Shown piece by piece: positions 1 through 64,000 of a stretch of 64,000 nucleotides of DNA. The stretch covers positions 1 to 64,000 of the forward strand of contig NZ_QOHG01000010.1 of assembly GCF_003319125.1 (NCBI RefSeq), written 5' to 3'. A program made the translations under genes and the position numbers. Every line of letters starts with the position of its first letter. The stretch's first letter is position 1. Source of the DNA: Blastococcus sp. TF02A-26 (GTDB lineage: Bacteria > Actinomycetota > Actinomycetes > Mycobacteriales > Geodermatophilaceae). Under the pieces are notes generated by a model. That model did no database searches and was not told where the DNA came from. It saw only the letters and a program-made list of their open reading frames with translations.

Positions 1-12
1 GAGTCCTCTTCG

Positions 13-951
13 GTGAGTTCCTTGGCGGGTACTCACAGAGCCTCACGCGGTGGCCCCTCGACGTCGGTGACCGACACGATCACCGAGGCCAGGGGCCCGA
101 TCTACACCACTCCAGGGGACTCACCCCAGCGCGACTGGATGATGGTGGCCGCCCACCGCTGGCGACGATCAGACACAAAGCAACGGTGGTGGGGCGGCTT
201 TGCAGCGCTACTCGTCGCGTCGCTCATCGGGGCACCCTTCCGCCCTCTGTCCGAGGATGCTGCCGCAGGGGTCAGCCTCGTGGTCTTGGCTGTGTTCGGC
301 GGACTCCTGCTCTTGGCGCTGTCGCGTCACCCGGTGAAACCGCGGCCAGTGACTTTCCCACCGCCGTCTCCTGAACAGGTGCTTGCCGCGGTCGACAGCA
401 CAGAGGCTCGTGTAGCCGCTGCGGCGAGCCGGGCCTGGATCGAGACCCTCCGAGAGCCGTCATGGCATTCGCCCTACCTCACGGCCAGCCGCGCCACCTT
501 CGACGGCCAGTCCCAGCTCGACCAGATCGTGGACATCGCCCTACGCATCCATAGCGCCCGTGTATCTCTCGGCGCGCGGCCTGGCGGACCTGCCGCGCAC
601 CTGTGGGACCGCCAGCAAGCCACCTTGGAAGGAGCCGCCCATCAGCTCGGCCGACGAGCCGACGCCCTGATCCGCTATCGCGATCAGGCGGCACGACTGT
701 CGTCCGAACTGAGAAGCCTCGAAGATCTCGAGCGCCTGACCGCAACATCCACTCAGATCGACGGCCTTGCACTGGAAGTCGCGCACGGCCATGACCCAGT
801 TGACGGTGGACTCGCGCGCATGAATGACGAGGTGGCGGCCATACGTGACTCGGTCAATGACCTGCTGACGGAGATGATGCGTACCAGCGAGTTGCTGGCG
901 CACCCAGCCGCCGTCTCGATCGATCCGAACCTCGGCCGGCCTTCTTCATGA
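13..951 (+). CDS. Hypothetical membrane-anchored protein
   Basis: I do not recognise the family. The 312-codon frame has a polar N-terminus, two closely spaced hydrophobic segments around residues 58-75 and 85-103, and then about 200 mostly helical, charged residues rich in Ala, Arg, Leu and Glu that could form a coiled coil. This suggests a protein held by a short hairpin of two membrane helices with a long cytoplasmic tail. The GTG at 13 is at the window edge; the tandem ATG codons at 139-144 just before the hydrophobic part are an equally good start. It is convergent with the helicase gene that ends at 1028. Function unknown. Confidence 0.6.
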   Translation: MSSLAGTHRASRGGPSTSVTDTITEARGPIYTTPGDSPQRDWMMVAAHRWRRSDTKQRWWGGFAALLVASLIGAPFRPLSEDAAAGVSLVVLAVFGGLLLLALSRHPVKPRPVTFPPPSPEQVLAAVDSTEARVAAAASRAWIETLREPSWHSPYLTASRATFDGQSQLDQIVDIALRIHSARVSLGARPGGPAAHLWDRQQATLEGAAHQLGRRADALIRYRDQAARLSSELRSLEDLERLTATSTQIDGLALEVAHGHDPVDGGLARMNDEVAAIRDSVNDLLTEMMRTSELLAHPAAVSIDPNLGRPSS

Positions 952-1027
952 GTCTTGGCAGTTAGCGCCCGCATTTGGCCACGAGCCATCGTTGCGAAGG
1001 TGAGTGCAGGCCGCGTGGCCGCTCTAC

Positions 1028-4000
1028 CTAGCTGAACAGGCCGCGGATGTCCTCGGCGGTCAGCGGGCCGGTCAGCGCGCCGTCGTCGTCCTCCATCACG
1101 CGGGCGAACAGGTCGCGCTTGCGCTCCTGCAGCGCCAGCACCTTCTCCTCGATCGTGTCGGCAGCGACCAGGCGGTAGACCATCACGGTCTTGTCCTGGC
1201 CGATCCGGTGCGCCCGGTCGACCGCCTGCGCCTCCGCCGCCGGGTTCCACCACGGGTCGAGCACGAACACGTAGTCGGCCTCGGTCAGGTTCAGACCCGA
1301 CCCGCCGGCCTTGAGGCTGATCAGGAACACCGGCACCTCTCCGGACCGGAATGAGGTGACGACCGCATCGCGGTCCGCCGTCGCCCCGTCCAGATACGCG
1401 TACGGCAGGCCGAGAGCGTCCAGCCGCGACCGCACCGACCGCAGGAAGCCGGTGAACGAGCTGAACACCAGCGCCCGGTGCCCCTCGGCGACCACTTCGG
1501 TCAAGTGCTCTAGGAACGCATCTGTCTTGCTCGACCCGATCCCCGCGTACGCCTCGTCCACCAGTGAAGGGTCCAGCGCCAGCTGTCGCAGCAGCGTCAG
1601 CGACCGGAAGATCGTGAACCGGTTGCGCTGCAGGTCGTCGACCAGGCCGAGCACCTTGCGCCGCTCGGCCTGCAGGTGGGTGTCGTAGACCCGGCGGTGC
1701 TTCGGCGCGAGCACGACCTCCAGCACCTGCTCCTGCTTGGGCGGCAGCTCGGTGGCCACCTGCTCCTTGGTGCGCCTGCGCATCACCGGCCGGATCCGCC
1801 GGCGCAGCGCGGCCAGCACCTCGGCGTCGCGGTTGCGCTCGATCGGCACCCGGTAGTGCTCGGAGAACAGCTTCGGGTTCGGGAACAGCCCCGGCGCGAC
1901 GATCGACAGCATCGCCCACAGGTCCATCAAGTCGTTCTCCACCGGCGTCCCGGTGATCGCCAGCTTGAACCGGGCCGGCACCCGCCGCGCCGCCGCGTAC
2001 GTCTTCGCCCGGTGGTTCTTCACGAACTGCGCCTCGTCCAGCACCAGCCCGCTCCACGGCAGCTCCCGGTACTCGGCCTCCCCCAGCCGCAGCAGCGCGT
2101 ACGAGGTGACGACGACGTCCGCGCCGGCCACCACCGAGGCCAGCGGCGTCCCCCGCTTCCGGCCGGTCGCCGGCACCACCCGCAACCCGGGCGCGAACCG
2201 CTCCGCCTCCCGCACCCAGTTCGACACCACGCTCGTCGGCGCCACCACCAGCACCGGCGCGGCCAGCTCCCCCGCCTCGGCAGCACGGCAGAACAACGCC
2301 AGCGTCTGCAGCGTCTTGCCCAGCCCCATATCGTCGGCGAGCACCCCGCCCAGGCCGAGGTCCCACAGCACCGACAGCCACTGGTAGCCCTCGAGCTGGT
2401 ACGGCCGCAGCTGCGCGGCCAGCGAGGCGGGAGGCGCCGCGGGCATCGCTGCCGAGGCATCCAGCAACCGGGCGACGTCGCGCGACCACCGCTCGCTCTG
2501 CTCGTCGACCACGCCGACCTCGACGAGCTCCTCCCACAGCCCCGCCTGGTACCGGCTGATCCGCAGGTCCGGCTCGTCGGAGGCGTCGGTCTCCTGCAGC
2601 GCCCGCGCCTCGTCGAGCAGCCGGCGCAGCCGGTCGAACTCCGGCCGGCGGACGTCGAACCACATCCCGCTGGGCAGCAGCAGGAACTCCTCCCCCAGCG
2701 CCAGCGCCGCGAACACCTGGACGAACGGGATCTCCTCCCCGTCCACCCGCACGGTGACGCCGAGGTCGAACCAGTCGCCGTCGGCGGTGTCGGTGGCCGA
2801 CACCGTGATCACCGGGTCGGCCTCCGACCGGCGGTAGTCCGGCGCCGAGCCGACCTGCTCGACGTGCACGCCGGCCGCGGCCAGCCGGGGCAGCCACTCC
2901 GCGGTGAGGACGGCGGCGTCGATCCCCTGCAGCTCCGCGGTCCCCATCGGCCGCTGCGGGTGCCCCCGGTACAGCCGCGCCAGCCGCTCGGGTGGCAGCG
3001 GCAGGCCGCGGATGAGCCGGTCCTCGGCGACGGCGTCCCGACCGGTGTCGGGGACGACGCCCGTGCCGCGGGCCAGCGGCAGCCGACGGACGTCGTCCCC
3101 CGTCCGGTACAGCACCGACCAGGCGAGTTCGACCCGGTGGCCGGGGAAGTGCTCGACCCGCAGGCACAGCTCCGGCGGCCGCACCTCGGGCAGCTCCACC
3201 GAGGTCGAGCGCACCGGCAGCGCGCGGCGCAGCGCCGGGTAGAAGTCGCCGAGAAACCGCTCCCGGTCGGCCGCGGGCACCCGCACGACCCGCGCCGTCA
3301 GCAGCTTCTGCACCCCGCGCGGCACCTGCTGCAGCTCGGTCAGCACGAGCCCGCCCGACATCACCGCCGCCCCGTGCACCGGGCTGCCGATCAGCGTCAG
3401 GTCCCCCGCAGGCACGCGGACGTCGTCGGCCATGCGCACGACCGGCTCCAGGCGGAGGCCACCCATGCCGTCGTCGTGCACGTCGACCACGAGCTCGCCG
3501 GGCTCGGGCATCAGCCGCACCGGCCCGCCGCCCTTGGTCACCAGGGCGACGCCGTCGTCGACCGCCCGCCGTAGCGCCGGCCACAACCCGGGCCCGAACT
3601 CCTCCAGCACCACCGGAGGCTCCGCCGTGTTGCCGTACCAGTGATTCTGCCCGCGCACGCGCGAGGCCTCGTGCAGGCCGATCAGCGCGGCCACGTGCGC
3701 CGGGTCGCGGTTGGTGTGCCGCTCGTGCGGGAGGTTCCGCCACGACACCCCGGTGCGCACCCACTTCGCCCGAGCGCCCGGGACCACCGGCTGCAGCCGG
3801 ATCGACGTCGGCCGGCCCGGCCGCTCCTCGACCGCGAACTGCACGCCCATCGGTACGAGCGCCCGGCCGCCCGCCCGGCCCGGCTCCTGCACCAGGTCGG
3901 CGAGCAGGCGCTCCCACGTCGGCAGCGGCGCGGGGACGGCGGCCGGTGCCCCCTCGGTGGGGACGTCGCGGGCGGCGACCAGCGTCGCGGCCACGTGCTT

Positions 4001-4252
4001 GCAGTCCACCGCGACCGGGCAGCTGCACGCGCCCCGCCACCGGTCGGCGGCCCGGTCCCAGCGGGCGAACGCGTGGTAGAGCAGCCCGCCGCTGCCGGCG
4101 ACGTCCGCACCGATCTCCAGCCCGTTCGGCCGCACCTCGAGGTCGAGCACCCGGCCGTCGTGGGCGTAGCCGGCGCCGCGGCGGAACGCGTCCTCGCCGA
4201 CCGACCGGCGGACCACCGGATCGGCCAGCAGGTCGCGCAGCTCCTCGGGCAC
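1028..4252 (-). CDS. SWIM zinc-finger SNF2-family helicase
   Basis: A 1074-residue DNA-dependent ATPase of the bacterial Snf2/HepA type. A SWIM zinc finger lies near residues 76-86 (CSCP then CKH), followed by a long middle region usual for bacterial SWIM-SNF2 proteins. The C-terminal half carries the helicase core: Walker A LADDMGLGKTLQTLAL, Walker B LDEAQ, the SFTGF block of motif IV and the motif V/VI segment ending DRAHRIGQDKT. Such proteins translocate on duplex DNA and remodel bound proteins; the precise substrate is unknown. The GTG start is chosen because a TAGCCT -10 lies six bases upstream, which fits a leaderless transcript. It is 29 bp downstream of the tryptophan dioxygenase gene on the same strand. 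Confidence 0.93.
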   Translation of the reverse strand: MPEELRDLLADPVVRRSVGEDAFRRGAGYAHDGRVLDLEVRPNGLEIGADVAGSGGLLYHAFARWDRAADRWRGACSCPVAVDCKHVAATLVAARDVPTEGAPAAVPAPLPTWERLLADLVQEPGRAGGRALVPMGVQFAVEERPGRPTSIRLQPVVPGARAKWVRTGVSWRNLPHERHTNRDPAHVAALIGLHEASRVRGQNHWYGNTAEPPVVLEEFGPGLWPALRRAVDDGVALVTKGGGPVRLMPEPGELVVDVHDDGMGGLRLEPVVRMADDVRVPAGDLTLIGSPVHGAAVMSGGLVLTELQQVPRGVQKLLTARVVRVPAADRERFLGDFYPALRRALPVRSTSVELPEVRPPELCLRVEHFPGHRVELAWSVLYRTGDDVRRLPLARGTGVVPDTGRDAVAEDRLIRGLPLPPERLARLYRGHPQRPMGTAELQGIDAAVLTAEWLPRLAAAGVHVEQVGSAPDYRRSEADPVITVSATDTADGDWFDLGVTVRVDGEEIPFVQVFAALALGEEFLLLPSGMWFDVRRPEFDRLRRLLDEARALQETDASDEPDLRISRYQAGLWEELVEVGVVDEQSERWSRDVARLLDASAAMPAAPPASLAAQLRPYQLEGYQWLSVLWDLGLGGVLADDMGLGKTLQTLALFCRAAEAGELAAPVLVVAPTSVVSNWVREAERFAPGLRVVPATGRKRGTPLASVVAGADVVVTSYALLRLGEAEYRELPWSGLVLDEAQFVKNHRAKTYAAARRVPARFKLAITGTPVENDLMDLWAMLSIVAPGLFPNPKLFSEHYRVPIERNRDAEVLAALRRRIRPVMRRRTKEQVATELPPKQEQVLEVVLAPKHRRVYDTHLQAERRKVLGLVDDLQRNRFTIFRSLTLLRQLALDPSLVDEAYAGIGSSKTDAFLEHLTEVVAEGHRALVFSSFTGFLRSVRSRLDALGLPYAYLDGATADRDAVVTSFRSGEVPVFLISLKAGGSGLNLTEADYVFVLDPWWNPAAEAQAVDRAHRIGQDKTVMVYRLVAADTIEEKVLALQERKRDLFARVMEDDDGALTGPLTAEDIRGLFS

Positions 4253-4258
4253 GGACCG

Positions 4259-4264
4259 AGGCTA
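4259..4264 (-). promoter_or_regulatory. Leaderless -10 (TAGCCT) of the SNF2 gene
   Basis: TAGCCT on the minus strand is followed by six bases and then the GTG start at 4252. This spacing puts transcription start on the initiation codon, the usual actinobacterial leaderless arrangement. No clear -35 is visible. Confidence 0.5.
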
Positions 4265-4281
4265 GGTCGGGACGGCGACGG

Positions 4282-5169
4282 TCACCGCCCGCCGTCCACA
4301 GGCGTGCCGATCTCGGTGCGGACGGCGTACAGCTCCGGGAAGAACGTCAGGTCCAGCGCCCGCTGCAGGAAGCCCAGGCCCGACGACCCGCCGGTGCCCG
4401 TCTTCGCGCCGATGGTGCGGCGGACCGTCAGCAGGTGCCGCGTCCGCCACATCTGGGAGTTGTCCTCCAGGTCCACCAGGGACTCGCACGCCTCGTACAC
4501 CCGCCACGGCGTCTCCTCGGACTCGTAGATCCGCCGGAAGACCGGGACCAGGGCCGGTTCGAAGCGCCACGGCTCCCGCACATCACGCGAGAGCACGTGC
4601 CCGGGGATCTCGAACCCGAGCCGGGCCAGCAGCGCCAGGAACTCGTCGTAGAGCGTCGGAGACTCCAGCAGCTCGGCCAGCACCGCCTGCGCCTCGGGCT
4701 CGCTGTCGAACACCTTCAGCATTGCCGCGTTCTTGTTGCCGAGGACGAACTCCACCGCCCGGTACTGCGCCGACTGGAAGCCCGACGCGCTGCCCAGCGA
4801 CCCACGGAACTGCGCGTACTCCCGCGGCGTCAACGTGGCCAGCACCGACCACTGCTCGGTCAGCGTCCGCTGGATGTTCTTGACCCGGGCCAGCGACTTC
4901 AGCGCCGCCCCGACCGCGTCGGTCGCCAGGTACGCCCGGGCCGCCCGCAGCTCGTGCAGCACCAGCTTCAGCCACAGCTCGCTGGTCTGGTGCTGGACGA
5001 TGAACAGCAGCTCGTCGTGGTGCTCCGGGTCGCTGACCGGGTGCTGCGCGCCCAGCAGCCGCTCCAGGTCCAGGTAGCGGCCGTAGCTCATCGCGCCGGT
5101 CAGGTCGGTGCGCACCGACTCCTCGATCGGCCGCACGGAACGGTCGGGGTGGTCTCCGGACGACGTCAT
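4282..5169 (-). CDS. kynA: Tryptophan 2,3-dioxygenase
   Basis: A haem enzyme that opens the indole ring of L-tryptophan to N-formylkynurenine, the first step of the kynurenine pathway. The 295-residue product has the N-terminal signature YGRYLDLERLLGAQHP, the HHDELLFIVQHQTSELWLKL block (substrate pocket) and the C-terminal MWRTRHLLTVRRTIGAKTGT block followed by GGSSG, in which the His of RHLL is the axial haem ligand of the family. No kynureninase or formamidase gene lies next to it in this window, so the rest of the pathway must be elsewhere. ATG start at 5169; it ends 29 bp before the SNF2 gene, and the two may be co-transcribed. Confidence 0.96.
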   Translation of the reverse strand: MTSSGDHPDRSVRPIEESVRTDLTGAMSYGRYLDLERLLGAQHPVSDPEHHDELLFIVQHQTSELWLKLVLHELRAARAYLATDAVGAALKSLARVKNIQRTLTEQWSVLATLTPREYAQFRGSLGSASGFQSAQYRAVEFVLGNKNAAMLKVFDSEPEAQAVLAELLESPTLYDEFLALLARLGFEIPGHVLSRDVREPWRFEPALVPVFRRIYESEETPWRVYEACESLVDLEDNSQMWRTRHLLTVRRTIGAKTGTGGSSGLGFLQRALDLTFFPELYAVRTEIGTPVDGGR

Positions 5170-5181
5170 CCCCCGATCGTC

Positions 5182-6216
5182 TCAGCCGACGGTGACCGAC
5201 CCGCTCCCGTTCGGCACGAGCTCCACCCACGTCGACCCGGGCGCCAGCACCACCGGATCGCCGCCGGGCAGCGTCAGCACGACGGGATCACCCACCGACT
5301 CCTTCGACCACTCCGCCTCGACCGTGTGCCCGCCGGTGGCGACCAGCGCCTCCCCGTCGCCGACCAGCACCGTCTCCGGCACCGCCGTGCCGGCGCTGTC
5401 GGTAAAGGCGGTGTCGACGAGGTCCACGCGCAGCACCACCACGTTGGTGGCCCGCATCCGTGCGCCGTCGGCCTCCAGCGCGGGCACGGTGCCCTCGGAC
5501 CGCAGCCACGCGCCGTCGCCGCCGCTCCACTCCCACCGCGGCTCCGCGATCGCCGACAGCGCCAGGCCCAGGGCGCCCGTCGGTTCGCCGTCCGCCACCG
5601 CGGTGGCGTCCGCCCCGAACCAGAACTGGGTCGGCGGCGGGCCCTGGTGCTCGGCGTCCGCCTGGCCCAGCAGCGCGGCCGGGTCGACGTAGGTGTTGTG
5701 CGGCGCCACCCGGTCGCCGGTCCGGAAGAAGCCCGGGCCGGAGTCGGGCTGCACGACCTGCAGGCCGGCCGCGCGCGCGGCGTCGATGAAGGGCGCCTGC
5801 CCGCCGGAGAACGCGAGCAGGCCGCGCAGCGGAGCGGCGATGGGCGCGTCCATCGGCCGAACCGACCGCACCGGCCCCAGCGTCGGCGGCAGCGTCGAGT
5901 GGTAGACGGCGACGAAGCGGCTGATCCCACCCTCCACCACCTGCTCCCACACCACGTCGGCGGCGTTCAGCCCGGTCTGCGGGCGCGCGGCGTCGGAGTT
6001 CTCGACCTTCACCGCGAGCGCCGGCCGGGCCGTGTCCGCCCCGCCGGCGTCCACGCCGGTCAGCGGCCACGCGCCGGGCACCTGCTCCGGTGCCGATCCG
6101 TCGTCCGTGGCGCAGGTGACCGCGGCGGCCAGCAGGAAGCCGGCGACCGCGGCCGACACCGCCCGCCGGAAGCCGCCGCCAGAAGGACGGCGCGCTGGGG
6201 CGGTACGGGACGGCAC
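5182..6216 (-). CDS. DUF3048 lipoprotein, copy 1
   Basis: A 344-residue predicted lipoprotein. An Arg-rich start is followed by a hydrophobic stretch ending in the lipobox-like AAAVTC, so export and lipid attachment are likely. The mature part has the DUF3048 hallmarks: ARPALAVKVENSDAARPQTG, a VVEGGISRFVAVYHS block and GPVRSVRPMDAPIAAPLRG, then a C-terminal domain ending WVELVPNGSGSVTVG. The biochemical role of DUF3048 (YerB-like) proteins is not established. It is closely similar to the next gene upstream and clearly a tandem duplicate. GTG start chosen because TAGCGT lies six bases upstream (leaderless). Confidence 0.88.
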   Translation of the reverse strand: MPSRTAPARRPSGGGFRRAVSAAVAGFLLAAAVTCATDDGSAPEQVPGAWPLTGVDAGGADTARPALAVKVENSDAARPQTGLNAADVVWEQVVEGGISRFVAVYHSTLPPTLGPVRSVRPMDAPIAAPLRGLLAFSGGQAPFIDAARAAGLQVVQPDSGPGFFRTGDRVAPHNTYVDPAALLGQADAEHQGPPPTQFWFGADATAVADGEPTGALGLALSAIAEPRWEWSGGDGAWLRSEGTVPALEADGARMRATNVVVLRVDLVDTAFTDSAGTAVPETVLVGDGEALVATGGHTVEAEWSKESVGDPVVLTLPGGDPVVLAPGSTWVELVPNGSGSVTVG

Positions 6217-6222
6217 TCGAGC

Positions 6223-6228
6223 ACGCTA
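6223..6228 (-). promoter_or_regulatory. Leaderless -10 (TAGCGT) of DUF3048 copy 1
   Basis: TAGCGT on the minus strand, six bases before the GTG at 6216. It implies that the downstream duplicate has its own promoter and is not only read from copy 2. Confidence 0.5.
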
Positions 6229-6292
6229 GGTCGGCAGCCGCCCGGAACCGGACCCGCCGCACCGGGCGCCGGGTGTCGATCCCGCCACGGAG

Positions 6293-7375
6293 TCAGCCGA
6301 CGACGACCGAGCCCGTCCGGTTCGGCACGAGCTCGACCCACGTCGACCCGGGCGCCAGCACCACCGGCGCGCCGTCGGCCAGCGTGAGGACGACGGGATC
6401 GGCCACCGACGCCTTCGACCAGGTCGCCGCCACGGTGTGCCCACCGGTGGCGACCAGCGCCTCTCCCCCGCCGACCATCACCGTCTCGGGCACGGGGTTG
6501 CCCGCGGGGTCGCCGAAGTTCGTGTTGACGACGTCCACCCGCAGCACCACGACGTTGATCGCCCGCATCGGGGCGCCGTCGGCCTCTACGGCCGGCGTCG
6601 TGCCCTCCGAGCGCAGCCACGCGTTGTCGACCGCGCTCCACGTCCACTGCGGATCGGCGACCCGCGACAGCGCCAGGTCCAGGAGCGTCGCCGGCGTCCC
6701 GACCGCGGGCGCGGTCGGCGCCGCGCCCATCACGAACTGCGCCGGTGGCGGCGCCCGGTGCGCGTCGTCGGCCTGCGCCAGCAGCGCGGGCGGGTCGACG
6801 TAGGTGTTGTGCGGCGCGTAGCGGCTGGTGTCCCGGTAGAAGCCCGCGGACCCCATGTCGGCCGAGAGCACCTGCAGGCCGGCCGCGCGCGTGGCGTCGA
6901 CGAAGGGCGCCTGCCCGCCGGAGAAGGCGAAGAGGCCGTGCAGCGGCGCGGCGATCCCCGGGTCCATCGGCCGCACCGAGCGCACGGGCCCGATCACCGG
7001 CGGCACCGTCGAGTGGTAGACGGCGACGAAGCGGCTGATCCCGCCCTCGACCATCTCCTCCCACACCATGTCCGCGGCGTTCAGCCCGGTCTGCGGTCGC
7101 GCGTCGATCGAGTTCTCGACCTTGACCGCGAGCGCCGGGCGGGCGATGTCCGCCCCGGCGCTGTCGACCCCGGTGAGCGGCCAGAGCACCGGCGGTGGCG
7201 GGGGTGGCGGCGGCTCGGGTGCGGGCGCCGCGACCGGATCGCGGGTGTCCCAGCCGGCGGTGTTCGCTCCGCAGGCCGCCGTCACGCTGAGCAGGACGCC
7301 GGCGACCGCGGCCGCGGCGATCCGGCGGACCCGCCGTCCGGAGGGACGACGACCTGGGGCGGAACGGACCTGCAC
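6293..7375 (-). CDS. DUF3048 lipoprotein, copy 2
   Basis: A 360-residue paralogue of the neighbouring DUF3048 gene. The signal segment RRIAAAAVAGVLLSVTAAC ends in a lipobox Cys, and a Pro-run linker (PEPPPPPPPP) connects the anchor to the DUF3048 domain. Shared blocks with copy 1 include RPQTGLNAAD, VEGGISRFVAVYHS, GPVRSVRPMD, AFSGGQAPF and WVELVPN. I place the start at the GTG at 7375, which has a good ribosome site (GGCAGGAG) five bases upstream; the frame stays open further upstream but would overlap the divergent DUF6221-like gene. The poly-Pro linker is absent from copy 1, so the two copies may sit at different depths in the envelope. Confidence 0.88.
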   Translation of the reverse strand: MQVRSAPGRRPSGRRVRRIAAAAVAGVLLSVTAACGANTAGWDTRDPVAAPAPEPPPPPPPPVLWPLTGVDSAGADIARPALAVKVENSIDARPQTGLNAADMVWEEMVEGGISRFVAVYHSTVPPVIGPVRSVRPMDPGIAAPLHGLFAFSGGQAPFVDATRAAGLQVLSADMGSAGFYRDTSRYAPHNTYVDPPALLAQADDAHRAPPPAQFVMGAAPTAPAVGTPATLLDLALSRVADPQWTWSAVDNAWLRSEGTTPAVEADGAPMRAINVVVLRVDVVNTNFGDPAGNPVPETVMVGGGEALVATGGHTVAATWSKASVADPVVLTLADGAPVVLAPGSTWVELVPNRTGSVVVG

Positions 7376-7571
7376 GGCTCTCCTGCCCCGAACGACGTCC
7401 GGCCGCCCGAGCGGGGCCGATCTGCGCACGGTAGGGGTTCGGCTCCTCGATCCCCGGACGCCACGGGCGAGGTCGACGGCGCTGCCGGGCATCTGACGCC
7501 ACAGCCGTTGCAGGCGCCCGTCCAGCCACTCGCTCCGAGCGCTGCGCCCCCCGAGCGAGGACCATCGCGTC

Positions 7572-7940
7572 ATGGACCTGGCCGACTTCTTGCTGGCCCG
7601 CATCGAGGAGGACGAGGGCTTCGCCCGGGACGCGGTCGACGACGGTCACGACTGGCGGGTCGAGGAGAGCACGATCCGCCTGTGGCCCGAGGACCGCGAG
7701 CCCGCCGACGGCCACCTGGCCTTCCCCCGCGCGGTCCACGCCCGCCACGCGACGATGTGGTCCCCGGTCCGGGTCCTGCAGGAGTGCGCCGCCAAGCGGT
7801 TCATCGTGGAGGACTACCTGGCAGCACTGAACGCCCACCGCACCGGCTGGGACGTCCGCCGCCCCCGCGACTACCCGTTGCGCGCCCTCGCCGTCGCGTA
7901 CGCCGACCACCCGGACTACCAGCCGGAGTGGCGCCTCTGA
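7572..7940 (+). CDS. DUF6221-like small protein
   Basis: A 122-residue soluble protein that begins MDLADFLLARIEEDE and contains HARHATMWSPVRVLQECAAK and a C-terminal region with RALAVAYADHPDY. This layout (short acidic N-terminal helix, a VLxECxAKR segment, then a tail of the A-x-x-YADHPDYxxEW kind) fits the small actinobacterial DUF6221 family. Function unknown. It is divergent from DUF3048 copy 2 and convergent with the toxin gene at 8160; two strong hairpins lie between. Confidence 0.75.
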   Translation: MDLADFLLARIEEDEGFARDAVDDGHDWRVEESTIRLWPEDREPADGHLAFPRAVHARHATMWSPVRVLQECAAKRFIVEDYLAALNAHRTGWDVRRPRDYPLRALAVAYADHPDYQPEWRL

Positions 7941-8021
7941 AGCCGGTCCGAGCAGAGGCCAGGTGCACCCGACGGTGCGCACGTTCGTCCGCAGCCCCGC
8001 CGCCGTCGTAGCGCGCGGCTG

Positions 8022-8055
8022 TCGTGCTCTGCCCACACAGCCGGGCAGAGCACGA
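8022..8055. repeat. Family 1 palindromic element, copy A
   Basis: A 13-bp perfect stem (TCGTGCTCTGCCC and its complement) with an eight-base loop, followed by GCGCGGGGAGACCACCTGCC. The same stem core and a similar downstream tail recur at 23138-23175, and the stem core recurs at 29577-29616. Here it lies between convergent genes and could act as a terminator, but copies elsewhere do not fit that role alone. Confidence 0.8.
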
Positions 8056-8082
8056 GCGCGGGGAGACCACCTGCCCGTCGGT

Positions 8083-8121
8083 GCTCCGTCAGTGAGTGCC
8101 CCTCGCACGCACTGACGGAGC
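8083..8121. terminator. Bidirectional hairpin between convergent genes
   Basis: Inverted repeat GCTCCGTCAGTG / CACTGACGGAGC with a further GTGC/GCAC pairing inside, separated by one mismatch, leaving a five-base loop (CCCTC). It lies 38 bp after the end of the toxin gene (reading minus) and 142 bp after the DUF6221-like gene. There is no U-tract, as is common in actinobacteria. Confidence 0.65.
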
Positions 8122-8159
8122 GTCCCGGGAAGGAGGGCCGGTCGCGGCGCGTGCCGCGG

Positions 8160-8507
8160 TCACAACTGCAGGTGCAGCCGCAGCGCGTCGTCGAGCGCGA
8201 GGACCAGCTCCTCCGACAGCTCGCCGAGGACCGGGCCGACCCGCTCCACCGCCACCGAGCGGACCTGCTCGGCCTGGGCCTTGGAGTCGACGGGCAGCCC
8301 GCTGGCTGCGGCCGGCAACAGCGTCTGGAAGGGGAACACCCGCTGCACGTTGCTGGTCACCGGCACGACCGTGACCACACCTCGCCCGAGCCGTGCGGCG
8401 ATGGCGTTGGCGCGGTCGTTGCTGACCAGGACGGCGGGCCGACGCTTGCTCGCCTGGCTGCCCCGGACGGGTTCGAGATCGACCAGCCTTATCTCACCGC
8501 GCCGCAT
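8160..8507 (-). CDS. MazF/PemK-type endoribonuclease toxin
   Basis: A 115-residue protein starting MRRGEIRLVDLEPVRGSQAS and continuing KRRPAVLVSND, the standard N-terminal signature of MazF-family toxins (RGEI...G.E..K.RP.LV.S.D), with a later VVTVVPVTSN strand. The family cleaves RNA as a dimer until neutralised by its antitoxin. The ATG at 8507 lies inside the end of the antitoxin gene (14-nt overlap), typical translational coupling of a toxin-antitoxin pair. An in-frame start nine codons upstream is possible but lies deeper in the antitoxin gene. Confidence 0.9.
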   Translation of the reverse strand: MRRGEIRLVDLEPVRGSQASKRRPAVLVSNDRANAIAARLGRGVVTVVPVTSNVQRVFPFQTLLPAAASGLPVDSKAQAEQVRSVAVERVGPVLGELSEELVLALDDALRLHLQL

Positions 8508-8724
8508 CGCCCAGCCCGTCACCGGCAGTCGCATCCCACTCCGCGTGGTCGCCGGCCGCGGCCCATTCGTCCCACGCGGCGACGTAGTCCGCCTCCAGCT
8601 CCGACTGCCGAAGAAAACTGAGCGCTCGCCGGATGACGGCCGATCGCGACGACAGACCAGTGCGGCGGCCGTAGTCGTCGATGAGTGCGACGTCCTCCTC
8701 GGTCAGGCTCACACTGAGTTCCAC
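8494..8724 (-). CDS. Ribbon-helix-helix antitoxin of a MazEF-type pair
   Basis: A 76-residue protein with an N-terminal ribbon-helix-helix fold: the beta strand ELSVSLTEEDVALIDDYG, the turn RTGLSSRSAVI and the helix RRALSFLR. The acidic and Trp-rich C-terminal half (ADYVAAWDEWAAAGDHAEWD) is the expected toxin-binding part. Proteins of this type bind the operon promoter as dimers and block MazF. GTG start at 8724, with a possible -10 (GTAGCT) five bases upstream. It is first in the operon and overlaps the toxin start. Confidence 0.85.
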   Translation of the reverse strand: MELSVSLTEEDVALIDDYGRRTGLSSRSAVIRRALSFLRQSELEADYVAAWDEWAAAGDHAEWDATAGDGLGDAAR

Positions 8725-8843
8725 ACTTCGAAGCTACTGACGCCTCAGCCAACTGCACGACCGTGTCGCTGCCCGCCTCCCTGTCCACAGGCGAACGGGA
8801 CGTCGACCCGGACGGTCATTGACGCTCCCTACCTTGCGCCGGC

Positions 8844-9947
8844 ATGACGAAGAAGCCCTCGCCCCCACTCGGGATCGAGAACGTGGACCGTGCGCAGTTC
8901 CGGTCGACCCTTCTCGACGGTTTTCGCGACGGTGTCGACGCCGCCTCCCCCGGACCGCTCCTCCGAATGGCGTCGATGCTGCTGAGCGTCACCAGCCATC
9001 CCGATGGCTCCCCGGAGCACACACCCGAGTTCATCCGCCGCCTGCTCGCCTGGAACTGCGTCGAGAGCTCGGCCGGCGCTCTTGCGATGGCCACGCTCGC
9101 TGGTCACGCCGATCTACGCAGGCGGGTCCGCCGCGACCTCGCCGACCGTGGACACTTCGTGCCGCGGTGGCTGGCCGACCTGCACCGATCCACTTCAGTC
9201 GCTCGAGCGGTCGAGGTGTCCGGCCCCTTCCGCGACCTCGACGACCTGGTCCTGGGCGTCACGACGCCGACCGGCCATCCGCTCACCGCCGTCGTCCGCG
9301 TCGACAACGAGATCCGTAGCCGAGACGTCGGCGGCGCACTGTTCGAGCACCCGCTCGACACGGTCGTCGACGGGATGACCCGACCGGGGGACCCGGACGT
9401 CCACGTCCGCGACATCTCGCCGGCCGACGTCCGCGCCCGCCTGGAAGCGGCTCTCAGCGGACCGGACGTCGACGCACTCATCGGGAAGAGCACCGACTGG
9501 TCGTCCCAGCGCCCCATCCTGCGGTGGATGCTCGCGCTGCTGACGGCCGGAGGCGATGCCACGGTGCCCGGATCGATGGACGACGTCGACCTGGACGCCG
9601 TCGCCGCCGAGTTCCTCGCCAGTCCGTGGGGGCGCCCCTGGACGCGCCGGGGCCTGCCTCTGCTGCTCGAGGAGATCCTGGCCGACGGGCTGGGCAACGG
9701 CATCGGTGATCCGTTGCTCTGGGCTCCGCACCACGTCCGCCGACTGCTCGGTGTGGAGCCGGCGGAGGCGCTCCTCGACCACCTCGACGCCGGGCGCACG
9801 CCCGAGCTGCTCCGCGACCTGATCCGCTACGGCCACGCCGAGCGCGGACTACGACCGGAGCTCATCGATCGCAGCCTCGCCGCCGTCGACCGTCACGCGG
9901 ACTCGTTCCTCGACGCCGTCCGCGCCTGGCAGAGCGATGCCGGGTGA
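8844..9947 (+). CDS. Hypothetical protein, 367 residues
   Basis: I do not recognise this protein. It is soluble, with no signal peptide or membrane segment, mostly alpha-helical, with many Leu-rich and Arg/Asp-rich helices (LRRRVRRDLADRG, LLDHLDAGRTPELLRDLI), reminiscent of helical-repeat scaffolds. A possible leaderless -10 (TACCTT) precedes the ATG. The gene overlaps the open frame leading into the next gene, and three genes on this strand (8844-10866) may be one unit. Codon use matches the neighbours, so it looks native. Confidence 0.65.
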   Translation: MTKKPSPPLGIENVDRAQFRSTLLDGFRDGVDAASPGPLLRMASMLLSVTSHPDGSPEHTPEFIRRLLAWNCVESSAGALAMATLAGHADLRRRVRRDLADRGHFVPRWLADLHRSTSVARAVEVSGPFRDLDDLVLGVTTPTGHPLTAVVRVDNEIRSRDVGGALFEHPLDTVVDGMTRPGDPDVHVRDISPADVRARLEAALSGPDVDALIGKSTDWSSQRPILRWMLALLTAGGDATVPGSMDDVDLDAVAAEFLASPWGRPWTRRGLPLLLEEILADGLGNGIGDPLLWAPHHVRRLLGVEPAEALLDHLDAGRTPELLRDLIRYGHAERGLRPELIDRSLAAVDRHADSFLDAVRAWQSDAG

Positions 9948-10009
9948 CGGAGCGTCCACCTGTGGACAACGTCCGCGCCGATCGGCGGGATGAGCCAGAG
10001 TCCCGGCGC

Positions 10010-10450
10010 ATGTCGACCAGACCCCACCCCGATGTCCGCACCACGAACGATGCCGAGCTGACCGAGCGGTGGCGCGCCCTGCTCCAGCTCGACGGCCCGC
10101 CCGTCCGCCGCTCACTGTTCCTGGCCTGGATCCGCCGCGACGGCACCATGGTCCCGCTGCTCATCCCGGTCGAGGACGTCCCGCTCGAGGCCGACCGCGA
10201 GATGCTCGGCAACGTCCACCACGTCCACAAGACCGTGGCCGAGTCCGAGGACGTCGATCCGCACGAGCTGCACCTGGCGATGCTGCTCGAACGCCGCGGG
10301 CCGGCGGGACTCTCCCCCGACGACCACGACTGGAGTTCGGCGATCGAGGCCGTGCTGCGGGACCGCGACGGCCTGGACTGCAGCCTGCACGTGGGCGACG
10401 GACGCACCGCCGTCTGCGTCCTCCCGCGCATGCAGTGGCCCGCGTCGTGA
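10010..10450 (+). CDS. Hypothetical protein, 146 residues
   Basis: Unrecognised soluble protein with the blocks RWRALLQLDGPPVRRSLFLA, WIRRDGTMVPLLIPVEDVP and SLHVGDGRTAVCVLP. The ATG at 10010 has CAGAGT eight bases upstream. The frame is open to an upstream ATG at 9944 that overlaps the previous stop, so a longer form cannot be excluded. Its stop overlaps the GTG of the next gene (GTGA), which argues for co-translation. Confidence 0.6.
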   Translation: MSTRPHPDVRTTNDAELTERWRALLQLDGPPVRRSLFLAWIRRDGTMVPLLIPVEDVPLEADREMLGNVHHVHKTVAESEDVDPHELHLAMLLERRGPAGLSPDDHDWSSAIEAVLRDRDGLDCSLHVGDGRTAVCVLPRMQWPAS

Positions 10451-10866
10451 GCCCGTGGCCGGTGCTGGGCTCGGTCCTCCTGGCCGGGGCCACCGCGACG
10501 GCCCTCACCGTCGGCGTCACCGACAACGGCCCGGCCGGACCGATCACGCCGCGTGCTGCCCTCGAGGCCTACTTCTGGGCGGCCACCCGCGGCGACGGTG
10601 ACGCGAGCTGGGACCTGCTCTGCGCGGACGAGCAACGATCCCAGGGCCCCCGCGACCAGTACCTCCGGACCATGGCGGACCTGCGGAGTGCATCGGACGA
10701 GGATCGCTTCCAGATGCGCATCAGCGGTCTGACGGTCGCCGACCCCTCCGCCGGCGGCGAGACCGTGGCGCGCTTGCTCTACTCCTCGGCAGACGGGTCG
10801 GCCTTCTACGAGTGGGTGCTCGTGACCTGGGAGCGCGACGGGTTCCGGGTGTGCACCGTCCTCTGA
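10447..10866 (+). CDS. Exported or membrane-anchored NTF2-like protein
   Basis: A 139-residue product starting with a short hydrophobic segment (VSPWPVLGSVLLAGATATAL), probably a signal anchor, followed by AALEAYFWAATRGDGDASWD and a C-terminal sheet region ending EWVLVTWERDGFRVCTVL. This order (helix with an A-x-x-Y-x-x-A-x-x-x-G motif, then strands) is what an NTF2/lumazine-binding-like fold shows, but that is a weak match. The start is the GTG overlapping the previous stop codon. It ends 5 bp before the convergent MaoC gene. Confidence 0.6.
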   Translation: MSPWPVLGSVLLAGATATALTVGVTDNGPAGPITPRAALEAYFWAATRGDGDASWDLLCADEQRSQGPRDQYLRTMADLRSASDEDRFQMRISGLTVADPSAGGETVARLLYSSADGSAFYEWVLVTWERDGFRVCTVL

Positions 10867-10871
10867 CCGGC

Positions 10872-11732
10872 TCAGGCCGCGTCGACCTCGACGCGGCCGT
10901 GCTTCAGCACCGTCTGCCCGCCCGACTCGGCCTCGAAGGCGAACGCCCGGCGGCCCTCGGCGGTCGGACCCGCGTCGTACACCGACACCGTGATCTCGTC
11001 ACCGGGGAACGCGTAGCGGGCGAAGCGCACCGCGATCCGCCGGATCCGGTCGGGCTCCCCGCCGGCGGCCAGCGCCACCAGCGCCCGGCTGGCGATCCCG
11101 AGCGTGCACAGCCCCTGCAGGAACTTGCCGCGGTCGCCGGTCATCGGCCGCGCCGCCCGGTCGTCGACGTGGATCACCGCCCGGTCCCCCGACGCCCCGG
11201 CGTAGCGGAACGTCTGGTCGGCCGTCGTCCCCAGCACCATCGAGCCGACCCGCCGCGACCGCGCCTCCTCCGGGAACGTGTGGTCGGCCATCGGACGCCC
11301 CTGGTCCCCGCCGGTCACCTCGCCGAGGTAGATCACCGACCAGAAGTGCTCGTAGACCAGCTCGCCGGCCTCGTCCACGCTCGCGACGCGGTTGAACAGG
11401 TTGAGCCCTCCGCGGTTGACGACGGCCGAGCTGACCTCACCGGTCGTCCGCAGCACCGTCCCGGGCCGCAGCGGACGGTGGATGTACAGGTCGGTCTCCC
11501 CGTGCCCCGCACCGAACCCACCGGCCAGCGCCTCGTGGTCCGGCCGCAGCACCGACGCCAGGAACGGCTGCAGCCCCGGCACCACCGCATACGTGGGCGG
11601 CACCGCCCGGCCGTCGGCGTACTGCGGGTTGTCGTCGTTGATCGCCAGCCCGAACGCCGCGATCTCCCCCGGGTCGCTCGAGCTCTCCACGGGCTCCGAC
11701 GCCTGGCCGAACGGGATCTTCGTGGTGTCCAT
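10872..11732 (-). CDS. Double hot-dog MaoC-like enoyl-CoA hydratase
   Basis: A 286-residue enzyme with two hot-dog halves. The N-terminal half (INDDNPQYADG, VPPTYAVVPG) is the FAS1-like MaoC dehydratase region; the C-terminal half carries the hydratase-2 region near FRYAGASGDRAVIHVDD, where this family usually has a D-x-x-x-x-H active motif, and the downstream FLQGLCTLGIASRAL helix. Such enzymes hydrate trans-2-enoyl-CoA to the (R)-3-hydroxyacyl-CoA in beta-oxidation of fatty acids or steroid side chains. In this copy the usual N-P-(L/I)-H motif reads DRAVIHVDD, so the catalytic Asp/His should be checked. ATG start at 11732. Confidence 0.85.
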   Translation of the reverse strand: MDTTKIPFGQASEPVESSSDPGEIAAFGLAINDDNPQYADGRAVPPTYAVVPGLQPFLASVLRPDHEALAGGFGAGHGETDLYIHRPLRPGTVLRTTGEVSSAVVNRGGLNLFNRVASVDEAGELVYEHFWSVIYLGEVTGGDQGRPMADHTFPEEARSRRVGSMVLGTTADQTFRYAGASGDRAVIHVDDRAARPMTGDRGKFLQGLCTLGIASRALVALAAGGEPDRIRRIAVRFARYAFPGDEITVSVYDAGPTAEGRRAFAFEAESGGQTVLKHGRVEVDAA

Positions 11733-11783
11733 GGCCGCACTTCCTAGCGCACGCGGACACCCGTCCCGGACGAGAACCGAGGC

Positions 11784-12164
11784 TCAGTCCTCCAGCGAGC
11801 GGATCCACAGCGCCGCGGCGCCGTAGGCCAGCGAGCTGACGACCGCCCGCGTCGTCGTGCGGCTGCCGGCCTTCCCCGCGCCCGCCAGCGCGGTCAGCGT
11901 GTCGATGAGGTTCACCGCCGCCACCGCGGTCAGCCCCCGGTCGACCTCGTCGTCGGTCTTCGCGGTCAGCGCCAGCGCGGAGAGGGCCAGCGCCCGGCTG
12001 CCGAACAGCCGCTGCAGCTGCAGCCCGCCGGGCGTCACCGGCACCCCGTAGCCGTTGGCCACCACCCGCGGCGCCACCACGCTCACCAGCCCGAACGCCG
12101 CTCCTGCGGCACCCAGCGCCTTCGCCATCGACTGCTTCGACGTGCCCGTGGCGGTCTTCGCCAT
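11784..12164 (-). CDS. DUF4267-like small membrane protein
   Basis: A 126-residue protein with about four hydrophobic helices: AKALGAAGAAFGLVSVVAP, a central ALALSALALTA, TAVAAVNLIDTLTALAGAG and AVVSSLAYGAAALWI. The GxxxLxxPRxxxxxYG start and the LFGSRALAL motif resemble DUF4267. Function unknown. The ATG at 12164 is preferred, with a GGGAGTC ribosome site just upstream, over a start 18 codons earlier. Confidence 0.65.
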   Translation of the reverse strand: MAKTATGTSKQSMAKALGAAGAAFGLVSVVAPRVVANGYGVPVTPGGLQLQRLFGSRALALSALALTAKTDDEVDRGLTAVAAVNLIDTLTALAGAGKAGSRTTTRAVVSSLAYGAAALWIRSLED

Positions 12165-12281
12165 GGCCGACTCCCTCGGACCGGGATGGGGCGGCGCGCT
12201 CTCACCGCCCACCGCCACTCAACCAGCGCCCCCGCCGTCCCGCAGCGCGGACGGACCCCCTCCGCACTAGCGTCGGTCGCC

Positions 12282-13055
12282 GTGGCGGTCGAGCTGCAGC
12301 ACCGCCCCACCCGCTGGGGCACGATGCGCAGCCGCACGGCCGGCACCCCGCGGACCGGTGTCCCCGAGGTCGTCGTCGTCCCCGGGCTCGCCGTCTCGAA
12401 CTACCTGCAGCCGGCCGTCGAGGCGCTCGGCGCCTGGACCCGCGCGCACCTCGTCGAGCTGCCCGGCTTCTCCGGCAGCGGCGAGCCGCCGCACCCGATG
12501 GACGTCGCCCAGTTCGCCGACGCCGTCATCGAGTGGCTCGCCACGTCCGGCCTGCACCGCGTCGTCCTCGTCGGCCACTCCAGCGGCACCCAGGTCGTCG
12601 CCCACGTGGCGGCGCGCGAGCCCGAGCGGGTGGCGGCGCTCGTGCTCGCCTCCCCCACCGTCGACCCGGCCTTCCGCAGCCTGCGCAAGGTGCTGCTCGC
12701 CTGGCGGCGCAACCACGCGCTCGAGCCGCCCGACCTCGACGAGCAGCACGCCCCGGAGCGCCGGCGGGCCAGCCTGCGGCGGGTCCGGCACGCCCTCGCC
12801 GTCCACCTCGACGACCGCCTGGAGGAGACCGTCGAGCGGGTCGCGCAGCCCACGCTCGTCCTCTACGGCGACACCGACCGACTCTGCACCGAGGCCTGGG
12901 CCCGGGAGCTCGCCCACCGGGCTCCCGACGGCCGGTTCGTGGTCCTCCCCGGCGCGCACAGCTTCGTCTGGACCGCCCCCGACGCGTGGTCCGCGCCCGT
13001 CGAGGCCCTGGCCCGCGAGGTCGGGCACGGATCCCCGCCGGCACCCCCGGCGTAG
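12282..13055 (+). CDS. Alpha/beta-hydrolase fold protein
   Basis: A 257-residue soluble hydrolase. The nucleophile elbow is VLVGHSSGTQVVAHVA (Ser of GHSSG), the likely acid is the Asp of VLYGDTDRLC, and the His lies in VVLPGAHSFVWTAP. The oxyanion region PGLAVSNYLQP precedes them. Substrate unknown; the short cap (RRNHALEPPDLDEQHAP) suggests a small ester or lactone. GTG start at 12282, with TAGCGT eight bases upstream. It is divergent from the DUF4267-like gene and followed by a perfect terminator hairpin. Confidence 0.82.
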   Translation: MAVELQHRPTRWGTMRSRTAGTPRTGVPEVVVVPGLAVSNYLQPAVEALGAWTRAHLVELPGFSGSGEPPHPMDVAQFADAVIEWLATSGLHRVVLVGHSSGTQVVAHVAAREPERVAALVLASPTVDPAFRSLRKVLLAWRRNHALEPPDLDEQHAPERRRASLRRVRHALAVHLDDRLEETVERVAQPTLVLYGDTDRLCTEAWARELAHRAPDGRFVVLPGAHSFVWTAPDAWSAPVEALAREVGHGSPPAPPA

Positions 13056-13070
13056 GAGCCACAGAACGGA

Positions 13071-13102
13071 GCAGCCGCCCGGACCGAGGTCCGGGCGGCT
13101 GC
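13071..13102 (+). terminator. Intrinsic-type terminator hairpin
   Basis: Perfect 14-bp inverted repeat GCAGCCGCCCGGAC / GTCCGGGCGGCTGC with a CGAG tetraloop, 16 bp after the hydrolase stop codon. The symmetric stem could also serve the convergent gene ending at 13159. The U-tract is weak. Confidence 0.85.
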
Positions 13103-13158
13103 TGTGTCGGTGCGAGGCCGCTCTGCTACAGCCCCTCGTCGTTCAGGTGTTCGGTCGA

Positions 13159-13671
13159 TCAGTGGTGCGTGTGGCCCGTGCGGGTGTCGTGCGCGCCGTG
13201 CCAGTCGTCGTCGCCCTCGGGCTCCTTGGCCAGCAGGCCCGCGCCGACCGACCAGACGATGCCACCGAGGAGCGCGATCCAGACGCCGATCTCCACCTCG
13301 ACCTCGGTGTCGAAGGACGCGACACCGGTGGCGTCGAAGAGGTTGCTCAGGGCCAGGAGCGTCGCGGCGATGCCGACGGCCATGGTGACCAGGGTCAGGC
13401 CGCGGTGCTGGCCGCCACGCGCGCGGCTCATCGCGTAGAAGAGCGCGATGACGAGGCCGACGCCGATGTAGGCGGTCAGCGGGTTGGCGCCGTCGGCGTC
13501 GTAGCCCGAGACCGACTCGTCGGCGTCGGTGACCGAGAACCAGTCGAGGAACACGGAGATCAGGAAGATCACGACGCCGGCAGTGGCGACATAGGCGCCG
13601 AGGGGGTTCGCCTTGCGCTCACGGGTGAGCGGGCGATCCGACGCGTATCCGGGGTTGTCTGCAGATGCCAT
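13159..13671 (-). CDS. Four-helix membrane protein with His-rich tail
   Basis: A 170-residue protein with four membrane helices: GAYVATAGVVIFLISVFLDW, PLTAYIGVGLVIALFYAMS, GLTLVTMAVGIAATLLAL and the segment ending GGIVWSVGAGLLA. The C-terminus DDWHGAHDTRTGHTHH is His-rich and could bind metal. The family is not recognised. ATG start at 13671 with TAGCGG six bases upstream. Two 11-bp-spaced GTTCAGG repeats lie about 30 bp upstream of the -10, where an activator would bind. Confidence 0.75.
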   Translation of the reverse strand: MASADNPGYASDRPLTRERKANPLGAYVATAGVVIFLISVFLDWFSVTDADESVSGYDADGANPLTAYIGVGLVIALFYAMSRARGGQHRGLTLVTMAVGIAATLLALSNLFDATGVASFDTEVEVEIGVWIALLGGIVWSVGAGLLAKEPEGDDDWHGAHDTRTGHTHH

Positions 13672-13713
13672 GAGCGTCCGCTACCCGACGCGGACCGGCT
13701 CACCTGGGAGATC

Positions 13714-13731
13714 CCTGAACGTCACCTGAAC
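13714..13731 (-). promoter_or_regulatory. 11-bp direct repeats resembling a PhoP/RegX3 box
   Basis: On the minus strand two GTTCAGG units lie exactly 11 bp apart (GTTCAGGTGACGTTCAGG). Direct GTTCA-type repeats with 11-bp spacing are the known layout of PhoP/RegX3-class response-regulator boxes in actinobacteria. The pair is placed about 30 bp upstream of the TAGCGG -10 of the four-helix membrane protein gene. Confidence 0.4.
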
Positions 13732-13734
13732 GTG

Positions 13735-14139
13735 TCATGCGTCGAGGCGGGCCGAGGCCGTCCCGACGACGACGTCCCGGCCGTCCTGGTTCGTCGTCCG
13801 CACGGCGAGGTCGACCGAGTCCTCGTGCACCGCGGTCACCGTCAGCGTCGTGACCAGCGTGTCCCCGGGCCAGACCTGGCCGCGGAACTGCACGCCGAAC
13901 GACAGCAGCGCGTCCTCCCCCACCCAGTCGGTCAGCGCCCGCCCGGTCATGCCCATCGTCAGCATCCCGTGCGCGAACACCCCCGGGAAGCCGGCCACCT
14001 GCGTCGCGAACACCTCGTCGGTGTGCAGCGGGTTGTAGTCCCCGGAAGCGCCGGCGTACATGACGATCTGCGTCCGGGTCAGGTCGTCGACGACCGTCAC
14101 CTCCCGCGCGTCCCCGACCGCGACCTCCCCGCGCCGCAT
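13735..14139 (-). CDS. MaoC-like dehydratase, small hot-dog subunit
   Basis: A 134-residue single hot-dog protein of the enoyl-CoA hydratase/HadB type. The hydratase motif reads YAGASGDYNPLHTDEVFA, with the catalytic Asp and His of D-x-N-P-L-H, followed by the FAHGMLTMGMTGRAL helix. Proteins of this size act as heterodimers with a FAS1-like partner, which is the gene directly upstream; the two share a single base at TGATG. Last gene of a five-gene lipid-degradation operon. Confidence 0.93.
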   Translation of the reverse strand: MRRGEVAVGDAREVTVVDDLTRTQIVMYAGASGDYNPLHTDEVFATQVAGFPGVFAHGMLTMGMTGRALTDWVGEDALLSFGVQFRGQVWPGDTLVTTLTVTAVHEDSVDLAVRTTNQDGRDVVVGTASARLDA

Positions 14140-14630
14140 CACGCCTCCCCCGAGCCGGACGACGGCGGACGGCCCGTCTCCACCGCGACCGACCGCGCCG
14201 TCACGACCAGCTCGCCGTCGGCGTCCCGGTACTCGGTCACGTACGAGGTGAAGTGGAGCGTCCCGCCGCGCTTGCCCTCCTTGGTCCACTCCTCGCCCGG
14301 CCGGCTGGTCGCGGTCAGCACGTCGCCGACCCGCACCGGCCGGTGGTAGGTGAAGTGCTGCTCGGCGTGCAGCGTCGACGCCGTCCCGCCCGCCGGGTCC
14401 CCGCCCGGGATGCCGCCACCCGCCGATGCCGTGCCCGATGGAGTCCGGCCCGAGCCGAACCACGGCTCCCCCGGCGTCGGCCGCAGCGGGTGGGTCGGCT
14501 GGAACTGCGCACCGGCCGCCACGAACGTCGGCGGGGCAAGCCCGTCAGGGTCGTACGTCGCCGCCTCGCCCAGCGCCCGCCGGAACATCAGCACGTGCCC
14601 GGCCTCCACCGGGAAGGACTGCTCAGCCAC
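14139..14630 (-). CDS. FAS1-like MaoC dehydratase partner subunit
   Basis: A 163-residue hot-dog protein with the N-terminal segment VLMFRRALGEAATYD and a LHAEQHFTYHRPVRVGDVL block typical of the FAS1-like, non-catalytic half of two-subunit hydratases (the ChsH2-N, HadA and HadC kind). It lacks the D-x-N-P-x-H motif, which is supplied by the next gene. The middle (EPWFGSGRTPSGTASAGGGI) is a Gly-rich, probably flexible insertion. GTG start overlaps the end of the upstream dehydrogenase gene by 8 nt. Confidence 0.88.
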   Translation of the reverse strand: MAEQSFPVEAGHVLMFRRALGEAATYDPDGLAPPTFVAAGAQFQPTHPLRPTPGEPWFGSGRTPSGTASAGGGIPGGDPAGGTASTLHAEQHFTYHRPVRVGDVLTATSRPGEEWTKEGKRGGTLHFTSYVTEYRDADGELVVTARSVAVETGRPPSSGSGEA

Positions 14631-15723
14631 GACCGGCCTCCAGCAACGTCATCAGCGCCTCCCGGTGCTCGGCGGGCGAGCCGAACAGCAGCTGCGCGCT
14701 CTTCGCCCGCCGGTAGTACAGGTGCGCCGGGTGCTCCCAGGTGAAGCCGATCCCGCCGTGCACCTCGATGTTCGCCGCCGCCGCCGCGAAGTAGGCGTCC
14801 CCGCAGAACGACGACGCCACCCGCGCCGCCACCGGCAGATCCGGCGCGTCGGCATCCACCGCGGCCAGCGCCGCCGCGGCCGCCACCTCCATCCGCGACA
14901 CGTCGATCAGCATGTCCGCGCACCGGTGCTTGATGGCCTGGAACGACCCGATCGCCCGGCCGAACTGGTAACGCGTCCGCGCGTACTCGGTCGCCATCTC
15001 CAGCACCCGCTTCGCGCCGCCCACCTGCTCGGCCGTCTGCCCGGCGAGTGCCCGGTCCAGCAGCGCGGCAGCGATCCGCTCGCCGTCACCCTGGGAGCCG
15101 ATCAGCGTCGCCGGCGTCGCGTGCAGCGAGACCTGCGCCTGCCGGCGGGTCAGGTCCAGCGTGCGCAGCGGCCGCCGCGACAGCCCGGGCGCATCGGCGC
15201 GGACGGCGAACAGCGACGTCCCGCCCTCGCATGTGGCGAACACGAGCAGCAGGTCAGCGGTCGCGCCGTCGAGCACGCCCTCCGCCGTCCCGTCGATGAG
15301 CCAGCCCCGCGACCCGGCCACCGCCTCGCACGTCGGCGTCCCGGTCATCCCGCCGACCGCCACCCGCAGCTCGCCGGACGCGATGCCCGGCAGATGGGCG
15401 GCCTGCGCACCAGCGTCGCCGGACAGCAGCAGCGCCCCCGCCCCGAGGACCACGGTCGAGAAGAACGGCGCCGGCAGCAGCGCCCACCCCATCTCCTCCA
15501 GGACGACGCCCAGCTCGGCGAACCCCGCCCTCGACCCGCCGTGCTCCTCGGGCACCACCAATCCGGTGAGCCCGAGCTCGCCGGCCAGCCGGCCCCACAG
15601 CGCGGCGTCGAACCCGGACGGGGAGTCCGCGATCCGCCGCACCTCGGCCTCCGGGACGGCGGACTCCAGGAACCCGCGGACGGAGGCGCGCAGGTCGTCG
15701 GCAACAGTCGTGGTCACGGTCAT
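14623..15723 (-). CDS. Acyl-CoA dehydrogenase, second subunit
   Basis: A 366-residue FAD enzyme of the acyl-CoA dehydrogenase fold. It has the N-terminal ELGLTGLVVPEEHGG block and the C-terminal YARTRYQFGRAIGSFQAIKH and IEVHGGIGFTWEHPAHLY blocks. It is shorter than the usual 380-400 residues, as is normal for one member of the heterotetrameric acyl-CoA dehydrogenases of actinobacterial steroid catabolism. The ATG at 15723 overlaps the SDR stop codon (ATGA). The likely partner is the dehydrogenase encoded first in this operon. Substrate not deducible; a steroid side chain or other branched acyl-CoA is an inference from the operon pattern. Confidence 0.93.
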   Translation of the reverse strand: MTVTTTVADDLRASVRGFLESAVPEAEVRRIADSPSGFDAALWGRLAGELGLTGLVVPEEHGGSRAGFAELGVVLEEMGWALLPAPFFSTVVLGAGALLLSGDAGAQAAHLPGIASGELRVAVGGMTGTPTCEAVAGSRGWLIDGTAEGVLDGATADLLLVFATCEGGTSLFAVRADAPGLSRRPLRTLDLTRRQAQVSLHATPATLIGSQGDGERIAAALLDRALAGQTAEQVGGAKRVLEMATEYARTRYQFGRAIGSFQAIKHRCADMLIDVSRMEVAAAAALAAVDADAPDLPVAARVASSFCGDAYFAAAAANIEVHGGIGFTWEHPAHLYYRRAKSAQLLFGSPAEHREALMTLLEAGRG

Positions 15724-16643
15724 CCCCAGTACGGCCGGTTCAGCTCGAACTCGACGGTCGCGAAGTGCGCCGCCTCCTTCTCCAGCTCCGCGATGGTCCA
15801 GCGCTGGTCGGGCTTGGTGATCGCGTCGACGACCGCCCACGGCTGGAACAGGTGCACCCCGCCGCCCTGCACGTAGAAGACGCGGCCGGTGATCGGGCAG
15901 TCCCGCGTCGCCAGGTAGCCGACGAACGGCGAGACGTGGCCCGGGTCGTACGGCGCGAACGACCCGTCGTCGGGCAGCGGCGGAGCCTCGTCCGGCAACC
16001 GCCCGTCCACCGGCGGCTGGATCAGCCGGGTCGCCGCCGCCGGGGCGATCGCGTTGACCCGCACGCCGTACCGGGCCAACTCGTCGGCGGCGATCAGCGC
16101 GAAGCTGGCGATGCCGCTCTTGGCCGGGCCGTAGTTCGTCTGGCCGACCATCCCGAACAGCCCGGACACCGACGTCGTGCAGACGACCGAGGCGGCCACC
16201 TGCTCGCCGGCCTTCGACCGCGCACGCCAGTACCGCGCCGCAGCCCGGGTGGGCAGGAAGTGGCCGGTCAGGTGCGTGCGGAGGACGGCGTCCCAGTCCT
16301 CGTCGGCCATGTTCACGAGCATCCGGTCGCGCAGGATGCCGGCGTTGTTGACCAGCACGTGCAGGTCGCCGAAGGCCTCCAGCGCGGTCTCGACCAGCCG
16401 GGCGGCGCCCTCGGGGTCTGCCACGTCGTCGGTGTTCGCCACGGCCGAGCCGCCGGCCGCCTGGATCTCCTCGACCACCCGCTGCGCGACCGTGGGGTCG
16501 CTGCCCTCGCCGTGCGGAGAGCAGCCGAGGTCGTTGACGACGACCTGCGCGCCCTCGGCGGCGAACAGGAGCGCGTGCTGCCGGCCGATCCCGCGGCCCG
16601 CGCCGGTGACGATCGCGACCCGGCCCTCGAGCGCGCCGCTCAC
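15720..16643 (-). CDS. SDR-family 3-hydroxyacyl-CoA dehydrogenase-like oxidoreductase
   Basis: A 307-residue short-chain dehydrogenase. The NAD-binding motif is VTGAGRGIGRQHALLFAAEG, followed by VNNAGILRDRMLVNM. The catalytic part has a Ser in VCTTSVSGLFG and YGPAKSGIASFA with the Tyr-x-x-x-Lys pair. Its size and C-terminal extension (DQRWTIAELEKEAAHFAT) fit the MFE-2/17-beta-hydroxysteroid-dehydrogenase-like group that oxidises 3-hydroxyacyl-CoA. GTG start overlaps the stop codon of the upstream dehydrogenase gene (GTGA), and its own stop overlaps the next start (ATGA). Confidence 0.92.
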   Translation of the reverse strand: MSGALEGRVAIVTGAGRGIGRQHALLFAAEGAQVVVNDLGCSPHGEGSDPTVAQRVVEEIQAAGGSAVANTDDVADPEGAARLVETALEAFGDLHVLVNNAGILRDRMLVNMADEDWDAVLRTHLTGHFLPTRAAARYWRARSKAGEQVAASVVCTTSVSGLFGMVGQTNYGPAKSGIASFALIAADELARYGVRVNAIAPAAATRLIQPPVDGRLPDEAPPLPDDGSFAPYDPGHVSPFVGYLATRDCPITGRVFYVQGGGVHLFQPWAVVDAITKPDQRWTIAELEKEAAHFATVEFELNRPYWG

Positions 16644-17851
16644 GACCGTCCCCCGCCCACCCGCAGGTCCTTGAACGGCACGTCGCGGTCCACCGCGGGC
16701 TCGCGGGGCAGCCCCAGCACCCGCTCCCCGAGGATGTTCTTCATGATCTCCGGCGTCCCGCCGGCGATCGCGTTGCCCGGTGCCCCGAGGAGGGACGTCG
16801 TCCACCGCTCGGCGTCGGCGTCGTCGTCGGCCCACGCCGCGCTGCCGAGCACCTCGAGCCCGACCTCGGCCGCGTGCTTGGCCAGCTGCGCGCCGGCGAG
16901 CTTGGCCACCGACCCCTGCGGGCCGGGGGTCCGGCCGGCCTTCACGTCCTCGCGGATCCGGGCCGACAGCAGCTCCAGCAACCGCTCCTCCACGAACACC
17001 GACGCGATCTCCTGCCGCAGCACCGGATCGGCCAGCGCCCCCCGCCGCCGGGCGAGATCGGCCAGCGCGGCGAACTCGCCGCCGCCCAACCGCCGGCCCA
17101 GCCCGCCGCCGCCGGCGCCGATCGACACCCGCTCGTTCATCAGCGTGGTGACGGCGGCCTGCCAGCCGCGGCCGACCTCCCCCACGACGGCGTCGCCGGG
17201 CAGGTGCACGTCGTCGAAGAAGACCTCGTTGAAGTTCGCGCCGCCGGTGATCTGCCGCAGCGGCCGGATCGTCACCCCCGGCGCGCGCATGTCGACGACG
17301 AACATGGTCAGCCCGAGGTGCTTGGGGACGGCGGGGTCCGTCCGCGCGAGCAGCAGGCCGTAGTCGGAGAAGTGGGCGCCGGAGGTCCATACCTTCTGCC
17401 CGTTGACCACCCAGTCCTCGCCGTCGCGCACCGCGCGGGTGCGCAGCCCGGCGACGTCCGAGCCCGCGCCCGGCTCGCTGAACAGCTGGCACCACACCTC
17501 GTCGCCGCGCAGCATCCGCGCCAGGTGCCGGTCGCGCTGCTCCTGCGAGCCGACCTCCAGCAGCGTCGGCGCGCACATCCCCAGCCCGATGAGCAGCGGC
17601 ATCGTCGGGACGGCGTAGGGCTCGGCCGCCTCGTTGAACGCCAGCTGGTGCGCCAGCGTCAGCCCCTGGCCGCCGTACTCGACCGGCCAGGTCAGCCCGG
17701 CGAGGCCGGCGTCGAACAGCGCCGCCTGGAACCGGCGGGCGGCGCCGACCGCCTCAAGGGACCGGTCGCCTCCGTCCCCGCCGGTCAGCTCGACGTGCTG
17801 GGCGAACCACTCCCGGACGCGCTCCCGGAAGGCGTCGAGGGACTCGGTCAC
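16640..17851 (-). CDS. Acyl-CoA dehydrogenase, first subunit
   Basis: A 403-residue acyl-CoA dehydrogenase. Typical blocks are LTWPVEYGGQGLT, LFSEPGAGSDVAGLRTRAVR with FAD and substrate contacts, VWTSGAHFSDYGLLLARTDP and the C-terminal GGTPEIMKNILGERVLGLPR. It introduces the alpha-beta double bond into an acyl-CoA. It probably forms a mixed complex with the second dehydrogenase two genes downstream. GTG start at 17851, with GAGGAG six bases upstream; an upstream in-frame start is less good. First gene of the operon 17851-13735, in which all junctions overlap. Confidence 0.94.
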   Translation of the reverse strand: MTESLDAFRERVREWFAQHVELTGGDGGDRSLEAVGAARRFQAALFDAGLAGLTWPVEYGGQGLTLAHQLAFNEAAEPYAVPTMPLLIGLGMCAPTLLEVGSQEQRDRHLARMLRGDEVWCQLFSEPGAGSDVAGLRTRAVRDGEDWVVNGQKVWTSGAHFSDYGLLLARTDPAVPKHLGLTMFVVDMRAPGVTIRPLRQITGGANFNEVFFDDVHLPGDAVVGEVGRGWQAAVTTLMNERVSIGAGGGGLGRRLGGGEFAALADLARRRGALADPVLRQEIASVFVEERLLELLSARIREDVKAGRTPGPQGSVAKLAGAQLAKHAAEVGLEVLGSAAWADDDADAERWTTSLLGAPGNAIAGGTPEIMKNILGERVLGLPREPAVDRDVPFKDLRVGGGRS

Positions 17852-18002
17852 GGTGCTCCTCGGGGTCGGACGCACGCCGGTGGCGCAGGTCACAGCGGAG
17901 GTTGTCCGCGGAAACTACCGAGCCGGTGCGCCGGTGGTCGAGGGGGGGCCGGCGGTCGCACCGGTCCTCGGACGACACATCCGCGGCCTACTGTGCGGGA
18001 CC

Positions 18003-19568
18003 GTGCTGCCGCTGGTCGTGATCGTCGTCTTCAGCCTCTGCGTCATCGTCGGCCAGACGATCGGGGCCCGGTACAGCGTCGCCCCGCCGGTGCTGCTCAT
18101 CGTGTTCGGCGCGGCGCTGGGCCTGATCCCCGCCCTCGGCGACATCGAGCTCGAGCCCGACGTCGTCCTGCTGCTGTTCCTCCCGGCGATCCTCTACTGG
18201 GAGAGCCTCAACACGAGCATCCGCGAGATCCGCGCCAACCTGCGGGTCATCGTGCTGTCGGCGGTCGTCCTGGTCATCGCGACCGCGGCCGCCGTCGCCG
18301 GGATCGCGATGTGGCTCGGCATGGACCCGCACGCCGCCTGGGTGCTCGGCGCCGTCCTCGCCCCCACCGACGCCGCCGCCATCGCCGGCCTGGCCAAGCG
18401 GATGCCCCGCCGCACGCTCACCACACTGCGCGCCGAGAGCCTCATCAACGACGGCACCGCGCTCGTGCTGTTCGCCGTGACCGTCTCCGTCGCCACCGGC
18501 GAGGCCGACCCGGGACCGTGGGAGATCGGCTGGCGGTTCCTCGGCTCCTACGGCGGCGGCATCGCCGCGGGGCTGGTCGTGGGCTACGCGGTGATCGGCG
18601 TCCGCCGCCGCCTCGACGAGCCGCTGCGCGAGGGGGCGCTCAGCGTCGTCACCCCGTTCGCCGCCTTCCTGCTCGCCGAGGAGGTGCACGCCAGCGGCGT
18701 GGTCGCCGTCGTCACCGCCGGGCTGCTGCTCACCACCGCCGGCCCGCGGGTGATCCGCGCCCGGTCCCGCGTGCAGGCCTACGCGTTTTGGGACCTCGCC
18801 ACCTTCCTGGTCAACGGCTCGCTGTTCGTGCTCGTCGGCGTGCAGGTGCCGGGCGTGGTCGACGACCTCGAGGACGGCCGCAAGCTGCACGCCCTGTGGG
18901 TCGCCCTCGTGCTGTGCGCCGTGGTCGTCGGCACGCGGCTGGCCTGGGTGCACGTGTCGGCGATGGTCATCCGCACGCTCGACCGGCGTCCCGTCCAGCG
19001 GCTGCGCCGGGCCACCTGGCAGACGCGGACGGCGGTCGGCTGGGCCGGCTTCCGGGGCGCGGTCTCCCTCGCCGCCGCGCTCGCCGTCCCCGACGACGTC
19101 GCCGACCGCGACCTCATCGTCTTCACGACCGTCGTCGTCATCCTGCTGACGATCATCGTGCAGGGCACCACGCTGCCGGCCGTCGTCCGCTGGGCCCGGC
19201 TCCCCGAGGACACCGCCCGCGCCGAGGAGGTCCACCTCGCCCGGGTGCGCGCCACCGAGGCCGCGCTCGAGGCGCTGCCCGGCGTCGCCGGCCGGCTCGG
19301 CGTGGACGGCGACCTGCTCGACCGGATCCGCGCGGAGTACGAGGAGCACGCCCGTGACCTGGAGGTCGAGTACGCCGAGGACGGCGACACCGGCGCCGAG
19401 CTGCGGGAGCTGGACCGGCAGCTGCGCCTGGACCTCCTCCAGCACAAGCGGCAGGCGATCATCGCCCTGCGCGACGGCCGGCAGATCGACGACATCGTGC
19501 TCCGCGAGATCCAGGCACAGCTCGACATCGAGGAGGTCCGTCTCCTCGGCCCCGCCTCGGCGGACTGA
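18003..19568 (+). CDS. CPA1-family Na+/H+ antiporter
   Basis: A 521-residue antiporter with about 12 membrane helices, beginning LPLVVIVVFSLCVIVGQTIG, and a C-terminal cytoplasmic tail of about 100 charged residues. The transport core shows LAPTDAAAIAGLAKRM and the NhaP-type ESLINDGTALVLF (ND motif), plus WAGFRGAVSLAAALAVP in the last helices. It exchanges cytoplasmic Na+ or K+ for protons. The GTG at 18003 puts the first helix at the N-terminus; longer in-frame forms are possible. It is divergent from the dehydrogenase operon and its stop codon directly abuts the convergent DUF4407 gene. Confidence 0.9.
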   Translation: MLPLVVIVVFSLCVIVGQTIGARYSVAPPVLLIVFGAALGLIPALGDIELEPDVVLLLFLPAILYWESLNTSIREIRANLRVIVLSAVVLVIATAAAVAGIAMWLGMDPHAAWVLGAVLAPTDAAAIAGLAKRMPRRTLTTLRAESLINDGTALVLFAVTVSVATGEADPGPWEIGWRFLGSYGGGIAAGLVVGYAVIGVRRRLDEPLREGALSVVTPFAAFLLAEEVHASGVVAVVTAGLLLTTAGPRVIRARSRVQAYAFWDLATFLVNGSLFVLVGVQVPGVVDDLEDGRKLHALWVALVLCAVVVGTRLAWVHVSAMVIRTLDRRPVQRLRRATWQTRTAVGWAGFRGAVSLAAALAVPDDVADRDLIVFTTVVVILLTIIVQGTTLPAVVRWARLPEDTARAEEVHLARVRATEAALEALPGVAGRLGVDGDLLDRIRAEYEEHARDLEVEYAEDGDTGAELRELDRQLRLDLLQHKRQAIIALRDGRQIDDIVLREIQAQLDIEEVRLLGPASAD

Positions 19569-20963
19569 CTAGGCGGGGACGCCGGGACGGCGGCGCGCGG
19601 TGCGCACCGTCCGGGCGGCGCTGCGGGCCAGCCGGATCGGGCCGGTGTCCCACAGGGCGCGCAGCGGGTCCTCGGCGTTGGCCGGCGGGGCCTCGGCCTG
19701 GGCCGGGGCGGGCGCCGGAGCTGCCGCAGCCGCCGCGGCTGCGGCCAGCGCGGTCCGCCGGCGGGCCAGGATCGCCTCCTTCTGCCGGTCGAGGCGTTCC
19801 TTCTCCGCCAGGACCAGCAGCTCCTCCTGCGCCTGGGCCACCTCGACCCGGGACTGCTTCTGCAGCTCCTCGATCTCGACGTCGCCACGGTCGCGCAGCG
19901 CGGCCAGCTCGTCGTAGGCCGACGGCGGGCCGAAGTTCAGCAGCAGCTTGACCAGCACCGGGAGCATCTCGACGCACAGGAAGAGCAGCGACAGCATCGT
20001 CTTGGCCGCCCACAGCGTGGTGCTGCGGTCGCTCAGCCGGTCCAGGGCCTCCAGCCGCATCAGGATGCCGCCGGACCCCTCATTCGTGGCGTCGAACTGG
20101 GCCTGCAGCCGGTCCTGGTCGGCGGTGAGCCGCTCCAGCTGGGCGGTGTCGGTGGCCAGCGAGGCCTGCGCGAGGGCGAAGCTGCGCTGCTCGGCGTCGG
20201 CGGCGGTCGCGCGGGCGTCGTCCAGGGCGGTGCGGGCGGCGGCCACGGAGCCGGCCGCGGCGTCGGCGGCCGCGGCGGCGGACTGGTACGCCGTCCCCTG
20301 CCCGGCTTCGCCGGTGCCGCAGGTGCCGTCCAGCTCGCACTGGGCGCGGGCCTGCAGCTGCTGGTGGGTGGCGACGGCCTGGTCCAGCGCGGTCTGCTTG
20401 GCGGCGACCTCGGCCTGCACCCCGAGCAGGGCCGGGTCGGCGGCGCCGCCGGTCGCGACGATCTGCTCCTCGAGGGCGACCTTCTCGGTCAGCTCGGGCA
20501 GGCCGGCGAAGCGGGTGTCGGACTCCAGGGAGGCCCGGTACTCGTCGGCCGCCTCGGCCTGCATCGTGACGATCTCGGTGTCGATCTCCTTGTGGAAGAC
20601 CTGCAGCGTCAGCGGGGTGGCGATCACGACGCCGAGCACCAGCGCGAGGCCCAGCCGCGGGATCGCGAGCGCGATGTTGCGGCCGACCGAGGCGTCGTGG
20701 GCCATGCCGACGAGCAGCATCCGGTCCAGGTTGACGACGACGAAGCCCCAGCCCAGCCCTATCAGCAGCGCGACCGGCCACCACACGCCCAGCGCCATCG
20801 CGACGGCGAAGGCCATGGAGAGGACGGCGAGCCCACCGGTGCTCAGCAGCACCCCGCCGAGCGCGACGAACCGCGGACGCGCACCGGGGGACGCCTCCAG
20901 CAGCTCGGGGCGTGCACCACCGAGCGTCGCGAGGCCGTCCCCGATGCGCCGTCGTCGTGCCAT
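19569..20963 (-). CDS. DUF4407 membrane protein with coiled-coil loop
   Basis: A 464-residue protein. Helices in the N-terminal 120 residues (LLSTGGLAVLSMAFAVAMAL, PVALLIGLGWGFVVVNLDRM, GLALVLGVVIATPLTLQVF) are followed by a 200-residue coiled coil with two Cys (ARAQCELDGTCGTGEAGQG), a fourth helix (AAKTMLSLLFLCVEMLPVL) and a long charged tail with an Ala/Pro run. FKEI-like HKEIDTEIV after the third helix is typical of DUF4407. Topology predicts the coiled coil outside the cell. Function unknown. ATG start with AGAGGAC upstream. Confidence 0.9.
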   Translation of the reverse strand: MARRRRIGDGLATLGGARPELLEASPGARPRFVALGGVLLSTGGLAVLSMAFAVAMALGVWWPVALLIGLGWGFVVVNLDRMLLVGMAHDASVGRNIALAIPRLGLALVLGVVIATPLTLQVFHKEIDTEIVTMQAEAADEYRASLESDTRFAGLPELTEKVALEEQIVATGGAADPALLGVQAEVAAKQTALDQAVATHQQLQARAQCELDGTCGTGEAGQGTAYQSAAAAADAAAGSVAAARTALDDARATAADAEQRSFALAQASLATDTAQLERLTADQDRLQAQFDATNEGSGGILMRLEALDRLSDRSTTLWAAKTMLSLLFLCVEMLPVLVKLLLNFGPPSAYDELAALRDRGDVEIEELQKQSRVEVAQAQEELLVLAEKERLDRQKEAILARRRTALAAAAAAAAAPAPAPAQAEAPPANAEDPLRALWDTGPIRLARSAARTVRTARRRPGVPA

Positions 20964-21000
20964 GTCCTCTTCATCGGCACCCGGAGGCGGTCCCGGGAAC

Positions 21001-21059
21001 GGCCTCGGTGCAGGGGCCCGCTGTGAGCTCGCGAACAGCGGGGGGCAGCGAGGTCCTTC
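21001..21059 (-). repeat. Family 2 palindromic element, copy 1
   Basis: A 59-bp element, read on the minus strand from GAAGGACC to GAGGCC. The outer stem pairs positions 4-15 with 49-59 (one bulged A and one C-C mismatch), the inner stem CCCGCTGT pairs with ACAGCGGG, and the ten-base loop is TCGCGAGCTC. It starts two bases after the stop codon of the upstream gene. Related copies are at 41621-41677 and 48167-48225. Confidence 0.85.
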
Positions 21060-21061
21060 AA

Positions 21062-22024
21062 CTACTGCGCCGACAGGGGCCGGCCGTCCGGCGCGAGGAA
21101 CGAGGTCCGCACCGCGTGGGGCGTGAAGCCGAGGACGTGCTGCAGCTCCCGGCCGACGAGCGTCCCGCGGGCGACCACCTCGCCGCTCCGGACCAGCTCG
21201 TCGCGCGGGCCCGCGCCGCCGGCGGAGCGGAACAGCGCGCCGACGTCCGCCCAGCCCGGTCCCGCGACCCCGGCCCGTACGCCCGGGCCGAACCGGAGGA
21301 GCAGCGCCCGCTCGAGCACCTCGACCGACGGCGTCATCAGCACCGGAGGTGTCGCGCCCCGCGGATTCGCGCCCCACCAGTGCCAGACACCGCGCACGCG
21401 CGTGATCCGCTGCCGGTCCGGGCGGCGGCCGCCGTCGAGGTACAGCTCGCCGCGGTCGGGGTCGATCACCGGGTCGGTGCCGTCGCCGCCGTCCCGGATC
21501 CAGTCGTGCAGCCGGGCGACGAGGGCGCGGGCCTCCTCTCCCAGCGGCTCCGCGACCGGCCGCCTCCACCCGGCCGAGGTGGCGGCCTCCGCGTCGAGCT
21601 CCGCCGGGGTGCGGCCGGCGAACTCCGAGACGGCCCGCGCCGCGGACCACCCGGCGGCCGTGGCGCGCAGCCGGCCGCTGTCGCGCTCGCGGACCTCGAC
21701 CGTGCCGTCGGGACGCTCGGTGAGGTCGAAGCGCCAGGCGTCGGGGTGGCGGACCGGCGTGACGCGACCGGGGCCGGGGTGCCGTTCGGCCAGGAAGAGC
21801 TCCACGTCGGCTGCGGTCGGCAGGACGAGTTCCGGCCACGGTCCCCCGCGGTCGTACCGGTCGACCGCGTACTGCCCGTCGGCGCGCCGGGACACCACGA
21901 CCCCGACCTCCCAGGTGCCGACCTGCACCGCGGCGCCCCGCACGACGATCGCCGTGCTGTCGTCCTCGATGCGGTCCCGCCGCCGGTCGAGGACCGCCAT
22001 CAGGTCGGGATCGGGTGCGCCCAC
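21062..22024 (-). CDS. Hypothetical protein, 320 residues
   Basis: Unrecognised soluble protein. It has a strand-rich N-terminal part (STAIVVRGAAVQVGTWEVGV, then GQYAVDRYDRGG), a middle with DAWRFDLTERPDGTVEV and a C-terminal region with DLGEL-like DPDRGELYLDGGRRPD and VRGVWHWWG. No signal peptide or membrane segment. GTG start at 22024 preceded by GGGGAG at nine bases; an in-frame ATG at 22000 is the alternative. It lies 17 bp downstream of the oxygenase gene on the same strand, so the two may form an operon. A family 2 element follows its stop codon. Confidence 0.65.
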   Translation of the reverse strand: MGAPDPDLMAVLDRRRDRIEDDSTAIVVRGAAVQVGTWEVGVVVSRRADGQYAVDRYDRGGPWPELVLPTAADVELFLAERHPGPGRVTPVRHPDAWRFDLTERPDGTVEVRERDSGRLRATAAGWSAARAVSEFAGRTPAELDAEAATSAGWRRPVAEPLGEEARALVARLHDWIRDGGDGTDPVIDPDRGELYLDGGRRPDRQRITRVRGVWHWWGANPRGATPPVLMTPSVEVLERALLLRFGPGVRAGVAGPGWADVGALFRSAGGAGPRDELVRSGEVVARGTLVGRELQHVLGFTPHAVRTSFLAPDGRPLSAQ

Positions 22025-22041
22025 CCGGGCATGCTCCCCGG

Positions 22042-23067
22042 TCAGCCCCTGCTGGCCAGCACCCGGTCGGTCTCCCGGCCGGTGTTCGGGTTGCGCACCC
22101 CCGCCCGCGAGCCGGCCAGCTTCGCCGTCAGGTGCTCCTCGACGGTCACCGGCAGGTACCGGTCGGGGTGCTCCGCGTCGACGCACTGCGGCAGCGTCTC
22201 GATCACCGCGTCGATGTCGCCGTCGCAGAAGAAGGCCGCGGACCGGCGCCGGCGGACGGTGCCGTCGACGACCGGCGGCTTGACCCGGTGCAGCGTCGAC
22301 AGCCAGCGGTCGTTGGTCCACCGCCCGGTGAGGTCCCCGAGGTTGACCAGCAGCGCGCCCTCGGCCGGCTGGACGTCGTGCCACGCGCCGTCGCCGCCGA
22401 GCACCTGCAGGCCGGGCACCCGGTCGGCCCACAGCACGGTGACGATGCCGTAGTCGGTGTGCGCCCCCATGCCGGTCGGCTCGCCGGTGACCGTTCCGGG
22501 CGGCAGGGCGTAGTCGTTCATCCGGAGGACGTCGACCGAGTGGTCGAGGTAGGCGTCGAAGAAGCCCTCCGGGAGGCCGAGCGCGTCGGCGGCCACGGTC
22601 GTGAGCGTCCGGGCGACCCGGCGGGCCTCGGTGAAGTAGGCCCAGACGCGGGCGTCGAAGCCGGGGACCTCCACGGGCCACGGGTTCTCCGCGTAGTGGT
22701 CGGCGGGCAGGTCGTCGCGGCCGTAGGTGGAGCGGGCGGCGCCGACGTTGAACGCCTCGAAGTAGTCGTTGCCGTCGGCGGCGTCGACCCCGAGGGAGAG
22801 CGACAGCGCCTCCGACCGCGGCGGGCTGTAACCGCGGTTGATCTCCGGCGGCGTCCGATACGCGCGCTTGACCTCCGGCGGGAGGGCGAAGAAGTCGTCC
22901 AAGGCGGTGGTGAGCCCGTCGATCACCGCGTCCGGCACCCCGTGGCCGACGACCTGCACGAACCCGACCTCGCGGCAGGCGGCGTCCCAGTCGCGGGCGA
23001 CAGCGGCGCGGTCGCCGTCCCCGGTCACGTACGGGCTGACGTCGACGGTCGGCACCTCGAAGCTCAC
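22042..23067 (-). CDS. 2-oxoglutarate/Fe(II) oxygenase, IPNS-like
   Basis: A 341-residue non-haem iron oxygenase of the isopenicillin-N-synthase-like family. The N-terminal DIOX_N part reads CREVGFVQVVGHGVPD. The iron site is HTDYG (His and Asp of H-x-D) and the distal His in LSTLHRVKPP; the oxoglutarate Arg lies in RRRRSAAFFCDGD. The Y-x-G-R-x-D-like RSTYGRDDLP and FEAFNVG blocks are common in the actinobacterial group of unknown substrate. GTG start at 23067 with TAGCGT seven bases upstream, so leaderless. No penicillin genes are nearby, so beta-lactam synthesis is not implied. Confidence 0.9.
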   Translation of the reverse strand: MSFEVPTVDVSPYVTGDGDRAAVARDWDAACREVGFVQVVGHGVPDAVIDGLTTALDDFFALPPEVKRAYRTPPEINRGYSPPRSEALSLSLGVDAADGNDYFEAFNVGAARSTYGRDDLPADHYAENPWPVEVPGFDARVWAYFTEARRVARTLTTVAADALGLPEGFFDAYLDHSVDVLRMNDYALPPGTVTGEPTGMGAHTDYGIVTVLWADRVPGLQVLGGDGAWHDVQPAEGALLVNLGDLTGRWTNDRWLSTLHRVKPPVVDGTVRRRRSAAFFCDGDIDAVIETLPQCVDAEHPDRYLPVTVEEHLTAKLAGSRAGVRNPNTGRETDRVLASRG

Positions 23068-23074
23068 CGCGCCG

Positions 23075-23080
23075 ACGCTA
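23075..23080 (-). promoter_or_regulatory. Leaderless -10 (TAGCGT) of the oxygenase gene
   Basis: TAGCGT on the minus strand, seven bases before the GTG start at 23067. It separates the oxygenase gene from the LLM gene further upstream. Confidence 0.5.
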
Positions 23081-23137
23081 GGGGCGCGGTGTTTCCCGGC
23101 GGTGACGGCGGGAGGCCGGCGATGTGTCCCCCGCGGC

Positions 23138-23175
23138 GCTCGGGCTCTGCCCCGTACGTGGGGCAGAGCCCGAGC
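23138..23175. repeat. Family 1 palindromic element, copy B
   Basis: A 16-bp perfect stem (GCTCGGGCTCTGCCCC and its complement) with a GTACGT loop, followed by a tail GAGCGGGGAGGTACCTGCC much like that after copy A. Where copies A and C have a T-A pair in the stem, this copy has G-C on both sides, so pairing is kept. It lies between two minus-strand genes, 26 bp after the LLM stop. Confidence 0.8.
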
Positions 23176-23201
23176 GAGCGGGGAGGTACCTGCCCGGCGG
23201 C

Positions 23202-24158
23202 TCAGCGGAAGGCGGGGAGCACGTTCTCCGCGATCCAGTGCAACCCGGCCAGGTGCCCCTCGAGGCTGTCCGGGGCGTCGGCGAGCGACGGCACGCTGGT
23301 GTGGGTGACGCCGAGCCCGGCCAGCCGGCCCACCTCGTCGACGATCTGCTGCGCGCTGGTCGGCCGGAACGCCGAGGGCTGCACCGTGTGGTCCGGGCCG
23401 ATCCGCGGCTGCATGAGCGGGTAGTTGACGCCGAGCGGCCGGCCGTCGCGCAGGTCGGCGACCCGGTCGAGCATCTCGGGCAGCTGCTCGGGCTCCTCCA
23501 GCCACGGCCCCCGGCCCAGCGCCCCACCGGCCGGTGCCCAGCCGTCGCCCTCCCGCGCCGCGCGCCGCAGCGACACCAGCGACCGGCCGCCGAACCACAG
23601 CGGCGGGTGCGGCCGCTGCACCGGCTTCGGCTCGAACACCACGTCGGAGAACCGCACCCAGTCCCCCGCGAACTCCGGAGCCGGCGAGGTCCACAGCTCC
23701 TTCATCGCGGCGACGTACTCGTCCATCACCGCGCCCCGCTCCTCGAACGGCACACCCAGCGCGGCGAACTCCCCCGGCGCCATGCCGACCCCGAAGGTCA
23801 GCGTGACCCGCCCGCCGGACAGGACGTCGAGGGTCGACACGGCCTTCGCGAGGTCCACCGGGTGGTGGTACGGCAGCACGATCACCGCCGAGTTCACCCG
23901 GATCCGCGTCGTCGCCCCGGCCAGGAACGCCATCGCGGTGAACGCGTGCGGCCAGTGCGCGCCCATGTTCGCCGTCAGCGACGTGGGGACGACGAGGTGC
24001 TCGGAGACCGAGATCGAGTCGAACCCCAGCTCGTCGGCGGTGCGGGCGATCCGCTGGAAGTCCGCCGTCGTGAGCCGGGCCTGCCACGGCTCGGTGTCGC
24101 CGGCGTACCGGCTCGGTGGGTAGCGGTCGAGGCCGGGCAGGCCGGTCGAGAACCTCAT
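23202..24158 (-). CDS. LLM-class F420-dependent oxidoreductase
   Basis: A 318-residue TIM-barrel oxidoreductase of the luciferase-like family, probably using F420 as in most actinobacterial members. Signature parts are ELGFDSISVSEHLVVPT near the N-terminus, FTAMAFLAGATTRIRVNSAV, and LSGGRVTLTFGVGMAPGEF (the G-G-R-x-x-x-G-x-G block), followed by PHPPLWFGGRS. Substrate unknown. ATG start at 24158, with AAGGAG nine bases upstream. It is divergent from the alcohol dehydrogenase gene with only about 20 bp between the starts. Confidence 0.92.
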   Translation of the reverse strand: MRFSTGLPGLDRYPPSRYAGDTEPWQARLTTADFQRIARTADELGFDSISVSEHLVVPTSLTANMGAHWPHAFTAMAFLAGATTRIRVNSAVIVLPYHHPVDLAKAVSTLDVLSGGRVTLTFGVGMAPGEFAALGVPFEERGAVMDEYVAAMKELWTSPAPEFAGDWVRFSDVVFEPKPVQRPHPPLWFGGRSLVSLRRAAREGDGWAPAGGALGRGPWLEEPEQLPEMLDRVADLRDGRPLGVNYPLMQPRIGPDHTVQPSAFRPTSAQQIVDEVGRLAGLGVTHTSVPSLADAPDSLEGHLAGLHWIAENVLPAFR

Positions 24159-24178
24159 CCTGTGCTCTCCTTCACGGC

Positions 24179-25141
24179 GTGCTGACCACCAGCCTCGACG
24201 CCGCGCGCACGGTAGCGGTCCGCGAGGTCCCCGAGCCGGTCGTCGAGCGGCCCACCGACGCCGTCGTCCGCGTCACCGCCACGTGCATCTGCGGCTCGGA
24301 CCTCCACCCCTACCGCGGTGCCGGCGTCGCCCTGCCGATGCTCATGGGCCACGAGTTCCTCGGCGTCGTCACCGACGCCGGCTCCGCGGTCCGCACGGTC
24401 TCCCCCGGCGACCTCGTGGTCCCGCACTTCGCGGTCGTCGACGGCACCTGCGACAGCTGCCGGCGCGACGTCCCCGGCTCCTGCGCACGGCTCTCCTTCT
24501 ACGGGCAGCCGGACGCCGAGGGGGTGCCCACCGTCGGTGCGCAGTCGCAGGTCGTCCGCGTGCCGCTGGCCGACGGCACCCTGCTGCGGGTCGGCGACCG
24601 GCCGGGCGACGTCACCGACGCCGATCTCCTCGCGCTCTCCGACGTCATGGCCACCGGCCACCACGCCGCGGTCACCAGCGGGGTGGGTCCGGGCTCCACC
24701 GTGGTCGTGGTGGGCGACGGCGCGGTCGGTCTGTCCGCCGTCCTCGCCGCCCGCCGGCTGGGCGCCGAGCGCGGCCGGGACGGCGTGGCCGCGGTCCGGG
24801 AGCTCCTCGGCCGGGACGGCGCCGACGCGGTGTGCGAGTGCGTCGGCAGCCAGGACGCCGTCGACACCGCCGTCGCCGTCACCCGGCCCGGCGGCGCGGT
24901 CGGCTTCGTCGGCGCGCCGCAGGCGGTCCTGCCCTTCCGCCGGCTGTTCATGCGGAACGTCCGCGCCGGCGGCGGCGTGGCGCCGGTGCGCGCCTACCTG
25001 CCCGACCTGCTCGACGCGGTGCTCACCGGCGGCCTCCGCCCCGGGCGGGTGTTCGACCGCGAGCTGCCGCTCACCGACGCCGCGGAGGGCTACCGGGCCA
25101 TGGACGCCCGCGAGGCCGTGAAGGTGCTGCTGCGCCCCTGA
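24179..25141 (+). CDS. Zinc-dependent alcohol dehydrogenase with internal deletion
   Basis: A 320-residue medium-chain dehydrogenase. The catalytic zinc part is present (CICGSDLHPYRG, GHEFLGVV), as are CDSCRRDVPGSC of the structural-zinc loop and the Rossmann start VVVVGDGAVGLSAVLAARRL. Right after LGAE, however, the sequence jumps to RGRDGVAAVRELLG; related enzymes have about 25 more residues there, holding the second strand and the cofactor-ribose loop. The total length is correspondingly short (relatives about 340-350). The reading frame is intact. I infer an in-frame deletion that probably abolishes or alters NAD(P) binding. GTG start at 24179. Confidence 0.85.
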   Translation: MLTTSLDAARTVAVREVPEPVVERPTDAVVRVTATCICGSDLHPYRGAGVALPMLMGHEFLGVVTDAGSAVRTVSPGDLVVPHFAVVDGTCDSCRRDVPGSCARLSFYGQPDAEGVPTVGAQSQVVRVPLADGTLLRVGDRPGDVTDADLLALSDVMATGHHAAVTSGVGPGSTVVVVGDGAVGLSAVLAARRLGAERGRDGVAAVRELLGRDGADAVCECVGSQDAVDTAVAVTRPGGAVGFVGAPQAVLPFRRLFMRNVRAGGGVAPVRAYLPDLLDAVLTGGLRPGRVFDRELPLTDAAEGYRAMDAREAVKVLLRP

Positions 25142-25150
25142 GGGCCGGGA

Positions 25151-25906
25151 TCAGCCCTTCTCGGCCTGCCGGCGCATGGACCACATCTGGGCCGGGCGCT
25201 CGAACTGCGTGGCGATCTCCCACGACACCGCCGTCGCCGTCTCCTTGCGGAAGTTGCCCACGGTCACCCGCGCCAGCTCCGGGTCGGCGGCGACGCGGGC
25301 GGCCAGCTCCCGGGCACGCAACTCCACGGCGTCGGCGTCCACGGCCTCCCAGGCCAGCCCGAGCTCCACGGCCTTGGCGCCGCTGATCTCCTCGCCGAAC
25401 AGCACCATCGCCGCGGCCGCCTCCCGGCCGATCAGCCGCGACAGGATCACGAAGTGCCCGCCGCCGGGGTGCATGCCGCGCTTGAGGAAGCCGGCCAGCA
25501 GCCGTGCGTCGGTCGCCACGACCCGCAGGTCGGTGGCCAGCAGCATGTTCATCCCTGCGCCGACGGCCGACCCCCGCACCGCGGCGATCGTCGGCACCTT
25601 GACCTGGCCGAGCCGGTAGAAGGAGTCGTAGATCGCCGTCATGCCGTCGTAGAGGTCGGGCGCGGCCGGGTCCTCGCCGGCGGCCTTCAGCGTCGCGACG
25701 TCGCCACCGGCGCAGAACGACTTGCCGACCGCGGTGACCACCAGCGCGCCCACCTCCGGCCGGGCGTCGACCTCGTCGAAGGTGGCGCTCAGCTCGCGGG
25801 CCATCGCCGGGGTGAGCGCGTTGCGCCGGTCGGGCGCGTTCAGCGTCACGACCGCGACGCCCCCGTCGACCTCGAGCAGGACCTCACCGGAACCGGACTC
25901 GGCCAC
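25151..25906 (-). CDS. Enoyl-CoA hydratase/isomerase
   Basis: A 251-residue crotonase-fold enzyme. The CoA pocket and oxyanion parts are NAPDRRNALTPAMARELS, GKSFCAGGDVATLKAAG and AAVRGSAVGAGMNMLLATDL; the acid residue region is AGFLKRGMHPGGGHFVILSR. It likely hydrates enoyl-CoA or isomerises the double bond in fatty-acid or aromatic-acid breakdown. I prefer the GTG at 25906, which has GAAGAGG at a proper distance; a GTG two codons upstream lies too close to it. It ends 9 bp from the convergent dehydrogenase gene. Confidence 0.92.
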   Translation of the reverse strand: MAESGSGEVLLEVDGGVAVVTLNAPDRRNALTPAMARELSATFDEVDARPEVGALVVTAVGKSFCAGGDVATLKAAGEDPAAPDLYDGMTAIYDSFYRLGQVKVPTIAAVRGSAVGAGMNMLLATDLRVVATDARLLAGFLKRGMHPGGGHFVILSRLIGREAAAAMVLFGEEISGAKAVELGLAWEAVDADAVELRARELAARVAADPELARVTVGNFRKETATAVSWEIATQFERPAQMWSMRRQAEKG

Positions 25907-25951
25907 GACCACACCTCTTCACGCGTCGGAGAACCCTTCGCCGGAATCAGA

Positions 25952-26827
25952 TCACGCCGGTCCCAGCACCTGCTCGACGGCGTCGGCGAGCAGCCGCTGC
26001 CCCTCCGGCGTCGGGTGCACGTCGTCCGGGTGCACCAGCCCGGCGCGCTCGGCCGTCCCGCCCGCGGCCTCCGCGAGCGGCCGGAACAGCGCGTCGACGT
26101 CGGCGAACGCGGCGCCGGAGGCCTCCGCCGCAGCGGCCAGTGCCCGGTTCAGCGGCTCGCTGCCGGGCAGCGGGACGGGGTCGCCGTAGTCCAGCGAGTA
26201 GTAGCCGAGGACGACGATCGGGCCGTCGTACCCGCCCTCGGTCCGCAGCGCGGCGAGGATGGCGGCGACGCCCGGCTCCACCTGCCGGCCCAGCGCCTCC
26301 CGCCCCTCCGGGGTGTCGCAGGCGCCGGACCGGTCGCACAGGAAGGCGTCGTTGGCGCCGATCTGCAGGGTGACCAGCTCGACGTCCTCGGTCCCCCGCA
26401 GCACCCGCAACGCCTCGTCGAGCTGGGAGCCGTCGTAGTCGACGTGCAGCGGGTACGCGTCGCGGAAACCCGGCTCCTGCCCGGCCACGTTCGTGCAGCC
26501 GTAGTTGTCCGCCGTGACGTCGCCGAAGCTCGCCGTCGACTCGCCGGGACAGGTCGTGTTGACGACCTCCAGCCCGCGGGCCTCGCCGATCAGCTCCGGA
26601 TAGCCGACGAAGGCGTCGGGATCCGCGTAGCCGCCGGGGTGGTCGTCGACGAAGCCGAACGGGATCGAGTCGCCGAGCGCGAGGTAGGTGCCGCGCGCCT
26701 CGGCCGCGGGCGCGGCGTCCTCGGCGGAGTCGTCGGCGGAGTCGTCGGCGGCGCAGGCGGCCAGGGTCCCGGCGGTGAGGACGGCGAGCAGGGAGGCGCG
26801 GGCCCGCCGGCCCCGGGACCGGCGCAT
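25952..26827 (-). CDS. SGNH/GDSL-family lipoprotein hydrolase
   Basis: A 291-residue exported esterase or lipase. The N-terminus ARASLLAVLTAGTLAAC ends in a lipobox Cys and is followed by an acidic linker with repeats of DDSA. The catalytic Ser lies in YLALGDSIPFGF (block I), the oxyanion Asn in VTLQIGANDAFLC (block III), and the Asp-x-x-His pair in HPDDVHPTPEGQRL (block V). It may act on cell-envelope or extracellular esters. ATG start with CAGGAT six bases upstream, suggesting a leaderless transcript. Confidence 0.93.
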   Translation of the reverse strand: MRRSRGRRARASLLAVLTAGTLAACAADDSADDSAEDAAPAAEARGTYLALGDSIPFGFVDDHPGGYADPDAFVGYPELIGEARGLEVVNTTCPGESTASFGDVTADNYGCTNVAGQEPGFRDAYPLHVDYDGSQLDEALRVLRGTEDVELVTLQIGANDAFLCDRSGACDTPEGREALGRQVEPGVAAILAALRTEGGYDGPIVVLGYYSLDYGDPVPLPGSEPLNRALAAAAEASGAAFADVDALFRPLAEAAGGTAERAGLVHPDDVHPTPEGQRLLADAVEQVLGPA

Positions 26828-26844
26828 GGCCCCATCCTGACCGG

Positions 26845-27066
26845 TCAGCGGCCGTCGATCATCCCCGGCATCGGCGGGGCCTCCGGGCGGCTGCGGCCGG
26901 TGGCCCGGCGGACGATGCGGGCCACGGCGACCGTGTCGATCAGCGCCCCGACGGCGATCAGCACCCAGCCGGCCGTCGTCGAACCGGTGACCAGCAGGAC
27001 GACACCGACCGCGAGGACGGCCATCGCGACCGCGACCAGCAGCAACTCCCGGGGAACGGCACCCAT
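26845..27066 (-). CDS. Two-helix small membrane protein
   Basis: A 73-residue protein with two hydrophobic helices (LLLVAVAMAVLAVGVVLLV and GWVLIAVGALIDTVAVARIV) and a basic, Pro-rich tail. Not recognised. ATG start at 27066 with CAGGGT six bases upstream. It lies 17 bp upstream of the GDSL lipoprotein gene and could be transcribed with it. Confidence 0.6.
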   Translation of the reverse strand: MGAVPRELLLVAVAMAVLAVGVVLLVTGSTTAGWVLIAVGALIDTVAVARIVRRATGRSRPEAPPMPGMIDGR

Positions 27067-27174
27067 GGCGCCACCCTGGCACGTCCCGGCGACCGGCGGG
27101 GTGGTCGCTCACCCGGCCGGGCCGGCCGGTCGTGGGTAGCGTCGGACGCGACGACGACGTCGGAGGGGGACCCG

Positions 27175-27939
27175 ATGGACGCCGACCTCGTGCTGCCCAG
27201 CGTCGGCCCCGAGCCGATCAGGGCGGACGACGCCCTGGCCGCCGTGACCGGCTACGCCCTGGGCCGGCGGCCGCTGCGCTTCCGCGCGCCGAACGCCCGC
27301 GAGGGGCGCTGGGTCCACGTGCGGGCGTTCGCCTTCGAGCGGTTCGACCGGCAGCCGCCGGAGACCTCGGCGCGCATGACCGACCGGGACGTACTGCTCG
27401 CCGAGGGCCTGCACGGACGCCTCGACCCGGCCGGCTGGACCGCCGTCCGCACCGCCCTGGACGCGAGCCTCCCCGTGGCCGAGGAGGCCGTCCGCCGGGC
27501 CGGCGAACGGGCCTTCTGGGAGCTCCCCGAGGAGCACACCAGCGTGCTCGCCGAGCCCGGCACCGTCGGCGCCGCGCTGCGGACCCTGGCCGAGGGACCG
27601 CACGCGCCGTACGTCCTCGCCGCGCTGCACCACCGCCGGCCGGCACTGTTCCCGCTGCTCGACGGGATCGCCCGGCGGCAGCTGTGGCCGCACACCGCCG
27701 AGGGCGACAGCGGTGTGCACGCCGTGGTGCTGCGCGAGCTGCGCGCCAACGCGGCCGCGTTCGCGCTGCTCGAGGCCTGGGTCCGCACCGCCCTGGGCAT
27801 GCCGGTGACCCGGCTTCGGCTGCACGACGTGCTGCTCTGGCTCGCTGGCTCCCTGCGCTGGGAGACCGCCGTCGCCCTCGGCCGGGACGCCGTCGCCGAG
27901 ACCGGGCCACGCCGGCCGGCCGCCGCGGGCGTGCGCTGA
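27175..27939 (+). CDS. Hypothetical protein, possibly DUF6308
   Basis: A 254-residue soluble protein with LPSVGPEPIRADDALAAVTG, ARMTDRDVLLAEGLHGRLD, FWELPEEHTSVLAEPGTVGA, and a C-terminal SLRWETAVALGRDA. The middle block (WTAVRTALDASLPVAEEAV) is helical. I think this matches the actinobacterial DUF6308 family, but with low certainty; its role is unknown. The ATG at 27175 follows the good ribosome site GGAGGGGG. A TAGCGT -10 about 37 bp upstream would give a transcript with a true leader, unlike many genes here. Stop codon is 1 bp from the convergent ligase gene. Confidence 0.7.
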   Translation: MDADLVLPSVGPEPIRADDALAAVTGYALGRRPLRFRAPNAREGRWVHVRAFAFERFDRQPPETSARMTDRDVLLAEGLHGRLDPAGWTAVRTALDASLPVAEEAVRRAGERAFWELPEEHTSVLAEPGTVGAALRTLAEGPHAPYVLAALHHRRPALFPLLDGIARRQLWPHTAEGDSGVHAVVLRELRANAAAFALLEAWVRTALGMPVTRLRLHDVLLWLAGSLRWETAVALGRDAVAETGPRRPAAAGVR

Positions 27940-27940
27940 C

Positions 27941-29488
27941 CTAGCGGCGCGGGACCTCGATCCAGTCGGACACCTCGCGCAGCGGCGCCTTGAGCACCTT
28001 GCCGCCGGCGTTGCGCGGCAGCGGCCCGCTGAGCACCCGCACGAACTGCGGCACCTTGAAGTCGGCCAGCCGCTGCCGGGCGAAGGCGACCAGGTCGGGC
28101 ACCAGCGCCTCGGGGCCCACCCCTGCCCGGGGCAGGACGACCGCACCGACCTTCTCCCCCATCACCGGGTCCGGGACGCCGACCACGGCCACCTCGACCA
28201 CGTCGGGGTGCTCGGCCAGTGCGTTCTCCACCTCGACCGAGTACACGTTCTCCCCGCCGCGGTTGATCATGTCCTTGGCGCGGTCGACGATCCGCACGAT
28301 GCCGCCGGCGGGCACCTGGTCGATGCGCGCGACGTCGCCGGTGCGCAGCCAGCCGTCGACGAACGTCTCCGCCGTCCGCACCGGGTCGCCCCAGTAGCCG
28401 GCGACCACGTTCGGCCCGCGGACCAGCAGCTCCCCCACCCCGGTCAACGGGTCCGGGCGGTCGATCCGGACGTCGTCCACCGGAGCGGCGAAGCCGACCG
28501 CGTCGGCGTGCTCGGCGGCGTACTCGTGCGGCAGGAACGTCGCCAGGGCGGTGGTCTCGCTCAGCCCGAAGCCGTTCCCCACCCGCGCCTCCGGGAAGGC
28601 GTCGACCAGGCGACGGACCAGCTCCGGCGCGATCGGCGCCCCGCCGTAGCTCACGGTGCGCACCGTGGAGACGTCGGTGCCGGCGAAGCCGGGATGGCGC
28701 AGGACCAGCTCGTAGATGGTCGGCACGGTGGTGATCAGCGTGATCCCGTACTCGGGGATGGCGGCGAGGAAGTCCGCGGGCCTGAACTGCGGCATGACGA
28801 CGGCGACGCCACCGAGCTCGACCTGGGTCATGAGCTGCGAGCAGCACCCGGTGACGTGGAACAGCGGCACGGAGATCAGCGTGGAGTTCGACAGCGCCGG
28901 GTCGCGGTCGAGCTCCCGGCAGCGGACGACGTTCTCGATGGTCGTCAGGAAGTTCTCGTGGGTGACCATGGCGCCCTTGGGCCGGCCGGTCGTGCCGCTG
29001 GTGTAGAAGAGCGCGGCCACGTCGGTGTGCTCCCGGTCGGCGTCCTCTGCGCCGTCCGGTTCGGCGTCCGGCAGCGGCTCCCCGGGGCGGACGACGTAGG
29101 CCGCGCCGCAGTCGGCCAGCACGTACTCGGCCTCGGCCTCGGCCAGCCGGGTGTTCAGCGGGACGACGACGCCGCCGGCGAGGTGGGTCCCCCAGAACGC
29201 CAGCACCCAGTCCAGGCCGTTGCCGATCCGCAGCGCCACCCGGTCCCCGGGCCCGACGCCCTCCGCGCGGAGCCCGGCCGCCACCCGGCGGCCGCGCTCC
29301 AGCAGCTGGGCGTAGGTGACGCTGCCGCCGCCGAGCTCCACCACGGCCGTCCGCTCCGGGTACCGGGCGGCGATGTCGAGCAGCAGCGCGACGACGTTGC
29401 GCCGCAGCCCCGTGTACCGCTTGACGCCGTCCGGGCCGACCTCGATCCCGCTGGTGTCGAAGGGGTAGCTCCCCCGGTCCCGCTGCAT
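27941..29488 (-). CDS. Long-chain acyl-CoA ligase (AMP-forming)
   Basis: A 515-residue adenylate-forming enzyme that activates a carboxylic acid with ATP and CoA. The AMP-binding P-loop is FYTSGTTGRPKGAMVTH, the aromatic/acyl pocket includes VPLFHVTGCCSQLM, motif A5 is NGFGLSETT, the hinge is WLRTGDVA and the A8-A10 region reads VDRAKDMINRGGENVYSVEV and ends in NAGGKVLKAPLR with the catalytic Lys. Likely supplies acyl-CoA to the beta-oxidation enzymes coded in this window. ATG start at 29488 with GAGGAGGA upstream. A family 1 palindrome lies in its divergent promoter region. Confidence 0.94.
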   Translation of the reverse strand: MQRDRGSYPFDTSGIEVGPDGVKRYTGLRRNVVALLLDIAARYPERTAVVELGGGSVTYAQLLERGRRVAAGLRAEGVGPGDRVALRIGNGLDWVLAFWGTHLAGGVVVPLNTRLAEAEAEYVLADCGAAYVVRPGEPLPDAEPDGAEDADREHTDVAALFYTSGTTGRPKGAMVTHENFLTTIENVVRCRELDRDPALSNSTLISVPLFHVTGCCSQLMTQVELGGVAVVMPQFRPADFLAAIPEYGITLITTVPTIYELVLRHPGFAGTDVSTVRTVSYGGAPIAPELVRRLVDAFPEARVGNGFGLSETTALATFLPHEYAAEHADAVGFAAPVDDVRIDRPDPLTGVGELLVRGPNVVAGYWGDPVRTAETFVDGWLRTGDVARIDQVPAGGIVRIVDRAKDMINRGGENVYSVEVENALAEHPDVVEVAVVGVPDPVMGEKVGAVVLPRAGVGPEALVPDLVAFARQRLADFKVPQFVRVLSGPLPRNAGGKVLKAPLREVSDWIEVPRR

Positions 29489-29576
29489 GCCGTCCTCCTC
29501 GACCACCGTTGCCTCTCGCAACCATCCTCCGCCCGTGACCGGCGCCACCGACGGGCGGCCGGGGTGTTCCCCAGCA

Positions 29577-29616
29577 CGCTCGTGCTCTGCCCACACTGCT
29601 GGGCAGAGCACGAGCG
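29577..29616. repeat. Family 1 palindromic element, copy C
   Basis: A 17-bp perfect stem (CGCTCGTGCTCTGCCCA and complement) with a CACTGC loop. It is placed between the divergent starts of the acyl-CoA ligase (29488, minus) and the DUF1810 gene (29653, plus), 36 bp from the latter, so it cannot simply be a terminator of a preceding gene. Confidence 0.8.
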
Positions 29617-29652
29617 CGCCGGTGCGAGGTTGGTCGGCGGCCCGGCGGGGGC

Positions 29653-30084
29653 ATGGACCGGCGGGTGAGCGACCCCTTCGACCTGCAGCGCTTCGTCGAC
29701 GCCCAGTCCGGAACCTACGAGCAGGCGCTCGCCGAACTGCGCGCCGGCGCCAAGCGCAGCCACTGGATGTGGTTCGTCTTCCCGCAGGTCGCCGGGCTCG
29801 GCCGCAGCACGATGGCGCAGCGGTACGCGATCTCCGGGCTGGACGAGGCGCGCGCCTACCTGGCGCACTCGGTGCTCGGGCCGCGGCTGGTCGAGTGCGC
29901 GCGGGCGCTGACCGGCCTGGCGGGGCGCAGCGCCGAGCAGGTGTTCGGCTCCGTCGACGCTCTGAAGCTCCGCTCGTCGATGACCCTGTTCGCCGCCGCG
30001 ACACCCGACGAGCCGGTGTTCGGCGAGGTCCTCGACCGCTACTTCGCCGGCGAGCGCGACGAGGCGACCACCGCCCGCCTCTGA
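29653..30084 (+). CDS. DUF1810 family protein
   Basis: A 143-residue protein with the DUF1810 signature: DLQRFVDAQSGTYEQALAEL, KRSHWMWFVFPQVAGLGRST, MAQRYAISGLDEARAYLAH and LGPRLVECARAL. The C-terminal part has the usual FGSVDALKLRSSMTLFA and a Cys-free ending. These proteins are small, calpastatin-like in old annotation, with no firm function. ATG start at 29653. It ends 2 bp before the convergent EAL gene. Confidence 0.93.
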   Translation: MDRRVSDPFDLQRFVDAQSGTYEQALAELRAGAKRSHWMWFVFPQVAGLGRSTMAQRYAISGLDEARAYLAHSVLGPRLVECARALTGLAGRSAEQVFGSVDALKLRSSMTLFAAATPDEPVFGEVLDRYFAGERDEATTARL

Positions 30085-30086
30085 CC

Positions 30087-30860
30087 TCAGGCCGGCAGCG
30101 CGCCCAGCTCGGACAGCGGCGACGGCCGGCCGAACAGCCACCCCTGCGCCCGCGGGCAGCCCATCTCCGCCAGGGCCGTCTGCTGCGCGACGGTCTCCAC
30201 GCCGACGGCGGTCACGGTGAGCCCGGCCGCGGTCACCCGCTCGACCAGGTTGCGCACCACCGCGCGGTCGCGGGCGCTGTCGGCCAGCCCCGCCACGTAG
30301 GACCGGTCGACCTTGATCCCGCGCGCCCCGACCGCCTGCAGGTGACGAGCCGAGGTCCCGGCGGCGCTGACGTCGTCGACCGTGATCCCGAAGCCCGCGG
30401 CGGTCAGCGGGCCGAGGACGTCGGCGGCGGCGTGCAGGTCGTCGAGCAGCAGCGCCTCGCCGACCTCCAGGTCCAGCAGCGACCGGTCCAGTCCGGCGGC
30501 GGCCACGGCCCCGGCGAGCAGCTCGGGCAGTCCCGGCGACATCAGGCGTGCCCGGCTCACGTTCACCGACAGCCCGATGCCGGCCGGCGCACCGGCGGTG
30601 CCGCGCCAGGAGGCGAACTGCGCGGTCGCGGTGCGCAGCACCCAGTCGTCGAGCAGGTGCAGCTCGCCGTCACGGGCGAGCCGGGGCAGGAAGGACTCAG
30701 GCCCGAGCAGCCCCAGCCGCGGATGACGCCAGCGGACCAGCGCCTCGACCGCGACGGGTTCCCCGCCGGCCGGCCCGACGATCGGCTGGTACGCCAGGCT
30801 CAGCTCGCCCCGCTGCGCAGCGCCGCCGACACCCGAGCCGACGGGTTCCTCGACCTGCAT
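30087..30860 (-). CDS. EAL-domain protein with degenerate active site
   Basis: A 257-residue stand-alone EAL domain, the fold that hydrolyses cyclic-di-GMP. Present are EALVRWRHP (the E-A-L), GLSVNVSRARL (metal-site Asn), LDLEVGEALL, GIKVDRSYV (Lys) and AQGWLFGRP (Gln). Altered are the loop 6 motif, which reads TVDDVSAAGTS where active enzymes have DDFGTG, and the A-E-G-V-E motif, which reads TAVGVE. I infer weak or no hydrolysis and possible c-di-GMP or partner binding. No GGDEF domain is attached. Start at the ATG 30860, six bases after GACACT (leaderless). Confidence 0.88.
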   Translation of the reverse strand: MQVEEPVGSGVGGAAQRGELSLAYQPIVGPAGGEPVAVEALVRWRHPRLGLLGPESFLPRLARDGELHLLDDWVLRTATAQFASWRGTAGAPAGIGLSVNVSRARLMSPGLPELLAGAVAAAGLDRSLLDLEVGEALLLDDLHAAADVLGPLTAAGFGITVDDVSAAGTSARHLQAVGARGIKVDRSYVAGLADSARDRAVVRNLVERVTAAGLTVTAVGVETVAQQTALAEMGCPRAQGWLFGRPSPLSELGALPA

Positions 30861-30916
30861 GCCCGGAGTGTCCCGCATCCCGAGCGGACCGGCCGCCGGT
30901 CGGCGAGGCTGGGGCG

Positions 30917-31957
30917 GTGAGCGACGACACCAGCGGATCGGGCTACGTGACCGGCGGGCAGGAGTACTCCCGCGACACCAGCTACATCACCGACCGGATC
31001 ACCGCCGACGGGTCCAGCGGCTGGAAGGTGGAGCCCGGCCGGTACCGGCTGGTCGTCGCCCGCGCCTGCCCCTGGGCGAACCGGTCGACGATCGTCCGGC
31101 GGCTGCTCGGCCTGGAGCCGGTGCTGTCGATGGGGATCTGCGGCCCGACCCACGACGAGCGCAGCTGGACCTTCGACCTCGACCCCGGCGGCCGCGACCC
31201 GGTGCTGGGCTACGAGCGGCTGCAGGAGGCGTTCCTGGCCCGCGACCCCGAGTACCCGCGCGGCATCACCGTGCCGGCGATGGTCGACATCCCGACGAAG
31301 GCCGTCGTCACCAACGACTTCCCGCAGATCACCCTCGACCTCTCCACCGAGTGGACGGCGTACCACCGCGACGGCGCCCCCGACCTCTACCCGGAGCACC
31401 TGCGGGACGAGATGGACGAGGTCATGCAGCGGATCTACACCGAGGTCAACAACGGCGTGTACCGCTGCGGCTTCTCCGGCTCGCAGCGCGCCTACGACAA
31501 GGCGTACTCACGGCTGTTCACCGCGCTGGACTGGCTGTCCGACCGGCTCGCCGACCGGCGCTACCTCATGGGCGACACCATCACCGAGGCCGACGTCCGG
31601 CTGTTCACCACGCTGGCCCGGTTCGACGCCGTCTACCACGGCCACTTCAAGTGCAACCGGTCGAAGCTCAGCGAGATGCCGGTGCTGTGGGCGTACGCGC
31701 GGGACCTGTTCCAGACCCCCGGCTTCGGCGACACGACGGACTTCCCGCAGATCAAGGAGCACTACTACGTCGTCCACGCCGACATCAACCCCACCAAGAT
31801 CATCCCAATGGGGCCGGACACGTCGAACTGGCTGACCCCGCACGGTCGCGAGGAGATGGGCGGCTCCCCGTTCGGCGACGGGACGGCGCCCGGGCCGGTC
31901 GCCGCCGGCGAGGAGGTCCCGGCCGAGCACGGTCCCGGGGGCATCGGCCACCGCTGA
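30917..31957 (+). CDS. Glutathionyl-hydroquinone reductase (ECM4/YqjG-type)
   Basis: A 346-residue Xi-class glutathione transferase fold. The catalytic Cys is in ACPWANRSTIVRRLLGLE (C-P-W-A), followed by SMGICGPTHDERSWTF, VPAMVDIPTKAVVTNDFPQI, and the C-terminal helical domain with TEVNNGVYRCGFSGSQ, EADVRLFTTLARFDAVYHGH and FKCNRSKLSEMPVLWAYARD. Such enzymes reductively remove glutathione, or in actinobacteria possibly mycothiol-type adducts, from hydroquinones; the thiol used here is inferred. GTG start at 30917, with GAGGCT six bases upstream. It ends at a palindrome shared with the next convergent gene. Confidence 0.93.
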   Translation: MSDDTSGSGYVTGGQEYSRDTSYITDRITADGSSGWKVEPGRYRLVVARACPWANRSTIVRRLLGLEPVLSMGICGPTHDERSWTFDLDPGGRDPVLGYERLQEAFLARDPEYPRGITVPAMVDIPTKAVVTNDFPQITLDLSTEWTAYHRDGAPDLYPEHLRDEMDEVMQRIYTEVNNGVYRCGFSGSQRAYDKAYSRLFTALDWLSDRLADRRYLMGDTITEADVRLFTTLARFDAVYHGHFKCNRSKLSEMPVLWAYARDLFQTPGFGDTTDFPQIKEHYYVVHADINPTKIIPMGPDTSNWLTPHGREEMGGSPFGDGTAPGPVAAGEEVPAEHGPGGIGHR

Positions 31958-31982
31958 GCCGGCCGGTCCGGCGGCCGGCTCA
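31955..31982. terminator. Stop-codon palindrome between convergent genes
   Basis: TGAGCCGGCC, eight bases, GGCCGGCTCA. The TGA at 31955-31957 is the stop of the reductase, and the TCA at 31980-31982 is the stop (TGA) of the minus-strand gene, so the two stop codons form the base of one 10-bp stem that can terminate both genes. Confidence 0.7.
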
Positions 31983-32273
31983 GTCGCCGCCGCCTCCCCC
32001 ACCGCCGTCCGACCCACCGCCGTCCGACCCGCCGTCGCTGCCGCCGTCGGAGCCGCTGTCGCTGCCGCCGGACCAGCCGCCGGAGCCGCTGTCGCGGCGG
32101 TCGCCGTAGCTCGCGCCGCCGTCGCCGGGCCAGTAGGCGGGACCGGCGTCGGTCCCCCCGTCCCGCCGGGACGCCGGGCGGCCGGGACGGCGGGACGCCG
32201 AGACGCCCCGCGACGTCGCGACGACCACCGCGACGAGGACCAGCAGCACGACGAAGACGATCACGAGCTTCAT
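31980..32273 (-). CDS. Small anchored protein with Gly/Ser/Asp-rich tail
   Basis: A 97-residue protein with one N-terminal helix (MKLVIVFVVLLVLVAVVVAT) followed by an Arg-rich stretch and a low-complexity tail built of SGGW, DSGSDGG and GGGSDGG units ending in a run of Gly and a final Asp. Probably a membrane-anchored protein whose tail is disordered. ATG start at 32273, with CAGAGT six bases upstream (leaderless). Not recognised. Confidence 0.6.
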   Translation of the reverse strand: MKLVIVFVVLLVLVAVVVATSRGVSASRRPGRPASRRDGGTDAGPAYWPGDGGASYGDRRDSGSGGWSGGSDSGSDGGSDGGSDGGGSDGGGGGGGD

Positions 32274-32330
32274 GCCGCCACTCTGGCCGAGCGAGGTGTC
32301 CGCTGTCCCGCGCACCCGGCGCGGACAGCA

Positions 32331-32369
32331 CGACGGGGGACGCGCCGGTCCTGCACGCGTCCCCCGTCG
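32331..32369. terminator. Strong 14-bp hairpin
   Basis: CGACGGGGGACGCG and its exact complement with an 11-base loop. It lies 58 bp upstream of the small anchored protein gene start, with no plus-strand gene ending nearby; it may end read-through from the Pro/Val repeat gene or be a structured leader element. Confidence 0.5.
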
Positions 32370-32601
32370 GCGGTCCCGGCCGGTGCGGGGAGGCCGGGAG
32401 TTCCCGGACGCCGCGACGTCCGTACTGCGGAACTCCAGCCCCCGTTGCCTCCCCGCCTCGTGCCATCCGCCCGCCCCGTGACCGGCGGAGGGCACGACCG
32501 GCGTGCGGCCGGCCGGTGCGTCGCTCGCGGAGGAGAGCCGACGTCCGGACCGGACGACCGCGGGCAGCCGGTCGGGGGGAGCGTCCGAGAGGCCTCCTCC
32601 G

Positions 32602-32621
32602 GGAGCGCGCGCTCGCGCTCC
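32602..32621 (-). terminator. Hairpin after the Pro/Val repeat gene
   Basis: GGAGCGCG and its complement around a four-base loop, about 60 bp downstream of the stop codon at 32682 on the minus strand. Flanking bases (CGAGGAGC and CTCCCGG) can lengthen the stem. No U-tract. Confidence 0.45.
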
Positions 32622-32681
32622 TCGGGCGGCCGCGGACCGGGCCCGCGCGTGCGGGCGCGGCCGGCGCGGCCGGGAGGAGGG

Positions 32682-33815
32682 TCAGTCGGGCGAGGTGCCC
32701 GGGCCGTCGGGGACCGCGCGGGCCGAACCGGCCGGCGACGGGTCGACGGGGGTCGTCGCGCCCGACGATGCGGGGACGACGGGGTGCGGCGCCGCGTCGG
32801 GCGCAGCGAGCGGGGGAGCCGACGCCGACCCGGTCACGGACGACGGAGCGGGGGCCGGGGCCACGGGCAGCGGGAGCTCGACCGGCCCCGGTGCGGCGGC
32901 GGGTGCAGCGGGAGGCGTGGAGGTGGACGCGACGCCCGAGGTCGGAACCGGCGCGGTCTGCGCGGCCGGGGACGGGACTGCGGGAGGCGCGGACGCCACG
33001 GCCGGCACGGTCGGCGCGGCCACGGCTGACGGCGGGGCCCGCAGCGCCGGCGGCTCGGTGGGCCGGACGGTCGGGACGGGGCCGGTCTCCGGCGGCAGGA
33101 CGGCGAGGACGCCGGGAGCCGGTCGGAGCGCGTCGACGGCGGAGGTGAGCGGCGCGAGCAGCGGGGTCAGCACGGGCTGGAGGACCCGCTCGAGGACCGG
33201 CGCGACCGGGGCGACCACCGGCTGGAGGGCCTCGGCCACCGGCGTCAGGACCGGAGCCACCGCCTCGGTCACGGGCGCCAGCACGGGAGGAACGACCTCG
33301 GTCACCGGCGTCAGGACCGGAGCCACCGCCTCCGTCACCGGCGCCAGCACGGGGGTGACCGCCTCGACCAGCGGGACGACCACGGGAGCCGCCACCGGCG
33401 CGACCGCCCGGACGACCGGCTCCAGGACCGGCTCCAGGACCGGGGCCACGAGCGGCTCGAGGACCGGCTCGACCAGCGGCTCCAGGACCGGCTCGACGAT
33501 CGGCGCCACGATGGGCTCGACGACCGTCGGCACCGGATCGACGGTCGGCGCGGGGAGGACCGGGGCGGCCGGGACCGGCTCCGGGAGGACCGCCTCGGCG
33601 ACCGCGGGTCCGACGGGTGCGACCGGCAGCGCATCGGCGCGGGCGGTCGAGGACAGGACGGCCAGGGCGACGACGGCGGCACCGACGAACCCGACGAGCA
33701 GCAGCACCCGCCGCAGCCACGGGTCGAGGCCGGGACGCGCCACGGCGCCGTCCGCGGGGCAGCGCAGCGCCGGGACGGAGTGGCGTCCCGCTCGGCTGAC
33801 CGTCCCGGCGTTCAT
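32682..33815 (-). CDS. Secreted Pro/Val/Ala hendecad-repeat protein
   Basis: A 377-residue low-complexity protein. An N-terminal basic segment is followed by a hydrophobic stretch (VLLLVGFVGAAVVALAVL) and a likely signal-peptidase site after SSTARA. The mature protein begins with four-residue units (VEPI, VAPI, VEPV, LEPL) and continues with 11-residue units such as PVLAPVTEAVA, PVLTPVTEVVP and PVLTPVAEALQ, then a Pro/Ala/Ser/Thr-rich tail. No enzymatic motif is seen. It is likely an extracellular or wall-associated fibrous or spacer protein. ATG start at 33815, with a CATACC eight bases upstream. The gene holds DNA tandem repeats at 33238-33354. Confidence 0.75.
   Translation of the reverse strand: MNAGTVSRAGRHSVPALRCPADGAVARPGLDPWLRRVLLLVGFVGAAVVALAVLSSTARADALPVAPVGPAVAEAVLPEPVPAAPVLPAPTVDPVPTVVEPIVAPIVEPVLEPLVEPVLEPLVAPVLEPVLEPVVRAVAPVAAPVVVPLVEAVTPVLAPVTEAVAPVLTPVTEVVPPVLAPVTEAVAPVLTPVAEALQPVVAPVAPVLERVLQPVLTPLLAPLTSAVDALRPAPGVLAVLPPETGPVPTVRPTEPPALRAPPSAVAAPTVPAVASAPPAVPSPAAQTAPVPTSGVASTSTPPAAPAAAPGPVELPLPVAPAPAPSSVTGSASAPPLAAPDAAPHPVVPASSGATTPVDPSPAGSARAVPDGPGTSPD
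33238..33354 (-). repeat. 66-bp DNA tandem repeat inside the Pro/Val gene
   Basis: Two copies of a 66-bp unit, with GGCGTCAGGACCGGAGCCAC starting at 33241 and again at 33307. Each unit encodes two of the 11-residue protein repeats, so the protein likely grew by duplication of 33/66-bp blocks and may vary in length between strains. Confidence 0.8.
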
Positions 33816-33889
33816 CGCGCCCCGGTATGCCCCGGACCGCGCGGTTCCACGCGCGGTGTGCGGCGCGTCGCTCGGGGCATGCTGCGCGG

Positions 33890-34552
33890 GTGAGCCCCAC
33901 CGCGCCGCCCGCCCCGCTCGACGACCTGGTCGACGCCGTCGCCACCCTGGCCGAGGACCGGCCGCGGGTGCTGCTCGGCATCGCCGGCGCCCCGGCCGCG
34001 GGCAAGACCACGCTGGCGCGGTGGCTGGTCGACCAGTTGACCGCGGAGGGGCTGCCGGCCGTCGGCGTGCCCATGGACGGCTTCCACCTCGCCGACGCCG
34101 CCCTCGACGCGCTCGGCCGCCGCGACCGCAAGGGCGCCGTCGACACCTTCGACGGCGCCGGCTACCTCGCGCTGCTGCGCCGGCTGCGCGCGGAGCGGGA
34201 CACGACCGTCTACGCACCGGCCTTCGAGCGCGACATCGAGCAGCCGGTCGCCGGCAGCATCGCCGTCCACCCCGACGCCCGGGTCGTGGTCTCGGAGGGC
34301 AACTACCTGCTGCTGGACCAGCAGCCGTGGACCGAGGTGCGCGCGGCCTTCGACGAGGTGTGGTTCGCCGGGCTGGACGACGCCGTCCGCCGCGAGCGGC
34401 TGCTCGACCGGCACGTCCGGTTCGGCAAGAGCCCCGACGCCGCCCGCGCCTGGGTGGAGGCGGTCGACGAGCCGAACGCGCGGCTGATCACGGCCACGGC
34501 CGGCCGCGCCGCCCGGTACGTCGACCTCGACCGGTACGACCTGCGCGGCTGA
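33890..34552 (+). CDS. P-loop nucleoside/sugar kinase family protein
   Basis: A 220-residue kinase of the uridine kinase/pantothenate kinase-like group. Walker A is GIAGAPAAGKTTLARWLVDQ; the substrate loop reads PMDGFHLADAALDALGRRDR, and the lid region has VVSEGNYLLLDQQPW and DEVWFAGLDDAVRRERLLDR followed by HVRFGKSPDAARAW. The D-G-F-H motif and this length match the FrcK-like group whose substrates may be fructose or nucleosides; the substrate is not deducible. GTG start at 33890, six bases after CATGCT (leaderless). Confidence 0.88.
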   Translation: MSPTAPPAPLDDLVDAVATLAEDRPRVLLGIAGAPAAGKTTLARWLVDQLTAEGLPAVGVPMDGFHLADAALDALGRRDRKGAVDTFDGAGYLALLRRLRAERDTTVYAPAFERDIEQPVAGSIAVHPDARVVVSEGNYLLLDQQPWTEVRAAFDEVWFAGLDDAVRRERLLDRHVRFGKSPDAARAWVEAVDEPNARLITATAGRAARYVDLDRYDLRG

Positions 34553-34652
34553 GCCACCCGGGACCGAGGTCCCTGTCCGCCGCCGCCCCGCCCGAGGACC
34601 GTGGACCGCGCGGCGGTGCCGCCCGGGCTCCGCCGGCACGAGGAGGAGCGGC

Positions 34653-35276
34653 ATGTACGCACGGACGACGACCCTCTGGGCCGCCCCGGGGCGGCTGGAC
34701 GACGGCATCGCGCACGTCCGCGACAGGGTGATGCCGGCCGTCATGGACATGGACGGCTGCATCGGCATGTCGATGCTCGCCGAGCGGGAGTCCGGCCGGT
34801 GCATCGTCACCGCGGCGTGGGAGGACGAGGCCGCGATGCGGGCCGGTGCCGAGGGCGTCCGGGCCATGCGCGAGCAGGCACGCGAGGTCATGGGTGCCGG
34901 CGACATGCAGGTGCAGGAGTGGGAGATCGCCGTCGTGCACCGCCGGCACGAGGCCCCGGCCGGCGCGTGCACGCGGGTCGTCTGGAGCCGGTCGGACCCG
35001 GGCCACGTCGACCGCGTGCTCGACGCCTACCGGATGACGCTGCTCCCCCAGCTCGACGAGCTGCCCGGCTTCTGCAGCGTCAGCCTGCTGCTCGACCGGT
35101 CCCGCGGCCGCGCCGCGTCGGCGGTCACCTTCGACGACCACGCCTCGATGGAGGCCGGCCGCGGGGACGCCGTGCGCATGCGCGACACGTTCGTCTCCGC
35201 GATGGAGGTGACGATCACCGAGGTGGCGGAGTTCGAGCTGGTGCTCGCCCACCTGCGGGTCCCCGAGATGGCCTGA
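34653..35276 (+). CDS. Tandem ABM-like dimeric alpha-beta barrel protein
   Basis: A 207-residue protein that looks like two ferredoxin-like antibiotic-biosynthesis-monooxygenase (ABM) units in a row. Half one: VRDRVMPAVMDMDGCIGMSM then RCIVTAAWEDEAAMRAGAEG. Half two: VLDAYRMTLLPQLDELPGFC then AASAVTFDDHASMEAGRGDA. Such domains act in haem or quinone-type oxidations or as stress-related binding proteins; no catalytic residues can be assigned. ATG start at 34653, with GAGGAGCGGC just upstream. Its stop codon is part of a palindrome with the convergent gene. Confidence 0.8.
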   Translation: MYARTTTLWAAPGRLDDGIAHVRDRVMPAVMDMDGCIGMSMLAERESGRCIVTAAWEDEAAMRAGAEGVRAMREQAREVMGAGDMQVQEWEIAVVHRRHEAPAGACTRVVWSRSDPGHVDRVLDAYRMTLLPQLDELPGFCSVSLLLDRSRGRAASAVTFDDHASMEAGRGDAVRMRDTFVSAMEVTITEVAEFELVLAHLRVPEMA

Positions 35277-35293
35277 CCGGCCGGCCCCGGTCA
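35274..35293. terminator. Stop-codon palindrome between convergent genes
   Basis: TGACCGG, six bases, CCGGTCA. The left TGA is the stop of the ABM-like gene and the right TCA is the stop of the minus-strand dehydrogenase, as in the palindrome at 31955-31982. The stem is only 7 bp, so terminator strength is uncertain. Confidence 0.5.
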
Positions 35294-36367
35294 GCCCAGG
35301 CGGGTCAGCGCCCCCCAGAGCCCGTCGGGACCGTCGGCCAGCACGCCCGCGCCGAGGAACCGCGACCAGGTCGCCTCGTTGCCGGCCTCGTCGCGCCACG
35401 ACCAGCACCGCCGGGTGAGGTGGTGCAGCCGGTACTCCTGGGTGAAACCGATGGCGCCGTGCACCTGGTGGGCGAGCCGGGCCACGACCTCCACCGCCGC
35501 GCCCGCGCGCACCTTGGCCGCGGCGGCCAGCAGCGGGAGCTCCGACGAGCCCCGCTCCAGGCCCTGCACGGCCGCGTCGACGATCGCCGTCACCGCGGTG
35601 ACCTCGCCGGCCATCTCGGCCAGCTCCATCTGGATGGCCTGGAACTTGGCCAGGGGACGGCCGAACTGCTGCCGCTCGCCGGCGTACTGCACCGTCCAGG
35701 CGAGCACCTGCTCCAGGGCGGCGGCCAGCTGCACCGACCGGGCCAGTGCGTACCGGGCGCGGACGGCGGCGGCCTGCTCCGGCCGCAGCAGCGCCCCGGA
35801 CGCCGCGACCCCGTCGAGCACCAGCGACCCGCGCGGCTCCCCCGCCAGGTTCGCCGCGGACGTGGCCTCGAGCCCGGACGCGTCGACCAGCGCGAGCACC
35901 GACCCCTCGATCCCGGCCGGAGCCGCGGCGAGCACGGCCACGTGCCGGGCCACCCCCGCCCACGGGACGTCGGTGGCCGTGCCGGAGAGCGTCCAGCGGC
36001 CGGGCCCGTCGCCGTCGTCGGAGGGCTTGGCGGTCACCGCGTCCGCGACGGCGAAGGTCAGCGGCTCGTCGGGCGCGGGCAGGTCGAGGTCGGCGGCGAG
36101 CAGCGCGGGCGCGGCCACGAGCAGCTGCTCGGCGACCGGCACGGCACCGGCGCCGGCAGCCAGCGTGCGCACGACGGCCACCGCGTCGGCCAGCTCGCCG
36201 CCCGAGCCGCCGGCCTCCTCCGGGACGCCGACCCCGGTCAGCCCCGCCTCGGCCAGCGCGGTCCACAGCCGCTCGTCCCAGCGGCGCTCGGCGTCCAGCA
36301 GCAGCGGCTCGGCGCCGGAGAGGATGTCCCGGACGGTCTCGACCACCAGGTCCTGGTCGGATGCCAT
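35291..36367 (-). CDS. Acyl-CoA dehydrogenase, small subunit of second pair
   Basis: A 358-residue acyl-CoA dehydrogenase-fold protein with ALAEAGLTGVGVPEEAGGSG, VQYAGERQQFGRPLAKFQAI and QVHGAIGFTQEYRLHHLTRR. It is short, like the second subunit of the mixed actinobacterial complexes. The ATG shares one base with the stop codon of the upstream dehydrogenase gene (TGATG), which supports a one-to-one complex. No SDR or dehydratase genes follow, so this pair is separate from the first module. Substrate unknown. Confidence 0.92.
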   Translation of the reverse strand: MASDQDLVVETVRDILSGAEPLLLDAERRWDERLWTALAEAGLTGVGVPEEAGGSGGELADAVAVVRTLAAGAGAVPVAEQLLVAAPALLAADLDLPAPDEPLTFAVADAVTAKPSDDGDGPGRWTLSGTATDVPWAGVARHVAVLAAAPAGIEGSVLALVDASGLEATSAANLAGEPRGSLVLDGVAASGALLRPEQAAAVRARYALARSVQLAAALEQVLAWTVQYAGERQQFGRPLAKFQAIQMELAEMAGEVTAVTAIVDAAVQGLERGSSELPLLAAAAKVRAGAAVEVVARLAHQVHGAIGFTQEYRLHHLTRRCWSWRDEAGNEATWSRFLGAGVLADGPDGLWGALTRLG

Positions 36368-37530
36368 CAGCGCAGCCCCAATCCACGTGCCACGATCCCG
36401 CGCAGGATCTCGTTGGTCCCACCGCGCAGCGTGTAGCCCGGTGCGTGCAGCTGGGCCTCGGCCAGCGCCCGGCCCAGCGGGTCGGGTGAGTCCAGCGACG
36501 CCGGGACGTCGACCACCCGGCGCACCTCGTCGACGACGTCGGCCTCGAACGTCGTCCCCACGTCCTTGACCAGCGCCGCGGCGATGTTCGGCAGCTCGCC
36601 GCGGTCCAGCGCGGCCGCGATCCGCAGCGACAGCTGGCGCAGCGCCAGCAGCCGCGCCGAGAGCCGGCCGAGCGTGGCCAACTGCGCCGGGTCCCCGGTG
36701 GCGGCCGCGCGGCGGCCGAACTCGGCGATCAGCGGGTAGGTCGACAGGAACCGCTCGGGCCCGGACCGCTCGAACGCCAGCTCCGCGGTCACCTGGTGCC
36801 AGCCCGCGCCCTCCTCGCCCAGCAGCATGTCGCCGGGGACGACGACGTCGTCGAACACCACCTCGTTGAAGTGGTGCCCGCCGTCCAGGATGCGGATCGG
36901 GTTGATCGAGATGCCCGGCAGCGACAGGTCGACCAGCAGCTGCGACAGCCCCGCGTGCCGGTTGGCCGGGTCCGCCGGCGAGGTGCGCACCAGCACGATC
37001 CCGTAGTGCGAGTGGTGCGCGTTCGACGTCCACACCTTGGCGCCGCTCACGACCCAGTCGCCGTTCGCGTCCCGGGTCGCCCTGGTGCGGATCGAGGCCA
37101 GATCGGAGCCGGAGTCCGGCTCGGACATGCCGATGACGAAGAAGCACTCACCCGCCGCGATCTTCGGCAGGATCTCCCGCCGCTGCGCCTCGGTGCCGTA
37201 GCGCAGCAGGTTCGGGCCCGACTGCCGGTCGGCGATCCAGTGCGCCGCCACCGGCGCCCCCGCCGCGAGCAGCTCCTCGGTGACCGCGTAGCGCTCCATC
37301 GCCGTCCGCTCGTGCCCGCCGTACTCCTTGGGCCAGGTCATCCCCAGCCAGCCCCGCTCCCCCAGCTTGCGGGAGAACGCGGGGTCCACGCCGGACAACC
37401 AGGTGTCCACGTGCGTGGTGAAGGTGCCCGCGGCCCGCTCGGCGGCGAGGAACTCCCGCACCTCCACCCGCACCTGCTCGGCCGCCTCCGACCGCGGCGC
37501 GGGCGCCAGGGTCAGTGCATCGCTGCTCAT
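36367..37530 (-). CDS. Acyl-CoA dehydrogenase, large subunit of second pair
   Basis: A 387-residue acyl-CoA dehydrogenase. Main blocks are WLGMTWPKEYGGHERTAMER, FFVIGMSEPDSGSDLASIRT, KVWTSNAHHSHYGIVLVRTS and the C-terminal LRGGTNEILRGIVARGLGLR. It starts at ATG 37530. The related dehydrogenase at 16640-17851 has the same architecture, so the window holds two paralogous pairs. The partner is the next gene, one base apart. Confidence 0.94.
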   Translation of the reverse strand: MSSDALTLAPAPRSEAAEQVRVEVREFLAAERAAGTFTTHVDTWLSGVDPAFSRKLGERGWLGMTWPKEYGGHERTAMERYAVTEELLAAGAPVAAHWIADRQSGPNLLRYGTEAQRREILPKIAAGECFFVIGMSEPDSGSDLASIRTRATRDANGDWVVSGAKVWTSNAHHSHYGIVLVRTSPADPANRHAGLSQLLVDLSLPGISINPIRILDGGHHFNEVVFDDVVVPGDMLLGEEGAGWHQVTAELAFERSGPERFLSTYPLIAEFGRRAAATGDPAQLATLGRLSARLLALRQLSLRIAAALDRGELPNIAAALVKDVGTTFEADVVDEVRRVVDVPASLDSPDPLGRALAEAQLHAPGYTLRGGTNEILRGIVARGLGLR

Positions 37531-37617
37531 CGTCGCCGCAACTCCCCACCTCGCTGTGGTGCTGTCCGCACCGGTTGTACCTGTCCGCGGCCGTCGCCAC
37601 CCGGCCGGGGACCGATG

Positions 37618-39876
37618 TCACACGCGGGCGAGCGCCAGGAGGGCGACGTCGTCGGCGCGGTGGGAGCCGGTCAGCTCGGACAGCAACCGGTCGCAGAGCT
37701 CGTCGGGCCCGGCGCCGAGGTGGGCGAGCGCCACCGCGCGGAGCGCCGCCAGCCCCTCGTCGATGTCGGCGCTGCGGCTCTCCACCAGGCCGTCGGTGAA
37801 CAGCACGAGCGTGGCGCCGACCGGCAGGACGCCGGCCCACTCCGCGGCCGGCGCCGGCGCCGGCGGGGCGCCCAGCATCCGGCTGGGCCGCACGTCCAGG
37901 TACTCCGCGCCCTCGGCGGTGACCAGCAGCGGGCTGAGGTGCCCCGCGGAGGACAGCCGCAGCTGACCGGTCGCCGGATCGAGCGAGCCGAACAGCGCCG
38001 TCGCCATCCGCTGCAGCCCCAGCAGCGCCCAGCCGGCCTGGAAGCGGTCGATGATCGCGCTGGGGCTCGGCCGGTCGGCCAGCAGCACCCGGTGGACGCT
38101 GCGCAGCTGCCCCATCACCGCCGCGGCGGTGATGTCGTGCCCGACGACGTCGCCGACGGCCAGCGCCACGGTGCCGTCGGCCGGCAGCGGGACGACGTCG
38201 TAGAAGTCGCCGCCCACGTCGGCACCCTGGCTCGCCGCCACGTACCGCACGGCGACCTGCAGTCCCGGCACCGGAGGGGGCGCCGGCGGCAGCAGGTTGG
38301 CCTGCAGCGTGTGCGAGGTCCTCGTCTCCAGCTCCAGCCGCTGCGCCTTGTCGACGACCTGGGAGACCTGCAGGGCCAGCTGCTCGGCGACCTCGACGTC
38401 GGCCGCGGTGAACGAGCCGCGCTGCCGGCCGGCGCCCAGGGTGAGCACGCCCATCAGCCGGCCCTCGGCCATCAGCGGGACGGCGACCAGCCCGGCCAGC
38501 TCCAGCTCGCGGACGACCGCCAGGTGCCGCTCGTCCTGGGCGATGCGGGTCATCCACCCCTCGCTGACCTCGCGCACCCAGACCGTGCGCCCGCTGTCGG
38601 CCGCCTGCACGCTCGGGTGGGCGCCGCCCGACGTCGGCAGGTGCACCTCCCGCAGCCGGTCGGCGAGGTGCTGGCGGGCCGGGTCGGCGTGCCGGGCCGC
38701 CGGGCGGGTCCAACCGTGCTCGGTGAGCAGGTCGATGACGCAGAGGTCGGCCAGCCGGGGGACGGCGAGGACGGCCAGCCGCTCCACGGTCTCGGTCACC
38801 CCCGCGGCCGCCGCCATGAGCCGCGCCGCGTCGAGGAGGAACGCCGACCGGGCCGCCTGCCGGGCCGTCTCCTCGTACAGCCACACCCGCTCCAGCGCCT
38901 GCCCCGCCTGCCGGCCGAGGGTCCGCAGCAGCTCCGCGTCGGCCGCCGCCAGGTCGGCGGCGGTCCCCGGCTCGGTGAGGCTGATCAGCTCGCCGTCGCC
39001 GTCCGCCGGCCGGACCAGCAGCAGCAGGCCCCGCGGGCGGCCCTCGGCGGCCACGGGCACCAGGACCAGAGCGTCGACCCGCTCGGCCGCCATGACGGCG
39101 GCCAGCCCGGGCTCGGCGCGCTCCAGGTCCGGGCCGAGCGGCACCACCCGCACCCCACCGGGGCGCACCAGCCGCGCCCCCCATCCGCCGAGCCGCTCGA
39201 GCTGGGAGCGCAGCGCCGGCGAGATGCCCGACTGCGCCACCAGCCGCCCCGGGCGGCGGCCGGCCCGCCGTCCGGCAGGCGTCTCGGCGGGCAGGAGCCA
39301 CACCGCCCCGCCGACCGCGCCGACCGCCGCGCGCCCCCGCTCGACCAGGGTCGCGGCCACGTCGTGCACCGACACCGCCGCCGCCAGCTCCGACACCGCC
39401 TGGTGCAGCCCGCGCGACCGGGCCTCGGCCTCCGCCGCGGCCCGCTGGGCGGCCAGCAGCGCACGCTCGTACCGGCGCCGGGAGGTCGTCTCGAACAGCG
39501 TCGCCCGGACCAGGAGCGGAGCGCCGGCGTCGTCCCGCAGCTCCACGGCGTTGACCAGGCACGGCAGCGCCGTCCCGTCGGGCAGCTCGAGGTCGAGGGC
39601 GATCTCGCGGACCGCGCCCTGCATGCGGAGCAGCGGCGCGACGTGGGTCTCGTGGAACACCCGGCCGCCGACGGTCAGCAGGTCGGGGAACGAGGCCCCG
39701 AGCAACTCCTCCGCCGTCCGGCCCGACCACTCCACGAAGGTGCGGTTGACCTTGACGATCCGCCCGCCGGGGAGCATGGAGAGGTAGCCGCAGGGGGCGT
39801 TCTCGTACAGATCCGCCGGGTCGTCCTCCAGCAGCCGGGTCAGCTCGACCGGCTCTCGGCGGGACGCGTCGTCCAC
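37618..39876 (-). CDS. PAS-GAF-GAF-PP2C phosphatase (RsbP-like)
   Basis: A 752-residue sensor phosphatase. A PAS domain lies near residues 20-130 (YENAPCGYLSMLPGG, TFVEWSGRTAEELLG), then two GAF domains (about 155-330 and 350-510), then a SpoIIE-type PP2C domain from about residue 535 (ADVGGDFYDVVPLPADG, VGDVVGHDITAAAVMGQLRS, SSAGHLSPLL, LVLFTDGLVESR, DDVALLALA) with the metal-binding Asp residues. RsbP-type enzymes dephosphorylate an anti-anti-sigma factor to release a stress sigma factor. The gene starts 5 bp after an RsbQ-like gene, the known partner of RsbP. Start at GTG 39876. Confidence 0.92.
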   Translation of the reverse strand: MDDASRREPVELTRLLEDDPADLYENAPCGYLSMLPGGRIVKVNRTFVEWSGRTAEELLGASFPDLLTVGGRVFHETHVAPLLRMQGAVREIALDLELPDGTALPCLVNAVELRDDAGAPLLVRATLFETTSRRRYERALLAAQRAAAEAEARSRGLHQAVSELAAAVSVHDVAATLVERGRAAVGAVGGAVWLLPAETPAGRRAGRRPGRLVAQSGISPALRSQLERLGGWGARLVRPGGVRVVPLGPDLERAEPGLAAVMAAERVDALVLVPVAAEGRPRGLLLLVRPADGDGELISLTEPGTAADLAAADAELLRTLGRQAGQALERVWLYEETARQAARSAFLLDAARLMAAAAGVTETVERLAVLAVPRLADLCVIDLLTEHGWTRPAARHADPARQHLADRLREVHLPTSGGAHPSVQAADSGRTVWVREVSEGWMTRIAQDERHLAVVRELELAGLVAVPLMAEGRLMGVLTLGAGRQRGSFTAADVEVAEQLALQVSQVVDKAQRLELETRTSHTLQANLLPPAPPPVPGLQVAVRYVAASQGADVGGDFYDVVPLPADGTVALAVGDVVGHDITAAAVMGQLRSVHRVLLADRPSPSAIIDRFQAGWALLGLQRMATALFGSLDPATGQLRLSSAGHLSPLLVTAEGAEYLDVRPSRMLGAPPAPAPAAEWAGVLPVGATLVLFTDGLVESRSADIDEGLAALRAVALAHLGAGPDELCDRLLSELTGSHRADDVALLALARV

Positions 39877-39881
39877 GGCGC

Positions 39882-40700
39882 TCAGGCTCGGGTCCGTCCG
39901 GCCGGGACGGACAGCCACCCGCGGATCGCCGCGACCGTCTCGTCCGGGGCGCTCAGGTGCGGGCAGTGCCCGGTCGCCGCCAGCTGCACGAACGTGCTCC
40001 CCGGCACCTGCGCGTGCACGTAGCGGCCCACGACCTCCGGCGCGATGGCGTCCTCCGAGCACTGCAGGACGAGCGTCGGGACGGCGACGCCGGCCAGGTC
40101 GGCGCGGTTGTCGGAGAGGAAGGTGACGCGGGCGAACTGCCGGGCGATGTCGGGATCGGTGCGGCAGAAGCTGTTGGTCAGCTCCTCGGCGAGCTCCGGC
40201 TGCCCGGGGTTGCCCATGATCACCGGGGCCATCGCGGCCGACCAGCCGAGGTGGTTGGCGTCGAGGGAGTCCAGCAGGCCGGCGATGTCGGCACGGCTGA
40301 AGCCGCCGGTGTAGTCGCCGTCGTCGACGTAGCGCGGGCTGGGCCCGACCATCACCAGCGCTCCGAACAGCTCGGGCGCGGCCCGGACCGCGAGGACGCC
40401 GATCATCGCGCTGACGGAGTGGCCGACGAGGACGACGTCGGTGAGGTCCAGCTCTCGGCAGATCTCCACGACGTCGTCGGCGTAGCCGCGCAGCGAGCCG
40501 TACCGCACCGGGTCGTAGGCCGACAGGTCCGAGCCGCCGGAGCCGACGTGGTCGAACAGGACCACCCGGTGGTCGGTCTCGAACGCGGGCGCGACGTGCC
40601 GCCACATCGCCTGGTCGCACCCGAAGCCGTGGGCGAAGAGCATCGGACGTCCCTGGGGCGCCCCGCTGATCCGCACCCGGTTCCGGGCCACCACCGACAC
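39882..40700 (-). CDS. RsbQ-like alpha/beta hydrolase
   Basis: A 272-residue hydrolase closely matching RsbQ, which in Bacillus is needed for RsbP activity in energy stress. Oxyanion/pocket part: LFAHGFGCDQAMWRHVAPAF; the nucleophile Ser is in VLVGHSVSAMIGVLAVRAAP, the acid in LQCSEDAIAP and the His in LAATGHCPHLSAPDET. The VGPSPRYVDDGDYTGGF cap is characteristic of the family. GTG start at 40700 with TAGGTT six bases upstream (leaderless). Forms an operon with the PAS-PP2C gene. The downstream sigma factor and anti-sigma genes are not in this window. Confidence 0.93.
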   Translation of the reverse strand: MSVVARNRVRISGAPQGRPMLFAHGFGCDQAMWRHVAPAFETDHRVVLFDHVGSGGSDLSAYDPVRYGSLRGYADDVVEICRELDLTDVVLVGHSVSAMIGVLAVRAAPELFGALVMVGPSPRYVDDGDYTGGFSRADIAGLLDSLDANHLGWSAAMAPVIMGNPGQPELAEELTNSFCRTDPDIARQFARVTFLSDNRADLAGVAVPTLVLQCSEDAIAPEVVGRYVHAQVPGSTFVQLAATGHCPHLSAPDETVAAIRGWLSVPAGRTRA

Positions 40701-40706
40701 GGCCCG

Positions 40707-40712
40707 AACCTA
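40707..40712 (-). promoter_or_regulatory. Leaderless -10 (TAGGTT) of the rsbQ-like operon
   Basis: TAGGTT on the minus strand, six bases before the GTG at 40700. The inverted repeat AGACGG-AG-CCGTCT lies just upstream and could be a regulator site. Confidence 0.45.
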
Positions 40713-40865
40713 CGGGAGACGGCTCCGTCTGTGACCACCCGCGGCCCTGTCGTGACCTGTCCGGGACGGGACGCAAAGCCCTGTTGCCCGGGACCCGCGG
40801 GGCCCTACCGTGCCCGCCATCCCGCGCCGCACCCCCGGCCGGTCCGCTCCCGCATCGAGGTCCCC

Positions 40866-41594
40866 ATGCCCACCCTCGCGGTCCGTCCCGCTCCCTCCCC
40901 GACCCCGGTCCCCTCCGCTCCCGCGGCGCCGTGCCGGGCCACGGCCCACCAGCTCGTGGTCCACCGGCTGGCACGCCGCGAGTTCCGCGTCCTCGCCCGC
41001 CTGGCCACCTGGGCCGCCGCCGACGACGCCGCCCGCACCGCCGCCCTGGCCGCGCACGCCGACCTCGTGGGCCGGGTGCTCCTGCACCACCACGCCCTCG
41101 AGCGCGAGCTGATCTGGCCCGCCCTGCTCCGGGAGCTGCCCGATCGCGACGCCGACCGCGCCCGGGACCGGATCGCCGACTGGACCGCCCGGTGCGCGCG
41201 GGTGGACCACCTGCTGCGCGACATCTCCACCGCGGCCCGGCAGTGGTCGGTGACCGGCACCGGGGCCGCCCGGGACGCCTTCGCGATGGCCTGCCTGGTG
41301 CTGGCCGGCGCGGTCGACGAGCAGACCGGCGAGGAGGAGCGGGAGCTGCTCCCCCTCCTGGCCGCCCTGCCCGCGCAGCGGTGGTCGGAGATCACCGCCT
41401 CGGCCGGGTGCGCCCTGTCGGGCCGGGAGCAGCTGTTCGTGCTCGGCCGGGCCCTGGAGGACGCGCCTCCCGGTGAGCGGTCCCGGATGCTGGCCGCGCT
41501 GCCGCCGGCCACCCGGACCGCGTGGCGGCTCTCCGGCCGCCGCCGCTACCGCGCCGCGGTCATCCGGTTGCGCGGCGAGCCGCCCGCTCCCTGA
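40866..41594 (+). CDS. Hemerythrin-like domain protein
   Basis: A 242-residue protein with a hemerythrin-type four-helix bundle. Metal-ligand candidates are the His of HQLVVHRLARREFRVL, HHHALERELIWPALL and EEERELLPLLAALP, with the usual H-x-x-x-E spacings. The C-terminal region (MLAALPPATRTAWRLSGRRR, YRAAVIRLRG) is basic. Such proteins bind O2, NO or iron, or act as stress sensors. ATG start at 40866; a TTGCCC/TACCGT promoter with a 16-bp spacer lies about 40 bp upstream. It is divergent from the rsbQ-like operon and may belong to the same stress response. Confidence 0.8.
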   Translation: MPTLAVRPAPSPTPVPSAPAAPCRATAHQLVVHRLARREFRVLARLATWAAADDAARTAALAAHADLVGRVLLHHHALERELIWPALLRELPDRDADRARDRIADWTARCARVDHLLRDISTAARQWSVTGTGAARDAFAMACLVLAGAVDEQTGEEERELLPLLAALPAQRWSEITASAGCALSGREQLFVLGRALEDAPPGERSRMLAALPPATRTAWRLSGRRRYRAAVIRLRGEPPAP

Positions 41595-41620
41595 CGGGGC
41601 CTCACTCCGACCGTCCCTTC

Positions 41621-41677
41621 GGCCTCGGCGCAGGGGCCCGCCGCGAGCGCGCGAGCGGTGGGGCGGCGAGGTCCTTC
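41621..41677 (-). repeat. Family 2 palindromic element, copy 2
   Basis: A 57-bp element read on the minus strand from GAAGGACC to GAGGCC, with loop TCGCGCGCTC. In the outer stem the T-A pair of copy 1 is replaced by C-G. It starts one base after the stop codon of the zinc-ribbon gene and lies between convergent genes. Confidence 0.85.
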
Positions 41678-41678
41678 T

Positions 41679-41810
41679 TCAGTAGCGGGAGGTGCCGCAC
41701 TCCGCGCAGCGCTTGCGGTGAACGCGGGACTCCCCCGAGCAGTTCGGGCACGTCCAGGTCGCCCGCTCGGCGGTGGTGGTGGGTCGTTCGACGGTGCTGG
41801 TGGCGCTCAT
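41679..41810 (-). CDS. 43-residue zinc-ribbon protein
   Basis: A very short gene, MSATSTVERPTTTAERATWT followed by a zinc ribbon with CPNC and CAEC (Cys at residues 21, 24, 35, 38) and a basic HRKR between. The four Cys are the only ones in the protein, which supports a true metal site. Ribosome site GGGGGAGG lies five bases before the ATG, and a TAGCGT -10 lies about 55 bp upstream. Small zinc ribbons of this type can bind nucleic acids or ribosomes; the function here is unknown. A family 2 element directly follows the stop. Confidence 0.72.
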   Translation of the reverse strand: MSATSTVERPTTTAERATWTCPNCSGESRVHRKRCAECGTSRY

Positions 41811-41979
41811 GGCCTCCCCCTCTGTGCGGTGACCGGCGGGTCTCGCGGCGGTCACGACCGACGCTAGGGAGCCCGCGTGACGACGAGGTGACCTCCGGGT
41901 TGCACTCCTGGACGGGCCCGGTGAGTCCGCTCACGCGTGGCACCGATGAGAACGCCGTCCCGGGCCGGTCCGAGCTGCC

Positions 41980-42612
41980 GTGACCCCCACGTTCGTCCTC
42001 GTCCCCGGTGCCGGCGGGCAGGCCTGGTACTGGCACCGCGTCGTCCCCGAGCTGGAGCGGCGGGGCTTCCCCGCCGTCGCCGTCGACCTGCCGGCGGACG
42101 ACGACACCGCCGGGCTGGCCGTCTACGCCGACGCCGTGGTCGCCGCGGCCGGCGACGCCGCGGACGTCGTCCTCGTGGCGCAGTCGATGGGCGGCCTGAC
42201 GGCACCGCTGGTGTGCGACCGGCTGCCGGTGCGGCTGCTCGTGCTGCTCAACGCGATGGTGCCGCGCCCCGGGGAGACCGGCGGGGACTGGTGGGCCGCG
42301 ACCGGTCACGACGTCGACGCATCCGACGACGCCTTCGTCCACGACGTGCCGGCCGAGGTGCTGGCGACCGCGCCACCGCCGCGCGACCAGTCCGGCCGGC
42401 CGTTCGAGGATCCGTGGCCGCTGCCGGCGTGGCCCGACGTCCGCACCGTCGTCCTGGCCGGGCGGGACGACCGCTTCTTCCCGCCCGACTTCCAGCGACG
42501 GGTGGCCGCGGAGCGGCTCGGCCTGGAGGTCGGCGAGGTCCCCGGTGGGCACTGCGCCGCGTTGGCCCGTCCCGTCGAGCTCGCGGACCGGCTGGTGTCG
42601 TTGGTCGGGTGA
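41980..42612 (+). CDS. Alpha/beta-hydrolase, EstC-like
   Basis: A 210-residue hydrolase beginning TPTFVLVPGAGGQAWYWHRV (oxyanion region). The nucleophile is the Ser of LVAQSMGGLTAPLV (G replaced by A-Q before Ser), the acid probably the Asp of VLAGRDDRFFPP, and the His in VPGGHCAALARPVELAD. The family includes carboxylesterases and some methylesterases; the substrate is unknown. GTG start at 41980. A downstream gap of 70 bp separates it from the helD-like gene. Confidence 0.85.
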   Translation: MTPTFVLVPGAGGQAWYWHRVVPELERRGFPAVAVDLPADDDTAGLAVYADAVVAAAGDAADVVLVAQSMGGLTAPLVCDRLPVRLLVLLNAMVPRPGETGGDWWAATGHDVDASDDAFVHDVPAEVLATAPPPRDQSGRPFEDPWPLPAWPDVRTVVLAGRDDRFFPPDFQRRVAAERLGLEVGEVPGGHCAALARPVELADRLVSLVG

Positions 42613-42683
42613 GCCGCGGCGCCTCCGGCCCCGCGGACGCGCACAATGGTCGGTCCGTCCCGAGCCGACCAGAGAGAAGCGCG

Positions 42684-45014
42684 TTGCCGTCCACCCGGTC
42701 CGATGTCGTCCCCCACTCCGAGCTGGCCACCGAGCAGGAGTACGTCACCGATCTGTACCGGCGGCTCGACGCCGCTCGCGACCTCGCCGCTCGCCGGCTG
42801 CGCCAGGCGATCACGTCCCCCGCGGTGTCCCCGCAGGACCTGCAGGAGCGCGACGCGACGGTCCGCTTCCAGTCGGAGCGGGTGACCGCGCTGGACGCGG
42901 CCGAGGCCGGTCTGGTCGTCGGCCGGATCGACCGGGCCGAGGAGGGCGCGCTCTACGTCGGCCGGATCGGGCTGGCCGCCGACGACGTCTCCACCGACCC
43001 GGCACTCGTCGACTGGCGCGCCCCCGCGGCCCGGCCCTTCTACACCGCGACGCCGATGCACCCGCTCGGGATCGTCCGCCGCCGGCACATCCGCACCCGC
43101 GGGCGCACCGTGACCCGGCTCGACGACGAGCTCATCGACGCGGTCGGGGCGGCCGACACCGAGGGGCTGCAGATCACCGGCGAGGCGGCGCTGCTGGCCG
43201 CGCTCGGCGCCTCGCGGACCGGCCGGATGACCGACATCGTCCGCACCATCCAGGGCGAGCAGGACCGGATCATCCGCGCCGACGCCAACGGCGTGCTGGT
43301 CGTGCAGGGCGGGCCCGGAACCGGCAAGACCGCCGTGGCGCTGCACCGGGCGGCCTACCTGCTCTACACGCACCGCGAGCGCCTGGCCCGGCGCGGTCTG
43401 CTGGTGGTCGGGCCGACGCCGACGTTCCTGCGCTACATCGCCGACGTGCTGCCCTCCCTCGGCGAGACCGGCGTGCTGCTGTCGGGGCTGGGCCAGCTGC
43501 GGCCGGGGATCGACGCGCGGGCCGCGGAGTCGCCGGAGGCCGCTGCCGTCAAGGGCCGGCTGGAGATGGTCGAGGTGCTCGAGCGGGCCGTCGCCGCCCG
43601 CCAGGTCGTGCCGGACGCCCCTCTCGAGATCGTCGTCGACGGGACGCCGCTGCGGCTGCGCCCGATCGACGTCGCCCGGGCCGGCCGGTCGGCCGTGCGG
43701 GCCGCCCGGCTGCACAACCTGGCCCGCCCGGAGTTCGCCCGCCGCATCGTCGACCTGCTCGCCAAGCGCTACGCGGAGAAGCTCGGCGAGGGGATCCAGG
43801 GCGGGCGGGACCTGTTCGGCCGCGACGACCTCGGCTCGCTCCGCCGGGAGGTGGCCGGCGACCCGGGCGTGCAGGCGCTGGTCCAGCGGCTGTGGCCGCG
43901 GCTGACGCCGGAGCGGTTCCTGCGCGAGTTCTACGCCGACCCGGCCGCGATCGCCGCCGCCACGCCGGACTGGAGCGAGACGGACCGGGCGCTGCTGCAC
44001 CGGGCCGACGACTTCCCACCCACCCACTGGACGCCCGCCGACGTCCCGCTGCTCGAGGAGGCCGACGAGCTGCTCGGCACCGACGACTCGGCCGAGCGCA
44101 GCCGCGCCGGCCGCGACCGGCGCCGCCGGCTGGCCGAGGCGCAGGCGACGCTGGACCTGCTGCACGGCTCCCGCTCCACCGACCTGGAGGACGACGAGGA
44201 GGGCTCGCACCTGGAAGCCGAGGTGCTCAGCGCCGGCGACCTGCTCACCGCCGAGCGGCTGGCCGACCGGCAGAGCGAGCTGGACTTCCGCACCACCGCC
44301 GAGCGGGCCGCCGCCGACCGCACCTGGACGTTCGGCCACGTCGTCGTCGACGAGGCGCAGGAGCTGTCGCCGATGGCGTGGCGGCTGCTGGTGCGGCGCT
44401 GCCCGACGCGGTCGATGACCGTCGTGGGCGACGTCGCGCAGACCGGCTCGCTGGCCGGCGCCGACCGCTGGGCGGAGGTCCTCGACCCGCACGCGAAGGG
44501 CCTGTGGCGGCTGGAGGAGCTGACCGTCAACTACCGGACGCCGGCCGAGATCATGGCCGTGGCCGCCGACGTGCTGGCCGCCGGCGGCACCGGGCTCACC
44601 CCGCCGCGGTCGGTCCGCGAGGGCGGCGAGCAGCCGTGGGCCGCGCGGGTGGCGGAGGCCGAGCTCCCCGGGCGGGCCGCCACCTGCGCCGCCGAGTGGT
44701 CCGCGCACGAGGGGACGCTGGCGGTGATCGTCCCGCCCAGCCGGGTGGCGTCGGTGACCACGGCCCTGGCGGCGGCGCTGCCCGCGGTCTCCTCCGGACC
44801 GGACGCGGACTCCGCGCTCGGCCCGGTGGTGCTCACGCCGACCGAGGCCAAGGGGCTGGAGTTCGACTCGGTGCTCGTCGTGGACCCGCAGGGCGTGCTC
44901 GACGAGGGGGTGCGCGGCCGCAACGACCTCTACGTCGCCCTCACCCGCGCCACGCAGCGGCTCGGCGTCCTGACGCCCGGCCCACTGCCCGCGGAGCTGG
45001 CCCGCCTGGGCTGA
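42684..45014 (+). CDS. HelD-type RNA polymerase-recycling helicase
   Basis: A 776-residue superfamily 1 ATPase of the HelD/HelR group, which pry stalled RNA polymerase off DNA and, in some actinobacteria, protect it from rifamycins. The N-terminal part (EQEYVTDLYRRLDAARDLAA) is the coiled-coil arm that enters the secondary channel. Walker A is VVQGGPGTGKTAVALHRAA near residue 210, motif II reads VVVDEAQELSPMAW, motif III VGDVAQTGS and the C-terminal motif VI region is DLYVALTRATQRLGVLTPG. TTG start at 42684 is preceded by GAGAGAAG; a CACAAT -10 lies about 45 bp upstream. I see no rifamycin-associated element. Confidence 0.93.
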   Translation: MPSTRSDVVPHSELATEQEYVTDLYRRLDAARDLAARRLRQAITSPAVSPQDLQERDATVRFQSERVTALDAAEAGLVVGRIDRAEEGALYVGRIGLAADDVSTDPALVDWRAPAARPFYTATPMHPLGIVRRRHIRTRGRTVTRLDDELIDAVGAADTEGLQITGEAALLAALGASRTGRMTDIVRTIQGEQDRIIRADANGVLVVQGGPGTGKTAVALHRAAYLLYTHRERLARRGLLVVGPTPTFLRYIADVLPSLGETGVLLSGLGQLRPGIDARAAESPEAAAVKGRLEMVEVLERAVAARQVVPDAPLEIVVDGTPLRLRPIDVARAGRSAVRAARLHNLARPEFARRIVDLLAKRYAEKLGEGIQGGRDLFGRDDLGSLRREVAGDPGVQALVQRLWPRLTPERFLREFYADPAAIAAATPDWSETDRALLHRADDFPPTHWTPADVPLLEEADELLGTDDSAERSRAGRDRRRRLAEAQATLDLLHGSRSTDLEDDEEGSHLEAEVLSAGDLLTAERLADRQSELDFRTTAERAAADRTWTFGHVVVDEAQELSPMAWRLLVRRCPTRSMTVVGDVAQTGSLAGADRWAEVLDPHAKGLWRLEELTVNYRTPAEIMAVAADVLAAGGTGLTPPRSVREGGEQPWAARVAEAELPGRAATCAAEWSAHEGTLAVIVPPSRVASVTTALAAALPAVSSGPDADSALGPVVLTPTEAKGLEFDSVLVVDPQGVLDEGVRGRNDLYVALTRATQRLGVLTPGPLPAELARLG

Positions 45015-45018
45015 GGGT

Positions 45019-45234
45019 CTAGCGGGACCGCGGGGCGCGGGTCGCGGGAGGACGACGGTGCGCCGAGTACTCCACGAAGCCGACCGCGGCGGCGGTGAGC
45101 ACGAGGCCGGCCACGCCCCAGAAGACGAGGGAGACCCCGGCCGTCGTCGCGCGCTCGGTCTCGGCCCGGATCAGACCGACGAAGAGCATCAGCAGGGACA
45201 GCGCAGCCCCCAGCGGGGCGAGCCACCGGCTCAT
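45019..45234 (-). CDS. Two-helix small membrane protein
   Basis: A 71-residue protein with two hydrophobic helices (WLAPLGAALSLLMLFVGLI and VSLVFWGVAGLVLTAAAVGF) and a basic C-terminal tail (EYSAHRRPPATRAPRSR). ATG start at 45234, with GAGGAGGG just upstream. It ends 4 bp before the convergent helD-like stop. Function unknown. Confidence 0.65.
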   Translation of the reverse strand: MSRWLAPLGAALSLLMLFVGLIRAETERATTAGVSLVFWGVAGLVLTAAAVGFVEYSAHRRPPATRAPRSR

Positions 45235-45361
45235 CGCGATCCCTCCTCGTCCTCGGTCGTCGTCCGGACCCACCGTCCCCCACGGCACCCGGACCGGCCA
45301 CGAGGTCGGGAAGCGCGCCGGTCGCGCCCTCGCGGAGCGTGACCGGTCGGGCCACCGTCCG

Positions 45362-46636
45362 TCAGGCCGCGGTCTCCCGGACGTGCAACCGCACACCGCT
45401 GGCCGGGCGGGCCGGGATCCGCCGCAGGGAGATGGTCAGGTCCTGCTGGGGCGCCTCGGCGTCGAGCCGGGCCAGCCGCTGCGCCAGCGCGGCCAGCAGG
45501 CCGACGGTGATCTGCTCGCCGGGGCAGCGGTGGTTGGTGCGCGGGTCTCCCCCGCCCTGCGGGACGAACTCGAAGGCGCCGATCTCCCGGTCGAGGAAGC
45601 GCTCGGGACGGAACGCGTAGGGCTCGGGCCACAGCTCGGGGTCGTGGTTGGTGCCCCAGAGGTCGAGCAGCACCATCGAGTGCTTCGGGATGCGGACGCC
45701 GTCGTACTCCAGCGCCTGCGGCGCCCGGCCGCCGATGAACGGGGCGAACGGGTAGAAGCGGCGGACCTCGTGCGCCCACGCCTCGGCGAACGCCGCGTCG
45801 CCGCTCGCCAGCCGCTCGCGGTGCTGCGGCCAGCGGATCAGCGCGTGCCCGGAGTAGGCGACGAACCAGGCGATGGCGGTGGTCGGCCGGATGACGTTCA
45901 GCAGCTCGACGGCGCAGGTCTGCGGGCTGAGGAGCTCGCCGTCGGCGTCGCGGTGGTGGACGACGACGTCGACGACCGAGCCGGTGGGGACGGTCCGCCG
46001 CCCGGCGCGGACGTCGTCCACGAGGCCGGCCAGCCAGCGCTCCCGCCGCCCGCGAGCCCGCCGGGCGCGCCAGTGCCGCGGGCCGCCGGTGGCGAAGCCG
46101 TCGACCATCGCCGTCAGGTCTGTCGCCAGGGCCGGCACCTCGTCGTCGGTCACCGGGACGCCGGCCCAGCGGGTCACCGAGCCGGCCAGGACGCGCGCCG
46201 CCTCGTCGAACAGGACGATCTCCCGGCCGGCCCAGGTGGCCGCGGCGTCGTCCCAGGCCTGGGCGGTGCGCTCGACCAGGGCGGTGCTGCCGCCACCCTC
46301 CGGCCCGTCCTTCATGAGCAGGGCGACGAACATCGCCTTCCGCACCCGGTGCAGGTCGCCGTCGAGGGTGTGCACGGCACCCTTCCCGAAGAGCGTGCCC
46401 TGCACCGGCTCGGGGATCGCGTGCGCTCGGTGGACGTGCTCCTCGTCGTAGAGGAAGCGCCCGGCGTCGGGGCCGACGATCCCGGTGGCGGGCAGTCCGC
46501 CGAGGAGGACGCCGACGGTCCGGCTGCTCCGCGTGCGACGTGCGTCGGGCAGCCAGCCGTAGCCCTTGGCGAACAGCAGGGGCGAGTTCTCCAGGCGCAT
46601 GAGATGCGGACTGCCCAGGGACCGGGCTCCTGACAC
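45362..46636 (-). CDS. CYP152-type cytochrome P450 peroxygenase
   Basis: A 424-residue P450 that fits the fatty-acid peroxygenase subfamily (P450-BSbeta, SPalpha, OleT), which uses H2O2 instead of a redox partner. The I-helix reads IRPTTAIAWFVAY, with the Arg-Pro pair that binds the substrate carboxylate in place of the usual acid-alcohol pair. The K-helix E-x-x-R is in EVRRFYPFAPFI and the haem Cys in NHRCPGEQITVGLL, after FVPQGGGD. It would hydroxylate or decarboxylate fatty acids. GTG start at 46636 is uncertain; an in-frame ATG 12 codons later is good too. Confidence 0.9.
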   Translation of the reverse strand: MSGARSLGSPHLMRLENSPLLFAKGYGWLPDARRTRSSRTVGVLLGGLPATGIVGPDAGRFLYDEEHVHRAHAIPEPVQGTLFGKGAVHTLDGDLHRVRKAMFVALLMKDGPEGGGSTALVERTAQAWDDAAATWAGREIVLFDEAARVLAGSVTRWAGVPVTDDEVPALATDLTAMVDGFATGGPRHWRARRARGRRERWLAGLVDDVRAGRRTVPTGSVVDVVVHHRDADGELLSPQTCAVELLNVIRPTTAIAWFVAYSGHALIRWPQHRERLASGDAAFAEAWAHEVRRFYPFAPFIGGRAPQALEYDGVRIPKHSMVLLDLWGTNHDPELWPEPYAFRPERFLDREIGAFEFVPQGGGDPRTNHRCPGEQITVGLLAALAQRLARLDAEAPQQDLTISLRRIPARPASGVRLHVRETAA

Positions 46637-46657
46637 GGACGGCCGATGTGCTGATCG

Positions 46658-46951
46658 CTACCGCCGATGGATGGTCAGCGCCCGGCCGGGGCGGCGGACC
46701 ATGTCCCAGATCGCGGAGAACGGCAGCGCGACATCGACGCTGACCTCGTCGTCGTCCGCCACCTCGATCGTCAGCGGCGGTGTGCGCGTCCAGTCCATCC
46801 GTCCCCGCACGGTGTACGTGCCGGCCGGGAGCGGGACGGCGGCGGACTCCCCCTGTCTGAGCGCCGCGACCTCTCGGTCGTCCACGAGCACGCGGAGCCG
46901 CCGGAGTATGCCGCCGCCGTCACGGGGCCGGCTGAGTCGGAGCGTCGCCAC
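46658..46951 (-). CDS. Small beta-rich hypothetical protein
   Basis: A 97-residue protein with strand-like segments: LRVLVDDREVAAL, GESAAVPLPAGTYTVRGRMD and EVSVDVALPFSAIWDMVRRP. The pattern (regular strands with an AGTYTVRGR hairpin) is like carboxypeptidase-regulatory or PEGA-type beta domains. No signal peptide. GTG start at 46951, with TAGCGT six bases upstream, so a leaderless gene. Ends 21 bp before the P450 gene start and may be co-transcribed. Confidence 0.65.
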   Translation of the reverse strand: MATLRLSRPRDGGGILRRLRVLVDDREVAALRQGESAAVPLPAGTYTVRGRMDWTRTPPLTIEVADDDEVSVDVALPFSAIWDMVRRPGRALTIHRR

Positions 46952-47106
46952 GATCGAACGCTAGATCCGCACGGTCCCGCGGGCCGATCGACGACGACTG
47001 TCCATTGCGGGCAGCCCGACGGCAACGCGCTCCGCAAGTACGGACGCCAATCCGTGGACAAGCGTCTGACCTGCGGAAACAGGTCGCCCGCGGTCGTCGC
47101 AAGCGG

Positions 47107-47127
47107 TAGAATCGAACACACATTCGA
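47107..47127 (+). promoter_or_regulatory. Promoter -10 overlapped by a LexA-type SOS box
   Basis: TAGAAT (-10) runs directly into TCGAACACACATTCGA at 47112-47127, one base from the actinobacterial SOS-box consensus TCGAAC-N4-GTTCGA. The box covers the probable start point of transcription, so LexA would repress the DUF222 gene until DNA damage. Confidence 0.75.
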
Positions 47128-47145
47128 AGGGGCGAGGAGGCGGTC

Positions 47146-48372
47146 GTGGGCGAGTTGCAGTCGGCACTCGACGAGCTCGCGGGCCTGGACCTCGACGAGT
47201 TCTCCGACGGGCCGCTGCTGGACCACCTCCGCGAGGTCGTGACCACGGTCAACCGCCTCACGGCTCACGCCGTCCGGGTGACGCGCCGGGCGGACGTGCG
47301 GCTGGCGTGCGAGCACGACGGCGCGAAGACGATGCAGTCCTGGCTGCGCGGACACCTACGGATCTCCGGCTCGCTGGCCAAGGACCTGGTCGGGCTGGGC
47401 AGGGTCCTCGCCCAGCTTCCGGCGACCGAAGCGGCGTTCGCCGCCGGCCACCTGGGGGCTGACCAGGTCGAGGTCATCGCGAAGATCATCGAACCGGCCC
47501 ACCTCGACAAAGCCACCGCCCAGGGCATCGACGTCCGTGAAGTCGAGACCGCACTGGTCACCGTCGCCCTCCACGGCACCCACCGCGACCTGCAGCTCGC
47601 CGTCGGGGAGTACCTGGCCAAGCTCGACCCCGACGGCACCGAACCCGACCCCACCGAGGAGCGGGCCTTCACCCTCGTGCAGCATCCCGACGGCACCTGG
47701 ACGGTGCACGGCACCCTCGACGAGGTCGGCGGGCAGAAGGTCGCCACCGCCCTGGAGTCCATGTCCGCCGCCGGCCGCTGCGCCGGCGACGGGCGCACCC
47801 GCTCCCAACGTGGCGGCGACGCCCTCGTCCAGCTCGCCGATCTCGCCCTGGCCTCCGGTCAGCTGCCGGTGCTGCGGACGGTCAAGCCGCACGTCATCGT
47901 CACCATCGGCATCGACGACCTCGTCGACCCCATCACCGGACCCGCCGCCGCCGACACCGGCCTCGGCGCGACCATCTCCGCCGCCCGCGCCCGCTGGACC
48001 GCGTGCGACTCCACCGTCACCCGCATCGTGCTCGACGCCGACGGGCTCCCGATCGACGTCGGACGCGAGCAGCGAGTGGTCCCCGCCCACATCCGCAAGG
48101 CCGTCGAACTCCGCGACGAGACGTGCGTGTTCGCCGGCTGCGAGGCGCCACGCTGGTCTGCGACAGGAAGGACCCCCGTGCCCCCCGCCCCTCGCAGGCT
48201 CGCGGCGGGCCCCTGCACGGGGGCCATCGCAGGAAGATGCGAGCGCCACCACACCAAGGTCCACCACGGCTACCGCGTCGAACGCGACGACACCGCACCA
48301 CCCGGCAGCCGATGGCGCACCTACCGCCCCGACGGCACCGAGATCGTCATCCACGCACCGCTGCGCACCTGA
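47146..48372 (+). CDS. DUF222/HNH (13E12-type) protein, HNH core disrupted
   Basis: A 408-residue member of the 13E12 repeat family. The DUF222 part is complete (VTTVNRLTAHAVRVTRRADV, LGAGHLGADQVEV-like HLGADQVEVIAKIIEPAHL, VHGTLDEVGGQKVATALESM, IVLDADGLPIDVGREQRVVP). The HNH part starts normally (VELRDETCVFAGCEAP) and ends normally (CERHHTKVHHGYRVERDD), but the segment between, expected to hold C-D-x-H-H and the G-G-x-T-x-x-x-N core, reads SATGRTPVPPAPRRLAAGPC instead, from a family 2 palindrome. The frame is kept. Nuclease activity is probably lost. GTG start with GAGGAGG upstream, driven by an SOS-box promoter. Confidence 0.88.
   Translation: MGELQSALDELAGLDLDEFSDGPLLDHLREVVTTVNRLTAHAVRVTRRADVRLACEHDGAKTMQSWLRGHLRISGSLAKDLVGLGRVLAQLPATEAAFAAGHLGADQVEVIAKIIEPAHLDKATAQGIDVREVETALVTVALHGTHRDLQLAVGEYLAKLDPDGTEPDPTEERAFTLVQHPDGTWTVHGTLDEVGGQKVATALESMSAAGRCAGDGRTRSQRGGDALVQLADLALASGQLPVLRTVKPHVIVTIGIDDLVDPITGPAAADTGLGATISAARARWTACDSTVTRIVLDADGLPIDVGREQRVVPAHIRKAVELRDETCVFAGCEAPRWSATGRTPVPPAPRRLAAGPCTGAIAGRCERHHTKVHHGYRVERDDTAPPGSRWRTYRPDGTEIVIHAPLRT
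48167..48225 (+). repeat. Family 2 palindromic element, copy 3, inside a gene
   Basis: A 59-bp element from GAAGGACC to GGGGGCC, 47 of 59 bases identical to copy 1. The outer stem is perfect apart from the bulged A, the inner stem has one C-C mismatch, and the loop is TCGCAGGCTC. It is flanked by AGGAAG at 48165 and again at 48231, 66 bp (22 codons) apart. It lies in frame in the HNH part of the DUF222 gene. Confidence 0.85.
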
Positions 48373-48449
48373 CGCCTTGAGCCGTGCCCATCCCCGCTGC
48401 CACTCCCTGGGCCGCGGGGCACAGGCGCGCGCCCGGCCGGATCCCAGGA

Positions 48450-50057
48450 TCAGCCCGGGCGCTGCTCCTGGGGGCGGTCGTCGCGCGGGAGGGTGGCCTC
48501 GTCGACGGGGCCGTCTTCTGCCGGCTTCCCCGCCGAGCTCCCGGCGCCGAGCCGGCGGAGCAGCGCGTGGACCTCCTCCGCGGCCTCGGAGCGGTGCGCT
48601 GGAGCGGGCAGCCGGTCGGCGACCGCCTGCAGCACCTCCGCCAGGCCGCGCTCCTCCGCGTCGAGCAGGCCGCGGTAGGAGGGGTCGAGGAGGTAGCCGG
48701 TCGGCGGGGTCGAGAGGCAGCCGATCAGGTCGAGGAACACCTCCAGCCGGCGGGCGGCCTCGGCCGGCGCGGCGTCGGCCTCCGCCATCGCCACCGTCGT
48801 CACGTCCCGCTCCCACAGCCGGCTGCGCACCGGGTCCTCCCGCAGCGCCAGCACCGTGCCCGACCGCCGACCCGACGGAGAGCCCGGCAGCTGCACCGCC
48901 GAGCGCACCTGGTGGGCGATCCGGATCAGGTCGTCGTCCTGCATGGAGGTGCCGACGAAGAGCACGTGCCGGGTCAGCAGCAGCGACGGCAGGACCCCCG
49001 CCAGCGCCGCCCGGGTGTCACCGAACTGCAGGTACTCCTCGCGGGTCAGCACGATGCTCGCGGGGTGGGCCGCGTCGCCGTGCAGCTTCAGCAGCCACGG
49101 TGCTCCGGGCCGCGGCTCGTCGAAGGGCAGCACGGTGAGGTCGCGGCCGACGTCCGCGGCGGCCTGCTCCACGAGCGGGTCGTAGTTGGTGGTCACGAAC
49201 TCCTGCACCGGCAGGTCCGCCACGAGCGCGTGCGCCAGCGCATAGCGGCCCGACCCGAAGCGCTCCTGGACGTAGGCCTCCAGCCGCTCGCGCCCCAGCT
49301 CCCGGGCGAGCAGCGCCGCCGCGTCCTGGGCCGGCAGCTGGGCCAGGCCCGCCCGCAGCCCGGCGTCGAGCCCCGACCGCGCCGCGAGCTCGTCGAGCAG
49401 CTGCTCCCACGTCGGCAGCCCCGCCGCCGCGCTCACCCCGGCGCCCACGAACAGCGCCAAACGCCCGAGGCGCGCCATCCGGCCGAGCTCCTCGGCCACC
49501 CGCACCAGCGGCTCCGGCAGATCCCAGCCGCCGTCCTCCCCCCGCCGGACCCGCTGCGCGGCCGCCAGGTCGCTCGGGCCGCGCAGCACCAGCGCGACGT
49601 CGACGCCGTGCTCGGCGGCCCCCTCCCGCAGCACCGGGAGCAGCTGCCGCAGCAGGTCGCCACGGGTGCCCGCCGCCCCGCCCCAGCCCGTGCCGAGAGC
49701 GGGCAGCCCGACCAGCCGGCGGGCCCGGCCGTGCCGCGGCCTCTCCACCGGCCGCGCGGCGACGGCGGCCAGCGCCTCGCGGGCGCCGTCCAGCAGCCAC
49801 GAGAGGCCGCGTGCCTCGTCGACCACCGTGTCCACGAGCCACACGCAGGGGTCGCCCCCGAGCTGCAGCACCCGCTCGCCCCCCGACCACGCGAGATCCA
49901 GGCAGATGCCGTCGGCGTCCTCCGCGCCGACGAGCTCCTCCGGCACGAGCGACCGCCAGCTCGGGCCGATCCGCAGGGCCCGGCCGGTCGGCACGAGGAC
50001 GTCGTCGCAGGACAGCCGCGTCAGGTCGGCCCCGACGACGAAGACGTGTCCCCCCAC
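48450..50057 (-). CDS. Macro-like plus SIR2 domain protein
   Basis: A 535-residue protein with two NAD-metabolism-like domains. The N-terminal 165 residues resemble a macro domain: CDDVLVPTGRALRIGPSW near the start and RRLVGLPALGTGWGG with the ADP-ribose-loop signature. From about residue 195 a SIR2 domain follows: ALFVGAGVSAAAGLPTWEQL, FVTTNYDPL (Asn of N-x-D), LLKLHGD (catalytic His) and VLFVGTSMQDDDL. A 100-residue helical tail ends the protein. SIR2 proteins outside the deacetylase group often act as NADases in anti-phage systems. Function here is inferred. GTG start with TAGACG seven bases upstream. Confidence 0.85.
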   Translation of the reverse strand: MGGHVFVVGADLTRLSCDDVLVPTGRALRIGPSWRSLVPEELVGAEDADGICLDLAWSGGERVLQLGGDPCVWLVDTVVDEARGLSWLLDGAREALAAVAARPVERPRHGRARRLVGLPALGTGWGGAAGTRGDLLRQLLPVLREGAAEHGVDVALVLRGPSDLAAAQRVRRGEDGGWDLPEPLVRVAEELGRMARLGRLALFVGAGVSAAAGLPTWEQLLDELAARSGLDAGLRAGLAQLPAQDAAALLARELGRERLEAYVQERFGSGRYALAHALVADLPVQEFVTTNYDPLVEQAAADVGRDLTVLPFDEPRPGAPWLLKLHGDAAHPASIVLTREEYLQFGDTRAALAGVLPSLLLTRHVLFVGTSMQDDDLIRIAHQVRSAVQLPGSPSGRRSGTVLALREDPVRSRLWERDVTTVAMAEADAAPAEAARRLEVFLDLIGCLSTPPTGYLLDPSYRGLLDAEERGLAEVLQAVADRLPAPAHRSEAAEEVHALLRRLGAGSSAGKPAEDGPVDEATLPRDDRPQEQRPG

Positions 50058-50114
50058 ACGGCGCCGTCTACCCCGCGGCTCCCGCCGCGGAACGGATCCC
50101 GCCGCCGGGCGCGC

Positions 50115-50765
50115 TCAGCTGAGGACGCCGCACCCGCCTCCGGCGCAGGCGCAACCGGCGCACCCCGCGGGCTGCGGCTTCGGCGGCACCGGGCGGGCGG
50201 CCGCGGCGCGCAGCCCGGCGGAGCCGGTCACCAGCACCACGCCGAACACCGCCACGAGGATCGCCGCCACCGAGGTCGCCCCCTCGCGGGCCCGCTCCCA
50301 GTCCGCGCCGATCCCGGTGCCGACCAGCAGCAGGGTCACCAGCGCCGCCCAGACCAGCGCGACGATCCCGCCCCGGCGGGCGACCGCGCCCCGCGAGAGC
50401 AGGACCAGCGACCCCGCGAGCAGGGCCAGCGGAGCGACGACGAGGAGCACCCAGCCGGCCAGCGCACCCGGGACGGCGGCCACCGCCAGAGCGGCGACAC
50501 CCGCGACGGCCGTGCCGATGCCGACCGAGCGCACCCGGCCGTCGAGCTCGTCCCGGCCGGGGCCGGCGACCAGGACCGCGCCGCGCACGGCGCCGAACAG
50601 CCCGAGGGCGCCGAGGAGCAGCCGGGCACCACCGTCGGTCCAGAAGGCGGAGACGGCCGCGACCGCCACCAGGGCCACGCCGAGGGCCAGCCACCGGGGC
50701 CAGGCCCTCCGGGCCACCTCGGGGTCCGCCTGCGTCACCGTCGTCGTCGCCGTACCGCTCACCAC
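50115..50765 (-). CDS. Multi-helix membrane protein with Cys-rich tail
   Basis: A 216-residue protein with about six membrane helices (LALGVALVAVAAVSAFW, LLLGALGLFGAVRGAVLV, GIGTAVAGVAALAVAAVP, WVLLVVAPLALLAGSLVLL, IVALVWAALVTLLLVGTGIG, AAILVAVFGVVLVTGSAGL) and an unusual tail GCAGCACAGGGCGVLS with four Cys that could bind metal. GTG start at 50765, six bases after GACACT (leaderless); an in-frame GTG six codons upstream is possible. It starts 82 bp from the divergent DUF1206 gene. Family not recognised. Confidence 0.7.
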   Translation of the reverse strand: MVSGTATTTVTQADPEVARRAWPRWLALGVALVAVAAVSAFWTDGGARLLLGALGLFGAVRGAVLVAGPGRDELDGRVRSVGIGTAVAGVAALAVAAVPGALAGWVLLVVAPLALLAGSLVLLSRGAVARRGGIVALVWAALVTLLLVGTGIGADWERAREGATSVAAILVAVFGVVLVTGSAGLRAAAARPVPPKPQPAGCAGCACAGGGCGVLS

Positions 50766-50847
50766 GCCCCCAGTGTCCCCCACCGGGCGAGATGATCACC
50801 GCTGTGCCAGATTCGACGCGCACGGGGGCGGCGGACGGGAGTGCGGG

Positions 50848-51684
50848 ATGAACGTCGGGTCACCCATGGGCGCGGTGGATCGGGCCGGCCGCAGCGACGC
50901 GCTCGAGCACCTCGCGCGGGTCGGACTGCTGGCCTACGGCGTGGTGCACCTGCTGATCGGCTGGCTGGCGCTGCAGCTGGCGTGGGGCGGGGGCGGCGAC
51001 TCCGCCGACCAGTCCGGGGCGATGGCCACGCTCGCGGACTCCCCCATCGGGAAGCCGCTGCTGTGGGTCGTCGCGATCGGGATGATCGCGCTCGCGGTCT
51101 GGCAGCTGGCCGAGGTGCTGCGCTGGCGGTCGGGGCTGTCCGCGTCGGGTGACCAGCGCAAGAAGGCGGTGCAGAAGACGGCGAAGTCGGTGGCCAAGGC
51201 CGTCGTCTACGTCGCCCTCGCCGTCCTGGCGATCCGGTACGCCACCGGCTCCGGCGGTTCGAGCTCGCAGCAACAGCAGCAGACGACCACCGGCGTGTTC
51301 GGCTGGCCCGGCGGCCGGTGGTGGGTGGGCCTCGCCGGCCTGGTGCTGATCGGCGTCGGGGTCTACCACGTCTACAAGGGCGTCTCGAGGAAGTTCCTCA
51401 AGCAGATCGACCTCGGCTCCGCCTCGCCGGGCGCGCGTCGCCTGGTGGAGCGGGTGGGCCTGGTCGGCTTCCCGGGCAAGGGCATCGCGCTCGGGCTGGT
51501 CGGCGCGCTGCTGGTGCACGCGGCGGTCACGTTCGACCCTGCCGAGGCCACCGGGCTCGACGGGGCGCTGCGCACGGTGCTCGACGCGCCGTTCGGCCAG
51601 TTCCTGCTCACGCTGGTGGCGCTGGGCATCGCTGCCTTCGGCGTCTTCTGCCTCATCCGGGCGAGGTACCCCGAGCGCACCTGA
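50848..51684 (+). CDS. DUF1206 membrane protein, copy 1
   Basis: A 278-residue protein with about six helices in three repeated helix-hairpin DUF1206 units. The first unit shows LARVGLLAYGVVHLLIGWLA; the second is SVAKAVVYVALAVLAIRY; the third has VGLVGFPGKGIALGLVGALL. The loop SGGSSSQQQQQTTTG is Gln-rich. Arg-Lys rich turns (GVSRKFLKQIDLG) face the cytoplasm. Function unknown. ATG start at 50848. Clearly paralogous to the next gene. Confidence 0.88.
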   Translation: MNVGSPMGAVDRAGRSDALEHLARVGLLAYGVVHLLIGWLALQLAWGGGGDSADQSGAMATLADSPIGKPLLWVVAIGMIALAVWQLAEVLRWRSGLSASGDQRKKAVQKTAKSVAKAVVYVALAVLAIRYATGSGGSSSQQQQQTTTGVFGWPGGRWWVGLAGLVLIGVGVYHVYKGVSRKFLKQIDLGSASPGARRLVERVGLVGFPGKGIALGLVGALLVHAAVTFDPAEATGLDGALRTVLDAPFGQFLLTLVALGIAAFGVFCLIRARYPERT

Positions 51685-51707
51685 GCCGCGGGCCGCAGGA
51701 TTCGGGG

Positions 51708-52574
51708 GTGCCCCTCGCCCGCGCGCTGCTCGACCGCGTGACCGGTGCCGTCGAGCGGGCTCGGGACGTGACCGACCACCCCGTCCTGGAGGCGCTGGCC
51801 CGCGCCGGCCTGGTCGCCTACGGCCTGCTGCACCTGCTGATCGCCTGGCTGGCGGTCCGCATGGCGCGGGGCCTCGGCGGGGCCGACGCCGACCAGACCG
51901 GCGCGCTGCAGACGGTGGCCGACGGTCCCGGCGGCCGGGTCCTGCTGTGGGCCATCGGCCTGGGCCTGCTGTCGCTGGCGCTGTGGCAGGCCGGTGAGGT
52001 GCTGCTGTGGTGGCGCGGCCTGCTCGACCCCCGGCACCGGCTGCGGACGGCGCTCGTGTGCGCGAAGTGCCTGGCCAAGGCCACGGTCTACGCGGCGTTC
52101 GGCGTCACCGCGCTGCTGTTCGCCGCCAGCGCCGGGTACCAGGCCGACGAGCGGCTGCAGGAGCTCACCGACGACGCGCTGGAGATCCCCGGGGGCACCC
52201 TCGCCGTGGAGGCGGTCGCCGTCGCGGTGCTGGCCGTGGGCCTCTACACGCTCTCCCGGGGGGTGACCGGCGGGTTCATGCGCGACATCGACCTGCCCGC
52301 CGCGCCGGACCGGTGGGAACCGGTGATCGAGGTGGTCGGCCGGATCGGCTACCTCGCCAAGGGGGTGGCGTTCGGGCTCGTCGGCGTCCTGCTGTGGCGG
52401 GCGGCCCGCTCGGCGGACGTCTCGACCGCCACCGGCCTGGACGGCGCGATGACGGCGATGGCCGGGGTGGACGCCGGACCGTGGCTGCTCGGCGCGGTCG
52501 CCGCCGGGTTCGCGGCGTTCGGGCTGTACGCCCTGGCCCGCGCGCGGTACCCCGACCGCGACCCGTCCAGCTGA
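51708..52574 (+). CDS. DUF1206 membrane protein, copy 2
   Basis: A 288-residue paralogue of the preceding gene, again with three DUF1206 units: LARAGLVAYGLLHLLIAWLA, CLAKATVYAAFGVTALLFAA and VGRIGYLAKGVAFGLVGVLL. The family turn GVTGGFMRDIDLPA matches GVSRKFLKQIDLG of copy 1. Length and order are the same, so a tandem duplication is likely. GTG start at 51708, six bases after CAGGAT (leaderless), so the copies may have separate promoters although only 23 bp apart. Confidence 0.88.
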   Translation: MPLARALLDRVTGAVERARDVTDHPVLEALARAGLVAYGLLHLLIAWLAVRMARGLGGADADQTGALQTVADGPGGRVLLWAIGLGLLSLALWQAGEVLLWWRGLLDPRHRLRTALVCAKCLAKATVYAAFGVTALLFAASAGYQADERLQELTDDALEIPGGTLAVEAVAVAVLAVGLYTLSRGVTGGFMRDIDLPAAPDRWEPVIEVVGRIGYLAKGVAFGLVGVLLWRAARSADVSTATGLDGAMTAMAGVDAGPWLLGAVAAGFAAFGLYALARARYPDRDPSS

Positions 52575-52598
52575 ACGGGCCGCGGCCGGGACGACGCG

Positions 52599-53360
52599 TC
52601 AGTTGCGCGGGCCGCCCGCGACGTAGAGGACCTGGCCGGAGACGAAGCCGGCGCCCTCGCTGGCGAAGAACGAGACGGCGTGGGCGATGTCCTCGGGCAC
52701 CCCACCACGGGCCACCGGGATGGCCGCCGCCCGCTCGGCGACGTACTCCTCCCAGTTCCGCCCGATCCGCTCGGCGGTCGCCTTCGTCATCTCCGTCTGG
52801 ATGAACCCGGGCGCGATGGAGTTCGCCGTGACGCCGAACTTGCCCAGCTCGATGGCCAGCGTCTTCGTGAAGCCCTGCAGACCGGCCTTGGCCGCGGCGT
52901 AGTTGGCCTGGCCACGGTTGCCCAGCGCCGAGGTGCTGGACAGGTTGACGATCCGGCCCCACTTGGCGTCGATCATGTGCTTCTGCGCCGCGCGGGTCAT
53001 GAGGAACGACCCCCGCAGGTGCACCGCCATGACGACGTCCCAGTCGGAGTCGGTCATCTTGAACAGCAGGTTGTCGCGGGTGACCCCGGCGTTGTTGACC
53101 AGGACGACCGGCGGGCCGAGCTCGGCGGCGATCCGGTCGACGGCGGCGGTCACCTGGTCGCTGTCGCTCACGTCGGCCCCCACGCCGAGGGCGCGGCCGC
53201 CGGCGGCCTCGATCGCCTCGACGGTGCCCTTCGTGGCCGCCTCGTCCAGGTCGACGACCGCGACGGCGAACCCGTCGTCGGCCAGGCGACTCGCCGTCGC
53301 CGCACCGATGCCGCGGGCCGCGCCGGTGACGATGGCGACGCGCTGGGAGGACTCGCTCAT
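52599..53360 (-). CDS. 3-oxoacyl-ACP/CoA reductase (FabG-like SDR)
   Basis: A 253-residue classical SDR. NAD(P) motif: IVTGAARGIGAATASRLADD; VNNAGVTRDNLLFKMTD follows; the active site is Ser of VNLSSTSALGNRG with NYAAAKAGLQGF (Tyr-x-x-x-Lys). The C-terminus ends FVSGQVLYVAGGPRN, as in FabG. It reduces 3-oxoacyl-ACP or, beside a thiolase, 3-oxoacyl-CoA. The ATG has GAAGGAGCC upstream. It lies 66 bp downstream of the thiolase gene on the same strand and ends 24 bp from the convergent DUF1206 gene. Confidence 0.92.
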   Translation of the reverse strand: MSESSQRVAIVTGAARGIGAATASRLADDGFAVAVVDLDEAATKGTVEAIEAAGGRALGVGADVSDSDQVTAAVDRIAAELGPPVVLVNNAGVTRDNLLFKMTDSDWDVVMAVHLRGSFLMTRAAQKHMIDAKWGRIVNLSSTSALGNRGQANYAAAKAGLQGFTKTLAIELGKFGVTANSIAPGFIQTEMTKATAERIGRNWEEYVAERAAAIPVARGGVPEDIAHAVSFFASEGAGFVSGQVLYVAGGPRN

Positions 53361-53426
53361 GCTGGCTCCTTCACTGTCAAAGATGGAGGGATTGCATCAT
53401 GCGGGCGGTGTTGGCCCGCCACGGGT

Positions 53427-54638
53427 TCAGACCCGCTCGAAGAGGGCCGCCAGGCCCTGGCCGCCACCGATGCACATCGTCTCCAGGCCGTAGCGGGCCT
53501 CGCGGCGGGCCATCTCGCGGGTGAGGGTCGCGAGGATCCGCCCGCCGGTCGCGCCGACGGGGTGGCCCAGGGAGATGCCCGAGCCGTTGACGTTCATCCG
53601 CTCGAAGTCGGAGTCGGTGAACCCCCACTCGCGGGTGCAGGCGAGGACCTGGCTGGCGAAGGCCTCGTTGAGCTCGATCAGGTCGACGTCGGACAGCTTC
53701 AGGTCGGCCTGGGCCAGCGCCTTGGCCGTGGCCGGCACCGGGCCGACGCCCATCGTCTTCGGCGGCACGCCGGCCACCGCCCAGGAGACGACCCGGGCCA
53801 GCGGGCGCAGCCCGAGCTCGGCGGCCTTCTCCGGCGAGGTGACGATGCACACCGCGGCGCCGTCGTTCTGGCCGCTGGCGTTGCCGGCGGTGACGGTGGC
53901 CTCGTCGTCCTGCTTGCCCATGATCGGCCGCAGCTTGGCGAGGGTCTCGACGTCGGCGTCGGGACGGATGTGCTCGTCGCGGTCGACGACGGTGTCGCCC
54001 TTCCGGCCCTTCACGGTCACCGGCACGATCTCCTCGGCGAACCGGCCGGCCTCGGTGGCCGCGGCGGCCTTCTGGTGGCTGCGGACGGCGAACTCGTCCT
54101 GCTCGGCCCGCCCGATCCGGTACTCGCGGCGCAGGTTCTCCGCGGTCTCGATCATGCCGCCGGGCACGGGGTGGTTCACGCCGCCGGCGGTCACCCGGCC
54201 GCGGGCCAGGCCGTCCTGCAGGAGCACGCCCGGGCCGGCCTTGACACCCCAGCGCATCGCGGTGGAGTAGAAGGGCGCATTGCTCATCGACTCCGCGCCA
54301 CCGGCGAGCACGACCTCGGCCGCGCCGGTCTGCACGGACATCGCCGCGTAGAGGACCGCCTGCAGACCCGAGCCGCAGCGGCGGTCGATCTGCAGGCCCG
54401 AGGCGGTGACCGGCAGGCCGGCGTCCAGGGCGGCGACCCGGCCGATCGCCGGCGCCTCCATGGTCGGGTAGCAGTTGCCGAGGAGGACGTCGTCCACCGA
54501 CTCCGGCGGGAGGCCGGTGCGCTCGATCAGCGCCTTGACCACGGTGCTGGCGAGCTCGTGCACGGGGACGTCGCGCAACGACCCACCGAAGCCCCCGACG
54601 GGCGTCCGCAGGGGCTCACAGATGACGGCATCACGCAC
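53427..54638 (-). CDS. Acetyl-CoA C-acyltransferase (thiolase)
   Basis: A 403-residue thiolase. The nucleophilic Cys is in LQIDRRCGSGLQAVLYAAMS; the second active-site motif reads GSGISLGHPVGATGGRI, and the second Cys is in METMCIGGGQGLAALFE-like LETMCIGGGQGLA. Thiolases either split 3-oxoacyl-CoA at the end of beta-oxidation or condense acetyl-CoA. The pairing with a FabG-type reductase is found both in catabolic loci and in polyhydroxybutyrate-type synthesis, but no PHB synthase is seen here. GTG start at 54638, with GAGGAGG upstream. Confidence 0.95.
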   Translation of the reverse strand: MRDAVICEPLRTPVGGFGGSLRDVPVHELASTVVKALIERTGLPPESVDDVLLGNCYPTMEAPAIGRVAALDAGLPVTASGLQIDRRCGSGLQAVLYAAMSVQTGAAEVVLAGGAESMSNAPFYSTAMRWGVKAGPGVLLQDGLARGRVTAGGVNHPVPGGMIETAENLRREYRIGRAEQDEFAVRSHQKAAAATEAGRFAEEIVPVTVKGRKGDTVVDRDEHIRPDADVETLAKLRPIMGKQDDEATVTAGNASGQNDGAAVCIVTSPEKAAELGLRPLARVVSWAVAGVPPKTMGVGPVPATAKALAQADLKLSDVDLIELNEAFASQVLACTREWGFTDSDFERMNVNGSGISLGHPVGATGGRILATLTREMARREARYGLETMCIGGGQGLAALFERV

Positions 54639-54758
54639 GGGGACCTCCTCGACGGCGGCGACGCAGTCGGTCGCCGGGGCGCTCCGAGTGTGCCCCGCCA
54701 CTCCGGCGGCGCGGCGCCGGGTCCCGACGGAGGCCCGGACACCGCGGGAGCCCCGTGC

Positions 54759-55130
54759 TCAGGCGGCGCCGACGCCGCTGTCGTCGGCCGGCTGGACGTG
54801 CTCGATGCCGAGGACGTGCTCCAGACCGGTGACCTGGATGGGGCGGAGGACCGCCCGGGTGGCCACGAGGACCCGCAGCCGGACGCCGAGACCGGTCGCC
54901 CGGCCGTGGGCGGTGACGAGCGTGTGCAGCCCGGCGGAGTCGAGGAAGGTCACCTGGCTGAGGTCGACGACGACCTCGGCCGGCGCGGCCGCCAGCACGG
55001 AGTCGAGGCAGGTGGCCAGCCGCGGGGCGGTCGAGCAGTCGATCTCGCCGACGGCGGTGATCCGGCCCCCGGCGGAGGAGGTGACGGACAGGAGATCGGG
55101 TGTGATGGTGCCGGTTCGGGTGGCTGTCAC
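54759..55130 (-). CDS. STAS-domain anti-sigma-factor antagonist
   Basis: A 123-residue single STAS domain. The central motif DLSQVTFLDSAGLHTLVTAH holds the conserved Ser that anti-sigma kinases phosphorylate. Such proteins, when dephosphorylated, bind an anti-sigma factor and free the sigma factor; PP2C phosphatases such as the RsbP-like one in this window can act on them, although the genes are about 15 kb apart. GTG start at 55130, six bases after TTAGAC. No sigma or anti-sigma gene adjoins. Confidence 0.9.
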   Translation of the reverse strand: MTATRTGTITPDLLSVTSSAGGRITAVGEIDCSTAPRLATCLDSVLAAAPAEVVVDLSQVTFLDSAGLHTLVTAHGRATGLGVRLRVLVATRAVLRPIQVTGLEHVLGIEHVQPADDSGVGAA

Positions 55131-55340
55131 GGTGTCGTCTAACGAGTGGCGGGCCCGTACGGAGAACCTCGACCCGTGAGGGAGGGGGCGCGGCGAGGAG
55201 CTCGGCTGCGGTGCAGCGGCTGACTGTTGAACCGCACGGCCGAGGCTACGGGCGCGGGGCACCGGTGACAAGGCGCGGCGCCGCTGGTCATCGTCCCGTT
55301 CCCGGGCGGACACCCGCGGCGACGAGGCGATACTGGGCGC

Positions 55341-55643
55341 GTGCGCAGACGACTGGTGCCCGGTGCGGTGCTGTGGGTGGCCGCGACGGTTGCCGTGTTC
55401 CTCCTCCTCGACCCGGTCCTCGGCGCCGCCGTCGCGATCTTCGGTGGGGCCCTGGTCGCCCTCGTCGTCCTCGCCGCCGACTGGGACCAGCACTCCAGCT
55501 ACGAGGAGCGGGAGATGGCACGCAACCTGCGGCGGAAGGAGAAGTGGGCGCGCAACGCCGACGCCCGGGCCCGCGACCGTGCCCGGTGGGAGGCGCACCA
55601 GGCCCGGCAGGCCGGGCGGACCGGGGCCGACGAGGACGCCTGA
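55341..55643 (+). CDS. Small two-helix membrane protein
   Basis: A 100-residue protein. Two close helices (GAVLWVAATVAVFLLLDPVL and AAVAIFGGALVALVVLAADW) are followed by a charged, Arg-rich helical tail (EREMARNLRRKEKWARNADA). GTG start at 55341, six bases after GATACT (leaderless). Function unknown. Confidence 0.7.
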   Translation: MRRRLVPGAVLWVAATVAVFLLLDPVLGAAVAIFGGALVALVVLAADWDQHSSYEEREMARNLRRKEKWARNADARARDRARWEAHQARQAGRTGADEDA

Positions 55644-55678
55644 CCGGTAATTCGCTGGCGCGGCGCCGGCGGCGTCCC

Positions 55679-55703
55679 TAGCGTCTGCGCCATGCGCTAC
55701 TGA
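55679..55703 (+). promoter_or_regulatory. Leaderless promoter and three-codon mini-ORF (MRY-stop)
   Basis: TAGCGT at 55679-55684, a seven-base gap, then ATG CGC TAC TGA at 55692-55703. This exactly fits the leaderless spacing seen at many genes here, so a transcript would begin at a three-codon reading frame that ends at once. A C-rich, structured 135-base leader follows before the 60-codon gene at 55840. The arrangement looks like a leader-peptide switch. Confidence 0.45.
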
Positions 55704-55839
55704 GCCCCCCGGCAGAGCCCCCCCCCGGTCGAGCACCGCTCCCCGCCGTCGCGCGTCCGCGCGTCCGCGCGTCCCCCACCTCAGGTATCCCTCTCGCCGG
55801 CTGCCCGCGCACCGGCGCGCACCTCCCCCGGAGGTCCCC

Positions 55840-56022
55840 TTGTCAAGCCCGAAGCACGCACTCCCTCCCGCCGCAGAGACGGCCGTCGAGCGCCTCGCCC
55901 GAGTCCGCGGCGGACTCCCCCCGCAGGACCGCTCCGGCGGTCCCCGCGACCGGCGGGGGTCCGCTCGGCCGTCGACGCGCGGCCACGCGCCCGGCGCCTC
56001 CGCCATCCCGCGCTGGAAGTAG
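55840..56022 (+). CDS. Small basic protein, 60 residues
   Basis: MSSPKHALPPAAETAVERLA, then an Arg/Gly/Pro-rich middle and the ending SAIPRWK. TTG start with GGAGGTCCCC directly upstream. Support for a real gene: the ribosome site, a leaderless promoter with mini-ORF 137 bp upstream, and a perfect 14-bp terminator hairpin 17 bp after the stop. Not recognised; the composition suggests an unfolded or RNA-binding peptide, but this is a guess. Confidence 0.45.
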   Translation: MSSPKHALPPAAETAVERLARVRGGLPPQDRSGGPRDRRGSARPSTRGHAPGASAIPRWK

Positions 56023-56038
56023 ACCCGCTACCGAGGGA

Positions 56039-56069
56039 CGCCCTCCCGGCTCCGCGAGCCGGGAGGGCG
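56039..56069. terminator. Perfect 14-bp terminator hairpin
   Basis: CGCCCTCCCGGCTC and its complement with a three-base CGC loop, placed 17 bp after the 60-codon gene (plus) and 9 bp after the stop of the 991-codon gene (minus), so it can serve both. Confidence 0.8.
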
Positions 56070-56077
56070 CTCGCGTC

Positions 56078-59053
56078 TCAGACGGCGTCCTCGGCGGCGA
56101 GCCGGCCGGTCCCGTCCGGATCGGCGAACGCCTCGGCCAGGGCCTGCCGCAGCCGCCACGCGCCCGAGCGCCACGCCAGCGCCCGGCCGAGTGCGCCCGG
56201 GCTGCCGTCGACGGAGTCGACGTCGTCCCCCGGCCACCAGGCGACCGCACGACCGCCGGCGGTGAGCCGGTCGTGCAGCGCGACCTCACCGGTCAGCTCG
56301 GGCAGGCCCAGCCGGGCCGCGGCCAGCCCGGCGCCGGGCAGGTCCGCCCAGCGGACGACCCGGGTCGGGCGCCCGTCCACGGCGGCCGACACCTCCTCGC
56401 TCGCCAGCGGGACGTCGAGCAGGTCCGCGACCGCCCCCGGTGCCCCGCCGGCCGGCGCCAGCGCGGCGGTCACGAACGGGTACAGCCACGGCACGTCGAG
56501 CACCACCACCGGCTCCCGCTCGGGGTCCGCGACCCGGTCCGGCGCGACGCGGACCCGCGCCGGCGGTGGCACGTCCAGCCCGTCGAGCGCTCCCGCCAGG
56601 CGGGCGTAGACGGTGCGGAGGACGTCGGGCCGGACCCTCCGGGCCGGGTCGCCGAGCCGGTCCAGCAGCTCGACGGCGGTGTCGGGGTCGGCCAGGACGT
56701 CGGCGACGGTGACCGCCGGGGCGAGCAGCTCGAGCACGTCGGGCGACGCCTGCGCCACGTCGTACAGTCCCTGTAACTCCGCGCCGTCGGGTGCCCGCAG
56801 CCGGTCCGGGCGCCGGCCGTCGAGGACGGGATGCGTGCGCAGCCACCACCGCAGGTAGCCGGGGACGACGGTCTCACCGAGCCGCACGTCCGCGCACGCC
56901 TCCGCCGGCAGCGCGGCCAGCATCGGCAGCGCCCGCGACCAGTCGGTGACCAGCTCGAGGTCGCGGACCGCGGTCACCGGGGGCCACGGCGGCGGCGGCG
57001 GTCCGGACGGCAGCCGGTCGAGGACGGCGTCGGCCCACTCCTCCGCCCCGTCGACGTCGAGCTCGTCGGGATCCTCGGCGCGGACGACGGCGAAGGTGTC
57101 CAGCACCCCCACCGCGCTCAGGACCGCCGGATCGGTCGCCGCGACGGCGGCACCGTCCAGCACGCCGAGCGCACCCGCCTCCAGGACCTCCGCGAGGGGC
57201 GACCCCGGCAGCAGCAGCTCGCCGGCCGGTGCCCAGCCGCCGGCCGCGTCGGGCAGCGCGAGCTCGGCCAGCCACGGCAGATCCCCGGGCGCGGGAGAGG
57301 CCGCGGCCACGAGGGCGAGGACGGCGTCGGCCAGCGGACCGGGATCCCCGTCGGGCTCCTCGGCGGCGTCCATCGAGACCTCGACCGCAGCCCGCACCGC
57401 GGGGTCGGCGAGCACCTGAGCAGCGGTGGCGGGCCGGGCGCCGAGCCGTTCCAGCAGCCGCCGGGCCGCGGGGAGGGCGACGACGTCCGGATGGCACAGC
57501 CGCAGGCCCAGGGGCGCCAGCGCCGGCACGGGCAGGCCGGGCTCCGGCAGCAGCACCCCGGCCGGTCCGGGAGCGGTCCGGCCGTCGGCGAGCGGCACCG
57601 GCAGCGCGCCGAGCTCCTCGCGCTGCGCGCCCTCCAGCGCCGCGTACAGCCGCGCCCACCACGCCGCGGGGCGGTCGACGCCCGCCACGGCGTCGGCCAC
57701 GTCGGCGGTGCCGACGCGGCGGACCCCGAGCGCGGCCAGGGCCGGAGCGGCCGACCGCCGCGACCACCCGTCGGGCAGCAGTCCGGGGACGACGTCGGCC
57801 AGTGCCGCCACCCGCTCGGGGGTCGGGTCGGCGAGCACCGCGGCCCGGCCGGGCGGCTGCCGGACGGCGGGGTCCGCGGCCGCCGGCAACCAGTCGGCGC
57901 TCCGCAGCCGGTCGAGCACCGCGGTGCCCAGCACGGCGTCGAGCTCGGCGGCGGCCAGCCCGACCCGCGGCACCAGGGCGAGCACCGCCGGGTCGTCGGC
58001 CGGCGCCCTCACGAGGTCGACGTAGGCGTCCGCGGCGGCCGCGACCAGTGCGTCGGTGACCGGGCCCGGCAGCACGTGCCGGCGGTCGGGCCCCAGCGGG
58101 AAGGGGGCCAGCAGCCGGACGGGCAGGGACAGCGGCTCGTCGCTCGGCGTGGGCGCGTGCACCGTCTGCGGCAGGGGCAGCGGCACCGGGGCGCCGCCGT
58201 CGTCGGTCGGCACGGCCCAGGTGACGGTGAACCCGCGCCGGTCCCGTTCCTCGGCGGCGCGGTCCAGCTCCGCCGGCAGCTCCCCGGACCGCTCGGCCAG
58301 CCGCCAGGTCGTCGTCCGCCCGGCATCGGTGAGGACGGCGGTGTCGCCGTCGCGCACGCAGGACAGGGTGCGCGACTCCCCGGCGACCACCTCGATCGCG
58401 ACGAGCCCCGGCAGCGCCAGCAGCAGCTCGGCGGTCAGGGCGTCCAGCGCCGCCCGCACCGCGGACCGGGCGCCGGGTCGCAGCGGCAGCACGACCTCGG
58501 TGTCGAACCCGGGCGGCGGCGTCCCCTCCGCCGGCCACGGCAGCCGCAGCACCGGCACGCCGCCCTCCCGGCGGGCCACCTCCTCGGCCAGGACCGGGAC
58601 GGCGGACACCTCGGCCCGGGTGCCCGCGGCGCTGAACCGCACCCCGCCGGTGGTGGAGACGACCGCCGGCTCGTCGCTGACCGCGAGCACCGCGGCGAAG
58701 CCGACCCCGAAGCGGCCGACGCTGCCGGGCTGGTCCCGCTTGGCCGAGGCGCGGAGGGTGGCCAGCCCCTCGACCCCGGCCGCGTCGAGCGGGGCGCCGG
58801 TGTTCGCCGCGCGCAGCTGGCCGCCGCCGGGGTCGTCGGCCAGCTCGAGCCGCAGCCGGCCCGGGACGCCGGCCCGCACCGCGGCGTCGGCGGCGTTCTG
58901 CGCCAGCTCCACCAGCAACCGGTCGCGGTAGCCGCCGCGGACCAGGTCCTCCTCGGCGTTGGCGTCCTCGCGGAAGCGCGCCGGCGAGGCCGACCACGCG
59001 GTCAGCACGTGCTCCCGCACGACCGCCGTCGCGAAGGGGTCGACGTCGGGCAC
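56078..59053 (-). CDS. Large protein with sacsin/HSP90-type ATPase domain
   Basis: A 991-residue protein. The N-terminal 200 residues carry a GHKL (HSP90/MutL) ATPase: LLVELAQNAADAAVRAGVPG (N-box with the Mg-binding Asn), RAANTGAPLDAAGVEGLATL, and GSVGRFGVGFAAVLAVSD (G-box). This matches the sacsin-type N-terminal ATPase. The remaining 750 residues are rich in Leu, Ala, Pro and Val with no motif I recognise and may form a helical scaffold. Relatives are seen in actinobacteria, some in defence contexts; a chaperone or DNA-repair role is also possible. GTG start at 59053, six bases after CATGCT (leaderless). Confidence 0.85.
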   Translation of the reverse strand: MPDVDPFATAVVREHVLTAWSASPARFREDANAEEDLVRGGYRDRLLVELAQNAADAAVRAGVPGRLRLELADDPGGGQLRAANTGAPLDAAGVEGLATLRASAKRDQPGSVGRFGVGFAAVLAVSDEPAVVSTTGGVRFSAAGTRAEVSAVPVLAEEVARREGGVPVLRLPWPAEGTPPPGFDTEVVLPLRPGARSAVRAALDALTAELLLALPGLVAIEVVAGESRTLSCVRDGDTAVLTDAGRTTTWRLAERSGELPAELDRAAEERDRRGFTVTWAVPTDDGGAPVPLPLPQTVHAPTPSDEPLSLPVRLLAPFPLGPDRRHVLPGPVTDALVAAAADAYVDLVRAPADDPAVLALVPRVGLAAAELDAVLGTAVLDRLRSADWLPAAADPAVRQPPGRAAVLADPTPERVAALADVVPGLLPDGWSRRSAAPALAALGVRRVGTADVADAVAGVDRPAAWWARLYAALEGAQREELGALPVPLADGRTAPGPAGVLLPEPGLPVPALAPLGLRLCHPDVVALPAARRLLERLGARPATAAQVLADPAVRAAVEVSMDAAEEPDGDPGPLADAVLALVAAASPAPGDLPWLAELALPDAAGGWAPAGELLLPGSPLAEVLEAGALGVLDGAAVAATDPAVLSAVGVLDTFAVVRAEDPDELDVDGAEEWADAVLDRLPSGPPPPPWPPVTAVRDLELVTDWSRALPMLAALPAEACADVRLGETVVPGYLRWWLRTHPVLDGRRPDRLRAPDGAELQGLYDVAQASPDVLELLAPAVTVADVLADPDTAVELLDRLGDPARRVRPDVLRTVYARLAGALDGLDVPPPARVRVAPDRVADPEREPVVVLDVPWLYPFVTAALAPAGGAPGAVADLLDVPLASEEVSAAVDGRPTRVVRWADLPGAGLAAARLGLPELTGEVALHDRLTAGGRAVAWWPGDDVDSVDGSPGALGRALAWRSGAWRLRQALAEAFADPDGTGRLAAEDAV

Positions 59054-59089
59054 GGCGTCAGCATGGCAGCGCGCGGGTAGTGCTCCGGG

Positions 59090-60043
59090 GTGAGCACCGA
59101 CGCCCCACCGCTGGCCTCCACGATCGACCTCGCGCAGTACCGGCTGCAGGCGTTGCCCGACGTCGACTCCGACGAGGACTGGGACGACGACGGCGAGCTC
59201 TACGGCCCCGACGGGCGCCGGGTCGACACGTGGCGGGAGAACTACCCGTACGACGAGCGACTGCCGCGCCCGCAGTACGAGCGGGAGAAGCGCCGGCTGC
59301 AGATCCAGCTGCTCCGCTTCCAGAACTGGGTCAAGGAGACCGGCCAGCAGGTCGTCGTCGTCTTCGAGGGCCGCGACGCCGCGGGCAAGGGCGGCACGAT
59401 CAAGCGGTTCACCGAGCACCTGAACCCGCGCGGCGCCCGCGTCGTCGCACTCGACAAGCCCTCGGAGCGCGAGCAGACCCAGTGGTACTTCCAGCGCTAC
59501 GTCGCCCACCTGCCCGCCGCCGGCGAGATCGTGCTGTTCGACCGGTCCTGGTACAACCGCGCCGGCGTGGAGCGGGTCATGGGCTACGCCACCGAGGAGC
59601 AGTACCAGCGGTTCGTGCGGCAGGCGCCGGAGTTCGAACGGATGCTCGTCGACAGCGGCATCACGCTGGTGAAGTTCTGGTTCTCGGTCTCCCGCCGCGA
59701 GCAGCGGACCCGGTTCGTGGTGCGCCAGCTGGACCCCGTGCGGCAGTGGAAGCTCTCCCCCACCGACCTGGCCTCCCTGGACCGGTGGGACGACTACACC
59801 GCCGCCAAGGAGGCCATGTTCGCCGCCACCGACACCCCCTGGGCGCCGTGGACGGTCATCAAGAGCAACGACAAGAAGCGCGCCCGCCTCGAGGCGATGC
59901 GCTTCCTGCTGTGCCGCTCGGACTACGACGGCAAGGACGACGACGTGGTGGGCCGGCCGGACCCGGCGATCGTGGTCGCCGCCGCCGACGTCCTCGAGTC
60001 CGACCGGGAGGCGCTGGAACCGGGGAGCTCGGCGGCGAGCTGA
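59090..60043 (+). CDS. ppk2: Polyphosphate kinase 2
   Basis: A 317-residue PPK2, which moves phosphate between polyphosphate and nucleotides. Walker A is VVFEGRDAAGKGGTIKRFTE, Walker B and substrate part VLFDRSWYNRAGVERVMGYA, and the lid HLNPRGARVVALDKPSERE. The N-terminal DEDWDDDGELYGPDGRRV and the EREQTQWYFQRYVAHLP block are typical of the short, single-domain class. It can make GTP/ATP from polyphosphate in starvation. GTG start at 59090; a TAGTGC lies six bases upstream. Divergent from the sacsin-like gene. Confidence 0.95.
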   Translation: MSTDAPPLASTIDLAQYRLQALPDVDSDEDWDDDGELYGPDGRRVDTWRENYPYDERLPRPQYEREKRRLQIQLLRFQNWVKETGQQVVVVFEGRDAAGKGGTIKRFTEHLNPRGARVVALDKPSEREQTQWYFQRYVAHLPAAGEIVLFDRSWYNRAGVERVMGYATEEQYQRFVRQAPEFERMLVDSGITLVKFWFSVSRREQRTRFVVRQLDPVRQWKLSPTDLASLDRWDDYTAAKEAMFAATDTPWAPWTVIKSNDKKRARLEAMRFLLCRSDYDGKDDDVVGRPDPAIVVAAADVLESDREALEPGSSAAS

Positions 60044-60044
60044 C

Positions 60045-60905
60045 TCAGCCGGGGGCGCCGGCGGTCGACACGCCCAGCAGGGCGCCGGCCTCGACCTTGA
60101 GCTGGAGGCCGGTGACGTACCGGGATGCGTCGGAGGCGAGGAAGAGCACGGCCCCGCTGATGTCGTCCGCCTCCAGCGTGGTCACCGGCATCTTGTGCAT
60201 CGACGCGAAGCCGGGCTCGGCGTCGGCCCGGGTCGGGTTCTCCAGGTCGGGCCGGAACATCCGGTACATCATGTCGTTCTGCAGCATCGGGGTGTCGGTG
60301 TTGCCGGGGTGGACGGCGTTGACCCGGATGTCCCGCGGCGCCAGCTCGCCGGCCAGGTCGTGCACGAAGCGGGCGACCTCGCGCTTGCTGTAGGCGTAGC
60401 CCGCGGCGCCGCCCCCGCCGTTGCCCACTCCGCCGGGCATCATCGCCGCCATCGAGCCGGTGCAGATGATCGAGGCGCCGGGACCCAGGTGGTCGAACGC
60501 CGCCTCGACGGTGTTGATCACGCCCACCAGGTTGGTCGAGACGGCGTCGAACCAGGCCCGCGAGCCGTGCGCGGCGCCCAGCGGGCTGATCCCGGCGTTG
60601 GCCACGACGACGTCGAGGCGGCCCAGCTCCGCGACACCGGCCTCGACCGCGGCGGCCAGCTGCCCGCGGTCCCGGACGTCGGCGACGCGGGTGACGATGC
60701 GCCGGTCCAGGGCCTCGACCAGCCGCGCGGTCTCGGCGAGGTCGTCCTCGGTGGCCATCGGGTAGTCCACGGACGGCAGCTGCGCGCAGATGTCGACGGC
60801 GATGACGTCGGCGCCCTCCCGGGCCAGCCGGACGGCGTGGCTGCGGCCCTGCCCGCGCGCCGCTCCGGTGATGAACGCGACCCTGCCCTGCAGGCTGCCC
60901 GCCAT
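60045..60905 (-). CDS. Mycofactocin-coupled SDR oxidoreductase
   Basis: A 286-residue SDR with the feature of the mycofactocin-coupled group: after the NAD motif FITGAARGQGRSHAVRLARE comes a long insertion DICAQLPSVDYPMATEDDLA and ETARLVEALDRR. The active site has Ser in SIICTGSMAAMMPGGVGN and YAYSKREVARFVHD (Tyr-x-x-x-Lys). Such enzymes hold NAD tightly and pass electrons to the peptide redox cofactor mycofactocin, oxidising alcohols. The ATG is at 60905; an AT-rich -10 (GTAAAT) lies upstream on the minus strand. Genes around it code for aldehyde and GMC oxidoreductases. Confidence 0.9.
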   Translation of the reverse strand: MAGSLQGRVAFITGAARGQGRSHAVRLAREGADVIAVDICAQLPSVDYPMATEDDLAETARLVEALDRRIVTRVADVRDRGQLAAAVEAGVAELGRLDVVVANAGISPLGAAHGSRAWFDAVSTNLVGVINTVEAAFDHLGPGASIICTGSMAAMMPGGVGNGGGGAAGYAYSKREVARFVHDLAGELAPRDIRVNAVHPGNTDTPMLQNDMMYRMFRPDLENPTRADAEPGFASMHKMPVTTLEADDISGAVLFLASDASRYVTGLQLKVEAGALLGVSTAGAPG

Positions 60906-60958
60906 GGTCCGACTCCGCTCCGCTGCGATTTACGAGACGCGACGGATTGTTGTGTGGG

Positions 60959-61552
60959 TCACCCGGACGTGTCCAGACCCGTGAAGAGGACCGCCACCAG
61001 CGCGTCCGCGTCCGCGGTCGTCAGGGGCGCGGCCTGCGCCAGGGCGCGGTAGAGGAGCACTCCCACGAGGGCGTCGGCCACCGGTCCGAGCGCGGCGTCG
61101 GCCCGGACCCGGCCCTCCTCCACACCCCGCGCCAGCCGGGCGACGAGCGCATCGTGGAAGGGCCCGGTGAACTGCTCGTAGAGCCGGGCGGCGTCGCTGG
61201 TGCGGTCGGACGCGGCGGCGGCCAGCGCCCGGACCACGGCTCCCCCGCCCGGCTGGCCCAGCCACGACGTGGCGGCACGCAGCCAGTCCCGGAGGTCGGC
61301 GACGACGTCCCCGGTGTCGTCCGGGGCGTGCCCGGCCGGCACCAGGTGACCCGACAGCGCCGCCTCGGCCACGACCGCGGACCGCGACGGCCACCGGCGG
61401 TAGACCGTCTGCTTGCCGACGCCGGCGCGCGCGGCGATGGCCTCCATGGTCAGGCGCTCGTAGCCGCCGGTGACCACCAGCTCGGCGGCCGCCCGGAGGA
61501 TCGCCTCGTGCACCCGCGGGCTGCGCGGCCGGCCACGCTGCTTCCCGGGCAC
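60959..61552 (-). CDS. TetR-family regulator
   Basis: A 197-residue repressor. The N-terminal helix-turn-helix is ILRAAAELVVTGGYERLTME, AIAARAGVGKQTVYRRWPSR, the classic TetR DNA-binding region; the rest is a helical ligand-binding domain. It lies between the mycofactocin-type SDR gene and the divergent aldehyde dehydrogenase gene, so it probably controls both and responds to an alcohol, aldehyde or acid. GTG start at 61552, six bases after TAGGCT (leaderless). The 77-bp intergenic space holds direct GGTAAC repeats. Confidence 0.93.
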   Translation of the reverse strand: MPGKQRGRPRSPRVHEAILRAAAELVVTGGYERLTMEAIAARAGVGKQTVYRRWPSRSAVVAEAALSGHLVPAGHAPDDTGDVVADLRDWLRAATSWLGQPGGGAVVRALAAAASDRTSDAARLYEQFTGPFHDALVARLARGVEEGRVRADAALGPVADALVGVLLYRALAQAAPLTTADADALVAVLFTGLDTSG

Positions 61553-61558
61553 GGCGGG

Positions 61559-61564
61559 AGCCTA
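61559..61564 (-). promoter_or_regulatory. Leaderless -10 (TAGGCT) of the TetR gene
   Basis: TAGGCT on the minus strand, six bases before the GTG start at 61552. It is 53 bp from the -10 of the divergent aldehyde dehydrogenase gene, so one bound repressor could cover both. Confidence 0.45.
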
Positions 61565-61602
61565 GGGCCCCGACCCCCGCCCCGGCGCTCGCCGTACGCG
61601 CC

Positions 61603-61622
61603 GGTAACAACGGCGGTAACGT
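61603..61622 (+). promoter_or_regulatory. Direct GGTAAC repeats and leaderless -10 (TAACGT)
   Basis: GGTAAC at 61603-61608 and 61615-61620, 12 bp apart; the second overlaps the TAACGT -10 of the aldehyde dehydrogenase gene, seven bases before its ATG. A regulator bound here would block the promoter. It is a direct, not inverted, repeat, so it need not be the TetR operator. Confidence 0.4.
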
Positions 61623-61629
61623 CCACCAC

Positions 61630-63168
61630 ATGTCGCTCGCCGAGCAGCTGGACACCGTCACCGCGTCCACCGCGGGCACGGTCGACCGGCACGCCACCGC
61701 CCAGACCTTCGAGTCCACGAACCCCGCCACCGGCGCCGTCGTGGGGGTCTTCCCCGTCCACGACGCCGACGCCGTCGCCGAGACCGTGGCCACCGCCCGC
61801 CAGGCCGCCGGCACCTGGGCCGCCCTCGGGTACGACGGCCGCCGCACCCGGCTGGCCGCCTTCCGCGGCTACCTGGCCCGCCGCATCCACGAGCTCGCCG
61901 ACCTCGTGCACCGGGAGAACGGCAAGACCCACGCCGACGCGATCCTCGAGATCACGCTCGCCATCGACCACCTGGCCTGGGCCGGCAACCACGCGCGCAC
62001 GGTGCTGGGCCCGCGGCGGGTGTCCTCCGGGATGCTGGCGGCCAACCACGCCTCCTACCTGGAGTACCGGCCGCTGGGCGTGGTCGGCGTGATCGGCCCG
62101 TGGAACTACCCGGTCTTCACGCCGATGGGCTCGATCGCCTACGCCCTGGCCGCGGGCAACGCCGTCGTCTTCAAGCCCTCGGAGCACACCCCGGCGATCG
62201 GCGCCTGGCTGGCCGCCGCCTGGCGGGCGGCCGTCCCGGACGCGGCCGACGCCTTCCAGGTCGTGACCGGCTTCGGCGAGACCGGTGCCGCGCTGTGCGG
62301 TGCCGGCGTCGGGAAGCTGGCGTTCACCGGCTCGGCGCCGACCGGCCGCAAGGTCATGGCCGCCTGCGCGGAGACCCTCACCCCGGTGCTCATGGAGCTC
62401 GGCGGCAAGGACGCGATGATCGTCGACGACGACGCCGACGTGGCCGCCGCGGCCGACGCCGCCGTCTGGGGCGCGATGAGCAACGCCGGGCAGACCTGCA
62501 TCGGCATCGAGCGGGTGTACGCCACCTCCGCGGTCTACGACCGGTTCGTCGCCGAGGTGACCGCCAAGGCCCGCGACCTGCGCCCCGGCTCGGACGACGA
62601 CGCCGCCTACGGACCGATGACCATGGCCTCGCAGACCGACGTGGTGCGCCGGCACCTGGACGACGCGGTGGAGACCGGTGGCCGCGTGCTGGTCGGCGGC
62701 ACCGTCGACGGGCGCTACGTCTCCCCCACCGTGATCGTCGACGCCCCGGAGACCTCCGCCGCCGTGTGCGAGGAGACCTTCGGCCCGACGATCACCATCA
62801 CGCGGGTGCGCGACGCCGAGGAGGCGCTGGAGCGCACCAACGCCAACCCGCACGGGCTGGCCGGCTCGGTCTACTCGAACTCGAAGGCCAAGGCGATGGA
62901 GCTGGCCCGCCGGATGAAGAGCGGCATGACCTCGATCAACTCGGTGCTGACCTTCGCCTCGGTGCCGGCGCTGCCCTTCGGCGGTGTGGGCGAGAGCGGC
63001 TTCGGCCGGATCCACGGCGAGGACGGGCTCAAGGAGTTCACCCGGGCCAAGGCGATCACGCGCAAGCGGTTCTCGCTGCCGGTCGACCTGATGAGCTTCG
63101 GCCGGCCGGCGCAGGCCACCGACGCGCTCGCCCGGGTCATGGGCATGGTGCACGGGCGGCACCGGTGA
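61630..63168 (+). CDS. Aldehyde dehydrogenase (succinic-semialdehyde-like)
   Basis: A 512-residue NAD(P) aldehyde dehydrogenase. The catalytic Glu is in LMELGGKDAMIV and the nucleophilic Cys in MSNAGQTCIGIERVY; the cofactor part is GPWNYPVFTPMGSIAYALAA and KLAFTGSAPTGRKVM. The order and length match the succinic semialdehyde/benzaldehyde-dehydrogenase-like clade of actinobacteria. It probably oxidises the aldehyde made by the neighbouring alcohol oxidoreductases. ATG start at 61630 (leaderless). Its stop codon overlaps the GTG of the next gene by four bases. Confidence 0.95.
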   Translation: MSLAEQLDTVTASTAGTVDRHATAQTFESTNPATGAVVGVFPVHDADAVAETVATARQAAGTWAALGYDGRRTRLAAFRGYLARRIHELADLVHRENGKTHADAILEITLAIDHLAWAGNHARTVLGPRRVSSGMLAANHASYLEYRPLGVVGVIGPWNYPVFTPMGSIAYALAAGNAVVFKPSEHTPAIGAWLAAAWRAAVPDAADAFQVVTGFGETGAALCGAGVGKLAFTGSAPTGRKVMAACAETLTPVLMELGGKDAMIVDDDADVAAAADAAVWGAMSNAGQTCIGIERVYATSAVYDRFVAEVTAKARDLRPGSDDDAAYGPMTMASQTDVVRRHLDDAVETGGRVLVGGTVDGRYVSPTVIVDAPETSAAVCEETFGPTITITRVRDAEEALERTNANPHGLAGSVYSNSKAKAMELARRMKSGMTSINSVLTFASVPALPFGGVGESGFGRIHGEDGLKEFTRAKAITRKRFSLPVDLMSFGRPAQATDALARVMGMVHGRHR

Positions 63169-64000
63169 CGGGACCGCAGGACGAGTACGACGTCGTCGTC
63201 GTCGGGGCCGGCTCGGCGGGCTGCGCGCTCGCCGGGCGGCTGACCGAGGACCCGTCGCTCAGGGTCCTCCTGCTGGAGGCCGGCGGGTCCGACGACGTCC
63301 TCGAGGTGCAGATCCCGGCCGCGCTCTACAAGGTCTGGCGCACCCGGCGGGACTGGAACTACACGACCGAGCCGCAGCCGGGGCTCGGCGGACGCCGGCT
63401 CTTCTGGCCCCGCGGGAAGCTGCTCGGCGGGTCGTCGTCGATCAACGCGATGATCTACATCCGCGGCGCCGCCGCCGACTACGACGAGTGGGCCGAGCTG
63501 ACCGGCGACCCGTCGTGGTCGTTCGAGAACGTGCTCCCGCTGTTCCGGCGCATGGAGGACAACGCCCGCGGCGCCGACGCCTTCCACGGCACCGGCGGTC
63601 CGCTGCGGGTGGAGGACCCCCGCTCCCCGCACGCGTGGTCACGGGCGGCGATCGAGTCGGCGGTGGCGGCGGGCTACCCGCGCAACGACGACTTCAACGG
63701 CGCCGACCAGGAGGGCGTGGGCCTCTACCAGCTCACCCAGAAGCGCGGCCGGCGCTGGTCGGCGGCCGACGCCTACCTGCACCCGGTCGTGGACCGCCCC
63801 AACCTGACGGTGCTGACCGGCGCGACGACCACCCGCGTGCTGGTCTCCGGCGGGCGGGCGACCGGCGTCGAGTACCGGCGCGGCGGGCAGCTGCACACCG
63901 CGCACGCCGCCGCCGAGGTCGTGCTGGCCGGTGGCGCGGTGAACTCCCCGCAGCTGCTGATGCTCTCGGGCATCGGGCCGGGCGAGCACCTGCGCGAGGT
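63165..64000 (+). CDS. GMC-family oxidoreductase (cut by window end)
   Basis: The N-terminal 278 codons of an FAD-dependent GMC alcohol oxidoreductase. The FAD motif is DVVVVGAGSAGCALAGRL; the signature is WPRGKLLGGSSSINAMIYIR; a second block reads RWSAADAYLHPVVDRPNLTV and GGAVNSPQLLMLSGIGPG. The C-terminal catalytic His is beyond the window. The GTG start overlaps the aldehyde dehydrogenase stop (GTGA), so the two are translated together. In actinobacteria with mycofactocin, a GMC protein passes electrons from the cofactor onward (MftG); whether this one is MftG-like or choline-dehydrogenase-like cannot be told from this part. Confidence 0.92.
   Translation, partial: MTGPQDEYDVVVVGAGSAGCALAGRLTEDPSLRVLLLEAGGSDDVLEVQIPAALYKVWRTRRDWNYTTEPQPGLGGRRLFWPRGKLLGGSSSINAMIYIRGAAADYDEWAELTGDPSWSFENVLPLFRRMEDNARGADAFHGTGGPLRVEDPRSPHAWSRAAIESAVAAGYPRNDDFNGADQEGVGLYQLTQKRGRRWSAADAYLHPVVDRPNLTVLTGATTTRVLVSGGRATGVEYRRGGQLHTAHAAAEVVLAGGAVNSPQLLMLSGIGPGEHLRE

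Follow-up and report, generated by a model that had tools for sequence, protein, structure and literature searches.

Three copies of a palindromic sequence are located in contig NZ_QOHG01000010.1 of Blastococcus sp. TF02A-26 (positions 1 to 64,000; this whole 64,000-nt stretch is hereafter the window), and they raise two questions: whether the sequence is maintained as a folded structure, and by what means it has been dispersed.

Results

Structural conservation and occurrence across the family

The coordinates, strands and sequences of the three copies agree with the original prediction (Table 1), as do the shared 59-nt length of copies 1 and 3, which have 47 identical bases, and the settings of the copies: copy 1 starts 2 nt after a TAG, copy 2 starts 1 nt after a TGA, and a DUF222 gene contains copy 3. 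The repeated unit is a hairpin of about 59 nt comprising a GAAGG tag, an outer stem interrupted by a single bulged base, an inner stem with its loop, and a terminal GGCC; its unpaired spacer is asymmetric (5 nt vs 2), and constant bases also occur outside the stems. Among 104 distinct copies, the AAGG end, which is fixed by the search pattern, is preceded by G in 81, while GGCC is followed by G in 88 and then by mixed bases. AAGGA was also considered as a start codon or Shine-Dalgarno sequence and rejected by inspection, no constant start codon following it.

Table 1. Copies of the element in the window and neighbouring genes
Feature	Position	Strand	Details
DUF4407 gene	19569..20852	-	next after copy 1, codirectional
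Copy 1, GAAGGACC...GGCC in the originally predicted orientation	21001..21059	-	covariance model 79.1 bits, E 1.7e-16
ORF, 320 aa	21062..22024	-	ends in the TAG before copy 1; coding by codon score trained in this analysis; no Pfam match
Hemerythrin-domain gene	40956..41594	+	convergent, ends 26 nt beyond copy 2
Copy 2	41621..41677	-	57 nt, C run two letters shorter; folding strand +; covariance model 62.5 bits
Putative short ORF, 58 aa	41679..41855	-	CxxC..CxxC; ends in the TGA before copy 2
DUF222-type gene	47146..48372	+	harbours copy 3
Copy 3	48167..48225	+	folding strand -; covariance model 74.7 bits

The originally proposed selection of the dispersed element for a single-strand fold is supported by the alignment of 64 diverse copies, in which 95.0% of the cells are paired, double-change cells number 173 vs 49.3 in shuffles, and the covariation score is attained by none of 500 shuffles; pairs that show at least one double change are no more numerous than in shuffles (9 vs 8.1; 149/500 shuffles). 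The pairs first described as co-varying (9-55, 11-53, 23-38, 25-36 and 13-51) are among the ten strongest column pairs of the 104 distinct copies. The description of the differences as compensatory is correct for these pairs, but it passed over two broken ones: copies 1 and 2 have C.C at 12-52, and copy 3 has it at 24-37.

A covariance model was built from 64 seeds, among them copy 1, and detected the three copies with E-values of 1.7e-16, 1.9e-15 and 1.5e-12; no further copy with E < 1 was found in the window, and Rfam yielded no match there at gathering score. A loose pattern matched 36 times in the genome of origin vs 0 times for the reversed control, which, together with the covariance E-values, excludes a chance origin of the three copies. 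The proposed covariance-model search of related genomes matched 47 of 57 Geodermatophilaceae genomes, not just the three copies. At least 93-99 matches each were obtained in 28 of the 57, counts close to the number scored; these soil bacteria of one family often carry about 100 copies per genome. Counts as low as 0 and as high as at least 97 occur, even between species of one genus (at least 97 in G012, 0 in G019), and G019, G004 and G054 are related species with 0-5 matches.

The pattern set comprised at least 202 matches from the genome scan and viral contigs, of which 14 were dropped and 2 overlapping ones removed, leaving 186. Those dropped from the genome scan as chance matches with a differing interior numbered at least 11, seven named ones representing other families. 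The three matches in viral contigs were all discarded as chance, their interior being different.

Strand asymmetry and association with gene ends

The mismatches mark the complement of the strand on which the element was originally written as the folding one: in 253 copies the written strand bears 48 A.C vs 7 G.T oppositions (p = 1.3e-8, a value that overstates independence, the copies being related). For copy 1 the same asymmetry favours the plus strand, GGCC...GGTCCTTC. On the folded strand the bulged base is T, the loop is usually GAGC-NN-GCGA with adjacent G.A oppositions, and 18 of 29 three-base loops are GNA-type triloops, although some of the others may be misparsed.

A stop codon on the same strand is found at -2 to +5 nt from AAGGACC in 180 of 264 copies, as compared with 6 of 1320 random positions, and a convergent stop is found at the opposite end in 27 of the 264; the stop adjoining AAGG is TAG in 14. 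The 3' end of gyrB is among the sites, and core genes of this kind have had their 3' ends remodelled by the element across Geodermatophilaceae. By reading, orthologous gyrB-gyrA spacers that lack the element often have another palindrome in its place. A long palindrome suspected behind the element at L281 was rejected, its arms being only 8 bp.

Such positions could be explained by a cis-acting RNA at mRNA 3' ends, gained and kept for a function in termination, stability or ribosome release. The adjacency to stops and the substitute palindromes of the gyrB-gyrA spacers agree with this explanation, and the REPs described in PMC3733652 are likewise mostly downstream of genes. However, the mRNA strand of the upstream gene is the one that bears A.C mismatches where the complement wobbles, and this excess persists before codirectional neighbours (23 to 4). 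A T run after GGCC was not found in the 104 copies, and at two sites (L284 and L286) the element is followed by another, distinct palindrome whose arms measure 21-22 bp and which also occurs in a relative that has a sister type (L323) or no element (L347). We regard a cis-acting RNA as unlikely.

Polymorphic sites and nested copies

Neither the register to the stop codon nor polymorphism of the sites nor nesting of one copy in another could be seen from the three copies in the window. Polymorphism was counted by hand at 26 sites of genome G017 and their orthologues with 90-100% identity in the upstream flank. In G040, the element is present at 13 of the 26 sites and a sister type at 3; one site has a decayed element or another hairpin, and 9 have none. 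In G007, where 23 of the 26 could be compared, 8 have the element, 1 the sister type, 2 remnants and 12 none. At L289, two of those counted as none could be remnants instead. New copies sit behind stops, and at six loci (L322, L338, L407, L408, L415 and L416) the new copy is accompanied by an older, clipped one. At several sites the empty and the filled version are distinguished by a replacement and not by a clean insertion, and loss and repair may therefore account for part of the differences. With regard to the constant-length target duplication typical of a MITE of a DNA transposon, inspection by eye revealed none consistent across the compared sites, with one candidate 8-mer at L286. The GAAGG junction is fixed, and as judged by reading, GGCC is followed by differing extra sequence.

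Copies whose two flanks can pair with each other like an older hairpin number 9 of 288 vs 1.6 with exchanged flanks. The strict test for nesting is passed by 8 of 27 copies in G056 and by 1 of 261 elsewhere; the latter is probably due to chance, and nesting may be peculiar to G056. In the same genome, four identical 58-mers occupy four loci, three of which (L400-L402) have flanks of this type. Six of the eight nested copies lack a preceding stop trinucleotide and two follow TAG, which also argues against a cis-acting RNA at gene ends.

Identity between loci is seen for copy 3 as well: its own genome has identical copies at C16:106476 and C16:235329, each in one of two paralogous genes. This copy replaces the HNH core of its DUF222-type gene (L004), as judged against L053, where an HNH-like core is present; the gene reads through it in frame, whereas the two paralogues are frame-shifted.

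Another possible explanation dispenses with a dedicated enzyme: replication slippage, gene conversion and template switching between palindromes would by themselves spread and homogenise the copies. Tandem partial arrays at L043 (60-bp units, about 20 repeats), the clipped older copies and the replacements noted above are in keeping with these processes, which by contrast do not fit the recurrence of one identical copy at loci whose flanks differ, the fixed register to the stop (180/264) or the constant bases outside the stems. An origin by these processes alone appears highly improbable.

Candidate mobilization enzymes

The transposase search covered the Y1 family. The linked REP-type Y1 transposase that had been suggested was not detected: PF01797 had no match in 23 family genomes, 16 pattern carriers included, and a control search with it was positive in 5 of 14 known genomes. 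The integron integrase model TIGR02249 gave no match above cut-off in 39 genomes; matches below cut-off occur in all 39 and likewise in all 14 controls, and are therefore attributed to ordinary tyrosine recombinases.

The reverse transcriptase domain PF00078 (RVT_1) was found in 9 of 16 carriers and not in the other 7 (G000, G001, G003, G005, G008, G015 and G020), several of which have about 97 element matches or more. This bears on the explanation that a small structured RNA, GGCC...GGUCCUUC, is reverse transcribed into the genome in a SINE-like manner, with one exact end, one ragged end and tolerance of G.U pairs. The fixed GAAGG junction with variable sequence after GGCC, the wobble asymmetry between strands and the adjacent G.A oppositions in the loop would be expected of such an RNA, but the seven RVT_1-less carriers make it rather improbable.

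Discussion

Taken together, these observations argue that the element is probably a non-autonomous, REP-like mobile hairpin propagated as a folded single strand by a trans-acting enzyme. Under this model, the folded strand GGCC...GGTCCTTC, as single-stranded DNA rather than RNA, would be the intermediate, and the enzyme would recognise the constant bases, leaving stem letters free to change in pairs. On insertion, the GAAGG end would be joined at a constant position, with a preference for 1-2 nt after a stop codon; palindromic structure would serve as a target signal, and older copies of the family would be targets too. The GGCC end would be imprecise, with a few target bases lost on insertion.

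A more tentative extension, which we consider possible but doubtful, is a class of hairpin transposons outside Y1/RAYT, with a 59-nt folded strand complementary to the sense strand of the host gene and an enzyme family new to palindromic repeats, targeting stops and palindromes including its own older copies; loci would then build up in layers of elements. The family offers recent insertions, identical copies, a contrast of at least 97 vs 0 within one genus, and a predicted folding strand, and its enzyme can therefore be hunted directly.

Several known systems share part of these features. Like an intrinsic terminator, the hairpin directly follows stop codons, but it has no T run, its wobble pairs are on the other strand, and a separate palindrome is present at two sites. 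From retroelements and SINE-like repeats it is set apart by the lack of reverse transcriptase in 7 of 16 carriers, and from IS200/IS605-derived elements by the lack of TnpA (Y1) in 23 genomes. In integron attC sites, the strand opposite the gene folds, with an extrahelical T and an unpaired spacer, after a stop codon. The hairpin resembles them in all four respects; in contrast, the attC boxes are missing from its consensus, IntI is not found above cut-off in 39 genomes, and no cassette arrays were seen at the loci. The mycobacterial interspersed repetitive unit (MIRU) is another actinobacterial dispersed repeat that is said to enter at stop codons; it differs in being longer, non-palindromic and situated at overlapping stop-start sites.

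Palindromic repeats are targets of IS1397, ISKpn1 and IS621, according to PMC1525189; the likeness lies in the target, but each of these is an insertion sequence that encodes its own transposase, whereas here the inserted unit is the hairpin itself. A term search of PMC12306157 and PMC9686282 did not find the element.

A further comparison is with REPs (GTAG/CGTC, RAYT/TnpA-REP). As described in PMC3733652 and PMC8266576, these are short imperfect palindromes that occur in large numbers, for the most part 3' of genes where the adjacent ORFs are unidirectional or convergent; they may supply the stop codon, have a bulged stem in some cases and fold strand-specifically. The hairpin differs in its length (59 nt vs 20-40), in its GAAGG tag instead of an unpaired terminal GTAG or CGTC, in having no Y1 (RAYT) match in the 23 genomes searched, in nesting within its own kind in one genome, and in its fixed stop register. 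It shares with REPs the short imperfect palindrome, the stem bulge, the high copy number and the location 3' of genes, as well as the strand-specific fold. On strand-specific recognition of the hairpin as single-stranded DNA, the A.C vs G.T asymmetry (48 vs 7) bears only indirectly. Among REPs, the CGTC group has no known mover according to PMC3733652, and it is to this problem that the Geodermatophilaceae hairpin family contributes.

Copies, covariation and distribution

The three copies of the ~59-nt palindromic hairpin agree with the original prediction in position, strand and sequence (see table), and a covariance model seeded with 64 diverse copies identified exactly these three in the window with E < 1. 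The proposed co-variation of the stems also held above background. Among 104 distinct gapless copies (of 109), the top-ranked column pairs are the stem pairs 12-52, 11-53, 9-55, 23-38, 13-51, 24-37 and 10-54. In an alignment of 64 copies, 95.0% of stem cells are paired, double-change cells number 173 versus 49.3 expected, and none of 500 shuffles reached the covariation score; covariation was lost when the partner column was slid by 1-3. The number of stem pairs with any double change in this alignment (9) is no higher than in shuffles (8.1). Bases outside the variable stems are near-constant; the constancy of AAGGACC, GGGCCCCTGC and GGCC in the 104-copy set was imposed by the search pattern and is not independent, and the base after GGG proved variable once the pattern was loosened.

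The element is not confined to three copies: a loose pattern, the reversed control of which gave 0 matches in the same genome, finds 36 in the host genome (4.68 Mb, 53 contigs), and extrapolation from three copies per 64-kb window would give ~220. A slightly looser pattern matches 16 of 39 genomes (host included), all from the family of the window, Geodermatophilaceae; the genera among the matches listed in a scan of named genomes are at least Geodermatophilus, Blastococcus, Modestobacter and Klenkia. The covariance-model search proposed earlier was extended from the window to relatives and gave matches in 47 of 57 family genomes and none in 10, with 4 to 89 matches in 19 genomes and 93-99 each in 28; the latter counts are lower bounds, because they approach the 97 candidates scored per genome. 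Decayed copies and copies of a related hairpin kind of the same overall architecture (the sister type) may be counted among these matches. Across the order, 27 candidates were scored per genome, and matches occur in 31 of 200 genomes. Only 4 of these 31 belong to other families; they have 1-2 matches apiece (one of them weak), which may reflect horizontal transfer or (binning) contamination. Three genomes from two other families (G109, G118, G193) have one or two strong matches each.

Coordinates of the features discussed
Feature	Location	Strand	Remark
Copy 1	window 21001..21059	-	
Copy 2	window 41621..41677	-	
Copy 3	window 48167..48225	+	
DUF222/HNH-type gene	window 47146-48372		HNH core replaced by copy 3
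SIR2_2-domain protein	window 48450-50057		adjoins copy 3
Identical 59-mers in two paralogues	C16:106476 and C16:235329, contig of host genome G000		same site as copy 3; paralogues ~85% identical
Tandem array	L043:1501-2760, locus of genome G015		~twenty nearly identical 60-bp units after one element copy

Position and folding strand

A stop codon on the same strand that ends a coding-scoring frame (by a codon score trained within this analysis) lies -2 to +5 nt from AAGGACC in 180 of 264 copies; the set includes orthologous loci that were fetched deliberately. The equivalent test for convergent genes at the GGCC end gave 27/264, and 6 of 1320 randomly chosen positions in these sequences had a stop in register. 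Distances to AAGGACC are 2 (n=111) or -1 (n=19) for TGA and 0 (n=14) or 3 (n=9) for TAG; in these 153 of the 180 copies, the stop's G either doubles as the element's first G or precedes it by three bases. In an earlier set, the upstream gene is on the element's strand in 127 of 186 copies, the next gene being codirectional in 75 of these, convergent in 44 and undecided in 8.

Read from AAGGACC to GGCC, non-Watson-Crick cells are mostly A.C: in the nine outer pairs of 253 distinct copies, A.C exceeds G.T by 48 to 7 (p = 1.3e-8, which overstates independence since the copies are related), by 21 to 0 where the next gene is convergent and by 23 to 4 where it is codirectional. The same cells are G.U or G.T wobbles on the complement strand, where the usual loop, GAGC-NN-GCGA, could form adjacent G.A pairs. 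The element therefore seems to owe its form to the strand that is antisense to the preceding gene, an argument against a simple mRNA role.

Turnover, nesting and mobility

Element sites vary among relatives. The gyrB-gyrA spacer was read at 49 loci (from 51 matches in 57 genomes): AAGGACC occurs <=80 nt past the gyrB stop in 12 and its complement in 3, the remainder, by reading, have a decayed copy, the sister type or another palindrome there, or lack any of these. G017, G040, G007 and G057 are genomes of one genus; by hand count, of 26 G017 sites, 13 have the element in G040 (one decayed), 3 have the sister type, 1 has either a decayed element or another hairpin, and 9 have none. In G007, the 23 sites fetched comprise 8 with the element, 1 with the sister type, 2 with remnants and 12 with none. 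Opposite orientations occur at orthologous sites, adjoining the other gene's stop (L154 versus L102, L030 versus L040). Loci L284 and L286 have a separate palindrome (21-22 bp arms), with the element between it and the stop. This palindrome is also present in a relative that has the sister type (L323) or lacks the element (L347), as expected if the element entered ahead of an existing terminator.

Newer copies also overlie older ones. A reversed sister-type copy lies directly behind a TAG in L338, and a sister-type copy occupies the old junction in L322; in both, the older downstream copy is without its AAGGACC end. Newer copies behind a stop trinucleotide adjoin likewise clipped copies in L407, L408, L415 and L416. 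Tails made of repeated parts (L078, L125, L128, L136, L191) and the L043 array are consistent with several events at the same spot, or with slippage. Genome G056 carries four identical 58-mers at four loci with differing flanks; around three of them (L400-L402), the flanking sequences pair into an older hairpin belonging to the same superfamily. A strict nesting test was positive for 9 of 288 copies versus 1.6 on average when flanks were exchanged; eight are in G056, which has 27 copies in the set, and the ninth (L054) is probably chance. In all eight, a G precedes the inserted copy (GAG, TAG, ATG, TTG, TGG, GTG).

The sister type has a near-fixed outer stem, CCCCGTCC/GGACGGGG, with an architecture like the element's (L209, L213, L214, L217, L224, L227, L344, L401), and may be related to family 1 of the original prediction. 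GTTCCA directly follows GGCC in 49 of 288 copies (e.g. L031, L042, L108, L125, L139), in 30 as GTTCCA-N5-TCAC, possibly left over from a longer unit or from older copies in layers.

The place of copy 3 is occupied by an HNH-like core in L053, whereas all three DUF222 paralogues of the host genome have lost this core to the same element copy; sequence downstream of the 59-mer is 90-96% identical among them. We infer a single old event, carried along as the gene spread, rather than three insertions; the similar 3' ends of the three paralogues suggest duplication or gene conversion of a broken gene.

That the element is mobile is shown by its nesting, its polymorphic sites and the identical copies at unrelated loci. 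A folded single-strand intermediate is suggested by the one fixed and one ragged end, the few target bases lost and the asymmetry between strands.

Comparison with known systems

The REP-type Y1 transposase expected as partner had no match in 23 family genomes, integron integrase exceeded the cut-off in none of 39 genomes, and reverse transcriptase is absent from 7 of 16 carriers; the tested movers are absent or unneeded. A description of the element was not found in the literature searched, mostly outside subscription journals. Strand-specific hairpin recognition via bulges or an unpaired T is described for TnpA-REP and the IS608 transposase (PMC8266576). By analogy, the bulged T of the element may serve recognition. 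The defining tag and transposase of described REP groups were tested for and not found here, but REP is the nearest kind, and the element works like it.
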